Below the pieces are notes generated by a model. It searched no databases. It worked only from the letters and a program-made list of their open reading frames with translations, and was not told where the DNA came from. Positions 1-64,000 of a stretch of DNA of 64,000 nt are shown piece after piece. Every line of letters starts with the position of its first letter. Position 1 is the first letter of the stretch. Source of the stretch: Paludibacteraceae bacterium (GTDB lineage Bacteria > Bacteroidota > Bacteroidia > Bacteroidales > Paludibacteraceae). The stretch spans positions 1-64,000 of the forward strand of contig JAEERP010000002.1 of the NCBI GenBank assembly GCA_016285885.1. Reading direction: 5' to 3'. Position numbers and translations under genes: made by a program.

Positions 1-200
1 CTTACCGCCACACGTTGGATAAGAGCGAGAACAACCCTGCGCCATTGGCCTTCTATACGATGGGAGGTATCCGCTACAAGGGATTCCATGTGGGTTACGC
101 CTACCAGTTGGGTCTGACGCAGTTCCAGCGTAAGAACGGTGGTTCGCACGAGATCATGCTGGGTTACACATGGTGCGTGACGAAACACTTCTGTAGATAA
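1..200 (+). CDS. PorP/SprF-family membrane protein, C-terminal part
   Basis: The reading frame is open from base 3, cut by the window edge, and ends at TAA 198-200. About 65 residues remain. They show alternating aromatic and glycine-rich strands (GFHVGYAYQLGL, then HEIMLGYTW near the end), the usual close of PorP/SprF outer-membrane barrels. Known members of that family work with type IX secretion and the surface adhesins it exports, and are often encoded beside a giant adhesin. That partner would lie left of the window. A hairpin terminator follows. Another outer-membrane barrel family cannot be excluded from so short a fragment. Confidence 0.7.
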   Translation, partial: YRHTLDKSENNPAPLAFYTMGGIRYKGFHVGYAYQLGLTQFQRKNGGSHEIMLGYTWCVTKHFCR

Positions 201-225
201 TTTAATTTTTACTATTTAATTTTGC

Positions 226-259
226 TGGGGGCCGGTCGTAGTGACCGCCCCTTTTTTAT
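226..259 (+). terminator. Rho-independent terminator after the PorP/SprF-like gene
   Basis: A GC-rich stem (GGGGCCGGTC pairing with GACCGCCCC, one bulged base) is followed directly by a run of six T. It lies 25 bases after the stop codon. Confidence 0.8.
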
Positions 260-274
260 TTGTGTCGGGGTATG

Positions 275-308
275 AAAAAAAAGGAGAGAGAACTGTTGCC
301 CTCTCTCC
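275..308 (-). terminator. Rho-independent terminator of the minus-strand dehydrogenase gene
   Basis: A perfect 8-bp inverted repeat (GGAGAGAG / CTCTCTCC) has eight A on its left side on the plus strand, which reads as hairpin plus T-run on the minus strand. It sits just past the stop codon of the gene at 339-1541. Confidence 0.8.
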
Positions 309-338
309 CATGATTGTTCCAACAAATATTGTTGGGTT

Positions 339-1541
339 TTATAACTCAAGGTCTTCGTTGAAAATTTCGTGCCAAGGCAATCCTTGTTTGTTGAGTTGCT
401 CCATGAATGGGTCTGGGTCAAACTCTTCCACGTTCCATACGCCAGGTCGCCTCCATAATCCTTTGCAGAACATCATGGCTCCAATCATGGCAGGAACACC
501 TGTCGTGTAGCTTACGCCCTGCATGCCAGTCTCCTTGTAAGCTTCATGGTGGCTGCAATTGTTGTAGACGTAATAGGTCTTCTCCTTGCCATCTTTCAAG
601 CCTCTGATCCTACATCCGATGCTGGTCTCGCCTTCGTAGTTCTCTCCAAGGTCTTTCGGATTAGGAAGCACCGCTTTCAGAAATTGGAGTGGAACGATTT
701 TCATTCCGTTGTATTCCACCTCATCGATTCTTGCCATTCCGATGTCTTGGATGACGCGTAGGTGGGTCAGGTACTCTTGCCCAAAGGTCATCCAGAACCT
801 TGCCCTTTTGATGGTCGGGTAATTCTTTACCAATGATTCAAGCTCCTCGTGGAACATGAGGTAAGATTCGCGTGGACCGATGTTCGGGTAGGTTAGTGGT
901 TTGTGTATCTCCAGTGCGCCGGTCTCGACCCATTGCCCGTTCTCATAGAAACGTCCTTTTTGGGTTATCTCGCGGATGTTGATTTCGGGATTGAAGTTTG
1001 TCGCGAATGCTTTGTGGTGGTTCCCCGCATTGCAGTCCACAATGTCCAAATATTGGATCTCATCGAAATGATGTTTCGCTGCGTAGGCGGTGTATACACC
1101 TGAAACGCCCGGGTCGAATCCGCAACCCAGGATGGCCGTCAGCCCTGCATCCTCGAATCTTTTCTTGTAGGCCCATTGCCAGCTGTATTCGAAGTGGGCG
1201 ACATCCTTAGGTTCGTAGTTGGCGGTGTCCAGATAGTTGACGCCACATGCCAGACAAGCATCCATGATGTTCAGGTCTTGGTAGGGGAGCGCAACGTTGA
1301 TGACCAACTCAGGCTTGTGTTTCTTGAATAATTCGATGATTTGTTCAGTGACATCCGCATCCACTCTGTCCGTTGTCACATTCACGCCATAACGGTTTTT
1401 CAGCTCTTCCGCTAGCTTGTCACATTTTGATAAGGTTCTGCTGGTGATGACAATGTCTGTGAAGACATCTCTGTTCTGTGCCACTTTGTGCGCCACAACA
1501 GTGCCGACACCACCGATTCCGATAATTAGTACTTTAGACAT
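339..1541 (-). CDS. Carboxynorspermidine dehydrogenase (saccharopine dehydrogenase family)
   Basis: The 400-residue protein starts with a Rossmann dinucleotide-binding motif (VLIIGIGGVGTVVAHKVA) and continues as a saccharopine-dehydrogenase-like fold with the conserved segment GCGFDPGVSG near residue 140. This branch of the family is the carboxynorspermidine/carboxyspermidine dehydrogenase of the alternative spermidine pathway, which condenses aspartate semialdehyde with a diamine using NADPH; a carboxynorspermidine decarboxylase then finishes the polyamine. No decarboxylase gene lies in the window. The gene stands alone, with its own terminator at 275-308 and a TAnnTTTG box (minus strand, 1600-1607) about 60 bases upstream of the ATG. 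A lysine-pathway saccharopine reductase is a less likely alternative. Confidence 0.85.
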   Translation of the reverse strand: MSKVLIIGIGGVGTVVAHKVAQNRDVFTDIVITSRTLSKCDKLAEELKNRYGVNVTTDRVDADVTEQIIELFKKHKPELVINVALPYQDLNIMDACLACGVNYLDTANYEPKDVAHFEYSWQWAYKKRFEDAGLTAILGCGFDPGVSGVYTAYAAKHHFDEIQYLDIVDCNAGNHHKAFATNFNPEINIREITQKGRFYENGQWVETGALEIHKPLTYPNIGPRESYLMFHEELESLVKNYPTIKRARFWMTFGQEYLTHLRVIQDIGMARIDEVEYNGMKIVPLQFLKAVLPNPKDLGENYEGETSIGCRIRGLKDGKEKTYYVYNNCSHHEAYKETGMQGVSYTTGVPAMIGAMMFCKGLWRRPGVWNVEEFDPDPFMEQLNKQGLPWHEIFNEDLEL

Positions 1542-1883
1542 TTCTCGTTTTTTTTAATGTTTAGATGGATTCCCCGAATTGCGGCTGAAATCCCACATAC
1601 AAATATAAGTTTTTCCGTGATAATAAAAAACCATTTTTAGGTGCGAAATATAGAACAAGCGGATGTTCCTGTTGGGACGTTCCCGCATTGAGCGTTTGGG
1701 CATTGCTGATGTGGGGCGTTGTTTTTTCATTCGATAATCAAGAATGTTTAGAAGGGGAAACAGATATCGTCCGCTTCATTAAAATAAAAAGTGCTAAAAT
1801 CTTTTATTGTTTTGTCGCGAATTCCTATCTTAGCGGAAAATTTTTTTGGGAATATTTATGTTCAACTAAATACTGTTTTTTTT
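1542..1883. other. Divergent intergenic region with a candidate minus-strand promoter
   Basis: This 342-base gap separates the minus-strand dehydrogenase from the plus-strand exported protein. A TATATTTG box on the minus strand at 1600-1607 fits the Bacteroidota -7 element for the dehydrogenase, without a convincing TTG partner. On the plus side a TTTTG at 1810-1814 and a TATCTTAG at 1826-1833 lie only 11 bp apart, too close for the usual promoter. No RNA gene or conserved small coding sequence is visible. Confidence 0.4.
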
Positions 1884-3434
1884 ATGAAAAAAGTAATTTT
1901 ACTTTTTGCTGCAATTTCCTTGTGCATGTCCTCTTTCGCAGCGACATACATTATCAAGGATGGTAAACTCCAGAACGGAGTTAAATGGGCAGAAGAGGAT
2001 TGGGCCAATGGTACGAGCGATTCGAAGCCTGCCACGAAATTGACGGAGTATGCGGATAAGGGGTATGTGGAGATTGCCCGCAGTGATTATCAGTATGTGG
2101 GCTGTCGCCTTGAATTGGACCCTTCCGTGTTTAACTTGCATTTGTATGGTATGAACATCGTGTTTGAATACGAGTTGCCTCATTCCGCAATGCTATACTC
2201 TAGCGAACTTAAGTCTAATGAGGGTCTTTCGACTGAGAAGAGGGATAAGCCTATTTTCCATGTTATTTGTGGCAGTGAAGTCGGCTCTGAGTTCAGGTTC
2301 TCGCAGGGATCTTCAGAGAAGAGTCATATTTGTCAGCATCGTATAGATGGCAAGTTCAATCCTAATGCAGAAAAAGAGTTCGTGAAATATGAAAGTTACT
2401 CTTTCGCCAAGTGTGATGAGAGGGTGAACACGATATACATCGCTTACATGCGTGAGTTGGATGATAATTCTCCTGTTGAGCCTGCTAAGATCAAGAACCT
2501 CTATTTCTATGCGCCTGAATCTTTCCAACCATTCTTTGGTGCTTCTTTCGACTACCCTGACATTTGGTCAGAGTCACCTACGGTTGTGATCTCTGATACT
2601 TTGACGGATGATCCAAACGATATGAAGGCCTTCACGACTACCTATTTGACTTATTTCCAGGATGGAAAGGTGCTCACCCAATATAACTTTGATGACACGG
2701 AGTTGAATCCGAAGACGGAAAAAAGAAATTATCTCGCGGTAGCGGAGATGATGCTCTACGAAAACGATACGGCAAATTATACCGGAAGTGACGGGTCTGG
2801 TTATCTCTCTCCTGAACTCTTCCATGGTTTGTTGGTGGGTAATAAGGAATTTAACAAAGTGCCGACTGGCGCATACACGGGCTTCGAGAACATACCGCTC
2901 CCTGAGAAGTATGAGGGAGACCAATTGAAAGTCTCTTGCGTGGTGAAGGCGGTACAGAAATATTATGATGGCGTGTTGAAGGATAATCAGACGGATTTGC
3001 CTATCTATTATAAATTCGACAATCAGACAGAAGACACGAAGTTGTTCGGCGATTCTGTTTTGAGAATGATTTATACACCTGAGGTTAATACGCTTACCAT
3101 TCCTACTGGAGCGAAGGCTATCTCCATATATTTCAAGCAGAACAAGTTCGCAGGTTATTTGGTGGATAATTTAACCCTTGCAGTGAATTGGACGACGAGC
3201 GTGGCGAATGTCAGCGGAGATAGCAAGTCTCTGAGCGTATATCCTAATCCTGTACAGGATCAGATTTCCTTCTCTGGCATAGAGAATGTTGAAACGGTGG
3301 ATGTTGTTTCCCTCAACGGAAAGATTGCTTCTTTCCCTGTTGTAAATGGCATGGTGAACGTATCCAAGTTGGCTGCTGGCGAGTATGTCATCGTGGTTAA
3401 CAAGTCAATCACTGGCAAATTCATCAAGAGATAA
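1884..3434 (+). CDS. Exported protein with T9SS type A sorting domain
   Basis: The ATG at 1884 was chosen because it opens a clear signal peptide (MKKVILLFAAISLCMSSFA); an in-frame upstream extension would place this hydrophobic segment internally. The 516-residue product has a beta-rich body without a recognised enzyme motif. Its last ~75 residues form a type A T9SS sorting domain: a YPNPVQDQISF strand, a middle VDVVSLNGK strand, an LAAGEYVIVV strand and a basic end. The protein should cross the inner membrane by Sec, then the outer membrane by type IX secretion, and be attached to the surface or released. Its function is not recognised. A strong terminator follows, so the gene appears to be transcribed alone. 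Confidence 0.8.
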   Translation: MKKVILLFAAISLCMSSFAATYIIKDGKLQNGVKWAEEDWANGTSDSKPATKLTEYADKGYVEIARSDYQYVGCRLELDPSVFNLHLYGMNIVFEYELPHSAMLYSSELKSNEGLSTEKRDKPIFHVICGSEVGSEFRFSQGSSEKSHICQHRIDGKFNPNAEKEFVKYESYSFAKCDERVNTIYIAYMRELDDNSPVEPAKIKNLYFYAPESFQPFFGASFDYPDIWSESPTVVISDTLTDDPNDMKAFTTTYLTYFQDGKVLTQYNFDDTELNPKTEKRNYLAVAEMMLYENDTANYTGSDGSGYLSPELFHGLLVGNKEFNKVPTGAYTGFENIPLPEKYEGDQLKVSCVVKAVQKYYDGVLKDNQTDLPIYYKFDNQTEDTKLFGDSVLRMIYTPEVNTLTIPTGAKAISIYFKQNKFAGYLVDNLTLAVNWTTSVANVSGDSKSLSVYPNPVQDQISFSGIENVETVDVVSLNGKIASFPVVNGMVNVSKLAAGEYVIVVNKSITGKFIKR

Positions 3435-3459
3435 TTTATCAAATCTCCTATAAAAAAAA

Positions 3460-3495
3460 GGCGGGACGATCAATGTAATCGTCCCGCCTTTTTAT
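3460..3495 (+). terminator. Rho-independent terminator
   Basis: A perfect 11-bp stem (GGCGGGACGAT / ATCGTCCCGCC) around a 7-base loop is followed by TTTTT. The A-run on the left side could let it act in both directions. Confidence 0.9.
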
Positions 3496-3586
3496 TTCTA
3501 AACCTCGTTGCTTCGTGTCTATAAATTCCTAATTCTATTTGATTAATTTAAAATATTTAGATTCTCCAAATTTTTTTACGTTTCAT

Positions 3587-3619
3587 ATTGTGGTATTAGC
3601 CTTAAAATTTGTAAATTTG
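3587..3619 (+). promoter_or_regulatory. Bacteroidota-type promoter of the giant repeat protein gene
   Basis: ATTG at 3587-3590 and TAAATTTG at 3612-3619 are 21 bp apart, matching the -33 TTG / -7 TAnnTTTG arrangement of the phylum's main sigma factor. The start codon at 3733 is about 110 bases downstream, so the transcript would have a fairly long, AT-rich leader. Confidence 0.65.
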
Positions 3620-3732
3620 CACCGAATTTTTCGTTAATTTTCACAATATGAGGGTTGTGTGATGTTGATTAGTGTATGAAAATTGAAACTGAAACGTTGA
3701 ATTAACTAAATTATAATTAATATTTTATATTC

Positions 3733-6700
3733 ATGACTACAAAAAATCGAGTATCGAAAGCAATCGTCCTGATTGTATCGATGTTGTTTGGCTGGATATT
3801 AGAGGCTTTCCCTGCGACGGTCTCGATTTCCAATTTTAACGACATGCAAAATGCGCTTGATAGATGTTCGAATGGTGACACTCTCTCGTTGTCGAGTGAT
3901 ATCACGTTATCTTCGTCCATTAGTTTTGGAAAATCGGTGACCGTTTTGGGTAATGGGCACATGATCACTAGAGCGAGCGCAAGTAATCGTATTAATTTTC
4001 AGGAGAATGTCAATGTGTCTGATTTGGTGTTCAATGCCAATCACACTTCATCGTCGACAGTTTCGTTCCTTCTTGTCTCTCGGGAAGGCAAGGTGACAAT
4101 GGACGATAAGACAATTGTTCGGGGCAGTGACAACGGACCTGTAATTATCGTGGAAGGCACAATGGTGGGCGGTGTTGTCACGGGCAATACAGTCACGGGT
4201 GCCTCAAGCACGCAATATCCTAGTGTGGTTAGGGTGACTGCGAATGGTACGATTATCAACTCGTTGGTTTATGGCAATACAGCTGCTGGAAATGCCAACA
4301 ATTATGCATATATTGTGCGCATCGATGGTGGTAAGATAGTCAATTGTACAATCGCAGGTAACACCTTGAGTGGCACTGACGGGCGTAGGACGACGTCATA
4401 TGCGTATGCGTTGGGCTCTATGTCTGCCTCAAGTTTGGTCTGCAACTCGTTTGTATGCATGAATATACACTCGGACAGAAGAATTGGAGATGTGAATATC
4501 GAGTTTGACGAGTATTTTTCCGGGAATAACCTTAAAAAATCTTACAATGGGAATACGAATCCCGGTTTTGTGAATGCATCTCAAAATGATTATTCTCTTC
4601 AAAAAACCTCTACTTATCTGAATAAAGGAGATGACACCTATAATTCAGAGGCGAAGGATTTGGCAGGCAATGACCGTATTTCGGGTACTAGTATAGACTA
4701 TGGTGCATACGAGTATCAGGAGTGCGCCACGATAAAGGCAAGTAAATCTGCCGGTATCATATATGGTGAGAGAATTGTTCTGGAAGTGGACAATGTGAGC
4801 TCATCGTTTAATAATATGGCCATTTCTTATCAATGGCAAAGTAGTAGGGATGGAAGTGAGTGGAGCAACATCGGAAAGGATGCGAATTCCAATCGTTATG
4901 TGATTGAGTCTGTCTCCAAGGAGATCCCTTATTATCGTTTGCATATTGTGAGGAAAACCAACACCTCCGAGGTGCTTTGCACATCCAACGTGTTGCAACT
5001 CCAATTCGCTGCTCCATATGTGAAATTCGTCGCTTCTGGATATGACAGGGTGGTGACCCATTATGCTTTTGAGGCTATATATGGTTCCACATTCACTTTC
5101 GGTTTGGAGCGCGTTAATGACGCTCGTATCACAGCGTTCTCTTTGACCCGCAAGTTGTTACAACGATCTGGTGAGGCGGATGTGACATACTCTGCAAGCG
5201 AAGTGAATGATTACAAGCTTAGCCTTTTGGTTGACGAAGCATATGAGTTCAACCTCTCATATTCTTATCAGATTGGATCCGGTAATCCAGTTAGTGTGGA
5301 TACTTCGTTCATCCTTCGTCCGATTTATAAGTGTACAGGAAAGAAGAACCAGTTGATTTGGCATGATGATTTCGGAACGTTTAATCCGTCGAATCGAACA
5401 TATACCTATATGGTTCCCGCAACGGATACGTCTGTTGCAGGATCGTCGACCATTTCACAATATAGGGAAAGAAACACTACAAGGAATGTGGCATATTACA
5501 CTTCCGGTTCAACTGCTTATTTGGGTGTCCCGGATTTCAACAATGCGGTAGTGGGTCATAATTATTTTAGTACAGGTTCTGGTGGTAGCCTGAGAAGTTG
5601 GGCTACGAATGACGGATACTATTCCATTGTTCCTAATTCCGGGCATTCGTGGAGAGGCCAAGACCAATTCGGCACGCAGAATGACCATACGACGGGCAAT
5701 GGCACCGGCGGTATGTTGGTGGTGAACTGTAGGGAAAACTCTAAAAACACGAGAATATATCAGCGTGATTTCAGTGTGGAGTGTGACTCCTCATTGGTGA
5801 TTTTCTCCTCCTATATCGCAAACCTCAACATGTGGGATAAGGCGACATGGACGAATAACCTTACGCTGATCAATGCGAATGTCCGCCTTGACATCTATGA
5901 GGTGAACGGGTCGACTGAAAAATTGTTACAGAGTGCTTATTCAGGTGAGATGTTGAGTCGTCTGCATGACTACGACAGCGATCCGAATGTGGACACTTAT
6001 TGGTCTAACCTTTCCGCTAAGTTCTTGGCGGACGCAGGTAAAACCTATCGTGTGGTCTTGGTGAACAACAGTAATGGTGGTGCTGGTAACGATATGATGT
6101 TCGATGACATCACCATCACGGCTTGTTGTCCGGATATGGCCATCTCCGACAATCCTTCGTTCGTGAACGAGAAACAGAATGTGGAGGTCTGCGGTACTGA
6201 TTCTTCAGACTTCACCATCTATGCGATCATGAAGGATGGTACGGTGGCGGATGATTATTTCATCTCTCCGTACTATTACCTCTATCAGTATCGTGAGAAG
6301 GGTGATACGATTTGGAAAAACTTCATTGGTGGCTCAGATCCATATCTCGAGCATTTCAGCTACAAAGTTGATTTGACGTCCTTCCCTTCAGGAGCGGAGT
6401 GCCGTGCGATCTTGGCGAGGTCTAAGACCCGTATCCAACAGATCGTAAATCATTACAACGCATCATACAACGACCCTACGATCACGGACGAGGAGAATCG
6501 TTATCCTCCGGTAGAGTGTAAGGAGGGTGTCTATGGTGTGGCTTACGGCTTCTCCATAAGCTATTACCCTGACTTGGGTGTCATCTCCGCGGACAAAATC
6601 AAGGAGGCTTGCCCTAATGAGGACGTGAAGTTCGAGTATGATCCGGGTGCTGTTTGGACGGAAAGAAACTGGTACGATGCGGACTATGCTCTGTTGAACG

Positions 6701-9700
6701 CAGGCAACACCATCACAGTGAGGAAGTCAACCAAGGAGATCGATGTTTATCACTATGTGATCGCAGGTGAAGGGGGTGTTTGCCCTGACACCATCACGTT
6801 CGAGGCGCATATGAACCGTGACCTTGCCTTCGGGGATGTGGACGATATCTATGCGGATGCGGATGCGAATTGCAAGGCGGAGATTTCTTTGTATGGCAAA
6901 CAACCTGGATATATCTTCTGCGCGACGGATGTAGACCATGTGGATTATTACTATAGTGTTAACAACACGGGCGCATGGACGAAACTCGTGGCAGATTCCA
7001 AGGCGGTTGTTTCCGATGGCGATGAGATCACATGGAAGGCGGTGCTCTTCTTGGAGGGGTCCACTCAGCCTTTGGATTCCGTACTCAAAAACCAACCTGT
7101 TCATGTTGCGGATAAGACCGCACCTTCAATCGTTCGTTGTGACGATATCGAGCACATGTATGGGCTTCCTTCTGCCAATAAGGTCTCGGGTGCTGTGTCG
7201 TTCGTGGTTGCACCGTCCGATATACAGTCCGCTTCCGAGGACAATTGCACGGCATCTGCCGATTTGAAGGTGTTGTGGAATGCAGGTTATGGAACATCCT
7301 TCGGTGAGTTCGGCTCGGATTATGCGATTGATTTGAACGCTTATACGAACCCATTCTCGGAATATGCTTGGAAAGTGGAGGATGAGGCTGGCCTTGTGAG
7401 CGCACCTTGCATTGTGAAATATGAAATCAAGAAAGACACGACCGATGAGCGAGGTGATCCTTATGCGGTGATTCGTGATACTACGGTTTGTGCTGGTAGT
7501 TTCCCATTGTCATGGTATGGCCGCACATTCAACCAAGATGGTGATACGGCTCATGTCGGATATGCCCTTTTGAAAGTCTTCGCAGACTCTTCTTATTTCC
7601 GTACGATTACGGAAACGGCTTGTGGTTCATTCCAATTCAATGGTAAGGAATATAAATACTCAGGCATATACAAGGATACGATTCAGAACACGACGGGTTG
7701 CGATAGTATCTTCACTTTGAACCTCACTATCAATGAGGTTGGTGAAACGACCATATCTGCTACGGCATGTGACTCGTATGAGTGGAATGGTGTGACATAT
7801 GCTACTTCTGGTGTCTATAGACAGACTTTGAAGTCGATGACAGGTTGCGACTCTGTCGTCACCTTGAATTTGACCGTCGGATATTCTTCTTATGATACGA
7901 CGGATGTCTCTGTCGCTAATTCATATTTCTGGCCAGTTAATGGGGTGACATACACAACCTCTGGACAATATGTGAGCGATTTGAAGAGCAAGGATGGTTG
8001 TGATTCCATCTCTGTCCTGAATCTCACCATTTACAAACCTTCTTATGGTTATGTGGATTTGCCTTTGTGTAGAAGCCAACTCCCTTACAAATATCGACCA
8101 GGTTTCTCACACATGGGAGATACTGCTGCCATATCGATTGTTTCGGATACCTCTATCGCCTTCTCAAGGTACCAAATGGGTGATTCAATCGTCGTGTTTG
8201 ATGTGACCATCTACGAGGAGAGCGCTGTTACAGAAACTAGATCCATCTGTAGAAATGAGTTCCCTTATGTATTTGATTCACGTAATAAGTTGATCGTATA
8301 TACTCCACAGAGCGATACGACGTTCGTCATTGAGAACAGTGTGGGTTGCGATAGCGTCATTACTTTGAAGTTGAATGTGTTGGAGCCTTCTGACACAACA
8401 ATCATTAAGAGAACAGCGTGTGACTCATTCTCTATTTGGGGATATACCTTCACGAAGGATACCACTTTCACGGAGATGTTCGTGAACGCTGCCGGATGTG
8501 ATTCAGCGGTTACCTTGAACTTGGTTGTCAACCATGCCATCCATGTGGTGGAGACTTTGGAACCAGCGTGTGACGCTGTCCTCTGGCATGGTAATTTGTA
8601 TTATGAGGATAACAACGTCGCTACCTTCGATACGTTTTCCACGGTGACGGGTTGCGACTCCATCGTCACATTGAATGTGAAGGTGAACCATTCGGTTCGC
8701 ACGAAGGAGACTCTCAGCTTGTGTGAGAGCGACTTCACAGATGATGGCACGAAGAAGACCTACACGACCAGCCAAGGCATTGTATTGGTCGCTGGAGGAT
8801 GGTCTGTAAAGGATACCGTATATGCGACTCATACGGTGAATGGATGTGATTCTATTGTGGACATCCGCGTGAATTACGCACCTAACAAGTTCATATACGA
8901 CACTATCTTCGCCAAGGATTCGGTGGAGTGGAGGAATGGTATCGTTTACAATGTCAGCGGTGAGTATACGGACACTGTGGGACATGGTCCTTTCGTGGCC
9001 GCCAGCGGTTGTGATAGCGCAACATTCTTGTCGCTTCACATTATCCCGACGAAGCGTGTGGATGTGGATGAGGTTGCATGCGGAACCTACTCATACCAAT
9101 ATGGAAATGTGCGTTATGTGACGAACCAAGATACAACTTGGACGTTCGCTTACACATATGATACCCTTGTGGCTGCCGGAAGTGCCGGCTCTCCTCTTGA
9201 TGTTGCCGTGAAGGGAGATTCTATCGTGACTCTCCATGTGAAGATAAATAACAAGGTGGTTGTTTATCTTGACCCTGCTACATCCTGTGGTACTACTACA
9301 TGGAATGGCATCCTTGTGGATCGGACCGCAACCTATGAGTATACGACACCATCTTTGTTGACGGGTTGCGATTCCACGACAATCATTAGATATTTTGTTT
9401 ACGATGTGAAGCGTGATACGACGCAAGAGATTGTGTGCGAAAACTTCACTTGGGACGTGACGGGTGTGGTGTATACTCAGTCTGGCTTCTATTCAGACAC
9501 ATTACGCTATATTAATTCTTCTAGATGTGATTCCGCGATCCGTGTCTTGGATTTGACAGTGTTGTCGAAGTCGGAGAATGTGATTAAGGCGAGCCTTTCA
9601 GCATCTGATTATGCGAACTATCGTGTGGAGGGATTCCACCCGGATGTGATGGATACGCTCTATGCGGATGGCTCAATTAAAGAGAATCCACTCTATGACA

Positions 9701-12700
9701 GAGGCAGAGGAAATTATCCTAGCATCATTTCCCGTGTGAAGAACGCTAGCGGTTGTGATTCTGTCTTGGTGTTCGATATCACCTTGTTGGCTTCTTCCGA
9801 TGAGACGGTTGTCAACAGCGCTATCTGTAAGGAGGATTTGCCTTACAATGTGACTATCGGAACAACGGATTACAAGTTGTATGGCGACACGACAATCCTG
9901 TTGAAGAACAGCGCTGGAGGTGACAGTACAGTGGTGGTTGACCTTACCATCAACACTGCTTCTAAACCAGTGACGGATTATGTCGACGTTTGCGGAATGA
10001 GTTATGAGTGGAACGGTATCGTATATACGGAGAATGCGTTGGATACCTTCTATGCTAAGAATAGTTTAGGCTGCGACTCTATCGTATATCTGGATCTTAA
10101 ACTCCACAAACCTACGTATTATGTGGAGGAGATCGCCGCTTGTGACTCCTTCGAGTGGAATGGAGTGACTTACAACTCATCTCGTTTGGCGGATCAACGA
10201 ATGGCAGATTACACCTTTACGAATGCGATGGCGTTGAAAGAGGGTACCGCCACGCAATCCAGCTTGGATCCTTCATTGATGCTCCCATATTACTTCGAGC
10301 AAGGGAAGAACAACGCTGGTTGTGATTCTGTCTTGATTCTTTCTTTGAATATCACAAAGACGGTTTATGGTGACACCATACCGCAGACGGCGTGCGATTC
10401 GTTCTTGTGGTTGGTTAATGATGAGCATCCTGATGGTATTTATAGAACGTCAGGTATATACTCCGCGAGAAGACTCTCTTCTCTTTCCAACTGTGACTCT
10501 GTTGCCGCGATCGATTTGACGATCCTTCACTCTACAACGATTGACACTACGTTGCTTGTGTGTGCGAACCAACCTATCAAGTTGGGTGCGCTTGAGTTGA
10601 AGGGTGATACTACGATCTCTACCGTGAATGCGGCGGGTTGCGATTCCACTATCCATGTGAAGGTGGTGATCAACCCTGTTTACGATACTACATTTGTGGC
10701 TGCGACTTGCGACTCCGTCTATACTTGGAGAGGCAATGTCTACCGTCAGTCCGGTATTTATACAGATTCATTGAAGACCGCCTCTTGCGGTTGTGATTCG
10801 GTGGTTAGATTGGATCTCACGATGAATCAGTTGCCGATCGTCTCCATCGACACGACGGTGTGCGGACGCTTCTCATGGAATGGACGTGACTACATTGATG
10901 ATGCTGTTATCTCAGATACCTTCCAAACTTCTAAGGGTTGTGATTCTATCGTGAATGTGAACCTCACCGTGAAGAAGGCATCCATCAGTCAACCAGATGC
11001 GCTCGAACTTGCCGCGGGCGATGCTTGCAAGGCAGACCTTGAGTTGAACGCACATGTGCCAGCTTATCAATATTGCGATGATGCGGCTAAGGCTGACTAT
11101 TGGTTCAGTACTGACTCGATCTCTTGGACGCATGTGGATGACGCCGCTGCCGCTAGTGTGGCTAACGGAGACACAATCTACTGGAGAGTGGTTCTCTCCG
11201 ATGCGATCGGTAAGTTGGACAGCGTTACTGTTTCCCAAGTTGTCTCTGTGGTCGACAAAACGGCTCCTGCGTTCGTCGAGTCTTGTGAGTCTTGGGCGAG
11301 CGTATACAGCGTGTTCGATACCATTTCAGGAAATGTGACCTTCTCCCTTGTCGCAGACTCTATCCGTACGAGAATGTCCGATAATTGTACGGACGTGAAT
11401 GGATTAGAGGTGCAATGGAATGTGAACGGTACAGGATTCTCCGTCTTCTCGGGTGATACTACGTTTACATTGAACGCTTACAAGGGCGATTCCATCATGA
11501 TCTCTTGGAAGGTGGTCGATGAGGCTGGTAACGAAAGCGATATCTGTGACAAGACATACGAAATCGACCGTGATAAGGATGGTGGAGATGATCATTTCTA
11601 CTCTATCGTTCGTGACACGCTCATTTGTGCTGGCGAATTGCCATTCTCATGGCATGGCGCCACCTTCGCTAAGGATGGTGATACGGCTCACGTCGGAAGC
11701 ACTTTGTTGAGGGTGCATGTTGACAAATCATTCTTGTTGACAGATACGGTTGTCGCTTGTGGCAGCTACGTATGGCGTGATGGTCAGACCTACACTGCTA
11801 GCAACACGACCGCGGTCTACAGCTTGAATAACGGAGCTGCGTGTGACTCTGTCTACACGTTGAACCTGACCATCTTGGAAACTTCTAAGATGGATACTAC
11901 GTTGAACATTTGCGCTTCTGAGTTGCCTATTACATTGGGCGCTTCTACCATTACGTCTGATACGACCTTCACGCTGACAAATGCGGCAGGTTGCGATTCG
12001 ATCGTGACGGTAAGATTGAATATTGTTCCTATCAAGCGTGATACGGTTCATCAGATCGCTTGTGGCTCGTTCTTGTGGAACAATGTGACGTATACAACGA
12101 GTGGTTTCTACTCCGATACGTTGAAGTCTGTCGCAGGTTGTGATTCCATCTCATCTTTGGATTTGATCGTCTCACCGATCTTGCGTGATACTATTTATGA
12201 TTCATTCAGCTGTGCTTCATATACATGGCGCGGCAAGACTTATACCGAGGCGGGCGCATATTCCGACACGTTGGCTTCTTCGTTCAATTGTGACTCAATT
12301 GTGACTTTGGTCTTGAAGTACGAGCCTACTGTCGTCAATGTGGCGATGAACACCTGCGAAGGATTGCCTGGCAGCTTTAGAGGCCATGAGATCCTTGGTG
12401 ATACGCTCCTGATTTTGCCGGATGAGAATGGTTGTCCTATACACTACACGATTACGTTGCATGTGACGCCAGCCTTCTCGGGTGATACTGCTGACGTATT
12501 CGCTTGCTACTCTTACAATTGGAATGGCAGGGTGCTCACAGCGTCAGGTGTTTATAAGGATACGTTATCATCTTCCATCTCCGGATGTGATTCTGTGGCG
12601 ATCTTGAACTTGACCATCTCGAACGAACCAGTTTATGGAGACACGGCGGTTATTGCAGCATGTGAGTCTTACGAGTGGTTGGGTCAGACCCTCACGAAGA

Positions 12701-13848
12701 GCGGACTTTACTACGATACGATTCCGACGGCTGCAGGCTGTGATTCTGTCATCGCCATCAAACTGACGATCGCTCATCCGGACACTGTTACGGTTGACAC
12801 TACCATTGCAGTGGGTCAGTCGATAGACTTCTATGGCTTGAAAGTCAAGGATGCCGCTTACGGTATCTACTCTTACGATACTACGGTGGTTACGTCTGCC
12901 GGTTGTGATGTTCTCTTCCACGTCTTTGTCTCTGCGACGGGCAGACCAATTGTTGTGGATAGTGTTGAGATATCAGGTGGAGAGATTGGTCATGGCGGAG
13001 AAGATGATATCCCTGATCTTGTGACGGTGATAGACACCGCTTCAATTTCGGATACCACAATCCTTGGCCCTGTTGTTACTGACAGTGTGAAGGTTACGGT
13101 TAACGGTGGACTCTGGTTCTGTCAAGGAGATGTGGCGAACGTTAAGTTCTTCACTTCCGGTGCGCCTGAGACCTACGCTGTGACATTCGATTCGTTGACC
13201 AGCGCCGCAGGATTTAAGAACACCAACGGTGATTTGGATGCGGACGGAATCGTTCGGTTCGATATCCCTGATAACATAAAACCAGGCATGTATCGCGCGA
13301 ATGTTCAACTCTTCGGAGAGGGCATGTCAAGCCAGATCATCAACGTTAAGTTCTATGTAAGCATCGGCTCAAGCATCATCAAGAGGAAGTGGAACGATGT
13401 GCTTGTATGCAACAACTCTGATAGTTTGTTCATCGAATATCAATGGTACCACAACAACCAGAAGATGGAAGGTGAGACTGCACAGTATGTCTCAGTCCTT
13501 TCTGGAGTGGAAGGCAATTACTCATTGGATGTCGTCACCATCTATGGTGATACGTTCCATGTCTGCGGTAAGGACTTCGAAATGTTGTTGCCAGAGTTCT
13601 CTATCACCGCATATCCTGTTCCGGCTGTAGCCAACAAGGATTTCACGATTCAAGTGCAGGGTCTCAACCAAGAGCAATTGCGTAAGGCTAAGTTGGTGAT
13701 CTACTCTGTGGATGGTGTGGTGAAATATAAGGATCTTGATGGTATAAATGAGAAGAATGTGCTCTCATTGCCAATCGGTGACTATATCGCTGTTGTGACT
13801 GTCGAGAATGGCCTTAGCGCTAATTGCAAGATATTGGTTAAACCATAA
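3733..13848 (+). CDS. Giant T9SS-exported repeat protein (3371 residues)
   Basis: A signal peptide occupies residues 1 to ~28. Residues ~30-330 are a right-handed beta-helix-like region ending in a DYGAYEY motif, as in 'choice-of-anchor Q' domains. An Ig-like segment follows to ~430, and a jelly-roll-like region lies at ~535-800 (starts near HDDFGTF, ends near MMFDDITITACC). From ~1240 to ~3080 there are 27-28 units of roughly 50-65 residues with the pattern 'ACDSxxWNGxxYxxSGxYxDTL...GCDSxxxLNLT'. A ~250-residue supermodule (start ~1045) recurs near residue 2430. The last ~80 residues are a type A sorting domain with a basic end. The product should be a very large surface fibre or adhesin, with paired cysteines possibly stapling the repeats. 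The OmpA-like barrel gene begins 48 bases downstream. No catalytic motif is visible; adhesion is inferred from architecture. Confidence 0.85.
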   Translation: MTTKNRVSKAIVLIVSMLFGWILEAFPATVSISNFNDMQNALDRCSNGDTLSLSSDITLSSSISFGKSVTVLGNGHMITRASASNRINFQENVNVSDLVFNANHTSSSTVSFLLVSREGKVTMDDKTIVRGSDNGPVIIVEGTMVGGVVTGNTVTGASSTQYPSVVRVTANGTIINSLVYGNTAAGNANNYAYIVRIDGGKIVNCTIAGNTLSGTDGRRTTSYAYALGSMSASSLVCNSFVCMNIHSDRRIGDVNIEFDEYFSGNNLKKSYNGNTNPGFVNASQNDYSLQKTSTYLNKGDDTYNSEAKDLAGNDRISGTSIDYGAYEYQECATIKASKSAGIIYGERIVLEVDNVSSSFNNMAISYQWQSSRDGSEWSNIGKDANSNRYVIESVSKEIPYYRLHIVRKTNTSEVLCTSNVLQLQFAAPYVKFVASGYDRVVTHYAFEAIYGSTFTFGLERVNDARITAFSLTRKLLQRSGEADVTYSASEVNDYKLSLLVDEAYEFNLSYSYQIGSGNPVSVDTSFILRPIYKCTGKKNQLIWHDDFGTFNPSNRTYTYMVPATDTSVAGSSTISQYRERNTTRNVAYYTSGSTAYLGVPDFNNAVVGHNYFSTGSGGSLRSWATNDGYYSIVPNSGHSWRGQDQFGTQNDHTTGNGTGGMLVVNCRENSKNTRIYQRDFSVECDSSLVIFSSYIANLNMWDKATWTNNLTLINANVRLDIYEVNGSTEKLLQSAYSGEMLSRLHDYDSDPNVDTYWSNLSAKFLADAGKTYRVVLVNNSNGGAGNDMMFDDITITACCPDMAISDNPSFVNEKQNVEVCGTDSSDFTIYAIMKDGTVADDYFISPYYYLYQYREKGDTIWKNFIGGSDPYLEHFSYKVDLTSFPSGAECRAILARSKTRIQQIVNHYNASYNDPTITDEENRYPPVECKEGVYGVAYGFSISYYPDLGVISADKIKEACPNEDVKFEYDPGAVWTERNWYDADYALLNAGNTITVRKSTKEIDVYHYVIAGEGGVCPDTITFEAHMNRDLAFGDVDDIYADADANCKAEISLYGKQPGYIFCATDVDHVDYYYSVNNTGAWTKLVADSKAVVSDGDEITWKAVLFLEGSTQPLDSVLKNQPVHVADKTAPSIVRCDDIEHMYGLPSANKVSGAVSFVVAPSDIQSASEDNCTASADLKVLWNAGYGTSFGEFGSDYAIDLNAYTNPFSEYAWKVEDEAGLVSAPCIVKYEIKKDTTDERGDPYAVIRDTTVCAGSFPLSWYGRTFNQDGDTAHVGYALLKVFADSSYFRTITETACGSFQFNGKEYKYSGIYKDTIQNTTGCDSIFTLNLTINEVGETTISATACDSYEWNGVTYATSGVYRQTLKSMTGCDSVVTLNLTVGYSSYDTTDVSVANSYFWPVNGVTYTTSGQYVSDLKSKDGCDSISVLNLTIYKPSYGYVDLPLCRSQLPYKYRPGFSHMGDTAAISIVSDTSIAFSRYQMGDSIVVFDVTIYEESAVTETRSICRNEFPYVFDSRNKLIVYTPQSDTTFVIENSVGCDSVITLKLNVLEPSDTTIIKRTACDSFSIWGYTFTKDTTFTEMFVNAAGCDSAVTLNLVVNHAIHVVETLEPACDAVLWHGNLYYEDNNVATFDTFSTVTGCDSIVTLNVKVNHSVRTKETLSLCESDFTDDGTKKTYTTSQGIVLVAGGWSVKDTVYATHTVNGCDSIVDIRVNYAPNKFIYDTIFAKDSVEWRNGIVYNVSGEYTDTVGHGPFVAASGCDSATFLSLHIIPTKRVDVDEVACGTYSYQYGNVRYVTNQDTTWTFAYTYDTLVAAGSAGSPLDVAVKGDSIVTLHVKINNKVVVYLDPATSCGTTTWNGILVDRTATYEYTTPSLLTGCDSTTIIRYFVYDVKRDTTQEIVCENFTWDVTGVVYTQSGFYSDTLRYINSSRCDSAIRVLDLTVLSKSENVIKASLSASDYANYRVEGFHPDVMDTLYADGSIKENPLYDRGRGNYPSIISRVKNASGCDSVLVFDITLLASSDETVVNSAICKEDLPYNVTIGTTDYKLYGDTTILLKNSAGGDSTVVVDLTINTASKPVTDYVDVCGMSYEWNGIVYTENALDTFYAKNSLGCDSIVYLDLKLHKPTYYVEEIAACDSFEWNGVTYNSSRLADQRMADYTFTNAMALKEGTATQSSLDPSLMLPYYFEQGKNNAGCDSVLILSLNITKTVYGDTIPQTACDSFLWLVNDEHPDGIYRTSGIYSARRLSSLSNCDSVAAIDLTILHSTTIDTTLLVCANQPIKLGALELKGDTTISTVNAAGCDSTIHVKVVINPVYDTTFVAATCDSVYTWRGNVYRQSGIYTDSLKTASCGCDSVVRLDLTMNQLPIVSIDTTVCGRFSWNGRDYIDDAVISDTFQTSKGCDSIVNVNLTVKKASISQPDALELAAGDACKADLELNAHVPAYQYCDDAAKADYWFSTDSISWTHVDDAAAASVANGDTIYWRVVLSDAIGKLDSVTVSQVVSVVDKTAPAFVESCESWASVYSVFDTISGNVTFSLVADSIRTRMSDNCTDVNGLEVQWNVNGTGFSVFSGDTTFTLNAYKGDSIMISWKVVDEAGNESDICDKTYEIDRDKDGGDDHFYSIVRDTLICAGELPFSWHGATFAKDGDTAHVGSTLLRVHVDKSFLLTDTVVACGSYVWRDGQTYTASNTTAVYSLNNGAACDSVYTLNLTILETSKMDTTLNICASELPITLGASTITSDTTFTLTNAAGCDSIVTVRLNIVPIKRDTVHQIACGSFLWNNVTYTTSGFYSDTLKSVAGCDSISSLDLIVSPILRDTIYDSFSCASYTWRGKTYTEAGAYSDTLASSFNCDSIVTLVLKYEPTVVNVAMNTCEGLPGSFRGHEILGDTLLILPDENGCPIHYTITLHVTPAFSGDTADVFACYSYNWNGRVLTASGVYKDTLSSSISGCDSVAILNLTISNEPVYGDTAVIAACESYEWLGQTLTKSGLYYDTIPTAAGCDSVIAIKLTIAHPDTVTVDTTIAVGQSIDFYGLKVKDAAYGIYSYDTTVVTSAGCDVLFHVFVSATGRPIVVDSVEISGGEIGHGGEDDIPDLVTVIDTASISDTTILGPVVTDSVKVTVNGGLWFCQGDVANVKFFTSGAPETYAVTFDSLTSAAGFKNTNGDLDADGIVRFDIPDNIKPGMYRANVQLFGEGMSSQIINVKFYVSIGSSIIKRKWNDVLVCNNSDSLFIEYQWYHNNQKMEGETAQYVSVLSGVEGNYSLDVVTIYGDTFHVCGKDFEMLLPEFSITAYPVPAVANKDFTIQVQGLNQEQLRKAKLVIYSVDGVVKYKDLDGINEKNVLSLPIGDYIAVVTVENGLSANCKILVKP
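6868..7626 (+). repeat. Supermodule copy 1 inside the giant protein gene
   Basis: This ~250-residue block runs from the CKAEISLYG segment through 'ADKTAPS' and 'WKVEDEAG' to the first CGSF repeat unit. It matches the block at 11023-11763 in motif order (CKA, Y..VxDGDxIxWxxVL, DKTAP, DNCT, WKVxDEAG, LPxSWxGxxFxxDGDTAHVG). Each copy leads into a run of CDS repeats, so the protein appears to have grown by duplication of a large composite unit. Confidence 0.75.
11023..11763 (+). repeat. Supermodule copy 2 inside the giant protein gene
   Basis: This block is the diverged second copy of 6868-7626, about 4.15 kb downstream. It has the same motif order, including VVDKTAP, SDNCTD, WKVVDEAG and FAKDGDTAHVG. 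The DTAHVG stretch is conserved at both protein and near-DNA level, which suggests either selection or local gene conversion. Confidence 0.75.
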
Positions 13849-13896
13849 TCGATGGTGATAGTTGCTTATTAACGTAGATTATTAAAAGAAAAAGAT

Positions 13897-15255
13897 ATGA
13901 AAAGAATAGGTTTGATTCTGGTGGGGCTTTGCCTCTCGTCCCTGGTTTTCGGACAGAGTGAACTTGTTACATTGAGTGCGGGCGGTGGTCTGCACTCCTT
14001 GAAACATGAGCCTAAACTGCCTACCAAGAATGAATTAGGTAAGTGCTTTGGAGAGGGTAAGCTCTCTGCGGGTGCGACGTTCAGCGCACGGTATATGCAT
14101 TTCTTCCGTGACAGGAACTGGGGTATCGGAACGGGTGCCGATGTCTCCTATTATACTGCCACTTCATGCTTGGATGGCGTGGAGACTACGAGTGAGTACG
14201 ACACGTACAACAAGGAGAAGTTCGATTGCAGTTTCGCCTACATGGGATGGGAAGAACGCCAGCGTGTTTTGGCGTTAGAGATTCCGTTGGGACTCTACTT
14301 CCGTACGGATTTCACCTACAAATTGGGCATGGTGGCCGGTGTGGGTGCGAAATTCATTATGCCGCTCTACTCTCGCTTCGAGATCCAGGAGGGTTCTTAT
14401 GAGATTTCCGGCTATTATCCAGGCGATAATGTGACCTTCTCCCAATTGCCTCATCATGGTTTCTACGACAATTCTCCTCGCTATAAGGATGGCATCGACA
14501 CGAAACCTGTGTTGGGCGTCTATGCGGAGTATGGTTTGAACATCAAGTTCACTGAGAAAGTATGGGGTTATGCCGGTGTCTATTTCAACTATGGCATCAC
14601 GGATATGGCCAAGGACCACGTCTCTGACTTGGGCGCCATCCGCGACGATTTCCAAAACGGCTACAAGGGAGTCTTGAACTCTTCCGCTGTGGATAAGGCT
14701 AATTTCTTGGCCGCTGGTGTGAAGATCGGTATCACTTTGCCGTTCGGCAAGAAGCCTGAGCTTCCTCTCGACTCTACTTTGTTGGAGGAGCCTCTTCCAA
14801 TGGTTCCTATGGTTGAGCCTGCCGATTCTTCCGCAATCTTGGATAGCACGAAGGCGGCTAATATCCAAATCGATCCTGAGGACTTTAAGCGTGCTAAGGA
14901 TGCTTTGGGTGATATCAATAACACGGTTCACTTCAAGCTCGGTTCCGCTCGCCTCAACAAGTCTAAGACGTTGAACAACGGTATCCAGGTTGTCGCTCAG
15001 TTCATGAAGAAGTATCCTAACGTTAAATTGGAGGTCGACGGACACACTTGTACGTTGGGTACGGAGGAGCGTAACGATAAATTGGGTGTTGCTCGTGCGA
15101 ACAGTTTGATCGTTCCGTTGATCAAGGCGGGTTGTCCGAAGGAGAGCATCGTGACGACTTCCAAGTCTTACCATGAGCCTGTCGCTTCCAACGTTTCGGA
15201 GACGGGTCGTGAGTTGAACAGACGTGCGGTGGTTAAGTTCATTATCAACAAATAA
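13897..15255 (+). CDS. Outer-membrane barrel protein with C-terminal OmpA domain
   Basis: The 452-residue protein has a signal peptide (MKRIGLILVGLCLSSLVFGQ), an N-terminal barrel of ~270 residues, a linker rich in Pro, Glu and Ser (~285-330) and a C-terminal OmpA-like domain (~340-452). The OmpA part has VDGHTCTLGTEERND, a VARAN helix and RELNRRAV. In typical OmpA domains the residue after GHT is an Asp that binds diaminopimelate; here it is Cys, so peptidoglycan binding may be altered. The barrel is a clear paralogue of the protein at 34831-35682 (shared LPHHG, GVTDIA/GITDMA and YHGILNS/YKGVLNS segments). It follows the giant gene by 48 bases, so the two are likely one operon, and a terminator closes it. 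A role in anchoring or exporting the giant protein is inferred. Confidence 0.8.
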   Translation: MKRIGLILVGLCLSSLVFGQSELVTLSAGGGLHSLKHEPKLPTKNELGKCFGEGKLSAGATFSARYMHFFRDRNWGIGTGADVSYYTATSCLDGVETTSEYDTYNKEKFDCSFAYMGWEERQRVLALEIPLGLYFRTDFTYKLGMVAGVGAKFIMPLYSRFEIQEGSYEISGYYPGDNVTFSQLPHHGFYDNSPRYKDGIDTKPVLGVYAEYGLNIKFTEKVWGYAGVYFNYGITDMAKDHVSDLGAIRDDFQNGYKGVLNSSAVDKANFLAAGVKIGITLPFGKKPELPLDSTLLEEPLPMVPMVEPADSSAILDSTKAANIQIDPEDFKRAKDALGDINNTVHFKLGSARLNKSKTLNNGIQVVAQFMKKYPNVKLEVDGHTCTLGTEERNDKLGVARANSLIVPLIKAGCPKESIVTTSKSYHEPVASNVSETGRELNRRAVVKFIINK

Positions 15256-15280
15256 TTGAACCTCACATACCTATGATCAG

Positions 15281-15313
15281 GTGGGCTTGCCGAAAGGTGA
15301 GCCCACTTTTTTT
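15281..15313 (+). terminator. Rho-independent terminator after the giant/OmpA operon
   Basis: A stem of GTGGGCT with AGCCCAC (7 bp plus inner pairs) is followed by seven T. It lies 25 bases after the OmpA-domain stop codon. Confidence 0.85.
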
Positions 15314-15386
15314 GTCGCTGTTTGTTTGTTTTTCCCCCGCATTTTCTTTATATTTATTACACCTAATCATTTAAATCTTATAGCCT

Positions 15387-16115
15387 ATGAGAACATTTTT
15401 TCTATCTATGATTGTGGCCCCCTTTTTATGCGTGGGTACTCTTTTCTCCCAGACTGCGGTGGGTGACAATGGCTTTTATCTGGTGAAATATGCGAAAGAT
15501 ACCGTGCGGATTGGCCAGGAGTTCCGCATCTTCTATGCGTCCGAGTCGGGCGTGAAGGATTTCAAGTCCCCGCAGTTCGACAACACTAAATTCAAGGTGG
15601 GGGCGGAGTCGCTTCCCTATTCCGCTAAAGACCGCCCTTGGGTGGATGGCAAGCGGGTTGAGTTGGATATGAAGGGGTATAGTTTCTTCATTACACCGAT
15701 AGACACGGGTCTGTGTGTGATTCCGTCGGCTGATGCCAAGGTGAACGGGAAGCGGGTGACTACACCCTCCGATACGATTTACGTCCTGCCTCTTTACGAG
15801 GAGTTGCGTGACTATAGCTTGAAATTGGTTCCCGCCAAACCCACAGCCGGCAAACCCTTCGAGTTCGTCATCACCTCCAAGTTCCGTTTCGACGTGAATC
15901 CGGAGATTTGTCTGGATCAGTTCACCGCCCTGACGGAGCGTCCGAGGGTGGGTATGACTATGGATCAGAGTGGTAGTAGCTATACCTACACGTTCCGCTT
16001 GGTGGCGGAGCAGCCTGGGGATTATACGATGCCCGCCTTCGATGTTTTCGTGTCGCGGAAAAGGTACACGATAATGCCATACGTTTTCAATGTGAGGGAA
16101 GATGCCTCGAAATGA
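15387..16115 (+). CDS. BatD-like exported protein, short form
   Basis: The 242-residue protein has a signal peptide ending near FSQTA. Two beta-sandwich-like segments follow; the first resembles the BatD N-terminus, with 'VRIGQEFRIFYASE...VKDFKSPQF' (read in parts) and 'GYSFFITPIDTGLCVIPSA'. BatD proteins of Bacteroidota are usually near 600 residues, carry a C-terminal membrane anchor and are encoded with batA/batB and moxR. None of those genes is here and the protein ends after two domains, so it is a stand-alone short relative. It probably acts in the periplasm or at the cell surface; its partner is unknown. The start was set at the ATG that opens the signal peptide. Confidence 0.6.
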   Translation: MRTFFLSMIVAPFLCVGTLFSQTAVGDNGFYLVKYAKDTVRIGQEFRIFYASESGVKDFKSPQFDNTKFKVGAESLPYSAKDRPWVDGKRVELDMKGYSFFITPIDTGLCVIPSADAKVNGKRVTTPSDTIYVLPLYEELRDYSLKLVPAKPTAGKPFEFVITSKFRFDVNPEICLDQFTALTERPRVGMTMDQSGSSYTYTFRLVAEQPGDYTMPAFDVFVSRKRYTIMPYVFNVREDASK

Positions 16116-16146
16116 TTTTTTTTAAGGAAAAACATGGGTGATAAAA

Positions 16147-16178
16147 TTGTATATTAAACGATAATTAACGTAAATTTG
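16147..16178 (+). promoter_or_regulatory. Bacteroidota-type promoter of the NfnA/NfnB-like operon
   Basis: TTG at 16147-16149 and TAAATTTG at 16171-16178 are 21 bp apart. The start codon at 16201 follows after a leader of about 15 bases. Confidence 0.7.
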
Positions 16179-16200
16179 CGAGAACTAATTTTTGGGATAA

Positions 16201-17025
16201 ATGAATAAGATAGTCGGTAAGGAATACTTTTCGGAGAATGTGGTCAAGCTTGAGGTTGAGGCGCCTCTGATCGCTAAGTCTCGAAAAGCGGGTCATTTTG
16301 TGATCGTACGTGTGGGAGAAAAGGGAGAGCGTATCCCTTTGACCATTGCGGATGCGAATGTGGAGAAAGGTACGATTACGCTTGTTGCGCAAAAGATAGG
16401 AGTCTCAACAACAAGACTTTGCGCATTGAATGTTGGTGATGAGATTACGGATGTGGTTGGTCCGTTGGGCAAGGCGACCCATATCGAGAAGTTCGGTACG
16501 GTTGTATGCGCTGGAGGTGGCGTCGGTGTCGCTCCGTTATTGCCAATCGTTAAATCACTCAAGGCTGCGGGTAATCGTGTTGTCACGGTGTTAGCTGCCC
16601 GCAACAAGGATTTGATCATCCTGGAGAAGGAGATGCGCGAGTTCTCTGACGAGGTGATCATCATGACGGATGACGGTTCCGCCGGGAAGAAAGGTCTCGT
16701 GACACAAGGTGTCGAGGAGGTCATCAACCGGGAGAAGGTAGATCTGTGTGTCACCATCGGTCCTGCCATCATGATGAAGTTCGTCTCCTTGCTGACGAAG
16801 AAGTATAATCTGCCTACTGTGGCTTCCCTGAATACGATCATGGTGGATGGAACGGGCATGTGTGGCGCTTGTCGCCTCACGGTCGGTGGAAAGACCAAGT
16901 TCGTTTGTGTGGACGGGCCTGAGTTCGACGCCCATCAGGTTGATTTTGACGAGATGCTGATGCGTATGGGCGCATACAAGGAGATCGAGCAAGCTGACCT
17001 TGCGAATAAATTTGGAAAGAAATAG
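16201..17025 (+). CDS. Sulfide dehydrogenase / NfnA-like FAD-NAD(P) oxidoreductase subunit
   Basis: The 274-residue protein belongs to the ferredoxin-NADP reductase-like family that includes NfnA, SudB and dihydroorotate dehydrogenase electron-transfer subunits. It has an N-terminal FAD-binding barrel, the nucleotide-binding signature CAGGGVGVAPLLP near residue 105 and a C-terminal [2Fe-2S] motif (GMCGACRLTVGGKTKFVC) near residue 220. With the next gene it should form a cytosolic heterodimer that moves electrons between NAD(P)H and ferredoxin, or acts in a glutamate-synthase-like or sulfide-dehydrogenase reaction. The partner gene starts 22 bases downstream. The exact electron acceptor cannot be read from sequence. 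Confidence 0.85.
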   Translation: MNKIVGKEYFSENVVKLEVEAPLIAKSRKAGHFVIVRVGEKGERIPLTIADANVEKGTITLVAQKIGVSTTRLCALNVGDEITDVVGPLGKATHIEKFGTVVCAGGGVGVAPLLPIVKSLKAAGNRVVTVLAARNKDLIILEKEMREFSDEVIIMTDDGSAGKKGLVTQGVEEVINREKVDLCVTIGPAIMMKFVSLLTKKYNLPTVASLNTIMVDGTGMCGACRLTVGGKTKFVCVDGPEFDAHQVDFDEMLMRMGAYKEIEQADLANKFGKK

Positions 17026-17047
17026 TAGGACGATATATTTATTTATT

Positions 17048-18496
17048 ATGGCTGAAGATAGAAATGCGGCGTGGCGCGAGGAATTGCGCAAAGCCACTAA
17101 GAATAGCGAAAGGGTGCAGATTCCCCGCATCCATATGAATGAGTTGAACGCTCATTTCCGCGCTCGCACGCGCGATGAGGTGAATCAGGGTCTTACGATG
17201 GAACAGGCGTTGCAGGAGTCTAAGCGTTGCTTGGATTGCCCTAACCCGACTTGTATGACGGGTTGTCCGGTCTCCATTAATATTCCTGGATTTATCAAGA
17301 ACATTGAGCGGGGAGAGATCCTCGAGGCTGCCAAGATCCTTAAGCAGACGAGCGCTTTGCCTGCTGTGTGTGGACGTGTATGTCCGCAGGAGAAGCAGTG
17401 TGAGTCCCAATGTACCTATAAGCTGAAATTGAAGAAGGAACCGGTTGCCATCGGCTATCTGGAGCGTTTCGCTGCGGATTATGAGCGTGAGAGCGGTCAT
17501 GTCTCCGTGCCTGAGATCGCGGCTAAGAATGGTGTGAAGGTGGCGGTTGTCGGTTCTGGCCCTGCCGGACTCTCCTTTGCGGGCGACATGGCGAAGAAGG
17601 GTTATTCGGTGACGGTCTTCGAGGCGTTGCATGAGATCGGCGGCGTGTTGAAGTATGGTATTCCTGAGTTCCGTTTGCCTAATCATATCGTGGACGTGGA
17701 GATCGATAGTCTCCGAGGCATGGGCGTTGAGTTCGTCAAGGATTGTATCGTGGGTAAGACCATCTCCATGGATGATTTGAAGGAGCAGGGCTACAAGGGT
17801 GTCTTTGTTGCCAGCGGTGCAGGTCTTCCTCGTTTCATGAACATTCCGGGCGAGAACCTGATAGGTGTGATGTCCTCTAACGAATACCTTACCCGCGTCA
17901 ACTTGATGGATGCATCCAGCGAGGAGAGCGACACCCCTGTGTTGAAGGGTAAGAATGTGGCCGTGATAGGTGGTGGTAACACTGCCATGGACTCCGTCCG
18001 TACCGCTTTGCGATTGGGAGCTGACCGTGCGATGATCGTCTATCGTCGTTCGGAGGATGAGATGCCTGCTCGTCTCGAGGAGGTGAAACATGCCAAGGAG
18101 GAGGGCGTTGAGTTCATGACGCTTCACAACCCGATCGAGTATCTCGGAGACGAGAAGGGTAGGGTGAAGACCATGCGCCTTCAGGTCATGGAGTTAGGCG
18201 AGCCGGATGCCTCTGGCCGTCGCAGTCCGGTGCCAGTTGAGGGTAAGGTTATTGAGGTGCCTGTTGATGTTGTGGTAGTCAGCATCGGAGTCTCTCCAAA
18301 CCCTATCGTGCCTCACAGCGTGAGCGGATTGGATGTGAGCCCTAAGGGTACGATCGTTGTCAATGAGGGCATGCAATCCTCTATTCCGATGATATTCGCG
18401 GGAGGTGACATCGTGCGTGGTGGTGCTACGGTTATCCTTGCGATGGGAGACGGAAGGGCGGCCGCCAAGTCAATGGACGAGTACTTGCAGAAGTGA
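17048..18496 (+). CDS. NADPH-dependent glutamate synthase small-chain-like / NfnB-SudA subunit
   Basis: The ATG at 17048 was chosen over an upstream in-frame start that would overlap the preceding gene. The 482-residue protein has two N-terminal cysteine clusters for [4Fe-4S] centres (CLDCPNPTCMTGCP and CGRVCPQEKQCESQC), an FAD-binding motif (VAVVGSGPAGLSFAGDMA) and an NADPH-binding motif (VAVIGGGNTAMDSVRTA). This is the GltD/NfnB/SudA architecture. No large glutamate synthase chain (GltB) is present. The adjacent NfnA-like gene therefore points to an NfnAB- or SudAB-type complex, not true glutamate synthase. The hairpin at 18546-18590 ends the operon. Confidence 0.85.
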   Translation: MAEDRNAAWREELRKATKNSERVQIPRIHMNELNAHFRARTRDEVNQGLTMEQALQESKRCLDCPNPTCMTGCPVSINIPGFIKNIERGEILEAAKILKQTSALPAVCGRVCPQEKQCESQCTYKLKLKKEPVAIGYLERFAADYERESGHVSVPEIAAKNGVKVAVVGSGPAGLSFAGDMAKKGYSVTVFEALHEIGGVLKYGIPEFRLPNHIVDVEIDSLRGMGVEFVKDCIVGKTISMDDLKEQGYKGVFVASGAGLPRFMNIPGENLIGVMSSNEYLTRVNLMDASSEESDTPVLKGKNVAVIGGGNTAMDSVRTALRLGADRAMIVYRRSEDEMPARLEEVKHAKEEGVEFMTLHNPIEYLGDEKGRVKTMRLQVMELGEPDASGRRSPVPVEGKVIEVPVDVVVVSIGVSPNPIVPHSVSGLDVSPKGTIVVNEGMQSSIPMIFAGGDIVRGGATVILAMGDGRAAAKSMDEYLQK

Positions 18497-18545
18497 TACA
18501 GATAGGCTGACGGGCTACGATAAGCCCTAGGCGATGTTAATAGAA

Positions 18546-18590
18546 AAGACCATCATCGTTGGAGTGAAATCCATGGTGATGGTCTTGTTT
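18546..18590. terminator. Hairpin between convergent genes
   Basis: A perfect 10-bp inverted repeat (AAGACCATCA / TGATGGTCTT) lies between the stop codons of the plus-strand NfnB-like gene and minus-strand dnaB. A-rich sequence on its left and T-rich sequence on its right would allow termination in both directions. Confidence 0.65.
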
Positions 18591-18611
18591 AATTTATATG
18601 AGATTCCTTCC

Positions 18612-20165
18612 TTAGAAAGGGACAGTCTCGTTGATTGGAGGCATAGCTCCGAATGGGTTGCCCGCATCCGATGGGGAGGCAGGCTCGTCCGCATTGATCC
18701 TAGATTGCAGGGTGTGCCTAGGCGCATTTTCGAAAGCCTCTTCGGTGTAGGTCTCGAAACCCTCCTCCAGGTTTTGGAATCTCGCCAATTCGTTCCTGAA
18801 TCGTAGACGCACATCACCCGTCGCACCGTTACGATGCTTGGCGATGATGATTTCGGCAATACCTTTTAGGGAGGCGCCGGTCTCGTCTGTTGTGATTTTG
18901 TAATATTCGGGACGGTGTATGAAGAGCACCATGTCGGCATCCTGCTCGATGGCTCCGGACTCACGGAGGTCGGAGAGTTGCGGACGTTTGTCGCCGCCCT
19001 CTTTCTTTTCGACGGAACGGTTCAACTGGGAGAGGGCGATGATCGGTATATCCAATTCCTTGGCCAACTGTTTCAGGGAGCGGGAGATCATACTCACCTC
19101 CTGCTCACGGCTACCGAACTTCATGCCGCTGGCGTTCATCAGCTGAAGGTAGTCTATGATGACGCACTTCACGCCGTGCTCTTTGACGAGGCGGCGGGCC
19201 TTGGTGTTCAACTCCATCACGGATAGACCTGCGGAGTCGTCCAGGTAGATCGGCATCTCCTCCAGTTTCCTGGAACGTTGCATCAGGTTGTTCCAATCCT
19301 CCGAACTCAGCTTTCCGTTTTTGATCTTCTCTCCGGGAATTTCGCAGACGTTCACGAGCAGACGGTTGACCAGCTGCACGTTCGCCATTTCTAGGGAGAA
19401 CACAGCGATCGGGTTGCCCGCTTCCGCCATGTTCCTGGCCATGGAGAGCACGAAGGCGGTCTTACCCATGGCAGGGCGGGCCGCTATGATGACGAGGTCG
19501 GAGCGTTGCCAACCGGAGGTCATCTTGTCCAGTTCGGTGAATCCGCTAGGGATACCGCTCATACCGTCCGTGCGTTTGGAGGCGTCTTCCACACGCTTGA
19601 TTGCCTCTTTGATGACAGGTTGGATCTCCGTGAAGTCACGTTTGGCGCTTCCTGTGGCGATTTCGAACAACATACCTTCCGCACGTTGCACCAGATCGTC
19701 CACGTCCGAGTTCTCGTTGTAGGCGTCCTTCTCAATCTCCGTGGCGAAGGAGATCAACTCCCTCGCGAGCGCTTTTTGAGCGAGGATACGCGCGTGGTAT
19801 TCTATGTGGACGGAGGAGTTGACCTTTGAGGTCAGTTGAGCGATGTAGTATTCGCCGCCCACCTCCTTCAATTTCTTCTCTTTCTTCAGTTGCTCGCATA
19901 CGGTGAGCATATCGATAGGCAGTTGGAGCTGCGCCAAGGTGTTGATCGCCTTGAAAATCGTCTTGTTCGCCTCCTTGTAGAAACAATTCTCCTTCAGCAC
20001 GTCGCACACGACGCTGAAGGCATCCTTTTCGATCATGAGTGCGCCTAGTATGGCCTCCTCCAACTCAATGGCCTGGGGAGGGAGCTTCGCATATTCGGAA
20101 GGCATCCTCATTGTGTTCTCGCCCGGTTTGTTACGTCTCCTTGTATTCTCTGTCGTTTCTGCCAT
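18612..20165 (-). CDS. dnaB: Replicative DNA helicase DnaB
   Basis: The 517-residue protein matches the usual bacterial DnaB layout. An N-terminal helical domain begins near PPQAIELEEAILGALM, a linker follows, and the RecA-like C-terminal domain carries Walker A (ARPAMGKTAF, ~residue 225), Walker B (VKCVIIDYLQLM) and the DnaB motif SQLNRSVEKKEG. It unwinds DNA at the replication fork in the cytosol. The DciA-like gene at 53688-53978, a family known to load DnaB, lies elsewhere in the window. A TACATTTG box on the minus strand at 20185-20192 fits a -7 promoter element directly upstream. Confidence 0.95.
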   Translation of the reverse strand: MAETTENTRRRNKPGENTMRMPSEYAKLPPQAIELEEAILGALMIEKDAFSVVCDVLKENCFYKEANKTIFKAINTLAQLQLPIDMLTVCEQLKKEKKLKEVGGEYYIAQLTSKVNSSVHIEYHARILAQKALARELISFATEIEKDAYNENSDVDDLVQRAEGMLFEIATGSAKRDFTEIQPVIKEAIKRVEDASKRTDGMSGIPSGFTELDKMTSGWQRSDLVIIAARPAMGKTAFVLSMARNMAEAGNPIAVFSLEMANVQLVNRLLVNVCEIPGEKIKNGKLSSEDWNNLMQRSRKLEEMPIYLDDSAGLSVMELNTKARRLVKEHGVKCVIIDYLQLMNASGMKFGSREQEVSMISRSLKQLAKELDIPIIALSQLNRSVEKKEGGDKRPQLSDLRESGAIEQDADMVLFIHRPEYYKITTDETGASLKGIAEIIIAKHRNGATGDVRLRFRNELARFQNLEEGFETYTEEAFENAPRHTLQSRINADEPASPSDAGNPFGAMPPINETVPF

Positions 20166-20250
20166 CTCTGAAAAAATTTACGTGCAAATGTACGATTTTC
20201 GGGGGGTACTACCCTTTGGCCGCATCATTCTTTTTCCCATAGATTTCCAC

Positions 20251-20283
20251 TGCTCATCCACCGATTTTCACCGCTTATCCACC
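20251..20283. repeat. Pair of DnaA-box-like 12-mers upstream of dnaB
   Basis: TGCTCATCCACC (20251-20262) and CGCTTATCCACC (20272-20283) are spaced 21 bp apart, two helical turns, in the gap between dnaB and the acyltransferase. The second contains TTATCCACc, one base from the DnaA box TTATCCACA. Binding is a guess; the repeat itself is seen. Confidence 0.35.
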
Positions 20284-20393
20284 ATGTTCTAACAATTTAT
20301 TAACAATATCCAATTCCAGCTCTCAACTCCTAATTGACCACGTCTGACGAAAGTTTCTTAACTTATTACTTAAAAAATCTTCCCCAAATCCGT

Positions 20394-20401
20394 TATCTTT
20401 G
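20394..20401 (+). promoter_or_regulatory. -7 box of the acyltransferase promoter
   Basis: TATCTTTG matches the TAnnTTTG -7 element and lies 27 bases before the ATG at 20429. No good TTG element is visible at the expected distance. Confidence 0.4.
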
Positions 20402-20428
20402 TGAACAATAAAAACAAGAGCGCCAAGG

Positions 20429-21430
20429 ATGGAATTACGCAAGCATTTAATTGTTAATGATATAGAAATGGAGAACAGTTTTGATTTCCTCCGCTTCTTT
20501 TTGGCGCTAATGGTCTTTTTTGCCCATTACGATATTCTGAGGGGCGTCTCCTTTGTGAATTCGCCGATAACCTCCCCTATGGCGGTCAGTGGTTTCTTCA
20601 CCATCAGTGGTTTGCTGATCTATCGTAGCTACTGTCGCTCCAATTCGTTGAAGAACTATTTTTTGAAAAGGGTGAAGCGAATATTCCCCGCTTACGTGTT
20701 GGTAGTGTTACTTGTCGTGCCCCTTTTTGCTTGTTTTTCCACTTTGCCGCCGCAGGAGTACTTCACGTCACCCGAGTTGTTTCGGTACCTAGTGGCAAAT
20801 CTCTCCACGATGAATTTCCTGCACCCCTCCTTGCCGGGCGTTTTGTCAGGTGAGGCGGTGAATCCTTCCCTGTGGACCATTAAGGTGGAGCTTTTCCTCT
20901 ATCTCATGATACCGTTGGTCGCCTGTCTCTATGCGAAGCGTTCCAGGGTGTGGTCGGTTGTGGTGGTCGTGTTGACCTCTCTCCTCGCCACCTGGCTGAA
21001 GCGGACAGCCGATGAGACCGGCGTACCCACCTACGATTTGGTAGGGAAGTGGGTGTCGCTTGTCGCCTATTTCATGGCAGGCGCTGCGGCATACCTCTTT
21101 CGGGAAGAGTTGAAGCGCTACAAATATTACCTGATACTTCCCGCCTTGGTTGTTCTTGCGCTGGAGACCAGGGATGCGGAGTTCTTCCGACCCTTTGCGA
21201 TGGGGGTTGCCATCTATTTCTTCGCCTTCACGACTCCCTTTCTGAATAAGTTCGGGAAGATCGGTGATCTCTCTTATGGCATCTATATCTTCCATGGACC
21301 GATTGTGAACCTCACCATCTGTTTGGGGTGGGAGGATGGACTGCGTACATTCTTCATCACCTTGGCCCTTGTTTTGTTGGTTGCCTTCTTCTCTTGGCAT
21401 CTGTTGGAAAAGAGAGTCCTGTCTCGTTAA
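20429..21430 (+). CDS. Acyltransferase 3 family membrane protein (OafA/YrhL-like)
   Basis: The 333-residue protein has about ten hydrophobic segments and the N-terminal 'LRFFLALMVFFAHY' signature, whose His is the proposed catalytic residue of acyltransferase 3 proteins. It ends with 'LSYGIYIFHGPIV', also typical. Members acetylate or otherwise acylate sugars of surface polysaccharides, O-antigen or other extracytoplasmic glycans from the inner membrane. The substrate is not evident. The sugar transferase gene at 24547-25968 could belong to the same surface-glycan physiology, but nrdJ separates the two. The first ATG (20429) lies close behind a -7 box; a second in-frame ATG at 20468 is possible. 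Confidence 0.85.
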   Translation: MELRKHLIVNDIEMENSFDFLRFFLALMVFFAHYDILRGVSFVNSPITSPMAVSGFFTISGLLIYRSYCRSNSLKNYFLKRVKRIFPAYVLVVLLVVPLFACFSTLPPQEYFTSPELFRYLVANLSTMNFLHPSLPGVLSGEAVNPSLWTIKVELFLYLMIPLVACLYAKRSRVWSVVVVVLTSLLATWLKRTADETGVPTYDLVGKWVSLVAYFMAGAAAYLFREELKRYKYYLILPALVVLALETRDAEFFRPFAMGVAIYFFAFTTPFLNKFGKIGDLSYGIYIFHGPIVNLTICLGWEDGLRTFFITLALVLLVAFFSWHLLEKRVLSR

Positions 21431-21680
21431 TGAATCTTCCCCCCCCTCAAGGAAATGGTGGACATGCGTTCCCTCTTCTCTGAATCAGAGAATCGATGTT
21501 GGAAATGAATCACTTATTGTTGTCCTGAAAAGAAAATTTGTCTCTCCCTTTTTGCGTGTGAAGTTTTCCGAAACGGACAACTTTTTGAATTGTTGAAAAC
21601 TTTATTTTTCTGATAATCAATATTGTAATTGTGAAAAACGGGAAACTTTGCGGGAGTGTTGATAACTATCTTTGTTACTT

Positions 21681-21712
21681 TTTTGTGAATTCCACAAAGA
21701 GCATTAATATTG
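21681..21712 (+). promoter_or_regulatory. Candidate nrdJ promoter in a 369-base gap
   Basis: TTTTG at 21681-21685 and TAATATTG at 21705-21712 are 19 bp apart. A second -7-like box, TATCTTTG, occurs at 21667-21674 with a TTTG only 16 bp upstream. The rest of the gap 21431-21799 is AT-rich. I looked for a cobalamin riboswitch because the gene encodes a B12 enzyme and found no recognisable B12-box; no other feature is visible. Confidence 0.45.
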
Positions 21713-21799
21713 CACAAAGATTGTTGGCTGTTTGAATTTGATGATTGAAATTGGAAGCGAAAGAAAAAATCATAACAACAATAGATATTAGTTTATGAA

Positions 21800-24340
21800 A
21801 TGGAGTTTGTAGTTTATTCATACGAAGAGGCTTATCAATCGTCTTTAGAGTATTTCGGAGGCGATGAATCTGCTGCGCGTGCGTGGATAGACAAGTATGC
21901 GTTGCGGGACTCCAAGGGAAATATCTGTGAAAAGAATCCTGATGACATGCATCATCGTTTGGCGGATGAGGTGGCTCGGATAGAGTCTAACTACCCGAAT
22001 CCGATGACGGCTCAGGAGTTGTATGATTTGCTCCGCCAATTCAAGTACATTGTGCTTCAAGGCAGTTCAATGTCTGGTATCGGCAACAATAACCGGTTGT
22101 CCTCTCTCTCCAATTGTTTTGTGCTGGGTGCGAAAAGGAGTGTGGATTCCTATGGCGTGCTCATGAAGATGGAGGAGGAGTTGGTCCAATTGATGAAACG
22201 AGGGGGAGGTGTGGGTTATGATATATCATCCATTCGTCCTCAAGAGTCGGTTGGATCGCATGGCGTACCGAATGGTGTGGTGCCTTTCATGGAGCGTTGT
22301 TCCTATTCTGCGCAGGAGGTGATGCGCGATGCGCATCGTAGTTCCTTGTCGCTCAGTCTAGACGTCAAGCATCCTGATGTGGCCTCCTTTATCGCCGCCA
22401 AGTTGGAGGAGGGGAAAACTCCCAATGCCAATCTCACCGTGAAGGTGGACGATTCCTTCATGCGTGCGGTCATTGAAGGAGATTCCTATATCCAGCAGTT
22501 CCCTGTCGATTCGGATAATCCGATGATCAGGAAGGAGGTTGCCGCCAAGGAGTTGTGGAACAAGATTATCCATGGTGCATGGAGGTCTGCGGAGCCGAGC
22601 ATTCTTTTCTGGGATACGGTTGTCCGTGAATCAGTGTCGGATTGTTATGCCGCCAATGGTTACCAGACCCTCTCGACGACCCCATGTGGTGACATTCCGC
22701 TGAGCTCGTACGATGGTTGCAGGATGTTGGCGATCAATCTTTACTCCTATGTGAAGAACCCATTCCAGCGGGATGCCCAGTTCGATTATGACCTTTTCAG
22801 GGAGCATGTCCGCAAGGTGCAACGTGTTGTGGATGACATCGTTGACTTGGAGATAGAGAAGATAGAAGCGATACTTGCCGATGTGGAAGCAACGCCAGGA
22901 GAGGAGGATGACAAGCGGGTGGAGATGAGCCTTTGGCGGAAGATCAAGCGGGCGGTCGCTTCGGGAAGGCGTACGGGTGTAGGTGTTACAGCGGAGGGAG
23001 ATATGTTAGCCGCCATGGGACTTACGTATGGCACCCCAGAGGCCACCTATTTTTCGGAACAAGTTCATAAGACGCTTGCCGTTGAGGCATACCGCTCATC
23101 CGTCACGATGGCGAAGGAGCGTGGAGCGTTTGAGATATACAATGCGGAGCTAGAGGCGAATAATCCGTTCATCAACAGATTGAAGGATACGGACGCATCT
23201 CTCTATGCGGATATGGTGAAGTATGGCAGGCGTAACATCGCGTGTCTGACCATTGCGCCTATGGGGACCACCAATTTGATGACGCAGACTTCGTCGGGTA
23301 TGGAGCCCGTTTTCGTTCCGGTCTACAAACGGAGGCGGAAAGTGGATTCGAGCAGCCATGACGCACATGTCGATTATGTGGATGAGATGGGGGATGCCTA
23401 CGAGGAGATCACCGTGTTCCATCCTAAGTTCATGGTGTGGATGTCGGTGAATGGCTATGATCCGAAGCGGCGTTACACGCAGGCGGAGATCGACAGCATG
23501 GTGGCGGAGTCACCCTACAACAAGGCCTCTTTGCAAGAGGTGGATTGGATGGACAAGGTGCGCATGCAGGGACGTATCCAACGTTGGGTGGATCATGCGG
23601 TTAGCGTGACGATTAATGTGCCAGAGACGGCGAGCGAGCCTCTTTTCGGCACAATCTACGAGGAGGCGTGGCGCTCCGGATGTAAGGGTGTGACGGTTTA
23701 TCGTGAGGGGTCCCGCATGGGAGCCGCCTCTTCCAAGAAGAGGGATTTGGATTTGCAAGGAGGAGCACAAAACGCTTTCCTGAAGGCGGGTGAGGCCCGT
23801 CCGAGGGAGTTGGAGGCGGATGTGGTGCGTTTCCAGAATAACAAAGAGAAATGGATCGCCTTTGTTGGCTTGATAGAGGGACGTCCGTACGAAATATTCA
23901 CCGGTCTGGCGGATGATGAGGATGGATTGTTGATCCCTAAGACGGTCAATTCAGGGAAGATTATACGAAACGTAGACGAAGACACGGACATGAGCCGTTA
24001 CGATTTTCAATACTCCAACAGGAGAGGGTATAAGACGACGATCGAGGGGCTCTCATATAAGTTCAACCCAGAGTATTGGAACTATGCGAAGTTGATATCG
24101 GGTGTCTTGCGCTATGGAATGCCTATCGACCAAGTTATTAAGTTGGTGGGGGGATTGCAGTTGAACAGTGAGACCATCAACAACTGGAAGAATGGGGTGG
24201 AACGTGCGTTGAAGAAGTACATTCCGAACGGTATGGAGGCGAAGGCTTTGGTCTGCGACAAGTGCGGGCAGAAGGCCATCCGATACCAAGAGGGGTGTCT
24301 GATTTGCACGAACTGCGGCTACTCGAAATGTGGTGGCTGA
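21800..24340 (+). CDS. nrdJ: Adenosylcobalamin-dependent (class II) ribonucleotide reductase
   Basis: The 846-residue enzyme reduces ribonucleotides to deoxyribonucleotides with a B12-derived radical. It shows the family blocks SLSNCFVLG (first redox Cys), LMKRGGGVGYDIS, PCGDIPLSSYDGC (thiyl Cys and second redox Cys region), GRRTGVGVTAEGDMLA, TLAVEAYRSSVTMAKERGAFEI and APMGTTNLMTQTSSG. A C-terminal domain ends in a zinc ribbon (CDKCGQKA...CLICTNCG). From memory, close Bacteroidota homologues read NPCGE at the active site; here it is TPCGD, so a conserved Asn and Glu are both changed. The residues otherwise look intact. A B12 supply is required; no B12 genes are in the window. A terminator follows at 24411-24442. 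Confidence 0.92.
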   Translation: MEFVVYSYEEAYQSSLEYFGGDESAARAWIDKYALRDSKGNICEKNPDDMHHRLADEVARIESNYPNPMTAQELYDLLRQFKYIVLQGSSMSGIGNNNRLSSLSNCFVLGAKRSVDSYGVLMKMEEELVQLMKRGGGVGYDISSIRPQESVGSHGVPNGVVPFMERCSYSAQEVMRDAHRSSLSLSLDVKHPDVASFIAAKLEEGKTPNANLTVKVDDSFMRAVIEGDSYIQQFPVDSDNPMIRKEVAAKELWNKIIHGAWRSAEPSILFWDTVVRESVSDCYAANGYQTLSTTPCGDIPLSSYDGCRMLAINLYSYVKNPFQRDAQFDYDLFREHVRKVQRVVDDIVDLEIEKIEAILADVEATPGEEDDKRVEMSLWRKIKRAVASGRRTGVGVTAEGDMLAAMGLTYGTPEATYFSEQVHKTLAVEAYRSSVTMAKERGAFEIYNAELEANNPFINRLKDTDASLYADMVKYGRRNIACLTIAPMGTTNLMTQTSSGMEPVFVPVYKRRRKVDSSSHDAHVDYVDEMGDAYEEITVFHPKFMVWMSVNGYDPKRRYTQAEIDSMVAESPYNKASLQEVDWMDKVRMQGRIQRWVDHAVSVTINVPETASEPLFGTIYEEAWRSGCKGVTVYREGSRMGAASSKKRDLDLQGGAQNAFLKAGEARPRELEADVVRFQNNKEKWIAFVGLIEGRPYEIFTGLADDEDGLLIPKTVNSGKIIRNVDEDTDMSRYDFQYSNRRGYKTTIEGLSYKFNPEYWNYAKLISGVLRYGMPIDQVIKLVGGLQLNSETINNWKNGVERALKKYIPNGMEAKALVCDKCGQKAIRYQEGCLICTNCGYSKCGG

Positions 24341-24410
24341 TAAAGACAGAATGCGTTTTTTTATAAAATACTTTGTTTCATAATTAATATGTTTTTTTGA
24401 TTTGCAGTGG

Positions 24411-24442
24411 AAGGCCTCCGGAGTGATCCGCGGGCCTTTTTT
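24411..24442 (+). terminator. Rho-independent terminator of nrdJ
   Basis: AAGGCCTCCGG pairs imperfectly with CCGCGGGCCTT and is followed by six T, about 70 bases past the nrdJ stop codon. Confidence 0.75.
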
Positions 24443-24479
24443 GTTGCGTGTAGTTTGCAATGCGTAGGGTTAGCCGTAT

Positions 24480-24526
24480 AAAAAACATAATGCATAATTG
24501 GTTATGAGCCCCAATTATGCATTATG
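24480..24526 (-). terminator. Long-stem terminator of the sugar transferase gene
   Basis: A perfect 16-bp inverted repeat (24486-24501 with 24511-24526) encloses a 9-base loop. Six A at 24480-24485 become a T-run on the minus strand, so this should end the gene at 24547-25968. The stem is unusually long and AT-rich for a terminator and could be a mobile palindromic element reused as one. Confidence 0.7.
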
Positions 24527-24546
24527 TGTTCTTGTTTATCAGTCGT

Positions 24547-25968
24547 TTAATACGCTTTTTCTTCTCCCTTGATCATGTTGGCCACTGTCTTGAAGATAAT
24601 CTTTAGATCCAGCCAGAAAGTCCAGTTCTCGATGTACCACACATCCTGTTTGATACGGCCTTCCATTTCGGAGAGGTCTTTGGTCTCGCCCCTGAAGCCG
24701 GTCACCTGGGCCCAGCCCGTAATGCCTGGTTTGGCGAAGTGTCTTACCATGTACTTGTCTATCAGGTGAGAATATATTTCCGTGTGTTTGAGCATGTGAG
24801 GGCGTGGTCCGACGATGGACATGTCGCCGATCAGCACGTTGAGGAACTGAGGCGTCTCGTCCAAGTTCGTTTTCCTCATGAATGCGCCGATTTTTGTGAC
24901 GCGCGCATCCCCCTTGGTGGCTTGTTTCTCGTCCGCATCCTTGTTGACCGTCATGGTTCTGAACTTGATGCAGGTGAACTCCTTGCCCTCCTTACCCGTT
25001 CTTTTCTGCAAGAAGAAGATAGGGCCCTTCGACGTCGTTTTGATGATGGTGCCTAAGACGATGAACAATATCGGGAAGACAAAGACGGTGAATATAAGGG
25101 AGACGATGATGTCGAACGTCCGTTTCAGGATTCTGTTCAATCCCGCCTTCAAAGGTTCTTCCCTGAGGGAGATGATAGGAATTGAATCCGCTAGAGTGGT
25201 GAGGGACACCGACTTGCGGATGAATCGCATGAAATCAGGCACGATGTAGAAGCGGATCAGGTTGTTCTCCGCGAATCTGAGGATCGGCAGCGCCTTACGG
25301 TCATCTCCGGCCGGCAGTGCGCATATGATTTCGTCCGCGCCATACTCTTCGGCGAACTTCTCCACGTCCGCCAGCGATCCCTTCACAAGGTTAGGGTCCA
25401 CTTTATAATCCTCCTTCGCTCGGTCGTCGAAGAACCCGATGAAGCGGTAACCATATTCCAGGTTGGTCACGGTGGCGTTGTACACCTTTTGGGCGACGCT
25501 TCCCGCACCGAGGATGATCAGTTGGCGGTGGTTACCTCCGTGCACACGATAGCTCTTCAGTATTGTTCGGGAGATGATGCGCCAACAGGATATGCTGATA
25601 AAGACCGCCACGACATAGAGTATCCAGTACCAGTTCGTGAAGATGAATTTGCTGTTGAGGATGCTGGAGACCGCGAAAAGGATGCCGGCGAAGATGATGG
25701 TCGTACGGAACACCAAGGCGACGATATTCTCCGAGTATACGATTCGTCTATCCAATATGATACCTGTACTGAAAAGGCTGATGGCGTAGGACATGTTCAC
25801 CAGGACGATTCGGTATTTCAAATCATCATAGTTGAGAAGTCCGAAGTAATGGGAACGAAATAGGTATACGACAGCGAAGAAGACGAGGTTGAGTAAAAAG
25901 AAATCGCCTACCCCTACAAGGAACTTAATGGTGCTTGCGTGCTGTTGTTGTAGCTTTTTGTTCTTCAT
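24547..25968 (-). CDS. Polyprenyl-phosphate sugar phosphotransferase (WcaJ/UndPP-glucose transferase type)
   Basis: The 473-residue protein has an N-terminal block of four to five membrane helices, a Rossmann-like middle region (HRQLIILGAGSVAQKVYNA) and a C-terminal bacterial sugar-transferase domain with 'KRTFDIIVSLIFTVFVFPIL', 'KFRTM', 'LDETPQFLNVLIGDMSIVGP' and 'KPGITGWAQV'. Such enzymes start capsule or exopolysaccharide repeat units by moving a sugar phosphate, usually glucose-1-P, onto undecaprenyl phosphate at the inner membrane. No glycosyltransferase cluster adjoins it, so it is an orphan initiating enzyme here. The sugar specificity is not determined by sequence alone. Confidence 0.88.
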   Translation of the reverse strand: MKNKKLQQQHASTIKFLVGVGDFFLLNLVFFAVVYLFRSHYFGLLNYDDLKYRIVLVNMSYAISLFSTGIILDRRIVYSENIVALVFRTTIIFAGILFAVSSILNSKFIFTNWYWILYVVAVFISISCWRIISRTILKSYRVHGGNHRQLIILGAGSVAQKVYNATVTNLEYGYRFIGFFDDRAKEDYKVDPNLVKGSLADVEKFAEEYGADEIICALPAGDDRKALPILRFAENNLIRFYIVPDFMRFIRKSVSLTTLADSIPIISLREEPLKAGLNRILKRTFDIIVSLIFTVFVFPILFIVLGTIIKTTSKGPIFFLQKRTGKEGKEFTCIKFRTMTVNKDADEKQATKGDARVTKIGAFMRKTNLDETPQFLNVLIGDMSIVGPRPHMLKHTEIYSHLIDKYMVRHFAKPGITGWAQVTGFRGETKDLSEMEGRIKQDVWYIENWTFWLDLKIIFKTVANMIKGEEKAY

Positions 25969-26118
25969 TTTTCTTCACGTCTTGTGAAACTGATGAATTT
26001 TTGGAACTAATCCATTCGCGAAAGTACAACAAAAGTTTAAAAACTTTATCATTAAAAAGTGATTGTAGACTCTTTTTTTTTCTATTTTTGTGCTTTGATA
26101 TACAAAATGTTTTTTTTT

Positions 26119-29100
26119 ATGGGATTCGGTGATCTGTTATCTAAGATTTTTGGCAACAAGGCACAGCGTGATATGCGGGAGATTCAGCCTTATGTGACCA
26201 AAATAAATGAGGTGTATGCCTCGTTGGTGAATTTGACAAATGATGAGTTACGTGCGCGTACACAATCAATTCGTGAGAAAATCAGACAATATGTGGCTGA
26301 GGAAGTGGCCAAAGTGGCTGAGCTTCGGGGGAAGGTGGAGACTCAAGATCTAGAAGAGAGGGAGGCCACCTATGAAAAAATAGATGAGCTGGACAAACAG
26401 ATTATAGAAAAATACAAGCAAGTATTGGACGATGTGCTTCCTGAGGTTTTCGCCATTGTGAAGGACACAGCCCGTCGTTTTTCCGAGAGTGAGAGTGTTG
26501 TCGTGACGGCGACCGACATGGATCGTGACTTGGCCGCCACGAAGGACTTCGTTGAGATTGATGGCGACAAGGCGATTTATCACAATCATTGGATTGCGGG
26601 TGGAAACGATGTGACATGGAACATGGTCCATTATGATGTGCAGTTGTTTGGTGGTGTCGTATTGCATAAAGGAAAGATCGCCGAGATGGCTACGGGTGAG
26701 GGAAAAACCTTGGTGGCCACTTTGCCAGTCTTCCTGAACGCCTTGACTGGCTGTGGCGTGCATGTCATCACGGTGAATGACTACCTCTCCAAACGTGACT
26801 CCGAGTGGATGGGACCTTTGTATCAATTCCACGGACTGACAGTGGATTGTATCGACAAGCACCGTCCGAACTCTCCAGAGCGTCGCCAGGCTTATGCGGC
26901 GGATATCACTTTCGGTACGAATAACGAGTTCGGTTTCGACTACCTTCGTGACAACATGGCGAACCACCCATCTGAATTGGTGCAGCGCCAGCATAACTAT
27001 GCGATCGTCGATGAGGTCGATTCCGTCTTGATTGATGATGCCCGTACACCATTGATCATCTCTGGTCCTGTGCCTAAGGGTGAAGACCAGCAGTTCGAGC
27101 AGCTCTGCCCTCGTGTGGAGCAACTCGTCGCTAAGCAGAAGGCATTGGCGACGAACTACCTGACGGAGGCGAAACGTTTGCTGAAGTCAGAAGATAAGGC
27201 AGATCAAGAGGAAGGTGCTTTGGCGCTCTTCCGTTCTTATAAGGCGTTGCCTAAGAACCAACCTCTCATTAAGTTCTTGAGTGAGCAGGGTAATAAGACC
27301 ATTCTGTTGAAGACGGAAGAGTTCTACATCGCTGAGCAGAACAAGAACATGCACATCGCTACGGATCCACTCTATTTCGTCATTGACGAGAAGAACCGTA
27401 CCATCGACTTGACAGACAAGGGTGTTGACGCTCTGACGGGCGCTTCCGAGGACCCTCAGTTCTTCGTGTTGCCGGACGTGGGCTCCGAATTGGCGGAGGT
27501 GGAGAACCTTGGTCTCTCCCCTGAGGATCTTCAGGCACGCAAGGATGAGATCCTGAGCAACTACTCCATTAAGACGGAGCGTGTGCATACGGTGAACCAA
27601 TTGCTGAAAGCTTATACGCTCTTCGACAAAGATCAGGAGTATGTCGTGATTGACGGACAGGTGAAGATTGTCGATGAGCAAACGGGACGTATCATGGAGG
27701 GCCGTCGTTATTCAGACGGATTGCACCAAGCCATCGAGGCGAAAGAGAAGGTGAAGGTGGAGGCGGCTACGCAAACCTTCGCCACCATCACGTTGCAGAA
27801 CTATTTCAGAATGTACAACAAGCTGGCGGGTATGACCGGTACGGCGGAAACGGAGGCTGGAGAGTTCTGGAACATCTATAAATTGGATGTGGTAGTGATC
27901 CCTACGAATCGTCCGATCGCGAGAATCGATATGGAGGACCGTGTCTATCGTACGAAGAGGGAGAAATATAACGCGGTCATCGAAGAGATCGTCCGTCTTG
28001 TCGAGTCGGGTCGACCGGTATTGGTGGGTACGACTTCCGTCGAGATTTCCGAGCTCTTGAGCAAGATGTTGACCATGCGTAAGATCGAACATAATGTGTT
28101 GAACGCTAAGTTGCACCAGAAAGAGGCCGAGATTGTCGCCAAGGCTGGTCAGCGTAGTATCGTGACCATCGCCACGAACATGGCGGGTCGTGGTACCGAT
28201 ATCAAGCTTTCTGACGAAGTGAAGGCTGCGGGTGGTTTGGCCATCATCGGTACGGAGCGTCATGAGTCTCGTCGTGTGGACCGCCAGTTGCGTGGTCGTT
28301 CCGGACGTCAAGGAGACCCGGGATCATCCGTGTTCTATGTCTCTCTTGAAGACAACTTGATGCGTCTGTTCGGTTCCGAGCGAATCTCCGGCATTATGGA
28401 CAAGCTAGGCTTCAAGGAGGGTGAGATGATCGAGCACAATATGATCTCTAAATCCATCGAAAGAGCCCAGAAGAAGGTGGAGGAGAACCACTTCGGTGTT
28501 CGTAAGCGTTTGCTGGAGTATGATGATGTGATGAACAAGCAAAGAGAGGTGGTATACCGCAGACGTCGCCAGACTCTGTTGGGAGAGCGTTTGGGTGTTA
28601 ACACCATGAATATGATTTATGGTGCGGCGTTGGCGATCGTGAACAGGTCGAAGCCGAATTACAACTATGAATACTTCATGGATGAGTCGTTACGAATCTT
28701 TGCAGTTTCCGTTCCAATTTCGGAGGGCGAATTCAGAAACATGAAGACGGAAGAGGTTGCCGAGGCGCTATTCAACGCGGCTTTGGATTCTTTCAAGCGT
28801 AAGATGGATACCATCGCCAACATCGCTAACCCAGTCATCAAACGTGTGTATGAGGAGCAAGGCGAGCATTACCAAAACATTCTCATCCCTATTACGGATG
28901 GCAAGTTGATGTATAATATTCCTGTCAACCTGAAGGAGGCATATGAGAGTGACGGTAAGGCGATCATCAAATCGTTCGAGCGCGGCGTCATGTTGCATAA
29001 CATAGATGAGTATTGGAAGCGTCATCTCCGTGAGATGGACGAGTTGCGCAATTCTGTGCAGAACGCAAGCTACGAGCAGAAGGATCCGCTTTTGATCTAT

Positions 29101-29409
29101 AAACTTGAGTCCTTTGGCTTGTATGAGAGAATGCAGGTGGACACCAACTTCAGTACGGTTTCCGTCCTGATGCGTGCGCAGATTCCTGTGCAGCAGCGTG
29201 ATCCGGAGAGTGTGAAGGAGGCTGCTCCTGAGGAGCATGAGGATAGGTCCCAGTATGTGGAGAATCGCCATGAGGAATCTTCGGAGAGTGCACCACAGCA
29301 ACCAAGGAGAATATCCCCAGTGCGCGCGGAGCCTCGTGTGGGAAGAAATGATCCTTGCCCTTGTGGATCAGGAAAGAAGTTCAAGAATTGTCACGGTAAG
29401 GATCTCTAA
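26119..29409 (+). CDS. secA: Preprotein translocase ATPase SecA
   Basis: The ATG at 26119 gives the conserved start [12 protein letters not shown]; an in-frame upstream extension is mostly poly-Phe and unlikely. The 1096-residue protein is long, as is usual for Bacteroidota SecA. It shows Walker A ([14 protein letters not shown]), the DEVD box ([17 protein letters not shown]), the motor motif [16 protein letters not shown] and the C-terminal SEC-C zinc motif ([16 protein letters not shown]). SecA drives Sec-dependent export and so supplies all the signal-peptide proteins in this window, including the T9SS cargo. A TATTTTTG box at 26083-26090 may be its -7 element. lgt follows after 11 bases, so the two are probably cotranscribed. 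Confidence 0.96.
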
Positions 29410-29420
29410 TCGGGTAGGTT

Positions 29421-30278
29421 ATGTTGTCGAGTATCACGTGGACGGTTGATCCTGTATGGTTCACCATCGGTCCTGTTTCGGTTCGTTGGTATGGTCTGAT
29501 GTGGGCTTTGGCCTTCTTCCTAGGCTATAGGGTCGAGTCGAAGATCTACAAGAACGAAGGCATGACGCAGGAGCAGATGGATGATCTGTTCATGTACATG
29601 CTGATCGGAACAGTGATAGGTGCTCGTATCGGACACTGCTTCTTCTATGATCCGAAGTATTATCTGTCAAACCTTTCCGAAGTGCTTTTCGTGTGGAAGG
29701 GAGGTCTGTCCAGTCATGGTGGTGCGTGTGGCATATTAATTTCTTTGTGGCTGTATAATAAAAAAGTTTCAAAAAAAACATATATTTGGGTGATGGATCG
29801 AATCGTCATAGCGGTGGCTATCGGCGGGGCGTGTATCCGTCTCGGCAACTTGCTGAACCACGAGATATATGGTCATGAAACGAGTGTGCCATGGGCTTTT
29901 GAGTTCATCAAGAACATCCATCATTGGCAGATGGGGGCAGAGCCGGTCTTCTCGAAGCCTAGCCATCCGACGCAGATCTACGAGATGATTTATTGCTTGG
30001 TGACATTCGCCATATTGATGTACCTCTATTGGCGTACCAACGCCCGCAAGTACGAAGGATTGTTGTTCGGCGTTTTCCTGATAGGTGTTTTCTTGTCACG
30101 TTTCTTTTTGGAATTCATCAAGAACAGTCAGGAGACCTTCGAGGATGATATGACACTCAACATGGGTCAGTTGTTGAGTATACCGCTGATTCTATGGGGC
30201 GTGTACCTGCTTTATCGTTCGATCTCGCGCATGCGGGCGGATGAGGGGTTGAAGGTGATGCCGGACAAGCAGGATTAA
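29421..30278 (+). CDS. lgt: Prolipoprotein diacylglyceryl transferase
   Basis: The 285-residue membrane protein has seven hydrophobic segments and the Lgt signatures SSHGGACGILISLWLY and 'GGACIRLGNLLNHEIYG'. It transfers diacylglycerol from phosphatidylglycerol to the lipobox Cys of prolipoproteins in the inner membrane. The likely lipoproteins in this window (49020-49661, 49698-50345, 56162-56290, 56283-56384) would be substrates. It starts 11 bases after secA, linking two export functions. The length is normal for the family. Confidence 0.95.
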   Translation: MLSSITWTVDPVWFTIGPVSVRWYGLMWALAFFLGYRVESKIYKNEGMTQEQMDDLFMYMLIGTVIGARIGHCFFYDPKYYLSNLSEVLFVWKGGLSSHGGACGILISLWLYNKKVSKKTYIWVMDRIVIAVAIGGACIRLGNLLNHEIYGHETSVPWAFEFIKNIHHWQMGAEPVFSKPSHPTQIYEMIYCLVTFAILMYLYWRTNARKYEGLLFGVFLIGVFLSRFFLEFIKNSQETFEDDMTLNMGQLLSIPLILWGVYLLYRSISRMRADEGLKVMPDKQD

Positions 30279-30306
30279 AAGCTTCTTAACTTTATAAAAT
30301 TTATAT

Positions 30307-31101
30307 ATGAGAGTTCTTATTCAATCGGATTATGATTCCGTTTCAAAGTGGGCCGCACAACATGTAGCGGACACTATCAACGCTTTTAAGCCAACTGCAG
30401 ACCGCAAGTTCGTTTTGGGTTTGCCTACGGGTTCTTCACCTCTTGGCATGTACCGCGAGCTCATTAAGCTGAACAAGGCTGGTGTTGTCTCTTTCAAGAA
30501 TGTGATCACATTCAACATGGACGAGTATGTTAATTTGCCGAAGGAACATCCTGAGAGCTACTACTCTTTCATGTGGAATAATTTCTTCAAACATATAGAT
30601 ATCCCTGAGAACCAGGTGAATATTTTGAACGGAAACGCTCCTGACCTTGCGAAGGAGTGCGCAGACTATGAGGCTCGCATCCAAAAGGCAGGTGGTATCC
30701 AACTCTTCGTCGGTGGTATTGGTCCTGACGGACACATCGCTTTCAACGAGCCAGGATCTTCTTTGACTTCCCGTACTCGTTTGAAGCACTTGACGACTGA
30801 TACTATCATCGCCAACTCACGTTTCTTCGACAACGACATGAGCAAGGTTCCTACCTCAGCATTGACCGTAGGTGTGGGCACCATCATGGACGCTAAGGAG
30901 GTGATGATCCTCGTGAGCGGCTACAACAAGGCGCGCGCTTTGCAACAGGCCATCGAGGGTGGTGTTTGCCAAATGTGCACATTGAGCGCATTGCAATTGC
31001 ACCAAAAAGGTATCATCGTATGTGACGAATTGGCTACCTTCGAGTTGAAGGTTTCCACTTATCGTTACTTCAAGGATATCGAAAAGGAGAATTTATTGTA
31101 A
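30307..31101 (+). CDS. nagB: Glucosamine-6-phosphate deaminase
   Basis: The 264-residue enzyme converts glucosamine-6-phosphate to fructose-6-phosphate and ammonia in the cytosol. It has the family blocks [27 protein letters not shown] and [20 protein letters not shown], and its length is near the 266 residues of the E. coli enzyme. It follows lgt after 28 bases. The AT-rich gap and the terminator at 31112-31156 suggest it may be the last gene of the secA-lgt transcript or have its own start. The next gene, a phosphohexomutase, also handles sugar phosphates. Confidence 0.95.
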
Positions 31102-31111
31102 TCTTATAGCA

Positions 31112-31156
31112 TGAGGTGGCCTTCCATTCGTGGAGGTGCCCCCTCATTCTTTTGTT
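31112..31156 (+). terminator. Probable terminator after nagB
   Basis: TGAGG with CCTCA encloses further paired bases (GGC/GCC and TCCA/TGGA) and is followed by TTCTTTTGTTTT. It lies just past the nagB stop codon. Confidence 0.55.
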
Positions 31157-31222
31157 TTAAAGGTATGTGGGGAAACCCGTCATGGAATCCCCTTGTTTTC
31201 TCATCATCAAATTTATACTAGA

Positions 31223-32965
31223 ATGGATAACGCATTGTTGCAAGAGGTTACCGCTAAGGCTAATGAATGGCTGAAGGGTGATTTCGATGCAGAGACGAAG
31301 AGTGAGGTTCAACGCCTATTGGATAATCCTGACAAGACGGACTTGATCGACGCCTTCTATCAGAACCTCGAGTTCGGTACGGGTGGTTTGCGTGGCATCA
31401 TGGGTGTCGGCACAAACCGCATGAATAAGTATGTGGTGGGTATGGCCACTCAGGGATTAGCCAATTATCTGAAGATGGCCTTCCCTGGCAAGAAGGATAT
31501 TAGTGTGGTGGTAGGGCATGACTGCCGTAACAACTCCCGCCTCTTCGCGGAGATCGTGGCGGACATCTTCTCTGCTAACGGTATTCACGCTTACTTGTTC
31601 GAGAGCCTTCGTCCAACTCCTGAGATCTCTTTCGCGATCCGTCAGTTGGGTTGCCAAAGTGGTGTGAACATCACGGCCTCTCATAACCCTAAGGAGTACA
31701 ATGGCTATAAGGCTTATTGGGAGGATGGCGCTCAGGTGCTCGCTCCTCACGACAAGGGTATCATCAACGAGGTGAACAAGGTGCAGATCTCTGACGTGAA
31801 GTTCACCCCTAACAAAGACCTCATCACCATCATCGGTGGCGAGATGGACTACGACTACATGATGGCCGTGAAGGAGGCGATGGTGGATCAAGACGTCATC
31901 AACCGCCAAAAGAATTTGAACATCGTTTACTCTCCATTGCATGGTACGGGACGTGTGATCATCCCGCTTTGCCTGCGCTCTTGGGGATTCCAGAATATTA
32001 ACGTCGTGCCTGAACAGATGGTGATCGACGGTAACTTCCCTACGGTGAAGTCTCCAAACCCGGAGAACTCCGAGGCGATGACGATGGGTATGAACTTGGG
32101 TACGAAGCTTGGCGCTGACCTTGTGATCGCTTCTGACCCTGACGCAGACCGTTTGGCTATCGTTTGCCGCGATGACAAGGGCGAGTGGGTGATCATCAAT
32201 GGTAACCAGACTTGCATGATGTTCTGCTACTATATCATCACCAACATGAAGAAGTTGGGCAAGTTGAAGGGCAACGAGTTCTTGGTGAAGACCATCGTGA
32301 CTTCAGAGCTGATCCGTGAGATCGCTGACAAGAACAACGTGAAGCTCTATGATGAGTACACGGGCTTCAAGTGGATCGCCTACAGAATCCGTATGAACGA
32401 AGGAAAGGAGAAGTACATCGGAGGTGGAGAGGAGTCATTCGGCTTCTTGCCTTACGACAAGGTACGCGACAAGGATTCACCGGCTTCCATCTGCCTCATC
32501 TGCGAGATCGCGGCTTGGGCGAAGGATAACGGCATGTCTCTCTATGAGTTGCTCATGAACATCTACAAGGAGTATGGCTTCCAAAGAGAGAGCGCCATCA
32601 GCGTGGTGAAACCTGGCAAGAGCGGTGCTGACGAGATCAAGGCGATGATGGAGAACTTCCGTCAGAACCCTCCGAAGGAGTTGGCTGGCTCTCCAGTGAA
32701 GAAGATAAAGGACTTCAAATCCCTCAAGCAGACTTGCGTGAAGTGTGGCGAGGTGAAGGACATCAACATGCCTGAGACGGCCAACGTGATCCAATGGTTC
32801 ACCGAGGACGGTACGAAGGTGAGTGTGCGTCCTTCCGGAACGGAGCCTAAGATCAAGTTCTACATCGAGGTGAAGGGAGACATGAAGGATGCTTCCGAAT
32901 ACAAGAAGGCTTGCGAAATCGCCAACACAAAGGTCGAGGCGATCAAGAAGTCATTGAATCTGTAA
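31223..32965 (+). CDS. Phospho-sugar mutase (phosphoglucomutase/phosphomannomutase)
   Basis: The ATG at 31223 was chosen because the longer frame upstream crosses the nagB terminator region and shows no family sequence. The 580-residue protein has the N-terminal GTGGLRGIMGVGTNRMN block, the active-site serine loop GVNITASHNPKEYNGYK, the metal-binding loop SDPDADRLAIVCRD, the sugar-binding GGGEESFGFLP and the phosphate-binding VRPSGTEPKIKFY. It interconverts hexose-1- and hexose-6-phosphates, feeding glycan precursor synthesis. The length fits the ~580-residue PgcA-like group. A terminator follows, so it is transcribed separately from the next operon. Confidence 0.93.
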   Translation: MDNALLQEVTAKANEWLKGDFDAETKSEVQRLLDNPDKTDLIDAFYQNLEFGTGGLRGIMGVGTNRMNKYVVGMATQGLANYLKMAFPGKKDISVVVGHDCRNNSRLFAEIVADIFSANGIHAYLFESLRPTPEISFAIRQLGCQSGVNITASHNPKEYNGYKAYWEDGAQVLAPHDKGIINEVNKVQISDVKFTPNKDLITIIGGEMDYDYMMAVKEAMVDQDVINRQKNLNIVYSPLHGTGRVIIPLCLRSWGFQNINVVPEQMVIDGNFPTVKSPNPENSEAMTMGMNLGTKLGADLVIASDPDADRLAIVCRDDKGEWVIINGNQTCMMFCYYIITNMKKLGKLKGNEFLVKTIVTSELIREIADKNNVKLYDEYTGFKWIAYRIRMNEGKEKYIGGGEESFGFLPYDKVRDKDSPASICLICEIAAWAKDNGMSLYELLMNIYKEYGFQRESAISVVKPGKSGADEIKAMMENFRQNPPKELAGSPVKKIKDFKSLKQTCVKCGEVKDINMPETANVIQWFTEDGTKVSVRPSGTEPKIKFYIEVKGDMKDASEYKKACEIANTKVEAIKKSLNL

Positions 32966-32977
32966 TTACTATGGGCT

Positions 32978-33022
32978 GGTCTCGGGTGGTATGTCGCCCG
33001 AGACCCCCTTTCATTATTTTTT
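32978..33022 (+). terminator. Terminator after the phosphohexomutase gene
   Basis: A perfect 9-bp stem (GGTCTCGGG / CCCGAGACC) around a 10-base loop is followed, after CCCTTTCATTA, by six T. The T-run is slightly displaced, so strength is uncertain. Confidence 0.65.
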
Positions 33023-33037
33023 AACGAGGACACTATT

Positions 33038-33406
33038 ATGCAAGAAGATAAAAGGGACGATTCCCAAAATGCGACCAGATGTTGGATTATGGCTATTGTC
33101 ATCTTCTTGTCCGTCCTTATATTGGGAGGAATTTATTACTTTCTGTCCCGACCTGTCACATTCCCTCACGACGTGGTCGCTGTGGTGAAGGTGAAGTGTA
33201 AAAAACAGACTACCTGTCTCTCTAGGGTTAACCTAATCTCTGAACCGCATGATATACCGTTCCTTGAGTGTGAATTGGTGGACACGAAGGAACTCGTTAG
33301 CGTAGAGGTCTCCCCGTATGTCTCCCCGAATTTGTCGGAGGGCGATACCTGCGTATTGCGCTGTATCCATGGTGATTATGTCTATAAAAACAGAGGCTCA
33401 AGGTGA
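33038..33406 (+). CDS. Small single-pass membrane protein of unknown function
   Basis: The 122-residue product has a charged N-terminus, one membrane helix at ~residues 17-37 (WIMAIVIFLSVLILGGIYYF) and a beta-rich, cysteine-containing outer part of ~85 residues. No family is recognised. It lies between a terminator and the ACT-MBL gene and stops 7 bases before that gene's ATG, so the two probably form an operon. The topology (short inside tail, folded periplasmic part) is inferred from charge distribution. Confidence 0.6.
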   Translation: MQEDKRDDSQNATRCWIMAIVIFLSVLILGGIYYFLSRPVTFPHDVVAVVKVKCKKQTTCLSRVNLISEPHDIPFLECELVDTKELVSVEVSPYVSPNLSEGDTCVLRCIHGDYVYKNRGSR

Positions 33407-33413
33407 TGTTCCC

Positions 33414-34811
33414 ATGAAAAAAACATTCATAACGAATATTCCTGACCGCCCGGGTTCCTTCCTGAAGATGGTGCAGATCATTTCTGAGTTGGGACTCAAT
33501 ATCACCCGTGTCAGCTATAACAACTCAATCGACACACATACGCTTTTTGTGGAGGTCTCCGGCGACGACGAGCTGGTCGCTCAGGCGTACGATATGCTGA
33601 AGACGGATGGGTTCCTCTTCAAGGATGATCATGCGAACGTGATCCTGATGGAGTTCAAAATGCAGGATCGCCCAGGGGTCTTGTTGCCTGTCTTGGAACT
33701 TATCAACCGATATAATTTTAATATCTCTTATATTAGTTCCCAGGAAAATAGCACGCCTTACCAATATTTTCGGATGGCGCTCTATATCGATGATCCTCTT
33801 AAGGTCGACGAGTTTCTGAAGAGCGTGACGAAACTCTGTGAAGTGCGTATTATCACGTATGACAAGACGGTGAAGAGCTTGGATAATACGGTCTTCTACA
33901 TCTCTTTCGCCAATGGTGCGGCTAAGAAGCTGGACTTGGACAAGGAAAGCATCAATGACTTGATCTCCAACTCTAATCTGGTCATGCAACTCTTGGATGA
34001 TAAGAACCAGAGCCCTCACAAGACATTTGAGTACATCGCCAAGTTCGCTGATCTGCTGAGCAAGTACCGGGGCTTGAACTTCAACCCTCGTCTCTCTTGC
34101 AAGGCATATGGGGGATATACGGTCTATTGCCTCGAACCGGAGTGTGGATCGAATGTCTACGTGATAGCGAACGAAGAGGGCTACATCTTTGTGGATAGCG
34201 GTTTCGCCATCTATAAGGAGGAGATGATGAAGCTCATGAGCGTCATGTTCGAGGATTTCAACTCGAAACCGAAAGTGCTGATTGTCACCCATCCCGACAT
34301 TGACCATCTGGGTATGGTTTCCCTTTTCGACACGATCTACGTGAACCGTTCCATGTATGAGAATTTCCGCCTGGAAAACGCTTCATTGCCTAATTTCAGG
34401 GAGCAATACAAGCAACATGAGCCTTACGTGAAGATCAGCAAAATATTGTCGCATTATACTCCGCCGGAGATGTCCTGTTTAGTGTCCGTGGAGGAAGAGG
34501 AGCATGCCGCGGGTGTATTGGCGGGAGAGCGCACCATCCATGGATTGAACTTCAAGTTCTACAATGGGAACGGAGGTCATAGCAAGGGGGAGATGGTGAT
34601 CTGCCTGGACCATATTGTTTTCACAGGTGATATCTTGGTGAACCCTGAAGGATATAAGGAGGAGCAACGTGAGTTCAACCGCTTGGCGCCTTACCTGATG
34701 ACGAGCGTGAACATGGACTCCGAACTGGCGAAGAAGGAACGCCTGCAGTTGGAGGCTATGCTGACCAATGAGATGGACGTCTGCTATGGGCATGGCGCCC
34801 CTTTGTGGTAA
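33414..34811 (+). CDS. Two ACT domains fused to a metallo-beta-lactamase-fold domain
   Basis: The ATG at 33414 was chosen because an in-frame upstream extension overlaps the previous gene and lacks domain features. Residues ~1-75 and ~80-150 are ACT domains (TNIPDRPGSFLKMVQIISEL and KMQDRPGVLLPVLELI). After a linker, residues ~235-465 form a metallo-beta-lactamase (MBL) fold with THPDIDHLG, GGHSKGEM, FTGDIL and a terminal CYGHG. The first motif reads HPDIDH where canonical MBL enzymes have HxHxDH, so one metal-binding His is Asp. ACT domains usually bind amino acids, so the protein looks like an amino-acid-controlled hydrolase or sensor. The substrate is unknown. It is likely cotranscribed with the small membrane protein upstream. 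Confidence 0.75.
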   Translation: MKKTFITNIPDRPGSFLKMVQIISELGLNITRVSYNNSIDTHTLFVEVSGDDELVAQAYDMLKTDGFLFKDDHANVILMEFKMQDRPGVLLPVLELINRYNFNISYISSQENSTPYQYFRMALYIDDPLKVDEFLKSVTKLCEVRIITYDKTVKSLDNTVFYISFANGAAKKLDLDKESINDLISNSNLVMQLLDDKNQSPHKTFEYIAKFADLLSKYRGLNFNPRLSCKAYGGYTVYCLEPECGSNVYVIANEEGYIFVDSGFAIYKEEMMKLMSVMFEDFNSKPKVLIVTHPDIDHLGMVSLFDTIYVNRSMYENFRLENASLPNFREQYKQHEPYVKISKILSHYTPPEMSCLVSVEEEEHAAGVLAGERTIHGLNFKFYNGNGGHSKGEMVICLDHIVFTGDILVNPEGYKEEQREFNRLAPYLMTSVNMDSELAKKERLQLEAMLTNEMDVCYGHGAPLW

Positions 34812-34830
34812 TATCAGCAAGGCCCCCCGC

Positions 34831-35682
34831 TTACCATTTGCCGGAAGCACCTCTGTCTGATCCTTTCGACGGGAAGAGGGAAACGCCTAGTTTCACACCT
34901 ACGCTCATCGGCACGCATTTGTCGGTCAAGTCACTGTTGAGGATACCATGGTAATTGTTACCTTCCATCGATTCGTGGTGCTCCGCGATGTCCGTCACAC
35001 CCTTTGAGAAGTAGAATCCGCAGTGGAACCAGGTGCTTTCGTTGATCCTAAAACAAAACATCATGTCCGCGAAGATGGAGGTACAGATCGTATTGGTGGT
35101 GATGTCACCCCTCTTTTGCTGCTTATCCACGTAAAGTCCGTGGTGGGGTAGGTCACGCACCTCCGTGTCCATATTGCCTCCGAAATAGGCCCTGGTCTCA
35201 ATCGTGCCGTCCGTCATTTGGTAGCTCTTGACGACTGGTATGCCCATCTTCACACCCGCACCGAGCACGAGGTTTACTGTCCTGCCCATCTTTACTTTCC
35301 CGTAGATTCCCACAGGTATTTCCGCCATGAACAGTGTCTGTTTCTCCCTCCAATCGTCGAAGATGGTGCGGAGCGTGTAAGGACCGCCCACGACCGGGGT
35401 GTTGATCTCCGACTCGAATGTCTCGTCGATCTCTGTCGAAGCGTTATAGTAATCGACACCCACGCCTGCGCCTATGCCTATGATCTCCTTGAAAAAGTAT
35501 TGGTATTGGCATAGGAACATCACTCCACCACCGGGCGAGGTGGAACCCACTTTCATCTCGTATTGGATAGGGTGCAAGCCTCCTCCCAAGGAGATGTTGA
35601 TCTGCGAATTCTCTGCGTACAAACCGCCCGTCCAACCGAATAGTGCGGCTATCAACACGATGGTTGCTATTGTCTTGTTCAT
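34831..35682 (-). CDS. Outer-membrane barrel protein, partner of the second giant gene
   Basis: The 283-residue protein has a signal peptide (MNKTIATIVLIAALFGWTGG, cleavage near YAENS) and a barrel-like body. It is a paralogue of the barrel half of the protein at 13897-15255: shared GGGLHPIQYEM/GGGLHSLKHEP, LPHHGLY/LPHHGFY, GVTDIAEHH/GITDMAKDH and a VGVKLGVSLF/AGVKIGITLP end. It lacks the C-terminal OmpA domain and so has no obvious peptidoglycan anchor. It starts 8 bases after the stop of the giant gene at 35691-40358, so the two are one operon. The repeated pairing of this family with giant CDS-repeat proteins is the main clue to function, probably surface display of the giant partner. This is inference. 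Confidence 0.75.
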   Translation of the reverse strand: MNKTIATIVLIAALFGWTGGLYAENSQINISLGGGLHPIQYEMKVGSTSPGGGVMFLCQYQYFFKEIIGIGAGVGVDYYNASTEIDETFESEINTPVVGGPYTLRTIFDDWREKQTLFMAEIPVGIYGKVKMGRTVNLVLGAGVKMGIPVVKSYQMTDGTIETRAYFGGNMDTEVRDLPHHGLYVDKQQKRGDITTNTICTSIFADMMFCFRINESTWFHCGFYFSKGVTDIAEHHESMEGNNYHGILNSDLTDKCVPMSVGVKLGVSLFPSKGSDRGASGKW

Positions 35683-35690
35683 TTCCTTTG

Positions 35691-38600
35691 TTATTTAACC
35701 AATATCTTACAATTGATGTTTTTGCCGTCATTCACGGTGAGCACCACCACGTATTCCCCTGCAGGGAGCGTCAGCATGGTCTCTTTGCTTACCGGCTTCT
35801 TCATCCATTCCACCGCACCGTTCGTATGGTATATCACCAATCGGGCATTCTCCAACTGCGAGTTGTCGAGTCCGTTGATGGTCACGGTGACCTTCTCATA
35901 CCTTCGGGCAGGGTTCGGCGTGGCGGTGACTGATACTTCCATGGTCTCTCGAGTGAAGTATTTCGGCTCGATGAAATATTTAGCGCCTTGCCTTTCGGTG
36001 ACCTGAACCATGTATTCTCCGGCTAGGCCATTGAGGTCGCAGTAATACTGGAAGGTCGCGCCCTCTATCTTCTTCCTGTTCTTATACCATTGATAGGAGG
36101 AGAATTGTTTTCCCTCGTTCAGGCAGATGAGAAGGTCGTTCCATCGTTTCTGGTAGAAACTCTCCGCCCCATTGTCTTCCCTCGCCACATGGAAGGTAAA
36201 GTCCTGATTGGCTGATGTTCCGAACCTGTCATGGACGCTCAGTGTGGTGGTGTATTCCCCTGGCGATAGGTTGCCTGGAATGGTAAGGTACGCCACACCC
36301 GCCTCCTTGAGCGTATCGGAGCAGATAGGAACACCTCCCCTGGTGAAGTCGTAGCGGGAGACTTCGCCTTTTGATAGGCTATATGACACCTCGATCGTCT
36401 CGTTCGGTTTCCCTAGCAATAGGGAATCCGCGATGGTGAGATCACCTATTCGAGGCGTATATTGCATGGTGAGCTGGTAGCGGATGATGCTGTCGCACCC
36501 CTGCACCGTCTGTAGCGTATCGTTCCATTGCGCATCCTCCGTGATGGCTTTGCCCTGCCAGAAGAAGGTGTCGAGGGCGGTGACGGACGAGTCTGTTATT
36601 GTTCCATGGTGGATTGTAAGGTGGTAGCGGATGATGCTATCGCACCCTTGCGTGGTCTGTAACGTTTCGTTCCAAGCAGTATCCCCTAAGAAGGTTATGC
36701 CTTGATAGGTGAATGATCCGCAGACGGACAGAAGCGTGTCTGTGACAAACGTTTTCCCAATGTTGATGGCATAGTGGATGATACTGTCGCAGCCGTGGAT
36801 GGTGGAGAAGGTGTCGCTCTTCAGACAACTCTCCCTCAATATCTCCCCATGCCAAGGGAACGAGTCGCAAGCGTAGATGGCGGAATCCTTTACGACGCTG
36901 TGATGGATGGTGAACTGATAGCAGTACAAGCTCGTACAACCTTTATCCAAATACATGGTGTCGCACAAGAAAGTGTCTTGGGTAACCCGTATCCCTTTCC
37001 ATACGATGGAGTCGCAGGCTACGCTCTCCTCCACAGCGATAGGGCCATTCAGGAAGGATACTCTGCAACGGGTAATACTATCGCAGCCATGGATGGACTG
37101 TAGGGTGTCATACAATATAGCGTCATCATAGACGGTTATGCCGCGCCAAGTATACGGATCGCAGGAATTGACAAACGTGTCCCTTATCGCTACACGTTGG
37201 ATAGCATAGTGGTAGAGAACGATGCTGTCGCAACCCTGAGCGGAAGGGTATACTTCCTCCATCTCAAAATATTCGATCGATTCCTCTCCATTCTCAGACA
37301 ATTCGCAGGTGGTGATGAAGGTGTCCCTGACCGATTCATGTCCTATGATGACGTTGTAATGGATAACCAAAGTGTCGCCTTGCTCATTGGTCAGTGTATC
37401 GTACAGTTCCGTGTTTTCTTCTATGACGATGTTATTCCATGGGAGAATCTCACATGCATAGATGGTGGAATCCATCCATGTCTTGTGATGGATGTTGAGG
37501 TGGTAACGGACGATACTGTCACACCCTTGCCCGGCAAGCAGTGTGTCGTTCCATTCCATGCTCTCCTTGATGAACTTACCGTTCAGAAGGAAGGAGTCGC
37601 AGGCGGAGATGACGCTATCCCGCACCATCTTGTCCCCTATGGTGAGGTGGTAATGGATGATACTGTCGCAGCCATGGATAGAGTGCAGACTATCGTCCCA
37701 TGCGGTGCTCTCCTTGATGGTGGTGTTGCCCCACACGAGGGAGTCGCAGGCGAACAGCTGGCTATCCCTTTCCGTCCGTTGATGGATTGTGAGGTGATAG
37801 CGGATGATGCTGTCACATCCGGAGATGGAGGCGAAAGTGTCGTCCCACATCTTGTTCTCTCTGAGGATCAGGCCTTTCCATGGGAAGGAGTCGCAAGCGG
37901 AGATGACGCTGTCCCGCAGGATGGATTTGCTGAGGGTGAGGTGGTATTGTATGATGCTGTCACAACCGAAGATGGTTGGGAGCGTGTCGTTCCATGAGGA
38001 GCTTTCCTTGATGGTCACACCCTTCCAAAGGAAAGAGTCGCAGGCGAGTAGTTGGCTATCCCTTTTTGTCTGTTGATGGATGGTGAGGTGGTAGCGTATG
38101 ATGCTGTCACACCCGGAGATAGAGACGGAGGTGTCGTCCCACACCTTGTCCTCCCTGAAGGTCAGGTCCTTCCATGGGAAGGAGTCGCAGGCTGAGATGA
38201 CGCTGTCCCGCAGGATGGATTTGCTGAGGGTGAGGTGGTATTGTATGATGCTATCGCAACCGAAGACGGAGGCGAGTGTGTCGTTCCATGAGGTGCTTTC
38301 CTTGATGGCCACACCCTTCCATAGGAAGGAATCACAGGCGGTGACGGCTGAATCGATGAGCTCTTTATGATGAATCTTAATCGTATGGCGGAGAATCTTT
38401 CCGCATCCCTCTCCCGTCGTCAAGGTGTCACTCCAAGTGGTATCTTGCAGGTAAACGATGCCTCCGATCAACACCCTTTCACAACCTTCAAGTAACGTGT
38501 TCGACACTTTTTTCTCCCCGATGATGAGGTGGTGGAGTACGATGCTGTCGCAACCGAAGATGGTTTGGAGCGTGTCTGTGCATACGGTGCTTTCTGTGTA

Positions 38601-40358
38601 TGTCTTTCCCCTCCATGTGATGGAATCGCAAGAGGTGATTGTGTCGTTCGAGGATGCACCATAGTGGATGAATACCTTATAGTGGATGATGGAGTCGTTG
38701 CCCGCCTCATGGTGAGTGGTGTCGGTCCATTCCGTGCTTTTCATGATGTTACGTCCGTTTATCGAGTAGGAGTAGCAGGAGTGTATGGTCGTGTCGCACA
38801 GAGCGAGGGAGTCGTATGCGGCGATATAGGTGTAAATGCCGCTGGTTGTCAGTGCCTTTAGAGGCGGGTCCCATCCCTTGAACTTGTAAGTGAAACTATC
38901 GTTGTCCGCTTTTTTAGGCGTGATGCCCTTGAACTGGGGGAGAGTGCCGCACGGGATCGTATCCTGCATGAGCACTAAACTATCGGCATTCATGAAGATG
39001 GCGACAGGGGAGGATATAGTGTTGAAGTTAGGAGGCACAGATGATGCCCCCCTTGTGTCATAGGTCGAGCCACAAGGGAAGATGAACGTTCCCGCTTCGG
39101 ACACATCCTTCATCCAGTTGAATGTATAGACGTTGGCGTCCGGTGCCAAAGTCATGCATCCTACCTGTATGAGAGAGAGGTTTTCACATCCGAGGAACAT
39201 GTTATTGTAACACTCTAGCGCAAGTTTTTCGGCAGGAAGTTCGGGTGCTATCCTCAGCGACTTGCACTCTCGGAACATGCCGAAGTAGCATCGCGAGGAG
39301 AGGTCGGTGGCCGGCAATTCAGGCGCCTTGGCGAGTTGGGTGCATCCCTGGAACATCTCACGGTAGCAGGCGCTATCCAACTCCATGGCGGGAAGCGCAG
39401 GAGCCTCAATGAGGCTTGTGCAGTTGGAGAACATGACGTAGCAACACTCCACATCCATTTGTGTCGCTGGCAGTTCCGGAGTTTGAGCGAGACTTGTACA
39501 GTTGGAGAACATGCCACAGTAGCATCTGTACTTCAGCTCTGTGGCAGGTAGTTCTGGAGCTATCGTCAGGGATGCGCACTTATAGAACATGTTGGAGTAG
39601 CATCGTTCAGCCAAAACCGTACTCGGCAGACTCGGAGCCCGGACGATGGAGGTCTGCTCGAACATGGCCAAGTAACAGTCTGTCGCCAATGTGGTGGCGG
39701 GCAGCTCCGGGGCCTGGACGAGGCTGGTGCAGTTAGAGAACATATTAGAGTAGCATCGTTGCTTCATTGTTCGGGACGGTAGTGCCGGCGCTTCCGTGAG
39801 GTCGGCACAGTTGGCGAACATGGCCTCGTAACAACCCTCTTCCAATTCAGTGGCGGGCAGTTCGGGCGCCTCCTTGAGCCCACACCCGGAAAACATCTCC
39901 TTGTAGCAATCCTCCGTTAATGTGGTGGCGGGCAGTTCCGGGGCTTGGACGAGCCCCTCACACTCCTTGAACAGGCCGTAGAAACACGTTTTGTAAGGGA
40001 TCTCCGTGGAGGTGCCTTCCCCATCGATCAGACTCATGACGCTTCCGCTGGCGGCCACTTTACCTGTCACGAAAAAGTTTGTGTAGTCGTTCATCGTATT
40101 GAATATGCCCGATGGATTATTTCCCCGGAAATATACCTTGTCATTGGTATGAGGCAATTCAACGGAGCCTGAGATGATCGGTGTCCAGGATGCGCCTTCG
40201 TCAAGAGAGTACTCCATATCTGGCACGTCTCTTCCCTTTTCCCTTATCCCAACGGACGAATTGTCTGTTATGGCAGTGAAGCATAGGTAATTCTGGGCCT
40301 TGACCATACCCATGGTAGAGAACAAAATAGCCCATAATAGGAGAATCTTAAATCGCAT
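35691..40358 (-). CDS. Large T9SS-exported protein with BspA-type LRRs and CDS repeats (1555 residues)
   Basis: A signal peptide ends near MVKAQN. Residues ~22-115 form an N-terminal domain (starts YLCFTA) shared with the protein at 40651-43182. Residues ~115-395 hold ten 26-residue leucine-rich units 'APELPATxLxxxCYxxMFxxC', with a cap to ~440. An InlB-like segment (~445-505, KFKGWDPPLK) follows. Residues ~524-1300 hold sixteen ~48-residue units 'ACDSFxWKGxxIxES...W.DTL...GCDSIIxYHLTI'. The C-terminus has a KRWNDLLICLN...YQWYKN module and a type A sorting domain, both matching the giant at 3733-13848. It should be a surface adhesin or fibre. The barrel gene begins 8 bases downstream. Confidence 0.85.
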   Translation of the reverse strand: MRFKILLLWAILFSTMGMVKAQNYLCFTAITDNSSVGIREKGRDVPDMEYSLDEGASWTPIISGSVELPHTNDKVYFRGNNPSGIFNTMNDYTNFFVTGKVAASGSVMSLIDGEGTSTEIPYKTCFYGLFKECEGLVQAPELPATTLTEDCYKEMFSGCGLKEAPELPATELEEGCYEAMFANCADLTEAPALPSRTMKQRCYSNMFSNCTSLVQAPELPATTLATDCYLAMFEQTSIVRAPSLPSTVLAERCYSNMFYKCASLTIAPELPATELKYRCYCGMFSNCTSLAQTPELPATQMDVECCYVMFSNCTSLIEAPALPAMELDSACYREMFQGCTQLAKAPELPATDLSSRCYFGMFRECKSLRIAPELPAEKLALECYNNMFLGCENLSLIQVGCMTLAPDANVYTFNWMKDVSEAGTFIFPCGSTYDTRGASSVPPNFNTISSPVAIFMNADSLVLMQDTIPCGTLPQFKGITPKKADNDSFTYKFKGWDPPLKALTTSGIYTYIAAYDSLALCDTTIHSCYSYSINGRNIMKSTEWTDTTHHEAGNDSIIHYKVFIHYGASSNDTITSCDSITWRGKTYTESTVCTDTLQTIFGCDSIVLHHLIIGEKKVSNTLLEGCERVLIGGIVYLQDTTWSDTLTTGEGCGKILRHTIKIHHKELIDSAVTACDSFLWKGVAIKESTSWNDTLASVFGCDSIIQYHLTLSKSILRDSVISACDSFPWKDLTFREDKVWDDTSVSISGCDSIIRYHLTIHQQTKRDSQLLACDSFLWKGVTIKESSSWNDTLPTIFGCDSIIQYHLTLSKSILRDSVISACDSFPWKGLILRENKMWDDTFASISGCDSIIRYHLTIHQRTERDSQLFACDSLVWGNTTIKESTAWDDSLHSIHGCDSIIHYHLTIGDKMVRDSVISACDSFLLNGKFIKESMEWNDTLLAGQGCDSIVRYHLNIHHKTWMDSTIYACEILPWNNIVIEENTELYDTLTNEQGDTLVIHYNVIIGHESVRDTFITTCELSENGEESIEYFEMEEVYPSAQGCDSIVLYHYAIQRVAIRDTFVNSCDPYTWRGITVYDDAILYDTLQSIHGCDSITRCRVSFLNGPIAVEESVACDSIVWKGIRVTQDTFLCDTMYLDKGCTSLYCYQFTIHHSVVKDSAIYACDSFPWHGEILRESCLKSDTFSTIHGCDSIIHYAINIGKTFVTDTLLSVCGSFTYQGITFLGDTAWNETLQTTQGCDSIIRYHLTIHHGTITDSSVTALDTFFWQGKAITEDAQWNDTLQTVQGCDSIIRYQLTMQYTPRIGDLTIADSLLLGKPNETIEVSYSLSKGEVSRYDFTRGGVPICSDTLKEAGVAYLTIPGNLSPGEYTTTLSVHDRFGTSANQDFTFHVAREDNGAESFYQKRWNDLLICLNEGKQFSSYQWYKNRKKIEGATFQYYCDLNGLAGEYMVQVTERQGAKYFIEPKYFTRETMEVSVTATPNPARRYEKVTVTINGLDNSQLENARLVIYHTNGAVEWMKKPVSKETMLTLPAGEYVVVLTVNDGKNINCKILVK
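36465..38790 (-). repeat. Array of sixteen ~144-bp CDS repeats
   Basis: The units encode ~48 residues each, with an ACDS start and a GCDS end; a few are degenerate (for example one lacks the first Cys pair). Spacing is very regular at 144 bp. Conservation varies, with the middle units most alike, which suggests recent unequal exchange. Confidence 0.8.
37764..38340 (-). repeat. Recent 288-bp tandem duplication within the CDS repeats
   Basis: Two neighbouring two-unit blocks are nearly identical at DNA level. The same stretch of about 70 bases occurs starting near 37911 and again near 38199, 288 bp apart, with only a few differences. This is the youngest event in the array. Confidence 0.75.
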
Positions 40359-40553
40359 TGTTTAAAATATTGTTTTTTTATCAATAAAAAGACACACTAC
40401 ACTGAGGGATGTATTATCTTGTGGATTATTTCCCTTCATTCATCGGAAATTCGTCGCGAAATTATAGATTTTCAGTTGAATAAATCGTATTTTTTTGAAA
40501 AAATAAACGAATGATATATGGCTTTCCCATTTAAACAAAACAGAATATGATTG

Positions 40554-40593
40554 GTAGAGACGATGTGCAAGACGATGTACACATCGTCTCTAC
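40554..40593. repeat. REP-like palindrome (GTAGAGACG type)
   Basis: A perfect 14-bp inverted repeat, GTAGAGACGATGTG with CACATCGTCTCTAC, encloses 12 bases that contain another GACGATGT. GTAGAGACG palindromes are common dispersed repeats in Bacteroidota and cyanobacteria (recalled, not searched). It sits in the 292-base gap between the two BspA-like genes. The rest of that gap is AT-rich with no other clear signal. Confidence 0.7.
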
Positions 40594-40650
40594 GGTATCC
40601 AGAATGCCAGAATGGTAAATCGTCAATGGTTAAATCGTGGATGCAATGCG

Positions 40651-43182
40651 TTAGTTCTTCGCCACGACCTTCCATCCCTTCGGAATCCTATTCACGGAGT
40701 ATTCCTTGATGGTGCGGACAGGACATGCGAAGGTGCCCTCTTTGGCCACACCGTCGACCCATCCCTCCGAGAAGGTCCTGTTGCCCTTCTTGTCTCCCCA
40801 GGTGGTGGAGCTGATCTTGATGTAGTTGAGGCTACCGCAGTGGTAGAACATCTCCTTGTAGCAATTCTCCTTGAGTGAGGTGCCGGACATCGCCGGGGCT
40901 TTGACCAGCTTCGCGCAGTTGGCGAACATGGATTCGTAGCAACTGGTGGCGAGCGATGTGGCAGGCAGGTCGCTGACTTGCGTGAGCGACGCGCAATCCT
41001 TGAACATGCTCTTGTAGCAGAAGTTGGCCAGGTGTGTGGAGTTCAGTTGCGGTGCCTTGGATAGGCTCGTACAGCCAAGGAACATCGATTGGTAACATCC
41101 CGTGGCGAGCGTGTCGGCCGGCAGTTCCGGCGCTTGCGTCAGCTTTTTGCACCCCTTGAACATGAACTCGTAGCAGGCCTCCGCCAAACGGGTGGAGGAG
41201 AGTGTGCCAGCCTGGGTGAGGTTGACGCAATCCTCGAACATGGAGCCGTAGCAACGTTTGTCCATCACGGTGGCGGGCAACGCTGGTACGCTGGTGAGTG
41301 CCTTGCAGTTGTTGAACATGGCGTAGTAGCACTCCTTCTCCAAGCGGGTGGCGGGCAACTCGGGCGCTTTCGCCAGCTTCTCGCAGTTCTGGAACATGCC
41401 TTCGTAGCAACCTTTAGCCAAGGAGTCGGCAGGCAGTTCAGGGGCTTGCTTCAGGTTGGTGCATCCGGCGAACATGTATTGGTAGCACGTCGGGGCGGCC
41501 TGTTTCGCAGGCAACTCTGGCGCTTGGAAGTTGACGTTGTCGCAATTGCAGAACATGTATTGGTAGCATCCCTCCGCCAACTTCGTGGCAGGCAGTTTAG
41601 GGGCTTGCTTGAGCGCCTTGCAAGTGGAGAACATCTTGTTGTAGCAGTTTTTGGCCAATTGTGTGGAGATGAGCGCAGGTGCCTCCGTAAGGTTTTTGCA
41701 GTTGGCGAACATACCGTCATAGCAATCCGCCGCCATCTTCTGTGCCGGCAGTTGAGGAGCGCTGGTGAGGCCTCCGCAACCGTAGAACATCTCTTGGTAG
41801 CATGCCTCCCCTAAGGAGGTGGCTGGCAGTTCAGGCGCCTTCGTCAGAGCGTCGCAGTTCTTGAAGAGCGAGGCGAAACAGCCCACGCCAGGGGTGTGTG
41901 ACGCGTTGCCGAGCCCGTCGACGAGGCTCATGACGTTGCCGCTGGCGGCGATGCTTCCCTGCATGAAGAAGCGCACGTCCTGACCGTTCTTCGTCTGGTT
42001 GAATCCCTTAGGATTGATGCCTTTGAAATATATCTTATCTCCCTTGAACGGCAACGGAAGGGTGTCGCCGAATGCGACCTCTTTCCAATTCTCTCCTCCG
42101 TCGGTTGAGTAGAGCACGTTAGGGGTGGACTCCCCGTAGCTGATCATGCCGATGAAGGCGTCCGCCTTGGTGGTGGTGAAGCAGAGGTAGTCGTGGGCGG
42201 ATCTCTTTCCGTCCTCGTGGATCACCTCCCAGCCTTCCGGTATGGCGCTCGAACCGAACTGGGCGGCGAGTCTGCCTGGACTGACGAACGTGCCCGACTC
42301 CGCTACGTCCTGTAGCCATACGGTGGTGCGTCTACCCTCCACGCTATTGTCTCCCCACTCAGTGAAATGTACCTTGAGGTGGTTGATCTTCTTGCATTGG
42401 TCGAACATTCTGGAGTAGCACTTCGGGGCCAACTCCTTAGCAGGCAATTCGGGCGCTTGGCTAAGGTTGGCGCAGTTTCTGAACATAAGCGCATAGCAAC
42501 TCTCCGCCAACTCCGTGGCAGGCAACGCAGGGGCTTTTGTGATGGAGGAACATCCGTAGAACATGCTCTCGTAGCATCCTTTCGCTAACTTTTTCGCAGG
42601 CAAGGCTGGGGCTTGGCCGAGGTTGGCGCAACCCTGGAACATGCCTTTGTAGCAGTTCTCCGCCAATTCCGTGGCGGGCAGTTGCGGCGCTTGGGCCAGT
42701 TGTTCGCAGCCTTGGAACATCTCCTCGTAGCACCCTTTCGTGAGGCGGGTGGCGGGCAGCTCAGGCGCATGGGTGAGGCTCGTACATTTGGCGAAGAGGC
42801 GGATGAAACAGTTGTCGCTTGGAATGGTTTGCTCGTCGCCCGTTCCGTCGACAAGGCTCATGACGTTTCCGCTGGCGGCGATGGAGCCTGTCATGACGAA
42901 CTGGGTGCGGCTCCTGCCGTTCTCCTTCGAGAATCCTTCCCTGTTGTTACCCCTGAGGTATATCTTCTCGTGGGCGCTCTTGAAGGTGTAGCCCTTCGCT
43001 GGGTCCAGCTTCTTCCACTTGGATTTGTCGGTGGAGTATTCGATGTCGGGTTGGTTCCCCTCCTTGTTTTCTATGCCTATGGTTGATTTCGCCTCGTTGG
43101 CGGTGAAACACAAATAGTTCTGCGCCGAAGCCCATGCCAGGGAGCTCAGCGTCATCAGTATGGAAAATATTGCTTTTCTCAT
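40651..43182 (-). CDS. BspA-like leucine-rich repeat protein, internally duplicated
   Basis: The 843-residue protein has a signal peptide (MRKAIFSILMTLSSLAWASA) and two copies of the same plan. Copy 1 (~22-330) and copy 2 (~333-843) each have a YLCFT domain with SIAASGNVMSLVDG, then 26-residue units 'APELPATxLAxxCYxxMFxxC' (five in copy 1, thirteen in copy 2), then a cap ending in IPEGW or IPKGW. The N-terminal domain and units match the protein at 35691-40358. No T9SS sorting domain is visible at the C-terminus, which ends GWKVVAKN, so its route and anchoring are unclear. BspA-type proteins of oral and gut Bacteroidales bind host proteins; that role here is inferred. It is probably transcribed independently of the downstream giant gene. 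Confidence 0.8.
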   Translation of the reverse strand: MRKAIFSILMTLSSLAWASAQNYLCFTANEAKSTIGIENKEGNQPDIEYSTDKSKWKKLDPAKGYTFKSAHEKIYLRGNNREGFSKENGRSRTQFVMTGSIAASGNVMSLVDGTGDEQTIPSDNCFIRLFAKCTSLTHAPELPATRLTKGCYEEMFQGCEQLAQAPQLPATELAENCYKGMFQGCANLGQAPALPAKKLAKGCYESMFYGCSSITKAPALPATELAESCYALMFRNCANLSQAPELPAKELAPKCYSRMFDQCKKINHLKVHFTEWGDNSVEGRRTTVWLQDVAESGTFVSPGRLAAQFGSSAIPEGWEVIHEDGKRSAHDYLCFTTTKADAFIGMISYGESTPNVLYSTDGGENWKEVAFGDTLPLPFKGDKIYFKGINPKGFNQTKNGQDVRFFMQGSIAASGNVMSLVDGLGNASHTPGVGCFASLFKNCDALTKAPELPATSLGEACYQEMFYGCGGLTSAPQLPAQKMAADCYDGMFANCKNLTEAPALISTQLAKNCYNKMFSTCKALKQAPKLPATKLAEGCYQYMFCNCDNVNFQAPELPAKQAAPTCYQYMFAGCTNLKQAPELPADSLAKGCYEGMFQNCEKLAKAPELPATRLEKECYYAMFNNCKALTSVPALPATVMDKRCYGSMFEDCVNLTQAGTLSSTRLAEACYEFMFKGCKKLTQAPELPADTLATGCYQSMFLGCTSLSKAPQLNSTHLANFCYKSMFKDCASLTQVSDLPATSLATSCYESMFANCAKLVKAPAMSGTSLKENCYKEMFYHCGSLNYIKISSTTWGDKKGNRTFSEGWVDGVAKEGTFACPVRTIKEYSVNRIPKGWKVVAKN

Positions 43183-43318
43183 AAAATCTTAATGCGTGGC
43201 AAAATTGTTTTTTGCAAAAATATAAAAATTGTTTGTGATTTCACGAATCCTACGGGTGGGCATAAAAGAAAAAGAGGAGACATGGCTGCCTCCTCTTTGG
43301 TTATGGTGGATCTCTGTT

Positions 43319-44167
43319 TTAGGCTACGTCCAATTGTCCGAAGACGTTCTTCAGCACATCGCTGACACGTGCGCTGGCGTTGTGACGGATGTCGTACTCT
43401 TTCTCGGAGACCTTCGTGAAGAGTCCGGTGAGGGCCTTCCCTGTGATGTAGTCGGACAAGTCTGTGTTGACGGTTTTGATGGAGGCGAGCTTCTCGAAGT
43501 ACTCGTCCTTCAGGATACCGGTCATCCTGGCCATCTCAAGTCCTGCCTTCACGGCCTTGCTGTCCATCATCTCCACCAACTTGTTGTTGTAGGTGGCGAA
43601 GGTGTTCCACGCCGCGAGTGGGGTGGTGTTGGCTATCTGCACGGAGCCGAGCGAGTTGTTGATGGCTGGCATGAAGGCGTTCTGCAGTTGCGTGAAGGTG
43701 TTCTCCTTCAGGTAAGTGGTGGCTGCGTTGTCCGCACCGAAGAGAATGTTCTTGGCGTCGGCGATGCCCATGCCGGTGATGGCGTTGGCGAAGATGTCCA
43801 CTGACTTAGGGGCTGCGTCTTCTGCCGCACGGTTGAAAAGGGTGATCACGGTGTCGGAGGAAGGAATGGATGCGCCTGCGGAGTTCAATAGGGAGTTGAA
43901 GGCAGGGTTCTGCGCGAGGGACTGCACTGCGTTGAATACGGAGAGCGCCTCCTCAGGTATGCCGATGCGTACGGCTGCGTCCGCGAGGAATCCGTCTTTC
44001 TTTCCTAAGTTGGCGGCTGCGGTCTCGATGCCGACCTTCAGTGCGGCCTTCAGTCCTGCGGCGATGTCCATCTGCCCGCCACCGTTGATTGAGTTGATGA
44101 TCTCCTTCGCGGCATCACTTTTAGCCACCTTGGAGATGGTGGAGAATACGTCGTTTAATAATCCCAT
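43319..44167 (-). CDS. DUF4197 domain-containing protein
   Basis: The 282-residue helical protein ends with the family pattern 'LSDYITGKALTGLFTKVSEK' and 'EYDIRHNASARVSDVLKNVF' (read as two parts). DUF4197 proteins have no established function; many carry a signal or lipoprotein peptide. This one begins MGLLNDVFSTISKVAKSD with no hydrophobic leader, so it is either cytosolic or exported another way. It stands alone, separated from the next minus-strand gene upstream by a 274-base gap with palindromes. Confidence 0.8.
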   Translation of the reverse strand: MGLLNDVFSTISKVAKSDAAKEIINSINGGGQMDIAAGLKAALKVGIETAAANLGKKDGFLADAAVRIGIPEEALSVFNAVQSLAQNPAFNSLLNSAGASIPSSDTVITLFNRAAEDAAPKSVDIFANAITGMGIADAKNILFGADNAATTYLKENTFTQLQNAFMPAINNSLGSVQIANTTPLAAWNTFATYNNKLVEMMDSKAVKAGLEMARMTGILKDEYFEKLASIKTVNTDLSDYITGKALTGLFTKVSEKEYDIRHNASARVSDVLKNVFGQLDVA

Positions 44168-44325
44168 ATACCGAATGTATTAAAAGTTAATTGTTTGCGT
44201 TTCCCTGATACAGATTGTGTGACGCTATTTTTGGGCCATTGCCTTTATGGGTTACACACAAACGCAAAGATAATATTTTTCCCGAAATGTGGATGTCAAA
44301 AAAACTTTTTGATACTTAATTCGTT

Positions 44326-44425
44326 AGGGTGTCACCCCTTCGGGTTCGGGCTATCCTCGGTTCTATTGTACAGGGGTTAACACCCCTGCCTGTAATATAG
44401 CACCCCTTCGGGGTTTGCGGGTCTA
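44326..44425. repeat. Multi-hairpin intergenic repeat (CACCCCTTCGGGG type)
   Basis: Within 100 bases there are CACCCCTTCGGG, a perfect 7-bp hairpin CAGGGGT/ACCCCTG (44371-44388) and ACCCC-TTCG-GGGT (44402-44413). This resembles a family of dispersed palindromic repeats often seen between Bacteroidales genes (recalled). It may also act as a terminator for the minus-strand operon ending at 44442. Confidence 0.6.
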
Positions 44426-44441
44426 TCGTCCTTTTTAATTT

Positions 44442-44870
44442 TTAATTCTCTAGTATTTCGTCTTTGTTCTTTTCGACGTATTCCTGCAAAAGTTCGCAAA
44501 GGGTAGGGGAGAAACTTCCGTATTCCGCATCGGTCTCCACCCAATCGTCTTGTTTGCCCTCCTCTAAGGCTTTGCAGTAGTTCCGTACAATCTCTTCGTT
44601 CCCGACGGTGGCGAGCGCCTCTTTCAGTTCGTTGGGGTCGGTGTCGGGATAGCTGTCTTGGTATTGGCTGAATCCTCCGTTCATCATTTCGGTGTCGTAC
44701 CAGAAGCAAAGAGCGGCTATCCTCTGTTTCTCGGAGAGTGAGGATAATTCACCGTCGACGCATATCTCTTCGATGAATCGATTCCAACGGAGATCTTTCT
44801 CGCTTAGGGATGCCTGCTTTTCAGCTTCCTTCCCCGCTTTTTTACTCCTGAAAAAATCGAACAAATTCAT
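44442..44870 (-). CDS. DMP19/DUF4375-like protein
   Basis: The 142-residue protein has the family core 'FWYDTEMMNGGFSQY', followed by an acidic helical tail (LKEALATVGNEEIVRNYCKA). DMP19-type proteins are small, acidic and possibly DNA-mimicking in one studied case; their general function is unsettled. The start is the first ATG, which gives a lysine-rich N-terminus. It begins 19 bases after the transporter gene and is probably the last gene of a hisS-transporter-DMP19 operon. Confidence 0.7.
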   Translation of the reverse strand: MNLFDFFRSKKAGKEAEKQASLSEKDLRWNRFIEEICVDGELSSLSEKQRIAALCFWYDTEMMNGGFSQYQDSYPDTDPNELKEALATVGNEEIVRNYCKALEEGKQDDWVETDAEYGSFSPTLCELLQEYVEKNKDEILEN

Positions 44871-44889
44871 AATTCATAATTCTTAATTC

Positions 44890-45855
44890 TTAATTCTCCT
44901 GGTCTTTCCTCAACCCCCTCCTATGCTTGCTCAACTGGTAGGAGTTGACGAGGTTCTGCCAAAGCACGTAGGTGGCGGGTGCGATGGCGACCACAGGGTT
45001 GAAGAAGGTCTGTGCCATCCAGATGGCGAGGATTGTGTTCTTCTGTCCGTAGGCTTGTCCGCTGGCCACTTTGTTGTGGTATAGCTTGCCGAGCTTCCTT
45101 CCTGCGGTGAATTGCGCGAGGCAACAGAACAGGGCGATCAGCGCCATGTTGAAGGCGGCCGGACGCTCGGCGGGGTCCATGCTCAATAGATCTGCCGTCG
45201 TGCGGGACATCAGCAACACCAGGGCGATGGTCCACAGCCAGAAGGATATGCCTTGCTTCTTCCGCAGGAAATCGTAGGCGGGGCGGATGAACCGTTTCAG
45301 GAACAATGCGCAGACGAATGGTCCGAAGATGAGCGGGAAGGCCTTCTGGCAGATGGTGAGGAACGCCTCAAAGAAGCTGAGGTCCTCCGCTCCCGTGCCG
45401 TGCGCACCGATCAGCGAGAAGTAGAGGGGTGCGAAGAAGGCCGCCAGCAGGTTGCTGGAGACGCTATAGGTGATGAGACCCGCCACGGTTCCTCCCAATA
45501 GCCCCGTGATGACGGGGGCGGAGGTGGCGGTGGGCGCCAGCAGACAGATGAGTCCGCCTTCCGCTGTGCGTTGGTCGAATTTGTAGACGAGCAGGTAGAA
45601 GAGAATGCACACCGTGAATTGGATGGTCAGCAGGATGACATGCCAGCGTTTCCACTTGAACTGGCGGAAGTCCACCTTGCAGTAGACAATCAGCAGCATC
45701 AGAAAAAGCATGTATTTCGTGATGAAGGTGATGTCCTTCAACGGCTCGTCCATGAAGTATTTCGTGACGAAGGACACGTCCACGAAGATGAAATGGAACA
45801 CGATACCAATCATCATGGAGATGAACAGCGCGTATGTCTTTAGGAAATTGATCAT
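44890..45855 (-). CDS. Bile acid:sodium symporter (BASS) superfamily transporter
   Basis: The 321-residue protein has about nine to ten membrane helices. Two BASS-like motifs are visible: the unwound-helix region LLAPTATSAPVITGLLGG near residue 107 and 'GQKNTILAIWMAQTFFNPV' near residue 270. The family imports organic anions such as bile acids, pyruvate or pantothenate with Na+. The substrate here cannot be assigned. It lies 24 bases after hisS, so cotranscription is likely, with no obvious functional link. Confidence 0.75.
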   Translation of the reverse strand: MINFLKTYALFISMMIGIVFHFIFVDVSFVTKYFMDEPLKDITFITKYMLFLMLLIVYCKVDFRQFKWKRWHVILLTIQFTVCILFYLLVYKFDQRTAEGGLICLLAPTATSAPVITGLLGGTVAGLITYSVSSNLLAAFFAPLYFSLIGAHGTGAEDLSFFEAFLTICQKAFPLIFGPFVCALFLKRFIRPAYDFLRKKQGISFWLWTIALVLLMSRTTADLLSMDPAERPAAFNMALIALFCCLAQFTAGRKLGKLYHNKVASGQAYGQKNTILAIWMAQTFFNPVVAIAPATYVLWQNLVNSYQLSKHRRGLRKDQEN

Positions 45856-45879
45856 CGTCGACGTCTTTGTCCGTTAGGC

Positions 45880-47247
45880 TTATTTGCCTGACAATGTTTG
45901 GATCGCCTCCTCCACGCTGACGAGGTTCTGCTCGCCCGTCGCCATGTTCTTGAGCATGATTTTCTGCTCCTTCATCTCCGTGTCGCCGATGATGGCCACG
46001 AACGGGATGCCTTTGTTGTCGGCGTAGCCCATCTGCTTCTTCATCTTGGCAGGTTCAGGGAATACCTCGGCCGCTATGCCCGCCGCGCGCACTTGCTTCA
46101 GGCACTGCATGGCGTATTTGAGCTCCTCGTTTCCGAAGGTCACGAAGATCAGTTTGGTCGATTGGAGCATTTCTGCAGGGTAGAGGTCCAGTTGGTTGAG
46201 GACGTCGTAGATACGGTCCGCACCGAAGGAGATGCCCACGCCGGAGACGCCCTCCATGCCGAAGACGCCTGTGAGGTTGTCGTAACGTCCGCCACCGGTG
46301 ATGCTACCGATCTGCACGTCTAACGCCTTCACCTCGAAGATGGCTCCCGTGTAGTAGTTCAGACCCCTGGCGAGGGTCAGGTCCAGTTCCACCTTGGTCT
46401 CTATGCCAAGGAGTTGTATGTGTTCGAGGATGGTGGAGATCTCCTCCACGCCCTTCAGTCCGACCTCCGAGGTGGCGAGCACTTCACGGATGGTCTTCAG
46501 TTTCTCCTCGTTCGATCCTTGGAGCAGGATGATAGGCTGCAGTTTCTCGATGGAATCGGCAGGAATGCCCTTCTCCGCCAGTTCGGCGTTGACGTTCTCC
46601 AAGCCTATCTTGTCCAGTTTATCGATGGCCACGGTGATGTCCACGATCTTGTCCGCCTGACCGATCACCTCCGCGATGCCCGTGAGGATCTTGCGGTTGT
46701 TGATCTTGATGCAGACGTTCACACCGAGGCGGCGGTACACTTCGTCCACGATCTGCATCAGCTCCACCTCGTTCATCAGGGAGTCGCTTCCGACCACGTC
46801 CACGTCACACTGGTAGAACTCGCGGTAACGGCCCTTCTGCGGCTTGTCGGCGCGCCATACCGGTTGGATTTGGTAGCGTTTGAAAGGGAAGCTGAGCTTG
46901 TCACGGTTCATGACGACGAAACGTGCGAAAGGCACCGTGAGGTCGTAGCGCAGACCCTTCTCCGAGATCTTCTTGATCAGTTTCACGGAGTTGCGGCTCT
47001 CCAGCTCCGCCTGTTCCACGTCCGCGAGGAAGTCGCCCGAGTTGAGCACCTTGAAGAGGAGTTTGTCGCCCTCGTCGCCGTATTTGCCCATCAGGGTGGA
47101 GAGGTTCTCCATCGCCGGGGTCTCTATTTGTTGGAATCCGTAGAGGCGGAAGACCTCTTTGATGGTGTTGAAGATATAGTTGCGACGCGCCATCTCGATG
47201 GGTGCGAAGTCTCTCGTTCCTTTTGGTATGGAGGGTTTTTGTGCCAT
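45880..47247 (-). CDS. hisS: Histidyl-tRNA synthetase
   Basis: The 455-residue class II synthetase charges tRNA-His in the cytosol. Motif 2 ([19 protein letters not shown]), the HisA-type loop [14 protein letters not shown], motif 3 ([15 protein letters not shown]) and a C-terminal anticodon-binding domain are all visible. Its start [14 protein letters not shown] matches the family's N-terminal PKGTRD motif. A TACCTTCG box on the minus strand at 47275-47282, 28 bases upstream, may be a variant -7 element. It heads the operon with the BASS transporter and DMP19 genes. Confidence 0.95.
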
Positions 47248-47408
47248 GACTTTTTCCTTTTTTGATTTTGACCGCGAAGGTAATATTTTTATATTGAATC
47301 GGTAACGGTAAGGGGGATGCTTTTTTGTGTTTTTTGTTTGACATTCATCCCCATGTAAATGTTGACGAGTGGTGTTGTGTTAGTTTTACGTGTGATTTAT
47401 GCTAAATG

Positions 47409-47441
47409 TTTTGTTGTATTGAATAATAATCCATATATTTG
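47409..47441 (+). promoter_or_regulatory. Bacteroidota-type promoter of the C10 protease operon
   Basis: TTTTG at 47409-47413 and TATATTTG at 47434-47441 are 20 bp apart, a very good match. The leader to the ATG at 47558 is ~110 bases, long for this window, so a control element in the leader is possible. Confidence 0.75.
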
Positions 47442-47557
47442 CCGTGTCGAGTTCGATAAAGTGAGTATTTTTTGAAGATTTAAATATTTGTGGTTGAGGG
47501 AAAAAGGCTGCCATGGATTTTGAATTTTCTATTTTTAAACACTTAAAAATTTTTATT

Positions 47558-48994
47558 ATGTTATTCAATGAAAAAAATCTAAGTTTGCGCAAGTTGCTGT
47601 GTTCTATTGGGATAGTCGCGGTGGCTCAGTTTATGTCGTGTGAGACGGATGATGTGGAGGAGGCCCGAAACGAGTCTTCAAGTCCGCAGCAGGAACAGAA
47701 GGAGGAGCCTTCCTTGAACTACAAGGCCTTGTTTTCCTCCAACCACACGATGGGTATGGACGAGGCGAGGGAGTTGGCGCTCGATGCGGCCTCCCTATTC
47801 GCTGGAGAAGGTAATGGACTCAAATCGGGGAGGGCGCGTCAAATCGAGGAGGTGCGTGTGTTGCACTCCGATGAGACGACCTTGCGCTCTGGCTCTGGCG
47901 AGGTGGTCGCCATCCCTGACACATTGGCTTACGTCTGCAACTTTGCGGACAGTGCGGGATTCGCTATTATTTGTGCGGACGACCGTGTGGGATGCCCGAT
48001 TTTGGCCTGCGTGGATAATGGGACTTTGGGGGAGGATACGGACAACCCGGGTCTTGCCATCTTTTTGGATAATGCGCAGGTCTTTATGCGGAACTCCATT
48101 ATGAAGTTCGAGATGGAGAAGGATTCGTTGCTGGAGGTGGCGAAACGAGAAATAGAGGAGAAGGATTCCTTGCCTCGAAATGAGTTAAGAAGGGTATATG
48201 CTGGAACGTATACTTTATTGCGTGGTGTGGAGGAAGTGAAGCCTTTGTTGAAAACCACATGGGGACAAGGCGTTTTCCCGTACAATGCATCGACCCCTAA
48301 GTGCGTATGTCATGGAAAGCAAACCAAGGCAGGATGTTGGGCTACTGCCATCGCTCAGGTAATGGCCTATTATAGATATCCTAAGGAGGTGAGCGATTGT
48401 CTCCCACATAGTCCATCATTTGAGATGGACTGGGAAGAAATGACCGCTTCGGCTGATGCGAATGATGTAAAATACTCTTCACAATGCATGATATCCGTGC
48501 TACTTTATTTCATTGGAAGGAATATTGATATGGACTATGGGTGTGATGGAAGTAGCGCTAAACCGAGAAAGGCGATGTCATATTTGAAGAAAATTGGGTA
48601 TTCAGGATGTGATACAAAGGATTATAGTTTTTCTGCCGTGAAAACTCAACTTGATAATAGGAGACCTGTCCTGATGACGGGAGAACGGAAGAAAGTGCTG
48701 TTTGTTACGTATAAGGGGCATGCCTGGGTGGTGGATGGTTATTCCGCCGCATCCGTCGAGTACTATTATTATACACTGGACACAAATACAGGTCGAACAT
48801 CGAATAGGAGGTTTTCGTCTGGTTATGAGAATTCTCTTTTCCATATAAATTGGGGTTGGATGGGAAGCAATAATGGATATTTTGCTGCTGGATGTTTTAA
48901 TTGCTCCAATTCTGAGAAGTTTGACCGGAATACAGATAACAATAACTCCTACAATTATCAGTATGATTTAGAAATTCACCCTGCATGGCGATAA
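47558..48994 (+). CDS. C10 family (streptopain-like) cysteine protease, lipoprotein
   Basis: The start at 47558 gives a signal peptide with a lipobox-like end (AVAQFMSC, Cys ~27). A further in-frame ATG at 47513 would add 15 residues. The 478-residue product has an acidic pro-region to ~residue 225 and a papain-like catalytic domain with the active Cys in KAGCWATAIAQVMAYYRYP, the His in YKGHAWVVDGYS and the conserved NWGWMGSNNGYF. C10 enzymes include streptococcal SpeB and the Bacteroides fragilis Bfp proteases; they are made as zymogens and act outside the cell. Two tandem lipoprotein genes begin 25 bases downstream and could be inhibitors, as small inhibitor genes adjoin some bfp genes. Confidence 0.85.
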   Translation: MLFNEKNLSLRKLLCSIGIVAVAQFMSCETDDVEEARNESSSPQQEQKEEPSLNYKALFSSNHTMGMDEARELALDAASLFAGEGNGLKSGRARQIEEVRVLHSDETTLRSGSGEVVAIPDTLAYVCNFADSAGFAIICADDRVGCPILACVDNGTLGEDTDNPGLAIFLDNAQVFMRNSIMKFEMEKDSLLEVAKREIEEKDSLPRNELRRVYAGTYTLLRGVEEVKPLLKTTWGQGVFPYNASTPKCVCHGKQTKAGCWATAIAQVMAYYRYPKEVSDCLPHSPSFEMDWEEMTASADANDVKYSSQCMISVLLYFIGRNIDMDYGCDGSSAKPRKAMSYLKKIGYSGCDTKDYSFSAVKTQLDNRRPVLMTGERKKVLFVTYKGHAWVVDGYSAASVEYYYYTLDTNTGRTSNRRFSSGYENSLFHINWGWMGSNNGYFAAGCFNCSNSEKFDRNTDNNNSYNYQYDLEIHPAWR

Positions 48995-49019
48995 ATTATG
49001 ATTATATATGTTATGAATT

Positions 49020-49661
49020 ATGAAAGCAATATTTATTTTGTTTAAAACGCTATTTTTAGTGATTCCGATTGCGATTTTGGCTGGATGCGGAAAAGAATCG
49101 GACACGGCAGATGTAATGGCAGGACATGCGGTTGTGAAATATGTGGTGCCTGACACGTTGGTATTGGATATTACCACATGGACGGATCGCCCGTCTGGAT
49201 TTGTCATTGCTTCTGAGTTTGACGGAGAACATGTTTCATGGGGAAAAGAAGGGAATAGTAGGTTTGATTATTTCGCCTCGTTAAATCATGATGAGGGTTA
49301 TGATTTTTATGCCACATGGGAGATGCCTCCTGTCTGCCCCTATCCGGTAAAATGTTTGTCAGTGGTTTCGGATGCTGATTTTGATGAGCAACATCCTGCG
49401 GGAGCTGAACTTTGCGATTTGGCGGATATTCGCGTTTGTTCGATGGGGAATTTCGTGTTGTCTGGCTATCGGGGAGAGAATGTTGAAGAACAGTTGTTTA
49501 AGCCTTTTGCTACATTTTCTGAGAAAGAACGTTATTTGTGGAGTCATCATGTTTTTATATCTCTCCCTCTTCCCACCCTCTCCCGCACGCACAACCTCAC
49601 CGTCACTTTCTCCTTCGATGGATGGAAGTCGGTGTCGTCGACGGTGCATGTGGAGTTGTGA
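49020..49661 (+). CDS. Lipoprotein, copy 1 of a tandem pair
   Basis: The 213-residue protein has a lipoprotein signal (VIPIAILAGC, Cys ~23) followed by a beta-rich mature part of ~190 residues. No family is recognised. It begins 25 bases after the C10 protease stop codon and should be cotranscribed with it. Its mature part is ~90% identical to the next gene, whereas the two signal peptides are unrelated in sequence. Position next to a secreted cysteine protease suggests a protease inhibitor or immunity lipoprotein (inference). Confidence 0.7.
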   Translation: MKAIFILFKTLFLVIPIAILAGCGKESDTADVMAGHAVVKYVVPDTLVLDITTWTDRPSGFVIASEFDGEHVSWGKEGNSRFDYFASLNHDEGYDFYATWEMPPVCPYPVKCLSVVSDADFDEQHPAGAELCDLADIRVCSMGNFVLSGYRGENVEEQLFKPFATFSEKERYLWSHHVFISLPLPTLSRTHNLTVTFSFDGWKSVSSTVHVEL

Positions 49662-50345
49662 GTCGGATTTTTTTAGACGTTTAGTGCAGATGAGATTATG
49701 AAATCATTAAAATATTTGATAAAATGTCTTTTGTTGATGGCTTTATGCTTGTCAACAATGGGGTGTGACTCAAAAAAAGAATCGGACACGGCAGATGTAA
49801 TGGCAGGACATGCGGTTGTGAAATATGTGGTGCCTGACACGTTGGTATTGGATATTACCACATGGACGGATCGCCCGTCTGGATTTGTCATTGCTTCTGA
49901 GTTTGACGGAGAACATGTTTCATGGGAAAAAGAAGGGAATAGTAGGTTTGATTATTTCGCCTCGTTAAATCATGATGAGGGTTATGATTTTTATGCCACA
50001 TGGGAGATGCCTCCTGCCTGCCCTTATCCGGTAAAATGTTTGTCGGTGGTTTCGGATGCTGATTTTGATGAACAACATCCTACGGGAGCTGAACTTTGCG
50101 ATTTGGCGGATATCTGCGTGTATTCGATGGGGGAATTCGTGTTGTCTGGCTATCGGGGAGAGAACGTAGAAGAACTGTTGTTTAAACCTTTTGCTTTATT
50201 TTCTGATTATGAACGTTATCTTTGGTGTGGTGGTATTGGCATCTACCTTCCTCTTCCCACCCTCTCCCGCACACACAACCTCACCGTCACCTTCTCCTTC
50301 GAGGGGTGGAAGTCGGTGTCGTCGACGGTGCATGTGGAGTTGTGA
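49095..50345 (+). repeat. ~570-bp tandem duplication covering the two lipoproteins' mature parts
   Basis: The stretch 49095-49661 is repeated at 49779-50345, offset 684 bp, with long exact blocks. Identity begins just after the lipobox Cys and runs to the stop codon; the DNA upstream of that point is different. Confidence 0.9.
49698..50345 (+). CDS. Lipoprotein, copy 2 of a tandem pair
   Basis: The 215-residue protein has a different lipoprotein signal (LLLMALCLSTMGC) and a mature part nearly identical to copy 1. Of about 17 amino-acid differences, roughly six cluster in one stretch near residue 180 (SHHVFIS in copy 1, CGGIGIY in copy 2). That clustering would fit divergence of a binding loop for different targets. 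It is the third gene of the presumed protease operon. No terminator with a good T-run was seen; the ATG at 49698 was chosen for its signal peptide. Confidence 0.7.
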   Translation: MKSLKYLIKCLLLMALCLSTMGCDSKKESDTADVMAGHAVVKYVVPDTLVLDITTWTDRPSGFVIASEFDGEHVSWEKEGNSRFDYFASLNHDEGYDFYATWEMPPACPYPVKCLSVVSDADFDEQHPTGAELCDLADICVYSMGEFVLSGYRGENVEELLFKPFALFSDYERYLWCGGIGIYLPLPTLSRTHNLTVTFSFEGWKSVSSTVHVEL

Positions 50346-50499
50346 GATAGAGCGTCTCGTGAAATGTACGGCGGAGGGTGCATGACTTTCCGTCGTTTTT
50401 TTTATTTGTGATAATATATTGATTGCTAATATCTTGTGATATTCTATTCTCCCATCCCCATAATTCTTCATTCATAACTCTTAACTCTTAATTTTTAAT

Positions 50500-50507
50500 T
50501 ATCTTTG
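50500..50507 (+). promoter_or_regulatory. -7 box of the phoH promoter
   Basis: TATCTTTG followed by CACC fits the TAnnTTTG -7 element, 32 bases before the phoH ATG. No TTG element is visible at the usual distance; the upstream sequence is a run of CTTAA-like repeats. Confidence 0.45.
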
Positions 50508-50538
50508 CACCATAAAATCGAAAAGACTTTTTGGGTTG

Positions 50539-51597
50539 ATGATAGAGAAGATTTTCCTTATAGAGAATGCCGATCCCGTGATCTTCTACGGTGTGAACAA
50601 TTGCAATATCCATGCGATAAAGAACCTGCTGCCCAAGCTGAAAATTGTGGCGCGCGGAAACGCTGTGAAGTGCATCGGTGACGAGGAGGAGATTGCCCGC
50701 TTCGAGGAGGCTTTCACTCTCATGGAGCAGTATTGCGCCCGATACAACGCCTTGTCGGAGGAGGTGGTGATCGACTTTATCAAAGGGAAAACGAAGCCTG
50801 AGAACGTGGCGGATAAGAACCTGATCATCTACGGCGTGAGCGGTAAACCGATCGTGGCCCGCACACCGAATCAGAAACGCCTCGTGGCGGAATACGAGAA
50901 GAACGACCTCCTCTTCGCTACGGGTCCGGCGGGCTCTGGCAAGACCTACACAGCGATCGCCTTGGCTGTGCGTGCCCTGAAGAACAAGGAGGTGCGCCGC
51001 ATCGTCCTGAGCCGTCCCGCGGTTGAGGCGGGCGAGAAACTGGGCTTCCTCCCTGGCGATATGAAGGAGAAGATCGACCCCTATCTGCAACCGCTCTACG
51101 ACGCCCTGCAGGATATGGTGCCGGGCACGAAGCTCCGTGAGTTCATGGAGAACGGCACGATACAGATCGCACCGCTCGCCTTCATGCGCGGACGTACGTT
51201 GAGCGACTCTTTCGTCATCTTGGATGAGGCACAAAATACTACTACCCAGCAGATTAAGATGCTTCTTACCCGTATGGGACTGAACAGTAAGGTGGTGGTC
51301 ACCGGTGATATCTCCCAAATAGACCTCCCGTCGAACCAGAAGTCTGGCTTGATCGACGCCCTGCAGACGCTCCGTGATGTGGAGGGCGTGGCGAAGGTGC
51401 AGTTCGACGTCAAGGATATCGTCCGCCACCCGTTGGTGCAACGCATCGTGGAGGCCTACGACAAGGCGACGGAGGAGCGCAAGAAACGGCTGGAGGAGCT
51501 GCGGAATGCGGAGGCGGCGAATGATGGTGATTCGGAACAGAAACAATCAAACAAAAATATTGGATATGGAAAGCGCATTGGTAAAAACGAGTTTTAG
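50539..51597 (+). CDS. phoH: PhoH family ATPase
   Basis: The 352-residue protein has Walker A ([18 protein letters not shown], ~residue 130) and Walker B ([20 protein letters not shown]), plus the PhoH segment [14 protein letters not shown]. PhoH-like proteins are cytosolic P-loop ATPases linked to RNA metabolism; the exact role is unsettled. The start at ATG 50539 was preferred to the adjacent TTG. The highly charged C-terminal tail overlaps the start of purC by 32 bases, implying translational coupling. Confidence 0.9.
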
Positions 51598-52516
51598 TTT
51601 CCCAGGACAGAAGTCCGTCTACAACGGGAAGGTGAGGGACGTGTATAGCATCGGCGACGATAAGTTGGTCATGGTGGCGACGGATAGAATCTCCGCCTTC
51701 GATGTGATCCTCCCTAAAGGTATCCCTTTCAAGGGACAAGTGCTGAACCAAATCGCGGCTAAGTTCTTGGACGACACCAAGGATATCTGCCCTAACTGGA
51801 AACTGGCGACACCAGACCCTATGGTGACGGTCGGTATCCGTTGCGAGGGCTACCCGGTCGAGATGATCGTCCGCGGTTACCTCTGTGGTAGCGCATGGCG
51901 TGCCTACAAGAGCGGTGTGCGTGAGATCTGCGGCGTGAAGATCCCTGAGGGCATGAAGGAGAACCAGAAGTTCCCGACCCCTATCATCACCCCTACGACA
52001 AAGGCTGAGATCGGCCAGCACGACGAGGATATCTCCAAGGAGGAGATCTTGGCGAGAGGTTTGGTCTCTAAGGAGGACTACGAGGTGCTGGAGAAGTATA
52101 CCTTGGCTCTCTTCCAACGTGGCACCGAGATCGCCGCTAAGCGTGGTTTGATCCTCGTGGACACGAAATATGAGTTCGGTAAGGCCAACGGAACCATCTA
52201 CTTGATGGATGAGATCCACACGCCAGACTCTTCCCGCTACTTCTACGCCGATGGCTATCAAGAGCGTTTTGCAAAGGGCGAGCCTCAAAAGCAACTCTCC
52301 AAGGAGTTCGTCCGCGAGTGGCTGATGGACAACGGATTCCAGGGCAAGGCCGGCCAGAAGGTGCCTGAGATGACCAGCGCCATCGTGAAGTCCATCTCGG
52401 AGCGTTACATCGAGCTGTACGAGAACATCGTCGGCGAGAAGTTCAAGAAGGAGACAGACATCTCCGCCTTGGGCAATCGTATCGAGAAGAACGTATTGGC
52501 TTATCTGAATAAATAA
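51566..52516 (+). CDS. purC: Phosphoribosylaminoimidazole-succinocarboxamide synthase
   Basis: The 316-residue enzyme joins aspartate to CAIR in purine synthesis. It carries [21 protein letters not shown], the nucleotide/CAIR segments [13 protein letters not shown] and '[16 protein letters not shown]', and [10 protein letters not shown]...[13 protein letters not shown]. The length fits the ~300-residue type. The ATG at 51566 gives the correct N-terminus; a longer in-frame opening lies inside phoH and shows no family sequence. It overlaps phoH by 32 bases and precedes recF by 65 bases. Confidence 0.95.
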
Positions 52517-52581
52517 AATAATTGAAACGGGACGCTGCGGATCCTCTTCCTGAGGGTCTGTGGCTTCCCTTCTTTTTGCCC

Positions 52582-53691
52582 ATGTACCTATCTCGCCTTC
52601 GTATACTCAATTACAAGAATATCCGGGAAGCGGATCTCGCGTTTTCGCCTAAGATCAACTGCTTCGTGGGCAATAACGGCATGGGCAAGACCAACCTGTT
52701 GGATGCTGTCTACTACCTCTCCTTCTGCAAGAGCCATTGCAACGCGATCGACAGCCAGAACATCACGCATGACGAGGAGTTCATGATGCTGGAGGGCTCG
52801 TATGAACGGGGTGGGCGGAAGGTGGATATCCATTGCGACCTGAAGCGTCGCCAGAAGAAGCATTTCAAGTGCGACAAGAAGGAGTACGAGAAGCTCTCCG
52901 ACCATATCGGTCTCTTGCCGTTGGTGATCATATCCCCCGCTGATGGCGCCTTGATATCGGAGGGAAGCGACGAGCGGAGGAAGTTCATGGATGGCTTCAT
53001 CTCGCAATATGACAAGAAGTACCTCTCCTGCCTCTTGGCCTACAACAATGCCCTGTCGCAACGCAACGCGATGATCAAGGCGGAGAACAGGGAAGACCTG
53101 TTGCTCGACGTGCTGGAGGCGCAGATGGTGGAGTATGGAAGCTATATCTTCGCGAAAAGAAGCGATTTCATCGAACATTTCCTGCCTCACTTCTCCGAGT
53201 TCCACCAGATCGTCTCCGATGGAAAGGAGCAGGTGGGGCTGACCTACCGTTCGCACTTGCAAGACTCCCTTCCTTTCGAGGAACAGCTCAAGGCGACCCG
53301 CGACCGCGACTTCGTCATCGGCTACTCCACGAAGGGTATCCACAAGGATGACCTCGACATGGAGATGGGCGGACTTCCCATCAAACGCATCGGTTCGCAG
53401 GGGCAGAACAAAACATACCTGATCGCCCTGAAACTGGCGCAGTTCAACTTCCTGAAGGAGCAGGGTGGGGTGCGACCCATTCTGCTTTTGGACGATATAT
53501 TCGACAAGCTTGACGCCCAGCGTGTGAGCCGCATCCTGCAATTGTTGCGCGACGACCGTTTCGGGCAGGTCTTCATCTCCGACACCGACCGGGAGCATCT
53601 CTCCTCGATCTTGGAACATTCGGGGTGCGACTACCTCCTCTTCAAGGTGGAGGATGGCGTGGTGGAACAACTCATGGAGGTGAAACGATGA
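52582..53691 (+). CDS. recF: DNA replication and repair protein RecF
   Basis: The 369-residue SMC-like ATPase has Walker A (FVGNNGMGKTNLLDAVYYL), the signature region RIGSQGQNKTYLIALKLA and Walker B (PILLLDDIFDKLDAQRV). RecF loads RecA at single-strand gaps with RecO and RecR. The ATG at 52582 opens the family N-terminus (YLSRLRILNYKNI); the upstream in-frame extension is Pro/Leu-rich and improbable. Its stop overlaps the next gene's start (ATGA). In many bacteria recF is beside dnaA/dnaN; here it is beside purC and a DciA-like gene. Confidence 0.94.
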   Translation: MYLSRLRILNYKNIREADLAFSPKINCFVGNNGMGKTNLLDAVYYLSFCKSHCNAIDSQNITHDEEFMMLEGSYERGGRKVDIHCDLKRRQKKHFKCDKKEYEKLSDHIGLLPLVIISPADGALISEGSDERRKFMDGFISQYDKKYLSCLLAYNNALSQRNAMIKAENREDLLLDVLEAQMVEYGSYIFAKRSDFIEHFLPHFSEFHQIVSDGKEQVGLTYRSHLQDSLPFEEQLKATRDRDFVIGYSTKGIHKDDLDMEMGGLPIKRIGSQGQNKTYLIALKLAQFNFLKEQGGVRPILLLDDIFDKLDAQRVSRILQLLRDDRFGQVFISDTDREHLSSILEHSGCDYLLFKVEDGVVEQLMEVKR

Positions 53692-53978
53692 AGGCGAAGG
53701 ATCCTGAATTGTTGGGCGGCTACATAGAGGACTTCCTCCATCAGGGGGAACTGGGCAAGCGCATCGCCGAACAGCAAGTGCTGGAGGAGTGGCGCAAGTT
53801 GGGCGGCGGCAACATCGGGCGGTACACCAACAACGTCTATCTGAGCGGACGCAAGCTCTTCGTGAAGCTCACCTCCCCATTGTTGAAAAACGACCTGATG
53901 ATGAGCCGAAGCACCTTGGTGGAACGCCTGAACGGGAAGGTGGGGACATCAGTGATCGATGATATAGTTTTTTTATGA
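53688..53978 (+). CDS. DciA-like (DUF721) protein
   Basis: The 96-residue protein matches short DUF721/DciA proteins, with the pattern 'VLEEWRKLGG' and 'GRKLFVKLTSPLLKNDLMM', and a basic KH-like fold. DciA proteins load DnaB onto DNA in most bacteria lacking DnaC. It overlaps recF by four bases (ATGA), the common recF-DUF721 arrangement in Bacteroidota, so the two are translationally coupled. dnaB itself lies at 18612-20165. Confidence 0.8.
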   Translation: MKAKDPELLGGYIEDFLHQGELGKRIAEQQVLEEWRKLGGGNIGRYTNNVYLSGRKLFVKLTSPLLKNDLMMSRSTLVERLNGKVGTSVIDDIVFL

Positions 53979-54000
53979 TAATCTGTTAACTGACATATAG

Positions 54001-54453
54001 ATGGATAATTCTGTTTTCGATGCCGAGGCGGTTAAATTCAACCACCAGATGAGTGTGCAAATCCGTTTTAACGACGTGGATATTTACGGACATGTGAACA
54101 ATGCGGTCATCCTTTCCTACTTCGATTTGGGGAAAGTCTCCTATTTCGAGGCGTTGGACAAGCAAGGGATCGGTCACGGCGACATGGCGCTGGTGATCGT
54201 GAATGTGAACGTGGACTTCCAGGCGCCTATTTTCATGGGCGATAATATCGTGGTGAAGACAAAGATCTATGAAATAGGCAACAAGAGCGTGAAGCTCGTT
54301 CAGGAGTTGTATGACGAGAAAACCCAGCGGGTGAAGAGCGTCTGCCGAACCATCATGTGCGGCTTCGACCCTAAGACAAATGCCTCTTTGCCCATCTCGG
54401 ACGGGTGGCGCAGACTGATCTGCACATATGAAAAAGATGTCCTGCAACACTAA
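54001..54453 (+). CDS. Acyl-CoA thioesterase, hotdog fold (YbgC/4-HBA type)
   Basis: The 150-residue protein has the hotdog-fold thioesterase motif VRFNDVDIYGHVNNAVILSY (here with IRFND), including the catalytic Asp of DxYGHVNN. It should hydrolyse acyl-CoA or acyl-ACP thioesters in the cytosol. The gene starts 22 bases after the DciA-like gene, possibly in the same transcript. The substrate chain length is not evident. Confidence 0.88.
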   Translation: MDNSVFDAEAVKFNHQMSVQIRFNDVDIYGHVNNAVILSYFDLGKVSYFEALDKQGIGHGDMALVIVNVNVDFQAPIFMGDNIVVKTKIYEIGNKSVKLVQELYDEKTQRVKSVCRTIMCGFDPKTNASLPISDGWRRLICTYEKDVLQH

Positions 54454-54497
54454 AGCATTAAATTTATTGTGCGGAAGGAATAAAAAATGTGAAATAA

Positions 54498-54529
54498 TTT
54501 TGAATTCACAATCGTAGACATTATTTTTG
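54498..54529 (+). promoter_or_regulatory. Bacteroidota-type promoter before the mini sorting-domain gene
   Basis: TTTTG at 54498-54502 and TATTTTTG at 54522-54529 are 19 bp apart. The ATG at 54548 is 18 bases further on. Confidence 0.7.
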
Positions 54530-54547
54530 CAGAAAAGAAGGATAGTT

Positions 54548-54871
54548 ATGAAGAGACTCGTTTACTTAATATTATTATTCATGTTGGCCGGTCCGACGAT
54601 GACTTACGCCCAGTCTGCAAAGAGTGGGAGTGAGGTTCGTGAGGATCAGTTGGCGGGGAAGGCGAGTACAATCACAATTTCTTTCTCCAACAGTTACTTG
54701 TACCTCTTCGGTGTTAAGGAGGGTACAAAAGTAGAGGTTGTAAATATGTTAGGTGTGCCTGTCCTCTCCGTCGAGACGAGCGAAGCTAATGAGAAGATCT
54801 CGTTGGATTTGAAGAAGGGATTTTATGTGGTACGCGTTGAGAATTATATCCAACGCATTGTTGTTAAATAA
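54548..54871 (+). CDS. Very small secreted protein resembling a lone T9SS type A sorting domain
   Basis: The 107-residue protein has a signal peptide (MKRLVYLILLFMLAGPTMTYA) and then about 85 residues, most of which look like a type A sorting domain: KVEVVNMLGVPVLSVETS, then ISLDLKKGFYVVRVEN and a basic end QRIVVK. There is almost no cargo in front of it. The upstream in-frame TTG would add seven residues that do not look like a signal. It starts behind its own promoter and lies 23 bases before the DUF4105 gene. It could be a decoy, a plug or a minimal substrate of type IX secretion, or a periplasmic protein of the same fold. Confidence 0.65.
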   Translation: MKRLVYLILLFMLAGPTMTYAQSAKSGSEVREDQLAGKASTITISFSNSYLYLFGVKEGTKVEVVNMLGVPVLSVETSEANEKISLDLKKGFYVVRVENYIQRIVVK

Positions 54872-54894
54872 TCTTATAAATCAAAATCTTCGTT

Positions 54895-56109
54895 GTGGTG
54901 AAGCATAGAGTATTGCTATGGCTTTTGTTGTTCCTTTCGCTTCCGTTCGTCGCGAATGCCAAGACAACTGTGTACTTGCTCACCACCTATCCCAGCGACA
55001 GGGAGGTCTACACGGTGTGGGGCCATACGGCGCTAATGGTGACGACCGACTCCACCAGTGTGGTGTACAATTACGGGGTGTTTGAATTCTCCGACGATTT
55101 CATCTATAAGTTTGTCTCCGGGCAGACGGATTATTGCTTGGACACGGACTCCCCACAGACAGTTGCCAATGAGCTGGTGTGGAAAAACAGCTACGCATAC
55201 CTGCATGAGTTGGATCTGACGGTAGCGGAGGCGGAGCGGGTGCATGCCGCGTTGTTGCTGAATGCGAAGCCAGAGAACAAAGTGTATCGCTATAAGTTCT
55301 TCTCGGACAACTGTGCGACACGTCCGCGCGAGTTGTTGGAACGTTGCATCGGAGAGGTGAAATATATGCCGATTGGGAACACGGAGAGTTATCGGGACAA
55401 GGTCCACGTGCTTTGTGCCTCAATACCTTGGTTGCGTGTGGGAATCGATCTGTGTCTCGGTTCGGGTGCGGACGAAGTGATACCGGACGCAATGGTCACG
55501 TTTCTGCCCGTGGAACTGATGAAGCAGGTCGAAAGCGCCACTGTGGCCGATTCGTCGGGAGCCACCCGTCCATTGGTGAAATCGAAGTTGGAGATGTGGC
55601 ATCCGCAGCCGAAGAAAATTGTGGCGGGAGACTTCCCCGTATCCCCAGTGAAGGCAGGTGTTCTGTTGCTTTTCCTTGCCCTGCTTTCCTTTCTGTTCGC
55701 TTGGCGTAATATCTGTGTGGCATATGTGCGGGCATTCGGTGCTTTTCTGTTTTTTGCGTTTGGTTTGACGGGCATGCTGATCTTCTTCTTGACTTTCTTC
55801 TCGACGCATGAATGTACCTTTCCGAACTTCAATTTGATGTGGACTAATCCGTTGCATTTGGTGGTGGCGGGGGTTCTTGCGGTAGGGGCGCGCAACCGAT
55901 TTGCGAAGGCTGTTTTAAGCGTAGATCTGTTGTTGTGCGTGGGGTATATGCTTCTGATCGCCATGTTGCCGCAGAGCACATGTGTAGAATTTATCCTTTG
56001 TTCGTTGTCGTTGATAATTAGTTGTTTGTCGTATCTTGTTGTATACAAAAAATCTTTTTTTGCAAAATTCGACAAAAAAACGCTTCAGGATAAACAACGA
56101 ATAAAATAA
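54895..56109 (+). CDS. DUF4105 / Lnb-N-domain membrane protein
   Basis: The start is GTG, 23 bases after the previous stop (a second GTG follows directly). The 404-residue protein has a signal peptide (VLLWLLLFLSLPFVANA), then the DUF4105 domain (~22-215) with VYTVWGHTALMV, FKFVSGQTDYC-like and FFSDNCATRPRELLE segments, including the conserved His and Cys of a papain-like fold. Four or five membrane helices follow from ~residue 240. DUF4105 proteins are membrane-bound with a periplasmic domain; the related Lnb N-terminal domain lies next to lacto-N-biosidase machinery in other bacteria. The activity is not established. Confidence 0.8.
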   Translation: MVKHRVLLWLLLFLSLPFVANAKTTVYLLTTYPSDREVYTVWGHTALMVTTDSTSVVYNYGVFEFSDDFIYKFVSGQTDYCLDTDSPQTVANELVWKNSYAYLHELDLTVAEAERVHAALLLNAKPENKVYRYKFFSDNCATRPRELLERCIGEVKYMPIGNTESYRDKVHVLCASIPWLRVGIDLCLGSGADEVIPDAMVTFLPVELMKQVESATVADSSGATRPLVKSKLEMWHPQPKKIVAGDFPVSPVKAGVLLLFLALLSFLFAWRNICVAYVRAFGAFLFFAFGLTGMLIFFLTFFSTHECTFPNFNLMWTNPLHLVVAGVLAVGARNRFAKAVLSVDLLLCVGYMLLIAMLPQSTCVEFILCSLSLIISCLSYLVVYKKSFFAKFDKKTLQDKQRIK

Positions 56110-56114
56110 AAAAG

Positions 56115-56122
56115 TAAATTTG
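56115..56122 (+). promoter_or_regulatory. -7 box before the small lipoprotein genes
   Basis: TAAATTTG followed by CAC matches the -7 element, 40 bases upstream of the ATG at 56162. No good TTG partner is visible. Confidence 0.4.
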
Positions 56123-56161
56123 CACTATTGAAAAGAATGGTAATTTATAATTTGATACACA

Positions 56162-56290
56162 ATGAGAACAATTAAGATGGTTATCGCAGCTGCCTTGTTG
56201 CTATTGGCGATGAGTGCGTGCAAGCAACAACTTTGTCCAGGTTACGGAAACATGCATACTGAGGTGATTGAGCTTCAACAGAATGCGTGA
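56162..56290 (+). CDS. Tiny lipoprotein 1 (42 residues)
   Basis: The frame runs from ATG 56162 to TGA 56288-56290. It has a basic start (MRTIKMV), a hydrophobic stretch and a lipobox (LLAMSAC, Cys 20), then a 22-residue mature peptide with KQQLCPGYGN. A CPGYG or CPAYG motif after a lipobox Cys is familiar from short Bacteroidales lipoproteins (recalled). Its last eight bases overlap the next gene. Function unknown. Confidence 0.7.
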   Translation: MRTIKMVIAAALLLLAMSACKQQLCPGYGNMHTEVIELQQNA

Positions 56291-56384
56291 TTTTCTTGTA
56301 AAATATATCAAATTAGTCGTGGCAATCATCGTTGTGACGTTGATTGTCGTGTCATGTAAATCGTCGTCGTGCGGCTGTTTTTAG
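56283..56384 (+). CDS. Tiny lipoprotein 2 (33 residues)
   Basis: The frame runs from ATG 56283 to TAG 56382-56384, overlapping the previous gene by eight bases (ATGCGTGA), which suggests translational coupling. The peptide has a basic start, a hydrophobic helix (LVVAIIVVTLIVVSC, lipobox Cys 25) and an eight-residue mature tail KSSSCGCF with two extra Cys. It is almost all signal. Function unknown; gapA starts 105 bases later. Confidence 0.6.
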   Translation: MRDFLVKYIKLVVAIIVVTLIVVSCKSSSCGCF

Positions 56385-56489
56385 TCGTGCGTCACGCTTT
56401 GTTTTGTGTAGACTGGTTGTTGTATTGAAGTAAGTATTGAAGTTGTAATTGAACGTTAATTTTTGTTTAACATTAATATAAATAAAAAA

Positions 56490-57518
56490 ATGGTAAAAGT
56501 TGCTATTAATGGTTTCGGACGTATTGGACGTCTTGCATTCCGTCAGATGTTTGAGGCAGATGGTTATGAAGTAGTTGCTATCAACGACTTGACTAGCCCT
56601 AAGATGTTGGCTCACCTTTTGAAGTATGACACTGCACAAGGTGGTTTTGCTGGCAAGTTCGGTGAAGGAAAACACACTGTAGATTCTACAGAGGATTCTA
56701 TCATCGTTGACGGAAAGGAAATCAAGATCTCTAAGGAGGCTGACGCTAACAACTGCCCTTGGAAGAAATACAATGTAGACGTAGTATTGGAGTGCACTGG
56801 TTTCTATACTTCAAAAGATAAGGCACAAGCTCACATCAACGCTGGTGCTAAGAAAGTTGTTATCTCTGCTCCTGCAGGAAACGACCTTCCTACTATCGTT
56901 TACAACGTTAACCACAAGACTTTGACTAAGAACGATAACATCATCTCTGCAGCTTCTTGTACTACTAACTGCTTGGCTCCTATGGCAGCAGCATTGAACA
57001 AGTTCGCTCCAATCCAATCAGGTATCATGTCTACGATCCACGCTTACACTGGCGACCAAATGATCTTGGACGGTCCTCAACGTAAGGGCGATCTTCGTCG
57101 TTCTCGTGCAGGTGCTCAGAACATCGTTCCTAACTCAACTGGTGCTGCTAAGGCTATCGGTTTGGTTATCCCTGAGTTGAACGGTAAGTTGATCGGTTCC
57201 GCACAACGTATCCCTACTCCAACTGGATCTACTACTATCTTGATCGCTGTTGTTAAGGGTAAGGATATCACTAAGGAGGGTATCAACGCAGCTATGAAGG
57301 CAGCTCAAACTGAGTCTTACGGATATACTGAGGATGAGATCGTTTCTTCTGATATCATCGGTATGAAGTTCGGTTCATTGTTCGACGCTACTCAAACAAT
57401 GGTTTCTAAGATCGACGACAACACTTATCAAGTACAAGTCGTTTCTTGGTACGACAACGAGAACTCTTACACTTCTCAAATGGTTAGAACTATTAAGTAT
57501 TTCGCAGAGAACTGCTAA
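56490..57518 (+). CDS. gapA: Glyceraldehyde-3-phosphate dehydrogenase
   Basis: The 342-residue glycolytic enzyme has the NAD-binding start [19 protein letters not shown], the catalytic Cys motif [17 protein letters not shown] near residue 158 and the C-terminal [14 protein letters not shown]. The ATG at 56490 gives the standard N-terminus; a longer frame adds only an AT-rich leader. Codon use is visibly more biased than in neighbours (few rare codons, mostly GCT, ACT, TCT, AAG), as expected for a highly expressed gene. A strong terminator follows. Confidence 0.97.
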
Positions 57519-57539
57519 TTCTTAGTAATTATAGCTTCA

Positions 57540-57568
57540 AAGCCCGGGCTTGTTGTCCGGGCTTTTTC
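57540..57568 (+). terminator. Rho-independent terminator of gapA
   Basis: A perfect 8-bp stem AAGCCCGG / CCGGGCTT is followed by TTTTT, 21 bases past the stop codon. Confidence 0.9.
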
Positions 57569-57587
57569 TTTCTTTAATCCCTTGAAT

Positions 57588-58610
57588 ATGATGACGTTGA
57601 ACATAAACGACACCCTCTTGACGGAGGACGACATGCGGGATAGGGGCAAGGTGCTCGCCATCCCTGGCTGCGATGAGGCGCTGGCTGATTTCCTGTCTGC
57701 TTGGTGGGACGATCGTGATTTCGTGGTTGGACACACCTCCGGCTCCACGGGCGAACCGAAGCGGATAAAGCTCTCCAAGCGATCCATGTGCGAGTCCGCC
57801 CGTCGCACCAACGCCTTCTTCGGACTGAAGCGTGGGGATGCCATGCTGCTATGCCTGTCAGCCAATTACATCGCAGGGAAGATGATGGTAGTGCGGGCCA
57901 TCGTGGGAGGTTTGAACCTCTATGTGGAGCCAGCCACCTCGATGCCCCGTGTGGCGGGCCGCTTCGACCTTGTCTCCATGGTGCCCATGCAGGTGCATGC
58001 CTTGCGCATGAGCGGAGAAGGGGAGGAACGCATGGCGGGGGTCCGTCATCTACTTGTTGGCGGAGGTCCGATCCAGCAACCAGAGGTCGAGTGGTTAGAG
58101 ACGTTGCCAGTGAAACCATACGTCTCCTATGGCATGACGGAGACGGTATCCCACGTAGCCCTTTCCCCCTTGGAGGCGGGCAAAGAACCCCTGTACCAAG
58201 CCTTGCCGGATGTGCGTTTCTCTACTGACGTGCGGGAGTGCCTCGTCATCCATGCCGACTACCTCGCAGGCTCTCCATTCGTCACCAATGACGTGGTGCG
58301 CCTCCATTCCGACCATTCCTTCTCTTGGCTGGGACGTTGGGACAATGTGATCAACACAGGCGGTGTGAAAGTCTTCCCTGAGAAGATGGAGAAGAAAATC
58401 GAGGGTTTGCTGGAGGTGCCTTTCTACTTCACCTCCGAGGCGGATGAGAAGTTCGGGCAGCGCGTGGTGTTGCGGATTGAGTCGGAGTCTTTTGCTACGG
58501 ATGACCTGTTGAGTCGGCTGTCGGAACGCCTCTCTCCTTATGAAATGCCTAAGAGGGTGGAGTTTGTGCCTCGGTTCGAACGGACTGAGTCGGGGAAGGT
58601 GAGGAGATAG
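57588..58610 (+). CDS. menE: MenE-like AMP-binding ligase (o-succinylbenzoate-CoA ligase type)
   Basis: The 340-residue protein has the adenylation motifs VVGHTSGSTGEPKRIKLS (P-loop), SYGMTETVSHVALS, GRWDNVINTGGVKVFPEKME and the C-terminal catalytic Lys in RTESGKVRR. It is much shorter than typical ~450-500-residue acyl-CoA ligases, as is usual for MenE of Bacteroidota. MenE activates o-succinylbenzoate in menaquinone synthesis. No other men gene is near, so the substrate is assigned by length and motif pattern only. Start chosen at the ATG 57588; a TTG precedes it and another ATG follows at 57591. Confidence 0.75.
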   Translation: MMTLNINDTLLTEDDMRDRGKVLAIPGCDEALADFLSAWWDDRDFVVGHTSGSTGEPKRIKLSKRSMCESARRTNAFFGLKRGDAMLLCLSANYIAGKMMVVRAIVGGLNLYVEPATSMPRVAGRFDLVSMVPMQVHALRMSGEGEERMAGVRHLLVGGGPIQQPEVEWLETLPVKPYVSYGMTETVSHVALSPLEAGKEPLYQALPDVRFSTDVRECLVIHADYLAGSPFVTNDVVRLHSDHSFSWLGRWDNVINTGGVKVFPEKMEKKIEGLLEVPFYFTSEADEKFGQRVVLRIESESFATDDLLSRLSERLSPYEMPKRVEFVPRFERTESGKVRR

Positions 58611-58626
58611 GGAGCTGGTGATGGGG

Positions 58627-58776
58627 GCGGGAATGGAATTCCCGCAGAAAGGACGGAATGGAGGAAAACGGACATTGAAAGGGCGGGAATGGAATTCCCG
58701 GGGAAGGGACGGAACGTTGGGGAACGGAGCGAGAGGAGAAGGGACAGTGGCGATAGGGCGGGAATGGAATTCCCGC
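58627..58776. repeat. Three REP-like elements next to the transposase (downstream side)
   Basis: The hairpin GCGGGAAT-GGA-ATTCCCGC occurs at 58627-58645 and 58758-58776, and in slightly changed form at 58683-58701. Each is followed by a GAA-GGGACGGAA-like tail. An 8-bp stem with a 3-base loop and a short tail is the classical layout of a REP element. Confidence 0.85.
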
Positions 58777-58801
58777 AGAAGGGACGGAACGTCATTGTGA
58801 A

Positions 58802-59809
58802 TTAATCTGGTGTTTGGTTGCATAGTAATCGGACAATTTCGTTGAGGGCGATAAAACGGTAGCGTTGGGATGATGCTGGGATGGGAGAGTGTAGCAGGTG
58901 TTTCTCTTCCTCTTTGCGTTGAAGTGTTGCTATGGTAGCTGTGGCAACTGATGGTGTGTCGAATGTTTGCTCAGTCGGTTCTAGGAGTAAGAGTTGGCCT
59001 TTTGCGCATGCTTCGAAGTATACGCCTCCCGGTTTGTAGTATTTCTCGTGAGGCGAACCCTCCTTCGGGAATCCATTGTTGAGAAGTATAACCAGCGGGA
59101 ACCTATGCTCTCGTAGGTTGCGGGCTATGGTTTGTTCCCCTTTGCTAATGGCTGCAGTGTAAGTGATTGCCCCGTTTTGTGCGGCCATTAGGGAGTGTTG
59201 TAATTGTTGTTCTATGTATTCGTCGCTTGCATTTCGTGGTATTTCTATCATCTGGCGGTCCGCCCAATCGAGTAGGAAATGGTTGCCTAGTGATGTGAAT
59301 GTTAAGCCACAGATGTCGGTGTGACGGTGCATTCGGAAGAGGAAAGGATTTTGCTTCCGTTGCCAGGCACGTTCCGCATTGGCGTACACGTAATTAATCA
59401 TCGACCGTAATTGGCCCTTGTGGGTGAGGACACGGTAATAAGGGACATCGTCGTAGATGTTACCTTTGAATCCGAGCTTTCGGGCTTCCGCCTTGCACCC
59501 CTGCATGTATCCGCGCACCACTTCCTTGATGCTGCGTCGCATGTCCCGCATCACTTGAAGCACCATGTGGTGATGGTCAGGCATGACTTTGTCCGCTAGG
59601 ATTTTGATTTCGGGACATAGGGTAAGCATTTTCTTTTGTTGGTTGACTAAGATCCAACCGAGAGATGACTTCTCCACGTAGGCGATGGAACCATTGTGGG
59701 AGAGTGCGCCAAAGATGGGTTGCCTCTCTTTGGCGGTCATTGTTACGTGTACTATGCATGGTTTGCGCCATGCGCCGGGTTGTAGCCAGGTGAAGGTTTC
59801 TTTTTCCAT
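58802..59809 (-). CDS. REP-associated (Y1/HUH-type) transposase with a Rossmann-like C-terminal part
   Basis: The ATG at 59809 was chosen because the in-frame extension upstream is translation of the REP array. The 335-residue protein has an N-terminal IS200/RAYT-like nuclease domain: MPDHHHMVL at ~76-84 (HxH metal site), a helix with candidate catalytic Tyr 101 (RSIKEVVRGYMQG) and IYDDVPYYRVLTH...INYVYANAERAW at ~118-149. Residues ~165-280 resemble a DprA-like Rossmann fold (AISKGEQTIA, PLVILLNNGF, KPGGVYFEACAKGQLLLLEP). RAYT proteins cut and join REP hairpins as single-stranded DNA; they are ~150-220 residues and lack this extension. REP elements with GCGGGAAT stems flank it on both sides. 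Confidence 0.82.
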   Translation of the reverse strand: MEKETFTWLQPGAWRKPCIVHVTMTAKERQPIFGALSHNGSIAYVEKSSLGWILVNQQKKMLTLCPEIKILADKVMPDHHHMVLQVMRDMRRSIKEVVRGYMQGCKAEARKLGFKGNIYDDVPYYRVLTHKGQLRSMINYVYANAERAWQRKQNPFLFRMHRHTDICGLTFTSLGNHFLLDWADRQMIEIPRNASDEYIEQQLQHSLMAAQNGAITYTAAISKGEQTIARNLREHRFPLVILLNNGFPKEGSPHEKYYKPGGVYFEACAKGQLLLLEPTEQTFDTPSVATATIATLQRKEEEKHLLHSPIPASSQRYRFIALNEIVRLLCNQTPD

Positions 59810-59825
59810 TGTTATTGAATTTGGG

Positions 59826-60212
59826 GCGGGAATAGAATTCCAGCGAATTAACGGAACAAAGGTAGTGATTTTTGGGAGAAGGGGGAGGACGGGAATGAAT
59901 TTCTTGGGAAGGGACGTGGGAGGCGGGACAGGAGGAGATGGGGGCGAGGATGAAATTCCCGCGAATTGACGGAACAAAGGTAGTGATTTGGGGGAGAAGG
60001 GGGAGGATGGGAATGAATTTCTTGGGAAGGGACGGGACGTTGGGGAGGCGGGACAGGAGGAGATGGGGGCGGGAATGAAATTCCCGCGAATTGACGGAAC
60101 AAAGGTAGTGATTTTGGGGAGAAGGGGGAGGATGGGAATGAATTTCTTGGGAAGGGACGGGACGTTGGGGAGGCTGGATAGGAGGAGATGGGGGCGGGAA
60201 TGAAATTCCCGC
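59826..60212. repeat. Tandem array of 125-bp REP-containing units (upstream of the transposase)
   Basis: The hairpin GCGGGAAT-GAA-ATTCCCGC starts at 60069 and 60194; slightly changed copies start at 59944 (GCGAGGAT) and 59826. The interval 59944-60069-60194 is 125 bp each; the first interval is 118 bp. Every unit also holds a degenerate second element (GGGAATGAATTTCTTGGG). The 515-base gap 59810-60324 contains only this array and the promoter at 60274-60307. Confidence 0.88.
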
Positions 60213-60273
60213 AGAAGGGACGGAACGGGAGGAAATGAGAATGAACGGGAAGGGGGAGTAGAGACCTTTAATG

Positions 60274-60307
60274 TTTTTGCGTTTTTGAATAAGATTATGT
60301 ATTTTTG
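60274..60307 (+). promoter_or_regulatory. Bacteroidota-type promoter of the SPOR-folE operon
   Basis: TTTTTG at 60274-60279 and TATTTTTG at 60300-60307 are 20 bp apart; the ATG at 60325 follows 17 bases later. The promoter lies directly beside the REP array. Confidence 0.65.
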
Positions 60308-60324
60308 TGGTGGAATTAAATTGA

Positions 60325-60828
60325 ATGTATATGTGGCATAAATTTCTTCTATTGACAGCTGCTTGTGGTTTAAGCCTATCTCTTTGCGCACAGTCGGCTA
60401 AGCCTTCGAACAAGAAGCAGTATACGGATGTTTTTGAGACACTCGCCAAGACTCCTGCGGGGAGTGGCAAGGTGGTGATCAAGCAAGACCCGAAGATGAA
60501 AGCGTTGATGAGGAAGAAATTAGCCCTCAATGATGAGAAGGCCTATGTGACCTTCTCCGGTTACCGTGTGCAAGTCTACATGGGTAATCTTCCTAAGAAA
60601 TCCAAGGTGGAGGCCATGGAGCGTGAGAAGAAGATAAAGACGAAGTATCCTGATGTCACTTCCTACCTGACGTTCTCTTCCCCTTTCTGGAAGCTACGCT
60701 TGGGTGATTTCCGTGTGCAGACGGAGGCGATGGTTTTCGCCCAAAACATATTGTCCGAATTTCCTGAAATGACGGGTGAGGTGTTTGTCGTTGATGATGT
60801 TGCCCGTGATGTTCGTCTTGAAAAATAG
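60325..60828 (+). CDS. Exported SPOR-domain protein
   Basis: The 167-residue protein has a signal peptide ([23 protein letters not shown]) and a C-terminal SPOR-like domain (~75-167) with [22 protein letters not shown] and [19 protein letters not shown] domains bind denuded glycan strands of peptidoglycan at division sites, so a periplasmic wall-associated role is likely. A second start, ATG at 60331, is possible. The stop codon TAG 60826-60828 lies 5 bases before the folE ATG, so the two are one operon. Confidence 0.85.
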
Positions 60829-60833
60829 TGAAA

Positions 60834-61442
60834 ATGAACGATGATTTGCTAATAAAACCTTGGGAGGTGGCGAAGTACCCAAGCAAGGAATTGACGGAAA
60901 AGTTGGTGCCCCTGTATAGGGAAGCGATCACATTGATCGGTGAGGACGTGGAACGAGAGGGCTTGAAGAAGACCCCTGAGCGTGTCGCTAAAGCCATGCA
61001 GTTCATGACCTACGGTTATAAGATAGACCCTCGAGAGGTCTTGGAATCTGCCGTTTTCGAGGAGGATTACCAACAGATGGTCATCGTGAAGGATATCGAC
61101 TTCTTTTCCTTGTGCGAGCATCACCTATTGCCTTTCTTCGGCAAGGCGCACGTTGCATATATACCTGACAAGAAGATAACCGGACTGAGTAAGATCGCCC
61201 GTGTTGTGGAGATTCTCTCCCGCCGTTTGCAGATCCAAGAGCGTCTCACCACCCAGATTAAGGACTGTATCCAGGAGACGTTGAACCCGATGGGTGTTAT
61301 GGTTGTCATCGAAGCGCAACATATGTGCATGCAGATGCGTGGTGTGGAGAAGATGCATTCCGTCACCACCACGTCCGACTTCACGGGTGCGTTCAACACC
61401 GCTAAGACCCGCGAGGAGTTCATGAACCTGTTGGGTAAGTGA
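60834..61442 (+). CDS. folE: GTP cyclohydrolase I
   Basis: The 202-residue cytosolic enzyme makes dihydroneopterin triphosphate from GTP, the first step of folate synthesis. It shows the zinc and active-site residues in [19 protein letters not shown] and '[13 protein letters not shown]', and the motif [20 protein letters not shown]. The start at ATG 60834 was chosen; an upstream GTG overlaps the SPOR stop. The gene ends 5 bases before the convergent CPBP gene. Confidence 0.95.
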
Positions 61443-61447
61443 TTCGT

Positions 61448-62350
61448 TTATATTTCCGCTTTTTCCTCTTGCTTCTTGCTTAGGTGTTGGATCCGAAGCA
61501 GGATGAGGCATGTGATTCCCAACAATATAATGCTGATGGTCACCATGCCCGGCGTGGCCTTCATGTCGGTCTCGAGAGCCTTCTCTGGACTTGCCGTATA
61601 GGCGTAGATGATGGTGACCGCATTGTTCATGAAGTGACAAAAGATTGGGATGATCAAGCTCTTCCCATATACGAAAAGATAGCCTAACAGAGCACCGAGC
61701 AATAGCCTTGGGAAAAATCCGAAAAATTGTAGGTGGATGGCGCTGAAGATGAAGGCGGCAATCCATACGGCCGCATGCTCCTTCTTGAGTTTTTGGGCTA
61801 AACTCTGTTGTATGACTCCCCTAAACATCAACTCCTCTCCGATGGCGGGAACGAGTGCGACAACAATCAGATTGGAGACAAGTCCGGGAATGGTATGCGT
61901 GTCCAAAAAGAGCAAGGTTAGCCATTTCGCGTCCTCCTCGGATTTCTTCATCCAATCTTCCACTCCCTGAAACACGTCGGGCAAATGCATTCCTTCGTTC
62001 AATATGCCCGCAACACTTATGAAAGGATAGGCGACGATGATGGACAGCAACCCGAGGAAGATGATTCTCGGATCCACCAAATTCAGTTGGAAGAATCCTT
62101 TGGAATCTGTTCGGGTGAAAAAGATGTAGGCAATTGGCGTGAGGATGAATACCCCCGTGGAACTGCATAGTTGTATTACTTTCATAGCTTCCGCACTTCT
62201 TCCGTCCCAGCCTGCAATCTTTGTGACCAACAAGCCTATTCCAGAGAAAAGAGATGTGCAAAATATGAGTAGGAAGATGAATAAAATGACTTTCTTCCAC
62301 AGCGGACTCTCCGCGAACATTCCCTTAAACGTTATCCAAATCGAATTCAT
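61448..62350 (-). CDS. CPBP family intramembrane metalloprotease
   Basis: The 300-residue protein (start at ATG 62350; an upstream alternative at 62404 would extend it inside recX) has seven or eight membrane helices and the CPBP/Abi motifs EELMFRGVIQQSL (EExxxR), FSAIHLQFFGF and FCHFMNNAV. These supply the catalytic Glu and His of the family. CPBP proteases process prenylated or peptide substrates in the membrane; the target is unknown. Its start overlaps the recX end by 26 bases, the last gene of the AI-2E-prmC-recX chain. Confidence 0.82.
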   Translation of the reverse strand: MNSIWITFKGMFAESPLWKKVILFIFLLIFCTSLFSGIGLLVTKIAGWDGRSAEAMKVIQLCSSTGVFILTPIAYIFFTRTDSKGFFQLNLVDPRIIFLGLLSIIVAYPFISVAGILNEGMHLPDVFQGVEDWMKKSEEDAKWLTLLFLDTHTIPGLVSNLIVVALVPAIGEELMFRGVIQQSLAQKLKKEHAAVWIAAFIFSAIHLQFFGFFPRLLLGALLGYLFVYGKSLIIPIFCHFMNNAVTIIYAYTASPEKALETDMKATPGMVTISIILLGITCLILLRIQHLSKKQEEKAEI

Positions 62351-62837
62351 AATCTGACGTATCGTTATCTGTTTTGATGATCTTTTTAACTGTATCGATG
62401 ACAAGCCTGCTCTCGTACCCCCTGGAGAGACCGAAGCGAATCAGTTTGGCTCCTATCTCGTAGGGCTTGCCGGCTTTGATGCTCTTCCTCTTTTTCACAA
62501 GCATCTCCTCCAACTGCTCCTCGTAGCCCTCATCGGGTATTTGTGCGATGGCCTCCTCTATGATAAAGGAAGAAATTCTCCGGTTCCGTAGTTCGAAGGT
62601 GATCTTCGTCTTCCCCCAATGGGAGAGGTTGTGCTTATCCTTGGCGAAGAAACGGGCGAAGCGAGCGTCATCCACATACCGTTCCCGGATGAGGTGGTTG
62701 ACGATTTTGTCTCCCTCGTCGTTGCCGATGCCCCAACGCTGCAGGCGGTCCCGCACATCCTTCTCGCAGAGTTCCCTTTGGGAACAGAGCGCCTCCAGTT
62801 TAGACTTAGCCTGTTCGTATGTTATTTCTTTTTGCAT
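62325..62837 (-). CDS. recX: Regulatory protein RecX
   Basis: The 170-residue protein has the three-helix tandem pattern of RecX: ELCEKDVRDRLQRWG, a middle RERYVDDARFARFFAKDK and GKTKITFELRNRRIS. RecX limits RecA filament growth. It overlaps the prmC end by 16 bases and the CPBP start by 26, so the chain is translationally coupled. recA is not in the window. Confidence 0.85.
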   Translation of the reverse strand: MQKEITYEQAKSKLEALCSQRELCEKDVRDRLQRWGIGNDEGDKIVNHLIRERYVDDARFARFFAKDKHNLSHWGKTKITFELRNRRISSFIIEEAIAQIPDEGYEEQLEEMLVKKRKSIKAGKPYEIGAKLIRFGLSRGYESRLVIDTVKKIIKTDNDTSDYEFDLDNV

Positions 62838-63664
62838 CTCACCATCCTTTCTTTCCCCTCCATGTCCTCTTTCACTACAATCTCCTTGTATCCGCGTTCC
62901 TCCAGCATTTGGCGGATCTCCTTGCCGAACTGTTCGTTGATCTCGAAGTAGAGGAGTCCGTTGTTCTTCAGGTGGGTGAGCCCGTAGTCCGCTATGGCGC
63001 GGTAGAAGAGCAGCGGGTCATTCCCCTCGACGAAGAGGGCGGAGTGAGGTTCGTAGTCCAGTACGTTTGGACGCATCTGGGCCTTCTCCCCTTCGGTGAT
63101 GTAGGGCGGGTTGCTCACGATGAAGTCCAGCGGGTCGAACTCCGTCTGGGGGTGCAGGATATCGTCTATGATGAAGCTCACGTCAGCGCAGAGCCTTTTT
63201 GCGTTCCGCATAGCCGTGTTCAGGGCGAGCGGGGAAATGTCGGTTGCGTTGGCGTCGAACTGGGCGTTCAGGTATTTCAGGGTGATGGCGATGCATCCGC
63301 TACCCGTTCCGACATCGAGGAACGATGCGTTTTTGTCGCAGAAGTCGTCGCAGATCCAGTTCACCAGTTCCGCTGTTTCCGGGCGGGGGATCAGCACGTC
63401 TTTGTTCACCTCGAAGGTGAGTCCGTGGAACTCCCCCTCACCAAGGATGTATTGGATAGGTTCCCCTTTGGAGAGCCTGTCGAGCACCTCCTCCATTTGT
63501 GTTGTTTGCTCATCCGTCAGGTAATCATGTTTACCCATGAGCAAATCCACCATATTGCATCCGCATACATGTTGCAGGGTGAGGTAGGCGATGTTCTTCG
63601 CCTCCCGTTCGGGGTAAAAACCCTTCGTCACCTCCGCGATGCGGCTAACCCATACGTTGTTCAT
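62822..63664 (-). CDS. prmC: Peptide chain release factor N5-glutamine methyltransferase
   Basis: The 280-residue enzyme methylates the GGQ glutamine of release factors using SAM. The SAM-binding SFLDVGTGSGCIAITL and the catalytic VSNPPYI are present, and the N-terminal helical domain holds GEPIQYILGEGEFHGL. It overlaps the AI-2E gene by four bases (ATGA-type) and recX by 16 bases. Confidence 0.93.
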   Translation of the reverse strand: MNNVWVSRIAEVTKGFYPEREAKNIAYLTLQHVCGCNMVDLLMGKHDYLTDEQTTQMEEVLDRLSKGEPIQYILGEGEFHGLTFEVNKDVLIPRPETAELVNWICDDFCDKNASFLDVGTGSGCIAITLKYLNAQFDANATDISPLALNTAMRNAKRLCADVSFIIDDILHPQTEFDPLDFIVSNPPYITEGEKAQMRPNVLDYEPHSALFVEGNDPLLFYRAIADYGLTHLKNNGLLYFEINEQFGKEIRQMLEERGYKEIVVKEDMEGKERMVRCKKK

Positions 63665-64000
63665 TGATTCTCCTCCTCTAAGAATTCCTGCGAATCGTTA
63701 GTCGGTTCGCTATAGTATCGAGCGAGTATATATCTTTTATAATAAGAGATGATCAAGGATGTGGAAGGCAATGCGATGATGAGACCGAGGGCGCCAAACA
63801 TCATGCCGAAGACGGAGAGTGAGAGCAGGATGACCGCTGCGTTGAGGCCCATTCTCTTGCCCATGATTTTAGGGACGAGGTAACCATCTTGAATCAGTTG
63901 CACCACGGCGAACACGATGAATAGGGAGAGCAGGGGAATCCATGGCGAGTGTCCGGTCTCCGCGGCATGCACGAGCGCCAAGAGGATGCAGGGAGGAATG
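63661..64000 (-). CDS. AI-2E family transporter, C-terminal part
   Basis: The frame is open to the window edge and ends at 63661. About 112 residues remain, with hydrophobic helices and the family segment VVQLIQDGYLVPKIMGKRMGL, then GLIIALPSTSLIISYYKRY. AI-2E (PerM-like) proteins have about eight helices; functions proposed include export of signals or ions. It is the first visible gene of the minus-strand chain leading to prmC. Confidence 0.85.
   Translation of the reverse strand, partial: IPPCILLALVHAAETGHSPWIPLLSLFIVFAVVQLIQDGYLVPKIMGKRMGLNAAVILLSLSVFGMMFGALGLIIALPSTSLIISYYKRYILARYYSEPTNDSQEFLEEENQ

Follow-up and report, generated by a model that had tools for sequence, protein, structure and literature searches.

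Giant T9SS proteins with type A-like C-terminal domains encoded beside predicted OmpA-fold outer-membrane barrels in Paludibacteraceae and relatives

Background

According to passages in PMC12618676 and PMC12635249, every type A substrate of the type 9 secretion system (T9SS) relies on PorV as its general carrier, and barrels dedicated to a substrate are a trait of type B; a section of PMC10994853 makes the same division. PorV and the PorP-like carriers are described, in a part of PMC9143113, as 14-stranded barrels of the FadL family, and the same text relates the proposal that PorP–PorE ties PG1035 to the wall. Passages of the review PMC10202324 suggest that PorQ, a PorV-like barrel, may protect the uncleaved type A C-terminal domain (CTD) of PorZ from cleavage, and state that type B signals need >200 residues.

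The gene pairs described here came to light in a 64,000-nucleotide stretch of a Paludibacteraceae genome (the window). Like the type B systems SprB–SprF and PG1035–PorP–PorE, they place a giant T9SS protein and an outer-membrane barrel side by side, and in both the type B systems and the present family some of the barrels are linked to a wall-binding protein of OmpA type. They differ from the type B systems in that the CTD is type A-like and accompanied by a specific Ig domain, the barrel is predicted to have an 8-stranded OmpA fold and is not PorP_SprF by profile, and the OmpA-like part is fused within one chain in many members. In PorZ–PorQ, likewise, a type A CTD is handled by a barrel other than PorV; that pair, however, belongs to the core attachment complex, whereas the present pairs serve giant accessory proteins, and the window's own genome encodes two PorV-family genes besides eight pairs. 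PorG, predicted to be 8-stranded and disulfide-linked to GldK/PorK, shares the strand number of its outer-membrane barrel with the present family but is a core T9SS component; the CxC motif in the C-terminal tails of SprF and PorG is resembled by five short barrels of the family. Proteins of the OmpA and OMP_b-brl families (PF00691, PF13568, PF13505) resemble the present barrels in fold and in being fused to an OmpA domain in the periplasm, but unlike them the present barrels regularly adjoin a giant T9SS protein and carry family-specific motifs. Among the titles and opening lines of abstracts listed in searches of the open PubMed Central literature, we found none on type A giants with dedicated OmpA-fold barrels. 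A substrate with its cognate barrel is a known principle; here the CTD class and the predicted barrel fold differ and, in many members, an OmpA-like part lies in the same chain.

Results and discussion

The two loci of the window

The first-pass annotation had described two loci with the same gene order, a giant exported protein followed by a barrel, and the coordinates bear this out (Table 1). The GCDS-ended repeats reported for both giants are likewise present, in copy numbers far above the means of 0.05 (giant 1) and 0.02 (giant 2) obtained in residue shuffles. A strict C-W-GCDS repeat pattern matches once in giant 1 and not at all in giant 2. The giants can be aligned with each other from the repeats to the C-terminus (E 2e-68). 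The barrels are homologous by profile and by BLASTP (E 7e-37, 29% identity, 269 columns).

Table 1 Features of the two loci in the window
Feature	Position	Strand	Remarks
Giant 1, exported T9SS type A protein, 3371 aa	3733..13848	+	19 GCDS motifs
Giant 1 repeat region, units of ~50 residues ending in GCDS, residues ~1295-3060	7615..12912	+	Limits approximate
Giant 1 Ig-like 'WND...YQWY' domain, first half of partner-specific tail	13375..13602	+	Limits approximate
Giant 1 type A sorting domain (CTD), residues 3294-3370	13612..13842	+	TIGR04183 23.8 bits
Barrel 1, 452 aa, C-terminal OmpA domain	13897..15255	+	Gap of 48 after giant 1
Barrel 1 LPHHGFY motif	14446..14466	+	Aligns with low-confidence outer loop of barrel 2 model
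Barrel 1 OmpA-family domain, residues 346-442	14932..15222	+	PF00691 E 3.1e-10
Barrel 2, 283 aa, without OmpA domain	34831..35682	-	Gap of 8 after giant 2; 8-stranded OmpA-fold model
Giant 2, exported T9SS type A protein, 1555 aa	35691..40358	-	12 GCDS motifs; N-terminal CxxL..APELPAT repeats
Giant 2 type A sorting domain	35694..35921	-	Seven strands in AlphaFold model
Giant 2 Ig-like 'WND...YQWY' domain	35949..36161	-	Limits approximate
Giant 2 GCDS-repeat region, spacing mostly 49 residues	36459..38801	-	Limits approximate

Both giants carry the type A sorting domain that had been read from their sequences: against TIGR04183 (cut-off 23 bits) the CTD of giant 1 scores above the cut-off, and giant 2 scores 20.2 bits as a whole protein, below the cut-off, and 26.1 bits when the tail is searched alone. 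PF18962, searched at E up to 0.001, misses both giants of the window and recovers just two of the eight partners in the genome, so that the CTDs of barrel-linked giants must be regarded as divergent. An OmpA domain is indeed confined to one barrel, since PF00691 is absent from barrel 2 in the Pfam scan. The GHT-x motif of the barrel 1 domain contains Cys at the position where Pal/OmpA proteins usually have Asp, the residue through which other OmpA proteins bind peptidoglycan.

Recent duplication of the two loci, against which the annotation had argued, is ruled out by the low barrel identity and by the presence of a relative of each in the same-genus genome G027. Among 17 named relatives found for barrel 2, six share 78-92% identity with it; these belong to assemblies from rumen, omasum and the like that are labelled Paludibacteraceae or Bacteroidales. 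Just ahead of giant 1, window positions 1791-3434 encode a further type A CTD protein, which is of the ordinary kind and separate from the pairs.

Fold and domains of the barrel family

The AlphaFold model of barrel 2 (mean pLDDT 75.6) contains 12 DSSP strand segments, which we read as eight long barrel strands in a predicted OmpA-like arrangement. The list of folds similar to the model holds no PorV or PorP chain, an absence that by itself is no proof. The annotation had also held that the barrels do not look like PorP, and PorP/SprF identity is excluded by the profiles together with the predicted strand number: neither TIGR03519 nor PF11751 matches barrel 2 at E up to 1, PF11751 does not match barrel 1 at E up to 1, and TIGR03519 is absent among the best 25 of 35 NCBIfam matches of barrel 1 (down to E 0.002), while a true PorP/SprF protein of the same genome is recognized by both models (TIGR03519 2.2e-33, PF11751 4.6e-31). 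The PorV/PorQ model NF033709 gives no match to barrel 2 at E up to 1 and is absent among the same best 25 of 35 matches of barrel 1 (down to E 0.002); in the genome it finds two other genes and none of the barrels. PF19573, which we take to be PorG, does not occur in barrels 1 and 2 (Pfam scan, E up to 1), and its single hit in the genome is another gene that the barrel profile does not find.

About half of the family barrels are longer proteins, and most of these, 42 of 57 by pattern, have an OmpA-like motif; PF00691 matches barrel 1 and three others of the eight barrels in the window's genome. Asp and Arg residues have peptidoglycan-binding roles in OmpA-type domains. At the position of this Asp, a pattern count over the 57 long barrels gave Cys in 22 and Asp in 16. 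Five of 49 short barrels scoring at least 60 bits (L034, L036, L038, L104 and L126, four of them closely alike) have a CxC motif in the C-terminal tail, as compared with 2 of 268 non-barrel ORFs of at least 200 residues and none of the 57 long barrels, which rules out this motif as a general feature of the family. Two weak barrels with a C-tail CxC, L141 and L142, lie directly before giants (L312 and L313) in the reversed gene order, one of the giants having 21 CDS motifs. Barrels below 60 bits were counted apart and may include other OMP_b-brl families.

Pairs and controls in the window's own genome

Searching the genome with barrel 1 gave 15 rows, comprising eight family barrels and seven matches to the OmpA part only, one of which falls inside the barrel of contig C36. 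Every one of the eight barrels is preceded by a large same-strand ORF ending 8 to 50 bases upstream, the partner lengths being 3371, 1555, 3266, 4111, 3945, 2674, 1883 and 1015 residues. Twelve partner-type tails occur in the genome; four of these do not lie directly upstream of a barrel and are found in arrays or at contig ends.

Matches to other families in the genome served as controls. OMP_b-brl_2 has 17 matches, five of them family barrels, and none of the other 12 genes follows a type A protein (upstream C-termini inspected; one gene has no upstream ORF of at least 50 residues). OmpA has 15 matches; none of the 11 outside the barrel family follows a type A protein, two being not assessable and two lying after type B-like ends. 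Type A matches number 63, two of which are barrel partners; in none of 40 examined among the remaining 61 is a family barrel the next same-strand gene.

Several gene arrangements were noticed along the way. On contig C44 (L012, G000:C44:6000-24010), one barrel is preceded by three consecutive giants, of which one is truncated where the contig stops, and on contig C2 (G000:C2:29500-63320) a further giant starts about 210 bases past the barrel. The giants of these arrays have similar C-terminal tails, and as the contigs end in repeats their true number is uncertain. At L014 (G000:C36:79000-98900), a type A-like giant and its barrel-OmpA fusion are directly preceded by genes for a type B-like giant (at least 3811 aa), a PorP/SprF protein and an OmpA protein, so that type B and type A-like pairings stand side by side. 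Small type A CTD proteins of 161-184 aa (L207, L212 and L230, on contigs C7, C4 and C24) overlap a following exported gene (at least 532 aa) by 4 bases, possibly forming another two-gene unit.

The partner-specific C-terminal tail

The bodies of the partners vary and consist of GCDS repeats, CxxL..APELPAT repeats, or neither. The CDS repeats by which the first-pass annotation had characterized the giants hold for both proteins of the window, but a simple motif count finds no GCDS in four of the eight barrel-linked giants of the genome (contigs C2, C13, C36 and C42), and these repeats are therefore rejected as the defining feature of the partners. What the partners have in common is the last ~190 residues, made up of an Ig-like 'QWY' domain (W/F-x-D-V ... 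QW-Y/F-K-N-G ... GL-x-G-x-Y) and a type A-like CTD. A tail profile trained on 35 upstream ORFs from outside the window's family, two of them non-tails (L058, L074), scores the eight partners of the genome at 80.6 to 129.0 bits, as compared with at most 40.0 bits for 40 ordinary type A proteins of the same genome. Most of 68 upstream ORFs tested from the window's family exceed 66 bits with this profile; low scores of 54 to 6 bits were obtained at L043, L116, L118, L044 and L121, and the upstream ORFs of L033 and L041 are no tails at all. Restricting the profile to the last 95 residues, with a training set that included same-genus genomes, narrows the separation but leaves it complete (difference at least 8 for the 8 partners, below 0 for the 40 others).

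Compared with solved structures, the tail profile matches Ig-like proteins best (1.3e-7), followed by the type A CTDs of gingipain R2 (1e-4) and mirolase (7e-4), and it reaches RemZ only at E 0.07. In its AlphaFold model (mean pLDDT 84.6), the tail of giant 2 consists of all-beta domains, the last with seven strands, the number given for type A CTDs in a passage of PMC12618676. TIGR04183, a curated type A model independent of the tail profile, matches 71 of 81 upstream tails at E up to 0.01; NF033708, a model of the type C signal, also matches 24 of the 81. The type B model TIGR04131 is not among the 11 families matched by the 81 tails at E up to 0.01. At L040:981-1376, a 131-residue exported-looking ORF ahead of a family barrel has the QWY Ig-like domain without a CTD.

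Pairing across relatives

Profile A2, built from seven barrels of the window's genome, matched 41 of 61 genomes of the window's family (E up to 1e-3), 28 of 197 genomes of the order (E up to 1e-8) and 10 of 296 genomes of a phylum sample; the window's genome was included in each scan, and in the order and phylum scans, where the best 8 to 16 first-look candidates per genome were scored, absence means absence among those. Of roughly 119 rows from the family scan, 89 were examined (82 fetched loci and seven from the window's genome), the other 30 being mostly weak (strongest G057:C105, 4.6e-37); from the order scan, 34 of 36 new rows were examined. Among 133 loci in all, eight of them from the window's genome, one (L134) had no barrel by the local profile and five (L060, L064, L067, L116 and L117) were dropped for having less than 400 bases of upstream sequence, leaving 127.

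Using tail profile A7, itself built from 20 of the counted loci, a tail was recognized directly upstream of the barrel in 33 of 33 loci scoring at least 200 bits, 48 of 56 at 100-200 bits, 15 of 18 at 60-100 bits and 15 of 20 below 60 bits. The partner thus lies directly upstream in 81 of the 89 assessable loci of at least 100 bits (eight from the window's genome), and at four others (L032, L033, L035 and L074, all at 100-200 bits) a giant with a strong tail lies directly downstream. Counting both gene orders, 85 of these 89 loci, which include close relatives and are not independent, are paired; a barrel family mostly without giant neighbours, the finding that would have spoken against the two-part system proposed in the annotation, was not what we saw. 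The remaining four (L040, L041, L099 and L101) have no recognized partner on either side within the stretch examined. The gap between giant and barrel has a median of 21 bases and a range of -89 to 225 (102 pairs of at least 60 bits).

Presence and absence of the two parts also agree. In the phylum sample, barrels and tails at E <1e-40 occur in one and the same set of 10 genomes, five of which (G456, G460, G472, G497 and G505) did not contribute to A7; six more genomes have only weak tails near 1e-15. Eight of the 10 belong to one genus; at least three more members of that genus in the sample (G275, G311 and G338) have neither part. All 16 genomes of the order sample with tails at E <1e-25 have a barrel, a tail at E up to 1e-14 occurs in 22 of the 28 barrel genomes, and 11 genomes without a barrel have a tail only at E 2e-19 or weaker. 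Orphan tails exist: in G111, four of six lack an adjacent barrel within the sequence examined. Orphan type B substrates are also known, three of which share one carrier according to a passage of PMC12618676.

Barrel and tail distances are correlated among the eight pairs of the window's genome (r 0.87; 15 of 40,320 permutations as high); the correlation falls to r 0.65 (36 of 5,040) when a recently duplicated pair is left out, and among six pairs of G027 it is 0.47 (26 of 720). The nearest neighbour is the same for barrel and tail in 57 of 83 pairs. Such paired divergence supports the pairing but not contact, because inheritance as a linked unit would produce it too.

Proposed function and alternatives

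From the gene pairing, the tail found specifically in the partners, the type A likeness of their CTD and the predicted barrel fold, we infer that each pair probably encodes an adhesin-like giant of the cell surface together with an outer-membrane anchor dedicated to it, which agrees with the two-part surface display system suggested by the first-pass annotation. The giant would cross the outer membrane by the T9SS, using its type A CTD; export by this route is indicated by the type A-like CTD, and PorV is present in the genome. Its C-terminal unit of Ig-like QWY domain and CTD, a natural candidate for barrel binding, would escape cleavage and stay attached to the 8-stranded barrel encoded with it, on the outside of the cell. 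Where an OmpA-like periplasmic part is present, the giant would be linked to the wall through a single small protein, and the barrel-OmpA fusion would replace the separate PorP and PorE of type B systems. Several observations count against this reading: tails without an adjacent barrel, four barrels without a recognized partner, the type C matches of 24 of the 81 tails, and Cys in place of the peptidoglycan-binding Asp in the OmpA domain of barrel 1. Moreover, as the barrel is not of the FadL type, the known PorV/PorP carrier geometry does not carry over to it.

The same difference in fold bears on a second reading, in which the barrel is a true dedicated carrier that takes the place of PorV in docking at the SprA/Sov gate, extracts the giant and keeps it, as SprF does with SprB. 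The gene order is that of type B substrate-carrier pairs, the specific unit of ~190 residues comes near the >200 residues that type B signals are said to need in a passage of PMC10202324, and the same review raises the possibility that the type A CTD of PorZ, which stays uncleaved, is handled by PorQ. Nevertheless, a predicted 8-stranded OmpA fold is unlike the 14-stranded FadL-family barrels of PorV and the PorP-like carriers, which favours an anchor receiving the giant after export over a substitute for PorV, and with a type A-like CTD and PorV present in the genome, we regard a dedicated carrier as unlikely, though far from negligible. An assembly or maturation helper that assists folding, processing or protection of giant T9SS proteins without lasting anchorage would suit the very large partners (1015-4111 aa in the window's genome) and the many short barrels without an OmpA domain, but it is improbable given the OmpA-like motif of 42 of 57 long members and the C-tail CxC of five short ones, both known coupling modules. 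That giant and barrel are simply co-transcribed envelope genes in no physical partnership is made very improbable by conservation of the pairing across many genera and in both gene orders, by the partner-specific tail, and by the matching presence and absence of both parts across genomes.

The anchor reading can be extended, rather speculatively, to a third class of T9SS carriers or anchors with OmpA fold, which would receive type A-like giants via the Ig domain and CTD and whose periplasmic ends would set their fate: an OmpA domain would hold the giant on the wall, and a CxC motif might link it by a disulfide to the moving PorK/GldK track, as in SprF/PorG. This extension is doubtful at present.

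Conclusions

Pairing with a barrel of its own is unexpected for a protein with a type A export signal, and a widespread family of type A-like giants accompanied by dedicated barrels would contradict the rule that type A substrates use PorV only. For annotation, the QWY-Ig and CTD tail adjoining an OmpA-fold barrel provides a signature of such pairs. The arrangement would point to a way in which many of the very large surface proteins in Bacteroidales and their relatives stay on the cell.
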